This document shows positions 1-21,483 of a stretch of DNA of 21,483 nucleotides, one piece after another. Source of the stretch: a virus; the IMG/VR virus record IMGVR_UViG_3300010885_015333, positions 1 through 21,483 of that record; one strand, 5' to 3'. The translations under genes were made by a program, and so were the position numbers. Under the pieces are notes generated by a model. That model did no database searches, was not told the DNA's origin, and saw nothing but the letters and a program-made list of their open reading frames with translations. Position 1 is the first letter of the stretch; the number at the start of each line of letters is the position of its first letter.

Positions 1-2
1 AA

Positions 3-209
3 ATTTGGAAGGATAGGACATCAATTTATGAATGTTCTTTTAACGGTGATTCTGCCAAGTTACTTGAGTGCATGTCCTACTGCGATCTAGATGAGGATAA
101 AAAGGGCATCACCTCTTATCAGGATTTTGCTAGAGATTTAATACACCCAGGTATTGAAACTGTAAAACAGGCGGCCAAAGATATTGCAAATAATATATGT
201 ATAAATTAG
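3..209 (+). CDS. C-terminal fragment of an SGNH/GDSL-like hydrolase (5' end outside window)
   Basis: This is an open frame running in from the left edge with no start inside the window. It gives 68 residues before a TAG stop. The last third contains D-L-I-H-P-G followed by a helix rich in Ala and Lys. This resembles the Asp-x-x-His-Pro-Gly block that ends SGNH/GDSL hydrolases, where Asp and His complete the catalytic triad. Two more complete genes of this kind lie at 7402-8070 and 12295-13125 and end in a similar way (D-N-S-H-P-G and D-N-H-P-G). The frame overlaps the next gene by 13 bases, so the two are probably co-transcribed. The catalytic Ser block would lie outside the window, so the family call rests on one motif and on the paralogues. 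Confidence 0.6.
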   Translation: MWKDRTSIYECSFNGDSAKLLECMSYCDLDEDKKGITSYQDFARDLIHPGIETVKQAAKDIANNICIN

Positions 210-1186
210 AAGATATAACAGACATACATTTGGAATTAACAACCAAGTGCCAAGCTAGATGCCCCATGTGCCCGCGTAGGATTCACGGTGGGGTGAGAAA
301 TCCTTTATTTGAACTAACTGAAATATCTTTAGAACAATTTAAATCTTGGTTTAATTATGACTTCATACGTCAGCTAAACAAATTGTTTATGTGTGGTAAT
401 TTAGGAGATCCCATAATTGCCCACGATTGTTTAGAAATACTACAGTATCTTAGAACTGTTAATCCTAATATTCAATTAATTATGCATACAAATGGTAGTG
501 CAAGGAGTACTCAGTGGTGGGAACAATTAGCATATACTGGGACCAAAGTAGTATTTGGGATAGATGGGTTATCAGATACTCATAGTATCTACAGAATAGA
601 TACTGATTGGAATAAAATTATAGAAAATGCAAAAGCGTTTATACAGGCCAAAGGTATTGCTGATTGGCACATGTTGGTATTTAAACACAACGAACACCAA
701 ATGGAAGATTGTCGTGCCATGGCAACTGCTCTAGGGTTTAACGCCTTTACCACGAAGCATACCAGTAGATTTACAGAGGATGGATTTACTGTGTTGGATG
801 ATATTGGGAAGACTAGATATAAAATTTATCCTACACAACAGAGTTTAAATATGATTCCTAAAATAGTAGAATCATTAATGGACATAAAACCCGACAGCAT
901 AAATTGTACGGCAAAGAAAACTCATCAAATATATGTAGGAGCTGAAGGAGCAGTAAGTCCATGCTGTTGGTTGGACCATAAGTGGGGAATGCCTCACTGG
1001 CCCAAACGTATCGATTACATGGATCAAATTGGAGAGTTTCCTAATTTAAATGAAAATAGTCTTAGAGAGATTTTTGATTCCAAATTCTTTGAACGTATCG
1101 AAGCCACTTGGAAAAATAAACCTTTGCTGGAGTGTTCGAGACAATGCGGAAAGTTTGATAAATTAGGAGCACAGTTTGTTAATTGA
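197..1186 (+). CDS. Radical SAM enzyme with C-terminal twitch/SPASM-like cysteines (paralogue of 1763-2848)
   Basis: This 329-residue protein should bind a [4Fe-4S] cluster that cleaves S-adenosylmethionine to start radical chemistry. The cluster motif is C18-x3-C22-x2-C25, just after a first beta strand (H-L-E-L-T-T-K). The usual SAM-binding Gly-Gly-Glu-Pro is replaced by G-N-L-G-D-P at 67-72. A second Cys group (C237, C256, C257, C313, C317) looks like an auxiliary cluster of the twitch/SPASM type, which in known families often positions peptide or small-molecule substrates. ATG 197 lies inside the end of the SGNH-like gene and has no clear Shine-Dalgarno sequence. The gene overlaps the methyltransferase-like gene at 1176 by 11 bases. 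By eye it is about half identical to 1763-2848, with the same Cys spacing. The substrate is unknown. Confidence 0.88.
   Translation: MYKLEDITDIHLELTTKCQARCPMCPRRIHGGVRNPLFELTEISLEQFKSWFNYDFIRQLNKLFMCGNLGDPIIAHDCLEILQYLRTVNPNIQLIMHTNGSARSTQWWEQLAYTGTKVVFGIDGLSDTHSIYRIDTDWNKIIENAKAFIQAKGIADWHMLVFKHNEHQMEDCRAMATALGFNAFTTKHTSRFTEDGFTVLDDIGKTRYKIYPTQQSLNMIPKIVESLMDIKPDSINCTAKKTHQIYVGAEGAVSPCCWLDHKWGMPHWPKRIDYMDQIGEFPNLNENSLREIFDSKFFERIEATWKNKPLLECSRQCGKFDKLGAQFVN
1165..1169 (+). promoter_or_regulatory. Shine-Dalgarno AGGAG that fixes a TTG start at 1176
   Basis: AGGAG lies 6 bases before TTG 1176, an ideal spacing. The first in-frame ATG, at 1209-1211, has no purine-rich site in front of it. This supports TTG as the real start, inside the end of the upstream radical SAM gene. 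Confidence 0.65.
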
Positions 1187-1763
1187 TACAGATCATTTGC
1201 ATTATTGGATGAACGCTATTCGTCAGAGCCCTGACCCTTTGCGTACTTTGGACGCTTTCTGGGCTGGGCAAATCAAAAGCAAAGAATGGTTAATTGAAAA
1301 CTTAAAACCGTTCATCAAAGATCATGTTGACATCGAAATATACGGTGGATGGGTTGGAACATTATCAAGTATGTTATTTCAAAGCGAAATACCTATCAAA
1401 AAAATATTAAGTATTGATAAAGATCCTAGTTGTGAAACTATTGCACACATGATGAATAAGATAGAAGAAATGGATGGTAGATTTAAAGCTATAACAGAAG
1501 ACATGGTCACCATGTCTTCCTCCAGTAATGTAATCATTAATACCAGTTGCGAACATCTAACACAGCCTGACTTTGATCTATGGTCCAGCAAAATGAAAGG
1601 ATTGTTAGTTTTACAGGGAAATAATTATAAAATACCCGAACATGTGCGTCCTTCTGTAAATCTCGAAGACTTCAAGAGACAGTGTCGTTTAAAATTCGTT
1701 TTATGGGAAGGCGAATTAGAAACTGCCATGTATACCCGGTATATGATTATGGGAAGGAAATAA
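1176..1763 (+). CDS. Class I SAM-dependent methyltransferase-like protein
   Basis: The protein has 195 residues if the TTG at 1176 is used. It carries a Rossmann-type SAM-binding signature: I-E-I-Y-G-G-W-V-G at 53-61 fits methyltransferase motif I, and S-I-D-K-D-P at 79-84 fits the acidic end of strand 2 that holds the ribose. N-T-S-C-E-H at 122-127 falls where motif IV usually lies. It probably transfers a methyl group, but nothing shows the acceptor. It sits between two paralogous radical SAM genes, overlapping the first by 11 bases and the second by 1 base (TAATG). This argues that the three products act on one substrate or in one pathway. A 23-base perfect odd palindrome lies inside it (1497-1519). 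The low-complexity run S-S-S-S at 114-117 abuts that palindrome. The fold call is moderately secure; the methyltransferase reaction is inference. Confidence 0.68.
   Translation: MLIDTDHLHYWMNAIRQSPDPLRTLDAFWAGQIKSKEWLIENLKPFIKDHVDIEIYGGWVGTLSSMLFQSEIPIKKILSIDKDPSCETIAHMMNKIEEMDGRFKAITEDMVTMSSSSNVIINTSCEHLTQPDFDLWSSKMKGLLVLQGNNYKIPEHVRPSVNLEDFKRQCRLKFVLWEGELETAMYTRYMIMGRK
1497..1519 (+). repeat. Perfect inverted repeat, 11-base arms around one central base
   Basis: The left arm GAAGACATGGT (1497-1507) and right arm ACCATGTCTTC (1509-1519) are exact reverse complements around C1508. The repeat lies within the methyltransferase-like gene and encodes E-D-M-V-T-M-S-S. Because of the symmetry, the opposite strand reads the same peptide in one frame. 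No T-run follows, so it is not an intrinsic terminator. Its function is unknown; it may be a protein-binding site, a cruciform or a chance outcome. Confidence 0.85.
1752..1758 (+). promoter_or_regulatory. Shine-Dalgarno GGAAGGA for the radical SAM gene at 1763
   Basis: GGAAGGA ends 4 bases before ATG 1763. That ATG shares its A with the TAA stop of the upstream gene (TAATG). The site supports ATG 1763 over an in-frame GTG at 1682, which would add 27 residues that do not align with the paralogue at 197. Confidence 0.7.
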
Positions 1764-2848
1764 TGTTTAATTTTAATGAACTTAAAAGTGTTCACTTAGA
1801 GATCACTAACAGATGCCAAGCTTCTTGCCCTATGTGCCCTAGAAATATTCATGGCGGGATAGAAAATCCATTGTTGCCTATTAACGATTGGTCATTAGAA
1901 GATTTTATAAAAATATTTCCTACAGATGTATTAGATCAACTTAAAATTATTAATTTTTGCGGAAACTTTGGCGATCCGTTATTGAATAATGATCTTATCA
2001 AAATGTGTGAGTATGTTAAGGTTAATGCTCCGTTGATACAAATAGATATACATACTAACGGAAGTTTAAGATCTACAGCTTGGTGGAAAGAATTAAGAAA
2101 CGCTTTACCTAACAATCATAATGTTATATTTGCCATTGACGGTTTAAAAGATACACATAATTTATATCGAGTAGGCACCAATTACGATTTAATTTTACGA
2201 AATGCTAAAACATTTATCAAAGCTGGCGGTACCACTGAGTGGCATTTTATTAGATTTAAACATAATGAGCATCAAGTCAAGGATTCAGAAAACTTATCAA
2301 AAGAATTAGGCTTCAAGAAATTTACTATGAAGACCAGCCGACGTCATGGCAGGCCTTTCCCAGTAGTTGATAATAACGGCAAGTTTTTATACAATCTTGA
2401 ACAACCATCGGACAGTGAGATTAAATTTGTAAGTAAGTCAGATATACAAGGTCATCAACAATGGCCCAACGCAGACACGATAAATTGCGTGTCAATAGCA
2501 GATAAGGATTTATTTATTGATGCTCATTATCAGTTAAGTCCTTGTTGTATGATTGGTGCATTTTTATATACAAATTATGATGTTGATTTGTTAAAAAAAT
2601 ATGATCTGTACCAAGAAGATTCAGTTGTAGAAGAAGGTGAAAAGGTCCAACAGCAAGTTTTAGGATTTCCAAGGCTTAATGTTCTTAAATCTGGATTTAA
2701 AAATATTATCGAATCTGATCAATGGCAAACTATGTGGCAGCAAAAATGGAAGGATAAATCCAGCTCAACTTGCATAATCATGTGCGGCCCTTATAGTCCA
2801 TATTTAGGTGTACACGAACAAAACACTGAGAAACTAATCAATGAATAA
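1763..2848 (+). CDS. Radical SAM enzyme with C-terminal twitch/SPASM-like cysteines (paralogue of 197-1186)
   Basis: Starting at ATG 1763 the protein has 361 residues, and its N terminus aligns residue for residue with the paralogue at 197. The radical SAM cluster motif is C18-x3-C22-x2-C25, at the same positions. The GGEP position again reads G-N-F-G-D-P (67-72). The C-terminal Cys set, C242, C261, C262, C337 and C341, matches the paralogue and suggests one auxiliary iron-sulfur cluster. Shared blocks include H-T-N-G-S near 97-101, A-I-D-G-L near 124-128 and F-K-H-N-E-H near 165-170. It differs by a longer insert before the last Cys pair. It overlaps the N-twitch radical SAM gene downstream by 8 bases (ATGAATAA). 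This looks like an old duplication with a methyltransferase-like gene kept between the copies. Substrate unknown. Confidence 0.88.
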   Translation: MFNFNELKSVHLEITNRCQASCPMCPRNIHGGIENPLLPINDWSLEDFIKIFPTDVLDQLKIINFCGNFGDPLLNNDLIKMCEYVKVNAPLIQIDIHTNGSLRSTAWWKELRNALPNNHNVIFAIDGLKDTHNLYRVGTNYDLILRNAKTFIKAGGTTEWHFIRFKHNEHQVKDSENLSKELGFKKFTMKTSRRHGRPFPVVDNNGKFLYNLEQPSDSEIKFVSKSDIQGHQQWPNADTINCVSIADKDLFIDAHYQLSPCCMIGAFLYTNYDVDLLKKYDLYQEDSVVEEGEKVQQQVLGFPRLNVLKSGFKNIIESDQWQTMWQQKWKDKSSSTCIIMCGPYSPYLGVHEQNTEKLINE

Positions 2849-4259
2849 AGTTTTTTGGTTACAACCATTAGATACCCAGTTAGGATCCTGGCAACAACAG
2901 ATTACAGATTTGACTGGAAGTCCTAGCTTCTGTGTGTTACCATGGATACATCTTGCTACTCGTCCTAATGGTGATATGCGTATCTGTTGTGTAGCAAATG
3001 CATCGGGCGCCGACAGCGGAGATTACACTGTAGGTCTTGTCAAAAAAGAAGACGGCGAACCTGCCAACTTTTCTCAAGATTTGCCTAGTAGTGCATTTAA
3101 TAATGACTACATGAAATCAGTACGCAAGACGATGCTTGAAGGTGCAGTACCTGCCAGTTGTACCAAATGCTTTGAAGAAGAAGCAGAAGGCATTGCCAGT
3201 AAACGTATTTGGGAAACTGGTACTTGGCACTTAAATGAAAAGATTGATATAAAAGAATTAATTGCCGAAACAGAATTAGACGGTAGTGTTCCTTATAAGT
3301 TACAATACTTAGATTTACGCCTAGGACATACGTGCAACTTAAAGTGTATCATGTGTAGTCCGCATGACAGCAGTATGTGGGTTCCAGAACATAAGAAAGT
3401 ATTTCCTATATTCACCAGCCCTTTGATTAAGAAACAAATGAGTTGGCAAGCTGACGATTTTAATAACAAGTGGCATGAAAACCCTGCGTTCTGGGAAGAG
3501 GTATACGATCAGATACCTAATATTAAACAGTTGTACTTTGCCGGTGGTGAACCGTTGTTAATCAAAGAGCATAAGGTATTGCTTTTAGAAATTATCAAAC
3601 GAGGTTATGCTAAACAGATCAGCCTACGTTATAATACTAACGGCATACTAGTTAACGATGAGATAATTGAAATATGGAGTCAATTCCGCAAAGTCAAGGT
3701 CGGTGTTAGTTTAGATGGCATAGGGGCCCGCGGAGAATACATTCGTTATCCTCTAGATTGGAAAACCGTGGAAACTAATTTAGTTAAACTTGATAACGCT
3801 CCTGACAATATACAAACAAATATTGCTATGGCTGTACAAATCCTAAATATCAAACACGTTCCAGATTTCATCAAATGGAAAGTTCGTATGAACTTTAAGA
3901 AAGTTAACTTTGATAAAAATGCGTCTGGACAAGTAATGGGCGGAGGTTTAGTAGGAGTACATCTGCTTTGGATCCCTACATGGTTAAGTCTGCGTGTACT
4001 ACCTACAGAAGATAAACTACATGTGCGTGAACTATTTGTTGAACTACAACAATGGCTTTGGGACAACTATACGCAAGATACAGAATTCTGGGAAACAAAT
4101 CCTTACGGATGGAAACGTTGGGAAGGCATATTAGATTGGATGGATAAAGAAGATCATACCAACTTATTACCAGATTTCAAAGACTATATTATAGTTATGG
4201 ATAAACAACGTAACACCAAGTTTAAGAATACTTTTCCGGAACTATCACATTTATTATGA
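2841..4259 (+). CDS. Radical SAM enzyme with N-terminal twitch domain
   Basis: This 472-residue protein carries its extra Cys region before the radical SAM core rather than after it. F-C-V-L-P-W-I-H (C31), R-I-C-C (C49, C50) and C-T-K-C (C107, C110) form the N-terminal half-SPASM-like unit. The core motif follows at C165-x3-C169-x2-C172, with A-G-G-E-P at 234-238 binding SAM and a G-V-S-L-D-G-I-G strand later. This order matches what I recall NCBI naming twitch domain-containing radical SAM protein. Known twitch and SPASM enzymes hold an auxiliary iron-sulfur cluster near the substrate, often a peptide. ATG 2841 overlaps the upstream stop by 8 bases. It overlaps the next gene by 4 bases (ATGA), indicating translational coupling. 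A paralogue lies at 6168-7415 on the other strand. Substrate unknown. Confidence 0.9.
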   Translation: MNKVFWLQPLDTQLGSWQQQITDLTGSPSFCVLPWIHLATRPNGDMRICCVANASGADSGDYTVGLVKKEDGEPANFSQDLPSSAFNNDYMKSVRKTMLEGAVPASCTKCFEEEAEGIASKRIWETGTWHLNEKIDIKELIAETELDGSVPYKLQYLDLRLGHTCNLKCIMCSPHDSSMWVPEHKKVFPIFTSPLIKKQMSWQADDFNNKWHENPAFWEEVYDQIPNIKQLYFAGGEPLLIKEHKVLLLEIIKRGYAKQISLRYNTNGILVNDEIIEIWSQFRKVKVGVSLDGIGARGEYIRYPLDWKTVETNLVKLDNAPDNIQTNIAMAVQILNIKHVPDFIKWKVRMNFKKVNFDKNASGQVMGGGLVGVHLLWIPTWLSLRVLPTEDKLHVRELFVELQQWLWDNYTQDTEFWETNPYGWKRWEGILDWMDKEDHTNLLPDFKDYIIVMDKQRNTKFKNTFPELSHLL

Positions 4260-5293
4260 AACCTATAAAGATTGTATCAACACAAAACTCTAATATTTTA
4301 GCAATAAGATGGAATCCTAATAATGTTTGCAATTATAAATGCGAGTATTGCTGGCCCGGAAGCAACACTGGTAACTACAAATCACCCGAAGATTTAGATC
4401 TTATAATTAAAAATTTTAATCATATGATCGAAAGATACAAGACAAAATTAGGTAAAACCATAATACAATTAAGTTTGGCCGGCGGCGAGCCTACTCTTTG
4501 GAAAGACCTTGGCAAATTTATAGAAGCAATCAAAAGAGAAAATAATATCTACTTTACTATAATTAGTAATGGTTCAAGGACACTTCGTTGGTGGAAAGAG
4601 TACGGTCATTTGATAGATAATGCAGGACTATCCTATCATATTTCTCAAGCAGATCCTGATCACATGATCGCCGTGGCGGATACATTATTTGAGTATGGAA
4701 AGAAAGTTACTGTAAAAGTCCTAATGGATCGTAAATTTTGGCAACAAGGATTAGATGTAATTGACTATATGAAAGCCAACAGTAAGTATAAATGGTTTAT
4801 AACCACATGCGAAGTTTTTGAGCCGGAAACTATAAGTATAAAAGGAATAAAAGTCATTGATGCTAATGACATTCAACTAACAAAGGAACAAAAAAGTTTC
4901 TTAAAAAACTCCTTAAAAAGGTTACCTAACATATTATGGTTCTGGAAAAATAGAAAATTAATTTCAGACGGGCATATAAGACTTTACGAAAGCATTGTTC
5001 ATTTTGAAAATGGTAAGACTATGAAAACAAAATCTAATACCTATATTAATAATGGCTGGACTGGTTTTGAAGGGTGGAGTTGTGATATAGGATTAGACAA
5101 TGTTTTCATTGAATGGACAGGTTCAATTCAAGGAGCCTGCACACAGAAGATTTATGGATTAGATTATACCTTTAATATTCTTGATAAAGACTTCACAGAA
5201 AAATTCGATCCCGAATTCAAATCTTCTATATGTTCTATTAAGAATTGTCTATGTGCTTGCGAAACACAACAATCAAAGTTTAGACTTAGTTAA
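4256..5293 (+). CDS. Radical SAM enzyme with C-terminal SPASM-like Cys cluster
   Basis: This 345-residue protein has the cluster motif C25-x3-C29-x2-C32, followed by W-P, and the SAM-binding G-G-E-P at 76-79. The C terminus has a SPASM-like arrangement: C276 in G-W-S-C, C295 after a short hairpin with W-T-G-S, then a dense group C326, C331, C333 and C335. Such groups bind one or two auxiliary iron-sulfur clusters. It begins with an ATGA overlap on the N-twitch gene, so the two are coupled. Its closest relative in the window is the convergent gene at 5273-6175, with which it shares the W-N-x-x-x-x-C-N-Y entry and the F-x-G-W-S-C C-terminal block. The two genes overlap tail to tail by 21 bases, leaving no room for a terminator. 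Substrate unknown. Confidence 0.88.
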   Translation: MKPIKIVSTQNSNILAIRWNPNNVCNYKCEYCWPGSNTGNYKSPEDLDLIIKNFNHMIERYKTKLGKTIIQLSLAGGEPTLWKDLGKFIEAIKRENNIYFTIISNGSRTLRWWKEYGHLIDNAGLSYHISQADPDHMIAVADTLFEYGKKVTVKVLMDRKFWQQGLDVIDYMKANSKYKWFITTCEVFEPETISIKGIKVIDANDIQLTKEQKSFLKNSLKRLPNILWFWKNRKLISDGHIRLYESIVHFENGKTMKTKSNTYINNGWTGFEGWSCDIGLDNVFIEWTGSIQGACTQKIYGLDYTFNILDKDFTEKFDPEFKSSICSIKNCLCACETQQSKFRLS

Positions 5294-6175
5294 CGGAATA
5301 TCTGCCGCGCAGGTACAAAAATTACGGTCGCAAATTACAGGTTCGCCGGGAGCAATAAAGTTGTCTTCATATATGTTGCCGAGACTACCGCCCACACGGC
5401 AAGTAGCACGATGTACATCTCCGTCCCAATTAATCATTAGACTTTCTATACCAGCACTACACGACCATCCTTTGAATTGGTTCTGATGATTCTTAATCAT
5501 GTCGTTGGCGTGATATAATAACTGTGCATGTTCGTTGTTTAACCATACTACTGTGTTTGCTTCTACAGTAGATTCCATAGATTTGATAAAATCTAAATCA
5601 TTAGTATTATAACGCATGTCATCAAACAAATCGTGATCGCCTTTAGTCCAGCGTATACGACGGACAGTATTAGGAATATTACCTAACTGGCATCTAGCTC
5701 TTAATTGTATGGCTGCTGGCATATGATCATGATGTGCCATGATTTGTGCTATAACTTTTACAGTAGACAGCTTGTTAATACTTTCCACAGTATTGAATAC
5801 ACGTTTCCAATCGTATTCTAAATGTATACTAAACACAAATTGATCAACAGGAAGCCCAGCGTAAAAATCGTAAGGACGAGTTCCATTGGTAGTTACACTG
5901 ATCCAACTAATGCCTACATGTTTACAATACTTAACTAACTCATCAAACTTAGGATGTACACAGGGCTCTCCGCCTGTAAAGCTAAGACGAACCGGTTTTC
6001 CAAGAGCAACAAGTTTATCAACACATGTTTTCAATATTTCAATATCAGTATGCGGGCTTTGGTTATCGTGTATCTCGCTTGGGCAATAACTGCAATCGTA
6101 ATTACAGCGTTTGCCAAGGTTCCACTCGATCTTAATTGTACCCTGATGAGGATATCTACTGGTTATTTTAAGCAT
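5273..6175 (-). CDS. Radical SAM enzyme with C-terminal SPASM-like Cys cluster (paralogue of 4256-5293)
   Basis: This 300-residue minus-strand protein has C24-x3-C28-x2-C31 in R-C-N-Y-D-C-S-Y-C-P and the SAM site T-G-G-E-P at 67-71. Its C terminus carries C239 (G-W-S-C), C259, C282, C287 and C289, matching the layout of the convergent paralogue. I-N-W-D-G-D at 248-253 corresponds to I-E-W-T-G-S there. In known SPASM proteins the equivalent hairpin reads roughly I-x-x-D-G-x-V-x-P-C and leads to the auxiliary cluster. Its start overlaps the end of the N-twitch gene (6168-7415) by 8 bases (ATGCTTAA), so it is second in a minus-strand unit. No clear Shine-Dalgarno sequence precedes it, consistent with coupling to the upstream gene. 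Function beyond radical SAM chemistry is not visible. Confidence 0.88.
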   Translation of the reverse strand: MLKITSRYPHQGTIKIEWNLGKRCNYDCSYCPSEIHDNQSPHTDIEILKTCVDKLVALGKPVRLSFTGGEPCVHPKFDELVKYCKHVGISWISVTTNGTRPYDFYAGLPVDQFVFSIHLEYDWKRVFNTVESINKLSTVKVIAQIMAHHDHMPAAIQLRARCQLGNIPNTVRRIRWTKGDHDLFDDMRYNTNDLDFIKSMESTVEANTVVWLNNEHAQLLYHANDMIKNHQNQFKGWSCSAGIESLMINWDGDVHRATCRVGGSLGNIYEDNFIAPGEPVICDRNFCTCAADIPLTKSKL

Positions 6176-7415
6176 GCAATTGAAATTCCGGTGTTACAGA
6201 AAAAAAACTTTGATTACGTGTGCGATCCAATCTGCGATTAAATTCTATACAATCCTGCCACTTATCACTTTGATCTCGTGCCATTAGATAGTTTATATTA
6301 TCCTGTATCTGCCCTTTGGTATAGGAGAGTAGTTCTGGATGTGCTTTGACTAATTGGAAATCTTTGATCCTTTCCTGTATAGCAATAAGCCTATCTATAG
6401 CCAACTGTTTCAAGGGTTGAGGCAATACTTGTGCTGACAAGACTTTAGGGTATTCTACACGATGAGTGTGAAACACAATGCCAAGGTCATCCAAGAAGTA
6501 TTCTATCATCTTGTCCAGTATTAATACATTACTAACTTGTACAGTGACGGCACCCACTATGCGACTGATGTTGGGGATAGTTTGTATTTGCTTTATATTA
6601 TTCACCAGCTCTTCCCAGGATGCATTTCCGCGTACATACTCATAACTTGACCCTATCCCATCAATGCTTACGTTAACAGCAATACTCTTGAACTTAGGCC
6701 AATAGTCCCAAACTGTACGATTACTTTTACCCAGCATACTTAGGTTTGTAGCATATTTGATCTCAATTTGATCACCATATGGAGCCAACATGTCTAATAT
6801 ACGATAATGCTGTGGATCCATTAAAGGCTCTCCTCCAGCAAATTCTACACGTCTAAAATACGGTAGTAATTTTGCTAAACTTGCCCACCATTCAGGACTA
6901 TCTTGGAATTTATCTAAAAATGGTTTACGTTCTAAATCATGTTCTTCTACAATGGTATACATAATATTACCTTCCTTTTTGTAGAAGTCTTTAACTTCAC
7001 TCCAATCATTCCAACTGGTACTGTCCATGGGATGACACATACGACATTTGAGATTGCATAAGTTGTTTAGTTTAAGTTCCATTGTGGGAATTTCAAACGG
7101 CATAACTTCTAACAGTGGTGTATTAGGATATAGATTAATTCGAGCTTCCGGAATCTTACCAGCTATATGACGCTGACGCAAACTTTCTACTCCTTGATCT
7201 TCTAAACTAAAACAAGGTTCACATTCAAGTGGCCGTTCATTGTTTAATACTTGTCTACGGATACGTTGCATTGTGTTGTTATTCCAGATATCTTCTAAGT
7301 TGGCTTTATCGATAAAGCCAACCGGGTGACTTCGACAACATGCACAGATGGCACCGTCTTCTCTCGTAGCTAATCCTGTAAAAGGATGCATGCAAAATGT
7401 TTTACTTTGATTCAT
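6168..7415 (-). CDS. Radical SAM enzyme with N-terminal twitch domain (paralogue of 2841-4259)
   Basis: The protein has 415 residues. The N-terminal half-SPASM-like unit holds C8 (F-C-M-H-P-F), C24, C26 and C27 (C-A-C-C), and C65 and C68 (C-E-P-C). The radical SAM core follows with C120-x3-C124-x2-C127 and F-A-G-G-E-P at 192-197. V-S-I-D-G-I-G corresponds to V-S-L-D-G-I-G in the plus-strand paralogue. It is about 57 residues shorter than that paralogue, mostly before and between the N-terminal Cys pairs. It lies between the SPASM-type radical SAM (8-base overlap) and an SGNH hydrolase (14-base overlap) on the same strand. The order N-twitch then SPASM-type repeats that of 2841-5293 in mirror image. 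This suggests that each N-twitch enzyme works with one SPASM-type partner. Confidence 0.9.
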   Translation of the reverse strand: MNQSKTFCMHPFTGLATREDGAICACCRSHPVGFIDKANLEDIWNNNTMQRIRRQVLNNERPLECEPCFSLEDQGVESLRQRHIAGKIPEARINLYPNTPLLEVMPFEIPTMELKLNNLCNLKCRMCHPMDSTSWNDWSEVKDFYKKEGNIMYTIVEEHDLERKPFLDKFQDSPEWWASLAKLLPYFRRVEFAGGEPLMDPQHYRILDMLAPYGDQIEIKYATNLSMLGKSNRTVWDYWPKFKSIAVNVSIDGIGSSYEYVRGNASWEELVNNIKQIQTIPNISRIVGAVTVQVSNVLILDKMIEYFLDDLGIVFHTHRVEYPKVLSAQVLPQPLKQLAIDRLIAIQERIKDFQLVKAHPELLSYTKGQIQDNINYLMARDQSDKWQDCIEFNRRLDRTRNQSFFSVTPEFQLHA

Positions 7416-8070
7416 TGATTTGTTGGTATAATTTTTTGGCTGCTTCTTGATGCGCTTTAGGGCCTGGATGACTATTATCTAAAGCAATATCTTTGCGATG
7501 ATTTATAATCCTACCAAAAATAAAATGTTCAGGTTTTTTAATAAAAATAGGCATCTTGTCAGTGTTGTACCATCCCTGATTTAAAGCACAAAAATGATAT
7601 TGTTTAACTAATAGTGTTTTCAAATACGATTCTGCATGATGTATGTGCAAACCTGTTCTAATTGCTAAATCGTGATCGTTATGAACATCGAAGTATTTTT
7701 TAACAAGATCATCGTTTTTATGCCAAGCACTTACACGAAGTTCTGATTCAATACCTATTATGTTTTTATTAAAAATACAATCGCGCAAGTTAAAAGTCCA
7801 TCCTACTATTACCATGTCGGTAGTTTTAAAATCAAAAGATAATATTTCTTTCAGTATATGCATATTGCTAGAACCACATTTTGATTTGTTAATTACTTCA
7901 AGTCCCAGCATATTTCCAAGCAATTGCGGCCAGGCTAATTTACTGGGTACCGGACCTTCTAGATCATAACCTTGCGTTCTAAAAAATGTTCTTTTCTTTG
8001 CCGGAATATGACAATCTGCCAATCCATGTCCGTAAGTAAAACTATCGCCAAATGCTATCAATCTAGACAT
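7402..8070 (-). CDS. SGNH/GDSL-family hydrolase-like protein
   Basis: This 222-residue protein opens with I-A-F-G-D-S-F-T-Y-G, block I of the SGNH fold, with S10 as the likely nucleophile. The Gly block is at C65-G-S-S-N69. The last block is D198-N-S-H201-P-G, giving the Asp and His of the triad. A clear G-x-N-D block III is absent; V-G-W-T-F-N at 89-94 may stand in its place. Members of this superfamily remove or transfer acyl groups on lipids, polysaccharides or glycans. No signal peptide or membrane segment is visible, so it should act in the cytoplasm. It overlaps the N-twitch gene by 14 bases and the PLP-enzyme-like gene by 8 bases (ATGTCTAG). It is one of three such proteins here, each beside radical SAM or oxygenase genes. 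The specific substrate is unknown. Confidence 0.78.
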   Translation of the reverse strand: MSRLIAFGDSFTYGHGLADCHIPAKKRTFFRTQGYDLEGPVPSKLAWPQLLGNMLGLEVINKSKCGSSNMHILKEILSFDFKTTDMVIVGWTFNLRDCIFNKNIIGIESELRVSAWHKNDDLVKKYFDVHNDHDLAIRTGLHIHHAESYLKTLLVKQYHFCALNQGWYNTDKMPIFIKKPEHFIFGRIINHRKDIALDNSHPGPKAHQEAAKKLYQQINESK

Positions 8071-8908
8071 TTTCTAAACACCTTATTAACGGACTCAGCC
8101 CTACAGGGCAACCGTCTTTAAGCGCCAAGTAAATACTTTTTGTAGGAGTAAGGTTAAAATCTTTGCAAATTTTATAATAAGTATCCCCGTATTGATTCCA
8201 TAAATAATCTGGTGGAAGATTACGTATAAAATGTAATCCGATGATTGCAGTTGCTCTTATATTCATATTGAAGTCATTCATTATTGTAACACTGTCTGCG
8301 TAGCGTTGTCTAGTCCAGCGCAAGCCAATTCTATTCCACCCTAGGCCAAGCCCTTTACTCAAACTTACAGCGACTGACTTAATAGATGGATGTGATAGAT
8401 CAAAGTCAATTCCGCGACAGCAAGTAAGCCAAGCGCCATCCACATGTACATCAATTCCTTTGTCTTGCGCTTCATCTAGCACCTCTCTCATTTGAACATG
8501 CACATCCCCCGTGCTAGGAAATGGCATGGCAATTACTAGTGGAACACCTTCTCTAAGCAATCCTGGCCTTGACCACCAGTTACCCAATCTACTATGATAT
8601 TTGTAATCTCCTATCAGCACCTGCGGCTGACATTTCATATACACACTATCTATAAATTGAGTACATCCGTTTATCACATCCACTCGATCAAAATTATCCA
8701 AACCGGACACGGTGTTCAGTTTGCTTTGGGCTAACCAATCAGTCATTTCTTTTTTGAAATTGGCATACACATTATCCGTAATATCCTTATCTATTTTACC
8801 ACACATCACATCCTGAATCATGCTTTCAATGCAGTTGTCCACCAGCGGTTGCGGCCTATCCACTTCTAAATATTTTGAGTCGTATTCCGGAGCAATCTTG
8901 ATCTTCAT
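8063..8908 (-). CDS. Shortened PLP-dependent aminotransferase-like protein (fold type I)
   Basis: The 281 residues show the core of a class I/II aminotransferase. V-D-G-A-W at 156-160 supplies Asp157, expected to bind the pyridine nitrogen of PLP. S-L-S-K-G-L-G-L-G-W at 182-191 supplies Lys185 as the Schiff-base lysine, followed by R193 and G195 as in the S-x-S-K...R-x-G signature. I-N-G-C-T-Q-F at 79-85 resembles the phosphate-cup loop. Family members normally have about 380-430 residues. Here the protein ends about 95 residues after the Lys, so the C-terminal small domain that carries the carboxylate-binding Arg is mostly missing. It may therefore take a substrate without a free alpha-carboxylate, work with a partner, or be inactive. 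It leads the minus-strand unit 5273-8908 and is transcribed away from 8947. No Shine-Dalgarno sequence is visible. Confidence 0.72.
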   Translation of the reverse strand: MKIKIAPEYDSKYLEVDRPQPLVDNCIESMIQDVMCGKIDKDITDNVYANFKKEMTDWLAQSKLNTVSGLDNFDRVDVINGCTQFIDSVYMKCQPQVLIGDYKYHSRLGNWWSRPGLLREGVPLVIAMPFPSTGDVHVQMREVLDEAQDKGIDVHVDGAWLTCCRGIDFDLSHPSIKSVAVSLSKGLGLGWNRIGLRWTRQRYADSVTIMNDFNMNIRATAIIGLHFIRNLPPDYLWNQYGDTYYKICKDFNLTPTKSIYLALKDGCPVGLSPLIRCLENV

Positions 8909-8927
8909 GTTTTATTTACACTATAAT
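8898..8927 (+). promoter_or_regulatory. Candidate sigma70-type promoter for the unit starting at 8947
   Basis: A perfect TATAAT lies at 8922-8927. A TTGATC that could serve as a -35 box (4 of 6 to TTGACA) lies at 8898-8903, with an 18-base spacer. Transcription would begin near 8934 and leave a leader of about 13 bases with no Shine-Dalgarno sequence. It lies in the divergent gap, with the -35 inside the start of the PLP-enzyme-like gene. Confidence 0.45.
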
Positions 8928-8946
8928 AGTAGCACATAAATATTTC
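8909..8946. promoter_or_regulatory. Divergent intergenic region with paired TAAATA boxes
   Basis: This 38-base gap separates the minus-strand unit ending at 5273 from the plus-strand unit starting at 8947. CATAAATA (8935-8942, plus) ends 4 bases before ATG 8947. TGTAAATA (8920-8913, minus) ends 4 bases before ATG 8908. Each differs from the T4-type late-promoter box TATAAATA at one position. Their closeness to the start codons would make transcripts nearly leaderless, so the role is uncertain. The same strand also holds a TATAAT. Confidence 0.4.
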
Positions 8947-9612
8947 ATGCTGACACCTACCAATCACACCATAGATCCAACACTGTTTCAAAAGGCCTGT
9001 AAATCATTGCCCACAAGTGGAATGAAAACAACTATTAACCAACCCACTGGCGATTTCTTTTATGATCCTTGGGTTTTAAAGGATGAATATAAAGGCACAG
9101 TTTGGGAAACTCTTTATGACAGCTTGCCTGTCGGCAAAGGTGAAGCAAGAATAATCATGCTGGAACCAAATCAATGCTATTCAATTCATGCGGATATAGA
9201 TGATAGATATCATTTGAATATACAAGGCGACAACAGTTACTTGATAGACCTAGTTAGAGAAACCATGCACCCATTGACACAAGATGGTATTTGGTACAAC
9301 ATGGATGCAAGTTTCTTGCATACAGCCGCTAACTTTGGACGGGTGACGAGAGCACAGCTGATTGTAAGACATTTATTGCACAAAAACAAGTTGATAAATC
9401 CAATTGCGGTATCCTTGGCTACCAGTATGGAAAATACCGGCCATGCTAGATTTTTGTTTGATAACACCATGAGTCCATGGTTAAACGATGCAAACAAGGC
9501 AGGATTCATAAATAATTTTTCACAAGGAGCTGTGGCAATACAGTTTACGATAGAACAGGATAAACTGGCATCGTTAAAACACATGCTGCCGGAAGAATTT
9601 AAAATATTATGA
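8947..9612 (+). CDS. Fe(II)/2-oxoglutarate oxygenase-like protein, Asp/Asn beta-hydroxylase type
   Basis: In this 221-residue protein, residues 66-141 read as a double-stranded beta-helix oxygenase. H81-A-D83 is the H-x-D iron motif after a strand ending in E-P-N-Q-C-Y-S-I. H125 in F-L-H-T-A-A-N-F-G is the distal iron ligand, and R135 or R141 could bind the 2OG carboxylate. The hydrophobic-strand then H-x-D pattern and the H-T-A-x-N-x-G turn resemble the aspartyl/asparaginyl beta-hydroxylase group. It would couple 2OG decarboxylation to hydroxylation or a related oxidation of an unknown target. About 75 extra residues follow the catalytic core and are not recognisable. It is first in its unit, and the next gene (B12-type radical SAM) begins within its stop codon (ATGA). 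Confidence 0.7.
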   Translation: MLTPTNHTIDPTLFQKACKSLPTSGMKTTINQPTGDFFYDPWVLKDEYKGTVWETLYDSLPVGKGEARIIMLEPNQCYSIHADIDDRYHLNIQGDNSYLIDLVRETMHPLTQDGIWYNMDASFLHTAANFGRVTRAQLIVRHLLHKNKLINPIAVSLATSMENTGHARFLFDNTMSPWLNDANKAGFINNFSQGAVAIQFTIEQDKLASLKHMLPEEFKIL

Positions 9613-11153
9613 ACCATGCACTATTCTTTAGTCTAACAGGCAAACGCTGGGAACGCATCTTGTGGACACACCGTGTGGCCACATACTTGCGAATGAATGA
9701 CTGGGATGCTGAAGTAGTTGACTTTACTGCGTTTTGGCAGTTGCAAGAATTGCAAGAGTTTGTGCGTTCACGCACAACTAACAAAACTGTTATGTTCTGT
9801 TTTGGCACAGCATTTTTAAATCCCTGGAGTCCGTATCTTAACGAATTTACTGCTTGGCTAAAAGCAGAGTATCCTCGAGTTACCATAGTGGTGGGAGGCA
9901 ACAACGCATTAACCACTCCTGCTAATCACGTAGACTACTGGGTAGACAGCTATGGTGAAAATGCTGTGCTGGCTGTTTGTCGTCATCTTACTGGTACCTT
10001 GGGCGCACCATTACTGCGCGATCCTATCTATTTTGGAGTCAAGAACGTTATACGTGGACTACATCATTATCCCAGTGCGCCACTTGAAAGTTATCTTGTG
10101 GACTACGAAACTCGCGACTTCATGATGCCTTGGGAATGCCCGCAGATTGAAACAGCACGTGGCTGTATGTTCAGTTGCTCCTACTGCAACTTTCCTATCA
10201 TAGGACAAGCCAAAGATGTTAGCGTAAGCAAAGAACAATTCAAACTGCAAATGCAAACAGGCTATGAAAAGTGGGGCATCAAGAACTGGCGTGTAATGGA
10301 CGAAACGTTCAATGACCGTCCAGAGAAGTTGCAAAAGTATGCTGACGCAGTGGATGAACTAGGATACGATCCTTGGATCTGTGGATTTGCTCGAGGCGAC
10401 CTAGTGGTCAAACATCGTGAGCACTGGGACACATATATCAGACTTGGTTTCCTTGGACACAGTATGGGCATTGAAACGTTTAATCATGCCGCTGGTAAAC
10501 TTGTACGCAAGGGCATGGATCCTGATAAGCTACAACAAGGGCTATTAGACTTTCAGGAGTATACTGATGTGCATGCACCCAAGCGTTATAGAGCCAATAT
10601 TCAAATGATATGCGGTATCCCGGGCGAGAGCGTGGAATCATGGAATAAATCTTTGGAATGGCTCAATGCCCATTGGACGAGACAAAGTGCCAGCGCACAC
10701 ATACTAGAAGTGCCAGACTATGACGAGTCGCTGACAAATCAAAGTCGCTTTACCAAAGAGCTTGTGAGTAATGGGCTAGTAAAATTAGAAGCAAGACAAA
10801 ACCCAGGATACGAAGTATCCAAAGATAGCAAGGGAAATGTCATATTCAAATCAACTACGCCACGAGGCGGCGGCGTAGGCAGTACTAGGAACGACATCGT
10901 TATTTGGCAGCACAACACAATGGATTGGTATCAAGCGGAAACACTTGTACAAGAATTCTATACTAGCGAAGGGTTCAAAGGACTACGCGGTTGTAATCCA
11001 TTCTTGTCTGATAGACTATTCGCTTTTCACGAAACAAACTCCTACGAAGCAATACATAATTACAAATTATCCGATATAGACACAGCCGATCAGAAGTTTA
11101 AAGATCAAGTGCAATCATATATCAATAAAAAATTAAATTGGAATGCACAATGA
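9609..11153 (+). CDS. B12-type (cobalamin-binding-like) radical SAM enzyme
   Basis: The 514 residues form two parts. Residues 1 to about 130 look like a Rossmann-type B12-binding domain, with strands ending in A-E-V-V-D-F-T, T-V-M-F-C-F-G-T and T-I-V-V-G-G-N-N. The radical SAM core follows with C186-x3-C190-x2-C193 in R-G-C-M-F-S-C-S-Y-C. It continues through a V-M-D-E-T-F-N strand and a M-G-I-E-T-F-N strand typical of this class. The cobalamin-ligating D-x-H-x-x-G motif is not seen, as in many members that bind B12 base-off without a lower His. Known relatives perform methylation of unactivated carbons, ring contraction and other rearrangements. It is coupled by ATGA overlaps to the oxygenase upstream and the kinase-like gene downstream. 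Its third positions look richer in G+C than those of many neighbours. Confidence 0.88.
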   Translation: MNHALFFSLTGKRWERILWTHRVATYLRMNDWDAEVVDFTAFWQLQELQEFVRSRTTNKTVMFCFGTAFLNPWSPYLNEFTAWLKAEYPRVTIVVGGNNALTTPANHVDYWVDSYGENAVLAVCRHLTGTLGAPLLRDPIYFGVKNVIRGLHHYPSAPLESYLVDYETRDFMMPWECPQIETARGCMFSCSYCNFPIIGQAKDVSVSKEQFKLQMQTGYEKWGIKNWRVMDETFNDRPEKLQKYADAVDELGYDPWICGFARGDLVVKHREHWDTYIRLGFLGHSMGIETFNHAAGKLVRKGMDPDKLQQGLLDFQEYTDVHAPKRYRANIQMICGIPGESVESWNKSLEWLNAHWTRQSASAHILEVPDYDESLTNQSRFTKELVSNGLVKLEARQNPGYEVSKDSKGNVIFKSTTPRGGGVGSTRNDIVIWQHNTMDWYQAETLVQEFYTSEGFKGLRGCNPFLSDRLFAFHETNSYEAIHNYKLSDIDTADQKFKDQVQSYINKKLNWNAQ

Positions 11154-11845
11154 CAGACACTAGCACATGGGCGTATTACCACAAACTTAATCCTACAGGA
11201 ACTCCATATCCGTCTAACCTGCTGTATACTCCTAGAGTCAATCCAGAGCAAACAGTGATGTGTGCTCATTATTGTATTGATCCAGAGTACAGACCAAATG
11301 AAGATATACTAGTACCACAGGATCTAGTGGATTGGTTCTTTCATAGAGATGCTAAATTTTTAAAACAGTTGTCGCATCTTAAAACCACACCAATACTGTA
11401 TGATGTGGATTATGACAATAGAAAAATCTTTATGGAGTGGAACAAAGAAACACTATCGCAGGTGTTGTTTACTCCTGGTAGAGATTTGGATATGGAAGTA
11501 CCTGATTGGAAGGAGCAGATGAAAGACTTTTTTATTTCCACTAAGGCAAACAACTTTTGGAAAGTGTCGCTGTATCCAAACTGTTTCTTTGTAGCAAAAG
11601 ACGGACAGTTAAAAACCATAGACAACTATGCTGTGATTCCATATGAAGAAAGATTCATAGAAAGAAAGATAATAGAAGGAATTATAGGCAAGGATGGTGC
11701 ATATCGATTTGATCAATCAACTGATGATACAGGATTCATTGATTTCAAAAAGTTTTTTGAAATTACAATAACAAAACACCTAAAAGAAAGATCATGGGGT
11801 AATACAGTGTTTGCTGAAATATTTGAAGAAGTCTACAATGATTAA
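11150..11845 (+). CDS. Degenerate kinase-like protein (paralogue of 17099-17779)
   Basis: ATG 11150 overlaps the previous stop as ATGA and is preferred to an in-frame TTG at 11138. This gives 231 residues. I do not recognise a named family, but the layout resembles the small-molecule/lipopolysaccharide kinase fold. P-I-L-Y-D-V-D-Y precedes a strand R-K-I-F-M-E-W (91-97). V-P-D-W-K-E-Q-M follows at 117-124. Then W-K-V-S-L-Y-P-N-C-F-F-V (137-148) sits where the catalytic loop H-x-D-L-x-x-x-N would be, and L-K-T-I-D-N-Y (154-160) where the metal loop would be. The catalytic Asp is absent from the first loop, while an Asp remains in the second. It may be a pseudokinase or a binding protein. The paralogue shares C-x(3)-Y, L-P-D-W and F-V-x-D-G-x-L-K patterns. 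Both copies lie beside a radical SAM gene. Confidence 0.5.
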   Translation: MTDTSTWAYYHKLNPTGTPYPSNLLYTPRVNPEQTVMCAHYCIDPEYRPNEDILVPQDLVDWFFHRDAKFLKQLSHLKTTPILYDVDYDNRKIFMEWNKETLSQVLFTPGRDLDMEVPDWKEQMKDFFISTKANNFWKVSLYPNCFFVAKDGQLKTIDNYAVIPYEERFIERKIIEGIIGKDGAYRFDQSTDDTGFIDFKKFFEITITKHLKERSWGNTVFAEIFEEVYND

Positions 11846-12329
11846 TTGGAACGCAGTAATCTCCGATCTTAAAGACGGTAAAGTTGTCACCGTTGATCCT
11901 GAACGTTGGAATATGCACAATCCGGAATATGCAGAAATACTCAAGTTGTGGAAGGACAGCAACTTTAATACCGATAGTGTTAAATGGACCAACTACTACA
12001 ACACTAAAGAAATTGAAAAACAAATTGCAGAACAAGTAGGTGTTACTTCCTTACGTAGTTGGATCAGCTGTGTAGAGCCGGGATACATGACTGGCTATCA
12101 TTATGACATAGATGACAACGAAGAAGAATACTTGAAGTTAGGAAAGATAAAAAGATACAGTGTGTTTATCGGCGAGCCTAGTGTAGGACAATTATTCATT
12201 ATGGGCAGTAATTACTATTACAATATGGAACAGGGTAGTGTACTAGTATGGAACGACTACAGAGCCTGGCATAACGGTATTAACGGCAGCCTTTCTAACA
12301 AGTATATGTTTCATTTGCTAGGGTATTAA
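11838..12329 (+). CDS. Small Fe(II)/2OG oxygenase-like protein
   Basis: ATG 11838 overlaps the upstream stop by 8 bases (ATGATTAA). A TTG at 11811 would start much deeper in the neighbour and has no ribosome site, so 163 residues is chosen. E-P-G-Y-M-T-G-Y-H88-Y-D90 gives the strand plus H-x-D iron motif. G-S-V-L-V-W-N-D at 133-140 leads to W-H145-N-G-I-N, the distal His. R-Y-S-V-F-I-G at 106-112 forms a middle strand. The expected Arg for 2OG is not obvious; K155 lies in the right region. The pattern is like the tandem oxygenases at 13127-14186, but the sequence is divergent. It ends tail to tail with an SGNH-like gene, overlapping by 35 bases. Substrate unknown. Confidence 0.72.
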   Translation: MINWNAVISDLKDGKVVTVDPERWNMHNPEYAEILKLWKDSNFNTDSVKWTNYYNTKEIEKQIAEQVGVTSLRSWISCVEPGYMTGYHYDIDDNEEEYLKLGKIKRYSVFIGEPSVGQLFIMGSNYYYNMEQGSVLVWNDYRAWHNGINGSLSNKYMFHLLGY

Positions 12330-13125
12330 TTACTTCATCAGCAAATATTTTATGCGATTCTATTCCCGGATGGTTATCTCTGGCAGTATCAATTATATTA
12401 AATTTAAGAATATCTAAATTAAATCCTGTTTTGATTAACTGAACAGTATCGAGATCCCAACTAGACAATATTAATTTAATGCTCTTTGATTTAGCAATAT
12501 CTATAATCCACTGTATAGCATCTATCGAGTCTGATACTAAAAATTGATCGCTAAAGTTTTTTAGAACAGCAATACGTACAGCTTCTATATCCTTTTGATC
12601 CGTGTTGTGTGTTAGTAAAATTGATTGTAAACGGTTAGCAGTATCAACATAATGCAATCGTGTAAACGGCGGAAGATTTATCACTGCTGTTTCGATATCC
12701 CAAATTTTTGATGCGGCAGACAGCGTTAGTGCTATTCGATGGATGCCCGCACCTGGTATGCCTAAATTTAAATATTTTTTATTGTAATGCTTAGAAATTA
12801 AATCAGCATAAATTTGATGTTCTGGAAGACCCTGCCCAAAGGATACACTGCAACCAAAAAACGCAAGTAATTTTTTATACTCGGGGTTAGGATAGTTACC
12901 TCTAAATCCTATGTCATTCATAAAATAACTAAAGTCATCTGGCCAATCTTTTTTAGAATTGTCTTCTTCTTCTTTAGAAAAATACTTAACTAATCCAAAA
13001 TTACTATACTCATCAAAATATTCGTTTGCATACTGTAAACAACTAAAATGGAGCATGTCTGCTGGTACACTAACAAGTGACGAACTTTTATTTTTTACAA
13101 AATTTAATAAATTAGAATCTAACAT
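12295..13125 (-). CDS. Divergent SGNH/GDSL-like protein with a long N-terminal extension
   Basis: The SGNH-like part of this 276-residue protein begins only near residue 86: L-A-F-F-G-C-S93-V-S-F-G matches block I, with Cys in place of the usual Asp of G-D-S. L-G-I-P-G-A-G at 121-127 fits the Gly block. I-N-L-P-P at 149-153 falls where G-x-N-D would be. D250-N-H252-P-G ends the fold, with only one residue between Asp and His instead of two. These changes could alter or abolish hydrolysis. Residues 1-85 are charged and aromatic and have no recognisable domain. The gene starts 1 base after the stop of the 2OG oxygenase upstream (TAA-A-ATG), so it closes the minus-strand unit 12295-17067. Its end overlaps the convergent oxygenase by 35 bases. 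It is one of three SGNH-like genes here. Confidence 0.62.
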   Translation of the reverse strand: MLDSNLLNFVKNKSSSLVSVPADMLHFSCLQYANEYFDEYSNFGLVKYFSKEEEDNSKKDWPDDFSYFMNDIGFRGNYPNPEYKKLLAFFGCSVSFGQGLPEHQIYADLISKHYNKKYLNLGIPGAGIHRIALTLSAASKIWDIETAVINLPPFTRLHYVDTANRLQSILLTHNTDQKDIEAVRIAVLKNFSDQFLVSDSIDAIQWIIDIAKSKSIKLILSSWDLDTVQLIKTGFNLDILKFNIIDTARDNHPGIESHKIFADEVINTLANETYTC

Positions 13126-13126
13126 T

Positions 13127-13651
13127 TTAATCGTACATTGTTATCTGCAGAGTGTGTCTTGTACTAAATCCTATATTTGCAGGACCGTGTGGAGTTGTAG
13201 GATCACTCCACACAAACATATCTCCAGATTTATAATCAGCTATGTATTTGTTATCCCATACAAAGATGTGACCGGGTTCCCAGTCCTGGAGAAACATAGT
13301 ATATCTTACTAGATTTTTAACTTCCATTAAATGCGGATCAACATGTATAGCTTGGAACTCTCCCGGATATAACTTTACAAACCACCAATTTAAATTATTA
13401 CGTGTTTCCGGTAACGGAGGAAGTGTAAATTTAAAATTCTCCATTTCAGGAGAGTTAGGCCCTAAATGGTGAAAGCAAAATTTATTATCAGAATAACCCG
13501 GCCTTCCTAATTCTAGAAATTTTTCTAACAATGGATGCCCTTTATAGACATCAGGTTGCCACATTGGACTTCTTTCGCCCTTACAGGACGTTAGGTGTTC
13601 TACAATTTTTTGTTCTTCCATCCAAGATTTATGATTTCCAACGAATCTCAT
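13127..13651 (-). CDS. Fe(II)/2OG oxygenase, tandem copy 1
   Basis: This 174-residue protein shows a compact double-stranded beta-helix oxygenase. L-Y-P-G-E-F-Q-A-I-H103-V-D105 gives the iron motif. R116-Y-T-M-F-L-Q-D-W starts the next strand, and G-D-M-F-V-W leads to H155-G-P-A-N-I-G, the distal His. R165 in the T-R-H-T-L strand would bind 2OG. All four key positions are intact, so activity is expected. It aligns without gaps to the neighbour at 13662-14186, with about 69% identity counted by eye. Differences concentrate at residues 6-75, before the core. The two genes are 10 bases apart. Relatives I recall come mainly from marine phage genomes, but this could not be checked here. Target unknown. 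Confidence 0.82.
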   Translation of the reverse strand: MRFVGNHKSWMEEQKIVEHLTSCKGERSPMWQPDVYKGHPLLEKFLELGRPGYSDNKFCFHHLGPNSPEMENFKFTLPPLPETRNNLNWWFVKLYPGEFQAIHVDPHLMEVKNLVRYTMFLQDWEPGHIFVWDNKYIADYKSGDMFVWSDPTTPHGPANIGFSTRHTLQITMYD

Positions 13652-13661
13652 TTTTATAATC

Positions 13662-14186
13662 TCAATCGTACATTGTTATCTGTAATGTGTATCTTGTGTG
13701 ATATCCGATGTTTGCTGGCCCGTGTATAGTCATAGGATCACTCCATTCAAACAAATCCCCTGCCTTGTAGTTGGCTATGTATTTGTCGTCCCATACAAAG
13801 ATATGACCGGGTTCCCAATCTTGTAGAAACATGGTATAGCGCACAAAATTATTAACTTCAGTCAACTGTGGATCTATATGCATGGCTTGAAACTCACCTG
13901 GATATAACATTACAAACCACCAGTTGATGTTGGATCTCTTTTCAGGAACATCTGGTAAGGTAAACTTAAAGCTCTGCATTTCCTCACTCTTAGGATTTAC
14001 CTGATGGAAGAAATACTTGTTATTGGAATAACCAGGGCGAGCCATTTCTGTAAATTTCTCCAATAGAAAGTTACCCTTCCATCTGTCAGGTTGCCAAACA
14101 GGTGTGCGGTCGCCTTGACATTGTGTAAGGTGTTTCATAATGCCTTGTTCTTCAATCCAGGCAGAGTAGTTACCTATATATTTCAT
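13662..14186 (-). CDS. Fe(II)/2OG oxygenase, tandem copy 2
   Basis: The length is 174 residues, identical to copy 1 at 13127-13651, with the catalytic set H103, D105, H155 and R165 conserved. F-L-Q-D-W-E-P-G-H-I-F-V-W and G-D-L-F-E-W-S-D-P mark the two long strands around the active site. Near the distal His it has T-I-H-G where copy 1 has T-P-H-G. The start forms TGATG with the stop of the third oxygenase (14186-14986), so translation is probably coupled. This gene is upstream of copy 1 on the minus strand. Retention of both intact copies points to different substrates or to two sites on one substrate, rather than one copy decaying. The best-conserved part of the duplicate is the core, suggesting drift or selection in the N-terminal substrate-facing part. 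Confidence 0.82.
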   Translation of the reverse strand: MKYIGNYSAWIEEQGIMKHLTQCQGDRTPVWQPDRWKGNFLLEKFTEMARPGYSNNKYFFHQVNPKSEEMQSFKFTLPDVPEKRSNINWWFVMLYPGEFQAMHIDPQLTEVNNFVRYTMFLQDWEPGHIFVWDDKYIANYKAGDLFEWSDPMTIHGPANIGYHTRYTLQITMYD

Positions 14187-14986
14187 CAGTAGGTGTCCAA
14201 GTGATCAACGCCAAGTTTGGCACGAAAGTCTTCTGTAAATTTACCGTCTATGCGCAGGCCATAGCTTTGTTCCATGATCTGTTCTCCACCGTGCCAGTCT
14301 ACATCATTCCACCAAGCGGCACGAGTGTTAAGATATGTTTTGTCCTTAGTCGCTGGATCCCATAAGTAAAATGCTTTTTTAGTGTTAGGACGTATGTGTA
14401 TAAACTCGTTACGATGTGGCTTAACTACGTTAACACCATTCTTAGCATCTAAGTCTCTGTGTTCAAACGGAATACCATCTGCTTCGCAATGGAAGAATAT
14501 AACACGACCGATGTCTTCAAATATAGTGCCTACCAAACTCTCGACCCACGTAACTACGCCTGGGAAGTATTCAGCTTCGGGCGTTAGCTTACGTGGTGCT
14601 GTGCGATCATCCCAAGATCCTTCTTCCCACAAGTAATAATAGATATAAGGATCATATGCGCCCACGGCCATTTTTAAGTAACGTGTAAACACATTGCGTT
14701 CTTGAAAGTTCTTAAAGTCTTTGGGCATTAGTTTCATACCAGCTTGTTTAATAGGATCTGTATCGGGTAAGGCCATGAACTCAGTCATAGCTTCATATAT
14801 AGGTTTCCAACTTACACGATAGCTCATGTCATCAAATGTAAAGCCTGGAGCCATCCAAGTACCTTCCTTGGCATGATGTCTGGCCAAAGCAAAGCCTGTC
14901 ATGATTTCAGGTTGCAAACTATCAAATGTTTCCATATCTAAGAATGGAGTCATATCTATATAGTGTTGATTGTTAATCCCTCGCAT
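14186..14986 (-). CDS. Fe(II)/2OG oxygenase-like protein, larger type
   Basis: The start was chosen at ATG 14986, which has AAGGA 6 bases upstream (14993-14997). An in-frame ATG at 15022 has no ribosome site and would overlap the neighbour by 50 bases. This gives 266 residues. R-V-I-F-F-H-C-E-A-D leads to F-E-H176-R-D178, the iron motif. H-I-R-P-N and A-F-Y-L-W-D mark core strands, D-W-H232-G-G gives the distal His, and L-R245-I-D-G could anchor 2OG. About 150 residues precede the core and carry many aromatic and acidic residues; they may shape the substrate site. It resembles the Asp/Asn-hydroxylase and phytanoyl-type architectures, but I cannot assign a subfamily. It overlaps the radical SAM gene upstream by 14 bases and the tandem oxygenase downstream by 1 base. 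Confidence 0.68.
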   Translation of the reverse strand: MRGINNQHYIDMTPFLDMETFDSLQPEIMTGFALARHHAKEGTWMAPGFTFDDMSYRVSWKPIYEAMTEFMALPDTDPIKQAGMKLMPKDFKNFQERNVFTRYLKMAVGAYDPYIYYYLWEEGSWDDRTAPRKLTPEAEYFPGVVTWVESLVGTIFEDIGRVIFFHCEADGIPFEHRDLDAKNGVNVVKPHRNEFIHIRPNTKKAFYLWDPATKDKTYLNTRAAWWNDVDWHGGEQIMEQSYGLRIDGKFTEDFRAKLGVDHLDTY

Positions 14987-16037
14987 CATATTTCCTTTGA
15001 TACTTTTCAGGTATTGTGTCATATAAGGGTAAGTTTTTATTCACAGCACCGTCACGCAAAATAACCTGATGTACTAACGGACTTACTGGTTTGCCTGGCA
15101 ACATGTCAGCCCAAGATTCGGTTTGGTCTTCTTCCAAGTCAATCGTGCGTACATCCGGCCATTGTATTATCTTGACCAACATGCCATTAATGCGCATTGG
15201 ATAGTGTGCTCTAATAGCATAGCCTGTAGCATATTCATGTGTCCAACCTTTTTGATCACATATTGCTTTCACTCTATCTATCAGCTCGGATAGATATATC
15301 TTTTCCTCTCCTGGATGTCTGCCTATGTCTGTACCCACCCGGATTCTATAGTTATGTGGGCTGAGCGTTTGCCCAAACACTTGTATCTCTTCCAAACAAT
15401 ATTCTAGTTGACTAATAGTTTCTAGCGTATAACTGACATTTTTTATCTTCATGCCTAACTTCATACAGTTGTCAATACCCTCCATCTGTTTCTTTCTAAC
15501 AGTAGCACCCTGATAGTCTGGGTGGTTAAGTCCTATAGTCCAAAATAAATTAGACATGCCTGCAAACTGTTTGCAATATTCATAGTCACTTAAATAGACA
15601 CCATTTGTCAATATCATTATGGAACGTGGCTTACCGGGTAATACCTGTATAGCACGGCAAAGTTCCGGTAAGTCTTTTCTTGTTGTAGGCTCCGCACCCA
15701 TTAAAGCAACAGCATAGCCATCATCCTCCCAAGCACGGATTGTATCCAATATAGAGTTTATACTGGGATCCTTGCTCATATTATCGGGTATTTGATAACA
15801 GTGAGGACAATTTAAATTACAGCGATTAGTAATATCCAGACAGTATGTATGATTAGTCGGACGTTCGTATTTGTAGTTAATATAAAAATCTGCATTAGGT
15901 TCTACAAGATGTACGCTTTCACCGTGCCATTTACATTTTTTTCCTAACCATATGCTGCCGTCTCTTTCAAACAGTTGTGCCGGAACGTGCCTGTAGCAAT
16001 GCTCGCATAAAGATATCGTGTTGTGTATTTTATTCAT
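14973..16037 (-). CDS. Radical SAM enzyme with N-terminal Cys/His finger (MJ0619/Tes-like), tandem copy 1
   Basis: This 354-residue protein begins with a metal-binding-like segment: C11-x2-C14, then C35-x2-H38-G. The radical SAM motif follows, C73-x3-C77-x2-C80, in T-N-R-C-N-L-N-C-P-H-C-Y. M-G-A-E-P at 113-117 replaces the common G-G-E-P. An L-C-x-x-C...K-C-x-x-H-G start before a T-N-R-C-N-L core is typical of the MJ0619-like group, which as I recall includes a pterin methylase and the archaeal tetraether lipid synthase Tes. Those families build C-C or C-methyl bonds, but they are longer. The conserved C-terminal block (L-P-G-K-P-x-S-P-L) is not one I know. It overlaps copy 2 by 8 bases (ATGAATAA). 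The substrate cannot be inferred; the family placement rests on motifs. Confidence 0.82.
   Translation of the reverse strand: MNKIHNTISLCEHCYRHVPAQLFERDGSIWLGKKCKWHGESVHLVEPNADFYINYKYERPTNHTYCLDITNRCNLNCPHCYQIPDNMSKDPSINSILDTIRAWEDDGYAVALMGAEPTTRKDLPELCRAIQVLPGKPRSIMILTNGVYLSDYEYCKQFAGMSNLFWTIGLNHPDYQGATVRKKQMEGIDNCMKLGMKIKNVSYTLETISQLEYCLEEIQVFGQTLSPHNYRIRVGTDIGRHPGEEKIYLSELIDRVKAICDQKGWTHEYATGYAIRAHYPMRINGMLVKIIQWPDVRTIDLEEDQTESWADMLPGKPVSPLVHQVILRDGAVNKNLPLYDTIPEKYQRKYDARD
14993..14997 (-). promoter_or_regulatory. Shine-Dalgarno AAGGA deciding the start at 14986
   Basis: AAGGA on the minus strand lies 6 bases before ATG 14986 and 3 bases before the adjacent ATG 14989. The 14986 codon has the better spacing. 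The alternative ATG at 15022 lacks any such site. Confidence 0.6.
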
Positions 16038-17067
16038 GTTGATATTTTTTAGGCACTGTGTCCAACAGCATCTGTCCTCGATTGACTGCGTGATCTCTCA
16101 AAATAACCTGATGTAGTAATGGACTCATGGGCTTGCCTGGCACAATACTGGCCCACGATTCGCTTTGTACTTCTTCCAAGTCTATTGTACGCACATCGCA
16201 CCATTTGATAAACTTATGTTCAATGCCATTTATACGAACAGCATAGTGTGTTCGGTTGCCACCTACTGGGTCAGGTTCCCAAGTCCACGAATTGTCTTTG
16301 CAGAACTGTTCTGCAACAACGACTAGTTCTGACAAGTATAGTTCCTTAAAGTCACCTTCAGGCACACGACCAATTTCAACACCTAACTGTATCCTAGTAT
16401 TGATGCCAAACTTCTGTACTTCGTGCATCACGTCACTCAACTGTTCCAAGTTGGCCAACGTGTAGGTCAACGTCTTGACATCTAATCCTAGTTTGAGACA
16501 ATTTTCTAAACCTTCCATTTGCTTGACACGTATCTGTCCACCATTGTAGTCAGGGTGGTTCAAGCCAAAAGTCCATTTGAGTCTAGGTATGCCTTCAAAG
16601 CGTTTTACATAATCCCATTTGGCCAAGTAAACACCATTCGTAACTATTATAACACTTCTAGGCTTGCCGGGCAAGGCCTGCAAGGCCAGCACTAGGTCCG
16701 CAAGATCCTTTCTCACAGTGGGCTCAGCCCCTACCAAACTGACAGGTAATCCGTTGTCAGGCCAAGACTGTGCTTCTGCAAGCAGGTATTCAATGCTGGG
16801 ATCTTTACTGCTATTATCGGGCATCTGGTAGCAGTGGGGACAATCTAAATTGCATCGATTGGTAATGTCTAGCCAATAGCTACTGGGACTCCGGCGCTGA
16901 TATTGTTGACTTTTATAAAAGTTTGTGTTAATATCTAGTATTGCTTCTTGATAGCCATGTTTGGGGCAAGTTTTACCCAGCATCATTTGGCCGTTTTTCT
17001 CAAACCGATTTGCTGGTATGTGACGATAGCACTCTTTGCACAGGGAAATTGTTTCTGAATTGTTCAT
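16030..17067 (-). CDS. Radical SAM enzyme with N-terminal Cys/His finger (MJ0619/Tes-like), tandem copy 2
   Basis: This 345-residue protein is the first gene of the minus-strand unit. The finger-like segment is C10-x2-C13 and C34-x2-H37-G. The cluster motif is C72-x3-C76-x2-C79, and V-G-A-E-P lies at 112-116. It aligns with copy 1 along its whole length, more than half identical by eye. Shared blocks include L-D-I-T-N-R-C-N-L, G-L-N-H-P-D-Y, V-R-T-I-D-L-E-E and L-H-Q-V-I-L-R-D. The two diverge in the segment around residues 225-275. Both keep all Cys and His positions, so both should be active and probably handle related substrates. The start is ATG 17067 with no clear Shine-Dalgarno sequence; an ATAAATA box lies 8 bases upstream. 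It diverges from the kinase-like gene at 17099. Confidence 0.83.
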   Translation of the reverse strand: MNNSETISLCKECYRHIPANRFEKNGQMMLGKTCPKHGYQEAILDINTNFYKSQQYQRRSPSSYWLDITNRCNLDCPHCYQMPDNSSKDPSIEYLLAEAQSWPDNGLPVSLVGAEPTVRKDLADLVLALQALPGKPRSVIIVTNGVYLAKWDYVKRFEGIPRLKWTFGLNHPDYNGGQIRVKQMEGLENCLKLGLDVKTLTYTLANLEQLSDVMHEVQKFGINTRIQLGVEIGRVPEGDFKELYLSELVVVAEQFCKDNSWTWEPDPVGGNRTHYAVRINGIEHKFIKWCDVRTIDLEEVQSESWASIVPGKPMSPLLHQVILRDHAVNRGQMLLDTVPKKYQHE

Positions 17068-17098
17068 GTGGCAAATATTTATTGATAATTACTATACC
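17068..17098. promoter_or_regulatory. Divergent intergenic region with ATAAATATTT and -10-like boxes
   Basis: This 31-base gap must hold control signals for the units at 12295-17067 and 17099-21133. On the minus strand ATAAATATTT (17082-17073) repeats the decamer at 8936-8945. TATAGT (17097-17092, minus) and GATAAT (17084-17089, plus) each match TATAAT at 5 of 6 positions. No convincing -35 box accompanies either. The assignment is tentative. Confidence 0.4.
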
Positions 17099-17779
17099 AT
17101 GAAATATTATTACAACAATGTTCCCGGACAAGGACCATGCCGAAATAACTTGATTTACACCAGTCTTATATCCGAGGATGCCAAGACTTTCTGTCAGTGG
17201 TATCACAACGATACCGAATACCACGCTGACAAAAATCAAGTGGTTGATCCAAAATTAATGAAAGAAAAGTTTCATAGGGAATTGCACTACTTGAGCAACA
17301 TGGCTTGGCATAATCCGTACATGGTTCCAAAGATTAAGGAAGTAAATATTCCACAACGTAAAATATATTTGACTATCGATGGTCCGGACTTTTGGGAACA
17401 GGCGGGCTGTGATGTAGCCAACTACGATAGCGTGTTGCCCGATTGGCAAGATCAGATGTTAGCAATTATTCAGGCACACAAAGACCGCGGCTGGCACAAA
17501 TACAGCATGCACCCCAGCAGTTATTTTGTGGTAGATGGCAAACTTAAAAGTATCAATTACTTTTTTACCTATCACAAGGACGAGCCCAACATAAGTATAG
17601 CCGATGTAGAAAGCCATATCTATTCAACAAGACAAGACGAAATGCGCAAGCATATAGGCACACTAGGTATTAAGTGGGATGAACCACAATCTTGGAACAC
17701 CATGGATAAACTGTGCTGGGCAAGTTTTGAAACTAACTATCCAAAAGATTTTCTTAAACGTGTTCTATGTTTGATATAA
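17099..17779 (+). CDS. Degenerate kinase-like protein (paralogue of 11150-11845)
   Basis: The start is taken at ATG 17099, outside the divergent radical SAM gene. An in-frame ATG at 17036 lies inside that gene. The protein has 226 residues. F-H-R-E61-L could hold the helix-C glutamate of a kinase fold. Q-R-K-I-Y-L-T-I at 86-93 is a central strand, and L-P-D-W-Q-D-Q-M lies at 113-120. W-H-K-Y-S-M-H-P-S-S-Y-F-V (132-144) corresponds to a catalytic loop in which Asp is replaced by Ser or Met. L-K-S-I-N-Y-F (149-155) corresponds to the metal loop with Asn in place of Asp. Both catalytic acids are thus missing, more so than in the paralogue, so phosphotransfer is unlikely. A binding or scaffolding role is possible. 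It overlaps the GNAT-like gene by 13 bases. The fold suggestion rests on weak motifs. Confidence 0.5.
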   Translation: MKYYYNNVPGQGPCRNNLIYTSLISEDAKTFCQWYHNDTEYHADKNQVVDPKLMKEKFHRELHYLSNMAWHNPYMVPKIKEVNIPQRKIYLTIDGPDFWEQAGCDVANYDSVLPDWQDQMLAIIQAHKDRGWHKYSMHPSSYFVVDGKLKSINYFFTYHKDEPNISIADVESHIYSTRQDEMRKHIGTLGIKWDEPQSWNTMDKLCWASFETNYPKDFLKRVLCLI

Positions 17780-18318
17780 AACCATGGTCGGAAGACTTAG
17801 ATCTAGCAGAGTTTTACGCTACAGCAGAAGCTAAAGGCTTTGTAAACAACGCTAGCCAAAAAATGCTAGTAGATAGTCTGTCTAAGGAGAAAACATGGTG
17901 CGTGTGGATTCTTTACTACAACAATCAAGCCATAGGCAGTGTGGGCGCACACAGTTTTCCGGAGATGGGGGAAGATGCTTATCGCATCGCGGCCCGTACT
18001 TGTGTATTCTCAGACCATATACCTATTCCTAGTATTCGTACACGCAATCAAATAGTTACACATCAACATGTTACTAGCCAGTTTTTAATACCTGCGTGTA
18101 TAGAATGGACTCCGCCCTGGGCAAACTTATACATTACTAGTAATGAAAACAGTATAGGAACACAACGATTGGTACACAATATTTTCGGACCTGCTATGGA
18201 AGCTACTGGTCAAATGAAACGCATTAAAGAAATAACCTATAGGGGAACTAAACAAACTGTGTGGGAACTCTATGCTAACAAATTTTTAGAAGAACTAGAT
18301 AGGAATCCCCGATGGTAA
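17767..18318 (+). CDS. GNAT-like acyltransferase, tentative
   Basis: The middle part of this 183-residue protein, W-C-V-W-I-L-Y-Y then Q-A-I-G-S-V-G-A (44-61), looks like the beta hairpin of a GNAT N-acetyltransferase. The region N-S-I-G-T-Q-R-L-V-H at 128-137 could be the acyl-CoA-binding turn and helix, although the standard R/Q-x-x-G-x-G/A motif is not exact. W-T-P-P-W at 114-118 and a histidine-rich V-T-H-Q-H-V (97-102) are unusual. If it is a GNAT it would acylate an amine or hydroxyl group on a metabolite or protein. It lies between the kinase-like gene (13-base overlap) and the 481-residue unknown gene (7-base overlap). The tetramer CTAG occurs seven times in its 552 bases, well above what its base composition predicts. 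Confidence 0.45.
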   Translation: MFDIKPWSEDLDLAEFYATAEAKGFVNNASQKMLVDSLSKEKTWCVWILYYNNQAIGSVGAHSFPEMGEDAYRIAARTCVFSDHIPIPSIRTRNQIVTHQHVTSQFLIPACIEWTPPWANLYITSNENSIGTQRLVHNIFGPAMEATGQMKRIKEITYRGTKQTVWELYANKFLEELDRNPRW

Positions 18319-19757
18319 TGAAATTTAAAACTGAAAAGAAACGATCGATTGTGTTTTGTATCTTAGATATTATTGATAATTGTTGTAGTCCAGAAGCTAA
18401 AGTAGTTTGTAGCAATTTAACTGATTTCCTAATAAATCGAGCCGATCTGCATCATTATGATATTTTAATAAGCAAAGACGAGGATGAATTACTAAATTCT
18501 GCATCTAGCGAAGGTTACGCTCATGCAGTTCTTATTTCGGCAGGCACTAGCTTAGGATTATCTGATAGACTGTTTGATGCGATCGAAGATCAATGTAACG
18601 AAGATTTCTTTATAGCAGGACATATTTTAGATAGAGGTGATCATTCTTACTATAAGAAAAATGCCTGCTTTGAATTACATCAACAGTTTTATATTATTAA
18701 TCTCGAGCAGTATAAAGAACTAGGATATCCTATAGTAGGTAAGGAAGAATGGGTAGAGTATCAACAGATTGCTCCTATTCGAAGTGAAGAATGTTTGCAT
18801 GGTGATCCAGAAATACCGGTTTGGATGACAAAAGGTACTGAGATTAAAACATATTCGGTTAAGTTGCACGGGTGGAATATTTTAAATGTCGGCTTAGAGC
18901 ATGATAAGAAATTAATACCATTAACACGAAGAATTCGAGACAGCAAAAAATATTTGTATTATGAACATGATCATGTGTTTTTAAGACAGTTGGCTGATAT
19001 AAAACAAAATCAGTTTTTTGGAATGAATTTTTTTGCTGGATGGAATTCGGATAGACTAAGAGAAGACCTGCTCTTCGATGGGCCTGTTGATCAATATGCT
19101 AGTGTAGGTATTGGATTTAATTGGATTAAGAATCTATGTATTGTAGGATTTACAGAAAACACCAAAGTAATTTTTACAGACATTAATTATAACTGTTTAA
19201 TGTTTATGAAAAAGATGGTTGACGAATGGGATGGAAAAGATTACGATGAGTTTTATTGGAAGCATAAACCAATGCTACCAAATAACCCACCACACATTCC
19301 AGATACTTATAAAGATCAAATAACAGAACAATGGCAAAAATTCTTAACAACAATTGATGATTGGGATTCCATATGGGGCAAAGTTAAAAATTTAACGTAT
19401 GATTATATCCTTATAGACTATACAGCATCATTTAATTTTGATTGGTTAGAAGAAGGTAAGAAAACTTTATTAAACCTAAGCGACCTATACAATCACGGAC
19501 CATTTGTTGCTAGTTCGAGTTTGAAATATCGTATCAGTTGTGAAAACGGATTATTACAAAAACTTAAAAATAAAGATCCAAATATAACACTTTTAATGAC
19601 TTCGAGAGCCGCTGATGGATTTTGGAAAGTTGCTAACAATCAACGTTTAAATCTTGCTAGCGAATTTGCCTATACTGACATTAAGGAATTAAAAACACCA
19701 AGATGGCACATAGAAGATTGGAAACATGCTAGCGAAAGACCGCTGGGAGTAGTCTAA
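18312..19757 (+). CDS. Unknown two-part protein with methyltransferase-like C-terminal region
   Basis: ATG 18312 has AGGA 7 bases upstream; an ATG at 18318 (TAATG) is possible. I do not recognise the 481-residue product. The N-terminal part has H-A-V-L-I-S-A-G-T-S-L (71-81), F-F-I-A-G-H-I-L-D (99-107) and L-H-Q-Q-F-Y-I-I-N-L (122-131), a pattern that recalls nucleotide-sugar or glycosyltransferase-like Rossmann folds. The C-terminal part has S-V-G-I-G-F-N-W-I (264-272) and V-I-F-T-D-I-N-Y-N (286-294). These look like motif I and the acidic strand-2 end of a SAM methyltransferase. Y-I-L-I-D-Y-T in the last third could be motif IV. No signal peptide or membrane helix is seen. It is coupled to the PP-loop gene by TAATG. 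A bifunctional group-transfer role is possible but unproven. Confidence 0.6.
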   Translation: MVMKFKTEKKRSIVFCILDIIDNCCSPEAKVVCSNLTDFLINRADLHHYDILISKDEDELLNSASSEGYAHAVLISAGTSLGLSDRLFDAIEDQCNEDFFIAGHILDRGDHSYYKKNACFELHQQFYIINLEQYKELGYPIVGKEEWVEYQQIAPIRSEECLHGDPEIPVWMTKGTEIKTYSVKLHGWNILNVGLEHDKKLIPLTRRIRDSKKYLYYEHDHVFLRQLADIKQNQFFGMNFFAGWNSDRLREDLLFDGPVDQYASVGIGFNWIKNLCIVGFTENTKVIFTDINYNCLMFMKKMVDEWDGKDYDEFYWKHKPMLPNNPPHIPDTYKDQITEQWQKFLTTIDDWDSIWGKVKNLTYDYILIDYTASFNFDWLEEGKKTLLNLSDLYNHGPFVASSSLKYRISCENGLLQKLKNKDPNITLLMTSRAADGFWKVANNQRLNLASEFAYTDIKELKTPRWHIEDWKHASERPLGVV

Positions 19758-20488
19758 TGAATTTAGATTATATCAACATTGATCGAATCCCGTTAGGAAT
19801 TTATCGTGACGGTCCAGTTGGTATAGGTATAAGCGGAGGAGCAGATAGTGCTGTGTTGCTTTATATTTTAATGTCTAACACTAAACAGACTATACACATT
19901 TATAATATGTGGTCAACGTATAGGAAGTCTGCTTTTAAGAAAAGTGTCGATGCTGTAATTGAAACTTGTTCTAAACTAACAGGCAATACAAACTATATGG
20001 TACATAAAATGCAGTCCGAGCCAGACGAGTCTATTGAATTTTATTTTAATAATTTAACTCAAGCATTAGATAGCAAAGAAATAGATATAGTCTACTTGGG
20101 TATAACTAATTTTCCACCCAAAGAAGAATATTTAAAATTTAGTCAGCAACAACAAGATTGGCACAATGAATTTAGAAGCGATGAAATCGTTCATCCTTTA
20201 TTTGGATTAGATGTTCCTGTAGACAAAGCCGAAGACTTTGGTTCAGTTAGTCCATTGACTATAGACGGACAACCAACTGACAAACTAGGACTAGATACTA
20301 GAGCTTATATTCCGTTACGCAATCATAATAAAAAAGCCATAGCTCAGTTATACAAAGCATTTGATCTAGAACAAACACTACTGCCAGTTACTAGAAGTTG
20401 CGAAGATGATGATCACATTGAATCTCATTGCGGCAAGTGCTGGTGGTGCCAAGAACGTATATGGGCATTTGGACATATTGGAGAATAA
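19757..20488 (+). CDS. QueC-like PP-loop ATPase
   Basis: This 243-residue protein has S-G-G-A-D-S at 26-31, the PP-loop that binds ATP pyrophosphate in N-type ATP pyrophosphatases. The C terminus has C215, then C225-G-K-C228-W-W-C231-x2-R234-x2-A-F. That agrees with the zinc site of QueC (7-cyano-7-deazaguanine synthase), C...CGxCxxCxxRxxAF. QueC turns a carboxylate into a nitrile through adenylation and ammonia. Deazaguanine pathways occur in tRNA queuosine synthesis and in phage DNA modification. No QueD, QueE, GCH1, DpdA or transglycosylase gene is visible here. The central third differs from what I know of QueC. It may therefore adenylate another carboxylate for amide or nitrile formation. 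GGAG lies 7 bases before ATG 19757. The motifs are strong; the exact reaction is not. Confidence 0.78.
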   Translation: MNLDYINIDRIPLGIYRDGPVGIGISGGADSAVLLYILMSNTKQTIHIYNMWSTYRKSAFKKSVDAVIETCSKLTGNTNYMVHKMQSEPDESIEFYFNNLTQALDSKEIDIVYLGITNFPPKEEYLKFSQQQQDWHNEFRSDEIVHPLFGLDVPVDKAEDFGSVSPLTIDGQPTDKLGLDTRAYIPLRNHNKKAIAQLYKAFDLEQTLLPVTRSCEDDDHIESHCGKCWWCQERIWAFGHIGE

Positions 20489-21133
20489 ATGAAAGAGTAT
20501 TATCACTCAGAAGGTCGTTATTTAAAACTAGATATAGAGTTACCTTACAAAGAAATGTGCGCTGAAGCATTTGCCCTATTAGATAGATTTAGTCCCCATA
20601 GAGGGGACGAAGATTCACACGGGTGGGAAAGTCTAACTATACACGGGCTTGGTTGGGATAAACACGAAAACTACAGCAACTATGGTTATGCTAAAGGCAA
20701 AGATGCTAGTAATGACATGTTCTGGACAGAAATTGCAGATGTGTGTCCTATTACAACTCGTTGGCTTAAAGAAGTTTTCCCTTGCAACAAGTACGGTCGT
20801 GTTAGGTTTATGTTGTTACGTGCTGGCGGGAAAATTGCTTTGCACAGTGACTCAAGTATAAAATTAATAGAAAATATAAACGTTGCTCTAAATAATCCAA
20901 TAGGTTGTAAATGGATTTGGGAAGATGGTGAAGAAATAATTATGGAACCCGGGGGTGTATATGCTATGAATTTACACTACCATCATTCGGTAATTAATGA
21001 AAGCAATGAAGATCGTATGCATATGATTATTGCTAGACATGATGCACTAGACGAATGGAAACAGTTAATCGAGGATGCCGCAGTTAAACAAGGTATTACT
21101 GGCGAATATAAAATAATCGACGAGTTGCCTTAA
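20489..21133 (+). CDS. Fe(II)/2OG oxygenase-like protein, Asp/Asn beta-hydroxylase type
   Basis: In this 214-residue protein R-F-M-L-L-R-A-G-G-K-I-A-L-H119-S-D121 gives the strand and H-x-D iron motif. M-E-P-G-G-V-Y-A-M-N-L leads to H165/H166-S-V-I-N, the distal His. R176 in N-E-D-R-M-H-M-I would bind 2OG. This order and spacing fit the aspartyl/asparaginyl beta-hydroxylase (cupin-like) group. The N-terminal 100 residues are polar and tyrosine-rich, with G-W-D-K-H-E-N-Y-S-N-Y repeating aromatic residues. The gene begins right after the QueC-like stop (TAA then ATG), with GGAG 5 bases upstream. It meets the TauD-like gene tail to tail, the two stop codons sharing TTAA at 21130-21133. It is a distant relative of the oxygenase at 8947-9612. 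Target unknown. Confidence 0.72.
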   Translation: MKEYYHSEGRYLKLDIELPYKEMCAEAFALLDRFSPHRGDEDSHGWESLTIHGLGWDKHENYSNYGYAKGKDASNDMFWTEIADVCPITTRWLKEVFPCNKYGRVRFMLLRAGGKIALHSDSSIKLIENINVALNNPIGCKWIWEDGEEIIMEPGGVYAMNLHYHHSVINESNEDRMHMIIARHDALDEWKQLIEDAAVKQGITGEYKIIDELP

Positions 21134-21483
21134 CTATAATCTTGATCAGGAAAATCAAACGCCATTCTATGTAAGAGTCGGCGCTCTATTTCCTTAAATG
21201 GCCAACGTTTGTGTATTCCAAGCCACTGCTCTGCTATAACGATATCACCATCTTGCCAGTCGTGGTGATAACAATATTTTTCTTGCGTTGTATATTCAGA
21301 CAACCAGCTAATTATATCTGCATTTTCTTCTTCCGACAATCCTACAAATCCAGAAATTTGTAAGAATGGAAAATAAAATCCCTTTCTACCAGCTATGTTT
21401 TGCATTACAAGATTTGGAGTGTACCCGTCAAGCGCCTGTCCGGTATAACCTGCTAGCATATCGGCATCATGTTCAGCCCAGTT
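21130..21483 (-). CDS. C-terminal part of a TauD/TfdA-type Fe(II)/2OG dioxygenase (5' end outside window)
   Basis: The frame is open to the right edge, so the ATG at 21459 is probably internal; 117 residues are visible. H-D-W-Q-D-G-D-I-V-I-A-E-Q followed by W-L-G-I-H-K-R matches the TauD/TfdA C-terminal pattern H-x-W-x-x-G-D-x-x-x-x-D-N...x-H. Here the distal iron His is in G-I-H-K-R. The R-R-L-L-H-R-M strand would supply the 2OG-binding Arg. G-L-S-E-E-E-N-A-D-I-I-S-W-L fits the helix before it. The proximal H-x-D motif would lie beyond the window. Family members oxidise taurine, carnitine precursors, phenoxyacetates and many natural-product intermediates. The Asp of the usual W-D-N is replaced by Glu-Gln, which is a second-shell change. 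It converges on the oxygenase at 20489. Confidence 0.72.
   Translation of the reverse strand, partial: NWAEHDADMLAGYTGQALDGYTPNLVMQNIAGRKGFYFPFLQISGFVGLSEEENADIISWLSEYTTQEKYCYHHDWQDGDIVIAEQWLGIHKRWPFKEIERRLLHRMAFDFPDQDYS

Follow-up and report, generated by a model that had tools for sequence, protein, structure and literature searches.

A conserved island of radical SAM enzymes and iron-dependent oxygenases in tailed phages, possibly concerned with surface glycoconjugates

The DNA analysed here (the window) is a single IMG/VR virus fragment, IMGVR_UViG_3300010885_015333, of 21,483 nucleotides; it represents most of a larger gene island whose order is conserved in dozens of environmental phage contigs. 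Its 25 closely packed genes (Table 1) leave almost no gaps, with a coding density of 99%, and a search of the window for known RNA families and tRNAs found none. As to function, the chances appear evenly poised that this is a cassette-variable island of the host-recognition region, whose radical and oxygenase enzymes act on C-H bonds to make or tailor a surface glycoconjugate.

Table 1. Genes of the window, with positions, strand and assignment
Gene	Position	Strand	Assignment and evidence
W01	197..1186	+	radical SAM + SPASM; PF04055 36.7 bits, PF13186 31.3 bits
W02	1200..1763	+	conserved protein; methyltransferase-like by eye only
W03	1760..2848	+	radical SAM, W01 paralogue; PF04055 35 bits
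W04	2841..4259	+	N-terminal-twitch radical SAM; NF033640 389 bits
W05	4256..5293	+	radical SAM; PF04055 50.8 bits
W06	5273..6175	-	radical SAM; PF04055 46.8 bits
W07	6168..7415	-	second twitch radical SAM; NF033640 324 bits
W08	7402..8070	-	SGNH/GDSL-like hydrolase; PF00657 E 0.002, under cut-off
W09	8063..8908	-	PLP-type enzyme; invariant Asp157 and SLSK185G
W10	8947..9612	+	Asp/Asn-hydroxylase-like oxygenase; PF05118 20.2 bits (cut-off 22.6)
W11	9609..11153	+	radical SAM, B12-binding/PhpK type; PF04055 44.9 bits
W12	11150..11845	+	protein-kinase-fold protein; W12/W20 family profile against TTK kinases
W13	11838..12329	+	HxD...H oxygenase-like; invariant motif, weak profile matches
W14	12295..13125	-	SGNH-like hydrolase by motif only; no Pfam match
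W15	13127..13651	-	HxD...H oxygenase-like; 69% identical to W16
W16	13662..14186	-	HxD...H oxygenase-like
W17	14186..15022	-	oxygenase-like; invariant H188, D190, H244, R257
W18	14973..16037	-	radical SAM + HMPTM zinc ribbon; PF04055 50.9 bits, PF23545 48.9 bits
W19	16030..17067	-	radical SAM + HMPTM zinc ribbon; PF04055 48.8 bits, PF23545 51.9 bits
W20	17099..17779	+	protein-kinase-fold protein; model pLDDT 91.9
W21	17767..18318	+	GNAT-like by eye only (sequence-only reading); no Pfam match
W22	18312..19757	+	two domains: GT-A-like 8-230 without DxD, methyltransferase-fold 230-451
W23	19757..20488	+	QueC-like PP-loop protein; PF06508 33.3 bits over C-terminal 57 residues
W24	20489..21133	+	Asp/Asn-hydroxylase-like oxygenase; PF05118 E 3e-11
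W25	21130..21483	-	TauD-family oxygenase C-terminus, cut by window end; PF02668 E 4e-13

Nine radical SAM (rSAM) genes had been claimed by a sequence-only reading of the window, and all nine stand: every one exceeds the gathering score of PF04055 and carries the CX3CX2C motif and, with E values of 1e-7 to 1e-13 across nine independent matches, chance is excluded as their source. W04 and W07 also exceed the curated cut-off (170 bits) of the twitch-rSAM model NF033640; W01 and W03 are 35% identical to each other; W11 matches TIGR04479 (E 4e-14), yet lies far under the cut-off of that model. The same reading had counted seven iron-dependent oxygenases, of which two, W24 (PF05118) and W25 (C-terminus of PF02668), exceed Pfam cut-offs, the other five being recognised by conservation of the HxD...H motif and by weaker matches to profiles. 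In particular, W10 falls slightly under the PF05118 cut-off, with its HAD...H invariant among relatives and a 74% probability of profile alignment (hhalign) with the W24 family; W17 has no Pfam match and no convincing relative in a PDB profile search, and its profile aligns with the W24 family at an hhalign probability of 89% (E 2e-6); W13, W15, and W16, also without Pfam matches, belong to a family in which H-x-D...H is invariant, which aligns in register with the W24 family at a probability of only 31% and has weak beta-hydroxylase/cupin matches in the PDB. The HxD/E...H iron triad is conserved among relatives for six of the seven; only the C-terminal part of W25 lies in the window, and its relatives number one to three full copies per contig.

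The remaining proteins are more diverse. The profile of the W12/W20 family matches TTK kinases (E 4e-6), and kinases head the Foldseek list obtained with the W20 model, at TM values of about 0.4-0.5. W09 gives a weak PDB match to threonine aldolase (E 0.3); in many relatives a PP-loop gene takes the place of W08; W23 exceeds a cut-off only for the QueC C-terminus (PF06508), the PP-loop family PF01171 remaining under its own. W02, with no Pfam match and no convincing PDB relative in a profile search, occurs in 52 of 79 contigs and also adjoins W04 relatives in bacteria. W22, for which a PDB profile search likewise returned no convincing relative, is predicted from its AlphaFold model (pLDDT 91.5) to be a fusion of a GT-A-like and a methyltransferase domain: the best VIA-align match of the former is the PBCV-1 capsid glycosyltransferase 2p73 (Z 11.2), and the latter aligns with NNMT (Z 9.3). 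The DxD motif is absent from W22 and retained by three divergent copies (G003 type). The window itself contains no clear active glycosyltransferase; among proteins of related islands and their surroundings, F018 has a DxD and no Pfam or PDB relative in profile searches, the GT8-type F179 matches glycogenin (E 4e-7), and UDP-sugar dehydrogenase genes lie inside some islands.

Families of the window recur, in largely conserved order, in at least 79 other viral contigs. All 79 examined share at least five of its 25 families and 68 share at least ten, percentages biased by the choice of these contigs via three window genes, a choice that does not explain the shared order; the conserved neighbourhood that the sequence-only reading had proposed to look for is thus present, and neither scattered homologues nor a standard characterised cluster, the outcomes it had named as contrary, was seen. 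From 7 to 15 rSAM matches were found per contig (22 contigs counted), and W04, W06, W07, W09, W10, W17, and W21 each occur in 11 of 11 full-span islands. The viral relatives of W04 are mostly 59-92% identical, and the island genes are under strong purifying selection (dN/dS 0.02-0.2, synonymous sites near saturation). In cultured phages the search for a close homologue of the island gave only distant matches, a first genome scan with W07 alone gave none, and literature searches retrieved no description of it.

No phage hallmark gene lies in the window, whose viral assignment rests on synteny. Its relative G001 (269,730 bp) has terminase, sheath-like, and tube-like genes and is a tailed jumbo phage, being longer than 200 kb and carrying a tailed-phage terminase and structural genes; its terminase is 53% identical to that of Pseudomonas phage PA5oct. 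At least one carrier of the island is a PA5oct-related jumbo phage. That the island is a cellular contaminant misclassed as viral is extremely unlikely: homologous islands do occur on bacterial chromosomes, but the phage copies of W04 group in a supported clade of their own, with a bacterial sister clade, and islands share their contigs with genes for terminase, baseplate, and fibres, so that for the longer contigs this explanation is largely refuted. The genomic setting is known from relatives, the window itself having no flanks. Where flanks are visible, the island adjoins tail-fibre/baseplate genes and, in some contigs, also glycosyltransferases; in 18 of 21 cases the fibre gene F003 lies at most two genes away, and the island of G003 has baseplate/fibre and GT8-type genes on one side and an Mtd_N fibre gene on the other. 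In many contigs the left neighbours are small phage genes, not glycosyltransferases. Some of these phages encode the Fe-S cluster assembly proteins IscU/IscA. Bdellovibrionota, suggested as phage hosts by the sister clade of W04, were considered and set aside: phage IscU reaches 87% identity with Pseudomonadota and only 77% with Bdellovibrionota, so that gene exchange or shared ancestry is the better account of the W04 link.

The earlier proposal that the system tailors a substrate made elsewhere agrees with the fibre-side position and with the window, in which no NRPS, PKS, precursor peptide, transporter, or resistance gene was recognised; tailoring alone, on the other hand, does not account for the W22 fusion or for the AMP-ligase, nucleotide-sugar dehydrogenase, class-III aminotransferase, and halogenase genes added by the islands of relatives. 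A core composed of the radical SAM proteins F000, W04, W06, and W07, the PLP enzyme W09, the oxygenases W10 and W17, and W21 may, together with the kinase-fold, methyltransferase-type, and glycosyltransferase-type proteins, make or transform a sugar- or aminosugar-based unit, which exchangeable cassettes (rSAM, oxygenase, SGNH, PP-loop, AMP-ligase, amidino- and aminotransferase) would oxidise, methylate, acylate, or otherwise decorate; displayed on the fibres of the virion or on the envelope of the host, the decorated unit could alter adsorption or superinfection. This glycoconjugate reading draws on glycan-type partners (the W22 fold, F179, the UDP-sugar dehydrogenases, the K566 locus described below, and the sugar-gene neighbours of bacterial islands) and on the identity of the rSAM and oxygenase proteins, their conserved order, the low dN/dS, the fibre-side location, IscU/IscA, and the rSAM cassettes of pelagimyophages. 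It is weakened by the absence of a clear active glycosyltransferase from the window, W22 lacking the DxD, by the lack of Pfam or PDB relatives of F018, and by the small phage genes on the left in many contigs; moreover, SPASM/twitch rSAMs and Asp/Asn hydroxylases have peptides and proteins as their best-known substrates, which also counts against it. A bolder formulation, to be regarded as rather doubtful, is that of an unrecognised biosynthetic class common to tailed phages and Bdellovibrionota, in which at least ten rSAMs and a bank of oxygenases would build a new surface polymer by serial C-H functionalisation, cassette swaps varying the phage-host recognition surface.

A different possibility, unlikely in our judgement, is that the rSAM and oxygenase enzymes modify the adjoining tail-fibre protein by hydroxylation, methylation, epimerisation, or cross-linking of its residues, perhaps with subsequent glycosylation of hydroxylated residues, for which collagen maturation provides a precedent. 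The adjoining F003, the AspH-type oxygenases W10, W17, and W24, the presence, both in the window and among the records listed, of at least two twitch-rSAM proteins that exceed the NF033640 cut-off, and the resemblance of the W22 GT-A-like domain to the accessory domain of the lysyl hydroxylase LH3 and to COLGALT1 would all fit; however, a short conserved substrate ORF is absent from the island, no fibre gene is recognised beside the homologous bacterial islands, and sugar-nucleotide, AMP-ligase, amidinotransferase-like, and kinase-fold genes are atypical of such systems. RiPP maturation was rejected, since no short ORF is shared in the island gaps beyond near-identical contig pairs and the coding density is so high.

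Production by the phage, during infection, of a diffusible antibiotic, siderophore, or signalling molecule is decidedly improbable: despite the halogenase, class-III aminotransferase, AMP-ligases, and PLP enzyme of relatives, the exchange of cassettes among islands, and the homologues on bacterial chromosomes, the window lacks the recognisable synthases, precursor, transporter, and resistance gene listed above, and the island lies beside fibre genes. Still less can be said for the elaboration of a DNA base by the QueC-like, kinase, PLP, and rSAM genes, which is very improbable; the QueC-like genes are not a constant feature of the island (of 11 full-span islands, 5 have F001 and 3 have W23), Tet_JBP (PF12851) had no match in 23 records, the control genomes being likewise without a match, and the kinase has a protein-kinase fold, not that of the P-loop hmU kinase type. 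In its favour, G003 has FolE- and QueE-like genes and G001 a QueD-like gene, all outside the island, and no full-length QueC was found elsewhere in the searched records.

Whatever its product, an rSAM-dense island is kept under strong selection in viruses, and few gene clusters of any kind are known with a comparable number of radical SAM genes. Should the product be a surface glycoconjugate, phages would reshape the recognition surface by radical C-H chemistry. W04, W06, W07, W09, W10, and W17 constitute a defined conserved enzyme set for expression, the cultured Vibrio phages K566 and K567 offer a laboratory entry point, and the chromosomal relatives in Bdellovibrionota would provide another setting in which to seek this chemistry.

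Among known systems, NF033640 (NCBIfam, twitch domain-containing radical SAM), to which W04 and W07 belong on the curated score, is a protein family and not a system, and the remaining island genes fall outside it. PBCV-1 A064R, involved in capsid glycosylation, is matched in fold by the W22 N-domain; W22, which adds a methyltransferase-type domain, is only 4% identical to it in sequence and lacks the DxD, and no counterpart of the rSAM and oxygenase partners is known there. In K566 and K567, five twitch-type rSAM genes are interleaved with glycosyltransferase-type genes in one region, their proteins being about 22-27% identical to those of the island, and no oxygenase set was seen there. The description of the island as viral has to be widened, since related rSAM-rich islands are present on chromosomes of Bdellovibrionota (G023, G026, G111), bacteria of predatory type, with as many as about 15 rSAM genes lying within 30 kb; they share F000, W01/W03, W04, W02, and F018, some also W06, W07, W09, W22, and W24, but are chromosomal and have another gene order and mostly 25-50% identical homologues. 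Sugar-transferase/CapD genes lie about 4 kb from the start of one bacterial cluster, and a second cluster includes GT2 and UDP-sugar dehydrogenase. The claim that the combination is unlike any named system must also be qualified, radical SAM cassettes having been described in the host recognition cluster of one pair of pelagimyophage genomes; this cluster is a large variable island of the structural/tail-fibre region with a VrlC-like gene and glycosyltransferases, freshwater genomes in the same study are without rSAM genes, and an rSAM/oxygenase density like that of the island is not reported there (PMC7029224). The two thus resemble each other as variable islands with rSAM genes at the structural/tail-fibre region; in contrast, the island described here consists almost entirely of rSAM and oxygenase genes, its families and order are strongly conserved across many contigs, and its carriers include the PA5oct-related jumbo phage.

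The window, a single IMG/VR virus record of 21,483 bases, contains 25 genes (W01 to W25, in order) with almost no gaps, neighbours mostly overlapping by a few bases. Nine proteins (W01, W03-W07, W11, W18 and W19) exceed the gathering score of the radical SAM (rSAM) profile PF04055 in a Pfam search and each carries CX3CX2C, so that the nine rSAM genes claimed by the sequence-only reading are, on these motif and profile grounds, certain; W04 and W07 also score above the curated threshold of the N-terminal-twitch rSAM family NF033640, W18 and W19 have an HMPTM zinc ribbon, and W11 resembles B12/PhpK-type rSAM proteins with a score far under that family's cut-off. The accompanying claim of seven Fe(II)/2OG oxygenases held at the Pfam cut-offs for W24 and W25; W10 falls just under (74% profile match to W24), W17 matches W24 at 89%, and W13, W15 and W16 are oxygenase-like by an invariant HxD...H, a 31% profile match and weak PDB matches, all seven being probable oxygenases, the last three least so. 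W02 (methyltransferase), W21 (GNAT) and W14 (SGNH) were labelled by eye, and W12 and W20 have a protein-kinase fold. W22 is predicted with high confidence (pLDDT 91.5) to consist of two domains: one is GT-A-like and finds its best VIA-align match in the PBCV-1 capsid glycosyltransferase (Z 11.2), the other has a methyltransferase fold (Z ~9). GT-A-like activity is uncertain because the window copy lacks the DxD, although three divergent copies retain it.

W19, W04 and W22, used as queries against viral contigs, matched 35, 80 and 6 loci, respectively, from which 79 contigs besides the window were laid out, overlapping loci of one record being merged and genes outside the window called by a simple ORF caller. 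Five or more of the window's 25 families occur in all 79 contigs (ten or more in 68, 20 or more in ten), which is no natural frequency since the contigs were picked via three of the genes; the synteny of five or more families proposed as a check in the sequence-only reading is nevertheless borne out, adjacent pairs being kept in many contigs. W05-W06 are adjacent in 44/46 contigs, invariably tail to tail, W12-W13 in 56/63 and W20-W21 in 37/42, while PF04055 matches number 7-15 per whole record in 22 records. The rSAM family F000, W04, W06, W07, W09, W10, W17 and W21 occur in all 11 contigs where F000 and the fibre gene F003 are found together; among relatives W08 is exchanged with a PP-loop gene (F001) and W05 with F086-F038-F087-F088, and TauD copies are optional. 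Simple Nei-Gojobori dN/dS against nearest relatives is 0.02-0.2, many of the comparisons being close to saturation at synonymous sites; judged by substitution patterns, the island genes are functional and under selection. W06 shares 99% protein identity with one relative to which W08 is only 70% identical, a putative sign of recent cassette exchange.

Positions of islands and associated genes (G, related contigs or genomes; L, loci within them)
Source	Position	Feature	Setting
Window	5273-6175	W06	
G001	4.8-32.7 kb	Island	
G001	L131:14641-19049	Tryptophan halogenase (PF04820, E 2e-83), class-III aminotransferase, amidinotransferase-like protein (by reading)	Within island
G001	50,224-50,833 (L133:10224-10833)	IscU (NifU/IscU; PF01592, E 2e-41), IscA-type protein (PF01521)	
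G001	L133:5672-6196	QueD-like PTPS	Outside island
G001	L136:10415-15542; L143:18708-20559	Two more twitch-rSAM genes	Away from island; one adjoins family F018 and GT8-type genes, the other an SGNH-like gene
G003	43.7-63.1 kb	Island	
G003	L161:11730-13636	FolE, QueE-like rSAM	Outside island
G023, Bdellovibrionia MAG	L211-L212	33 NF033640 matches	Many within one 30-kb stretch
Vibrio phage K566, cultured	L164:16705-25492, 33017-35347	Five twitch-type rSAM genes	Glycosyltransferase-type genes lie in between

None of the window's 25 genes is a hallmark phage gene, and its assignment to phage DNA is based on how the record is classed and on synteny with relatives. The longest of these, G001 (269,730 bases), has a terminase 53% identical to that of Pseudomonas jumbo phage PA5oct and, as judged by reading the sequences, sheath-like, tube-like and large fibre-like genes; replication, structural or large fibre-like genes are common to G001 and four other long contigs. 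Ahead of the G003 island lie baseplate genes (gp6-like and VrlC-like), fibre-like genes and four genes of glycosyltransferase type; after it comes F003, which has an Mtd_N domain and lies at most two genes from an island gene in 18/21 cases. The FolE, QueE-like and QueD-like genes hint that these phages may carry out 7-deazaguanine chemistry. IscU and/or IscA-type proteins occur in several relatives, consistent with a high need for Fe-S clusters; the IscU of one relative is nearer to Pseudomonadota, its closest group, than to Bdellovibrionota.

The predicted chemistry on offer comprises C-H oxidation, methylation, PLP, acyl/acetyl-type reactions, phosphoryl transfer and amide-type ligation. 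With glycosyltransferase-type genes and tail fibres as the recurring neighbours, we infer that the product is a surface glycoconjugate on the virion or host envelope, which the conserved core would make or decorate and the cassettes would vary. The strongest rival is modification of a fibre protein, given that the best-known substrates of twitch/SPASM rSAMs and Asp/Asn hydroxylases are peptides and proteins; less likely products are a diffusible metabolite and a modified nucleobase.

Relatives of W04 at 42-50% identity were found chiefly in Bdellovibrionota MAGs on scanning genome contigs with W04 orthologues, a sample and no count since only two sequence patterns were used; at E <=1e-50, W04 matches occur in 16/144 Bdellovibrionota genomes and, the seed genome excepted, in 0/299 genomes of a Sphingomonas genome's phylum. 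In the tree, the phage W04 clade and the clade of these bacterial relatives are sisters. F000, W01 or W03, W04, W02 and F018 co-occur at many bacterial loci; the ~30-kb G023 stretch holds ~15 rSAM genes, relatives of W22, W24 and W09 and an amidinotransferase-like gene, the G066 cluster has a bacterial sugar transferase and a CapD-type gene ~4 kb from its start, and that of G111 includes a GT2 gene as well as a UDP-sugar dehydrogenase. One of the W04 matches, a 'Rickettsiales' contig, starts with a gene related to a phage structural gene, and this contig, too, may be phage DNA.

No account of the island was found in the literature searched, which took in few subscription papers. The pelagimyophage 'host recognition cluster' contains fibres and glycosyltransferases, with radical SAM cassettes in one comparison (PMC7029224); its genomic place is like that of the island, whereas the island differs in composition and conservation. 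The proteins of the Vibrio phage K566 locus are related only distantly to those of the island. The island is classed here as a biosynthetic island of the phage host-recognition-region kind.
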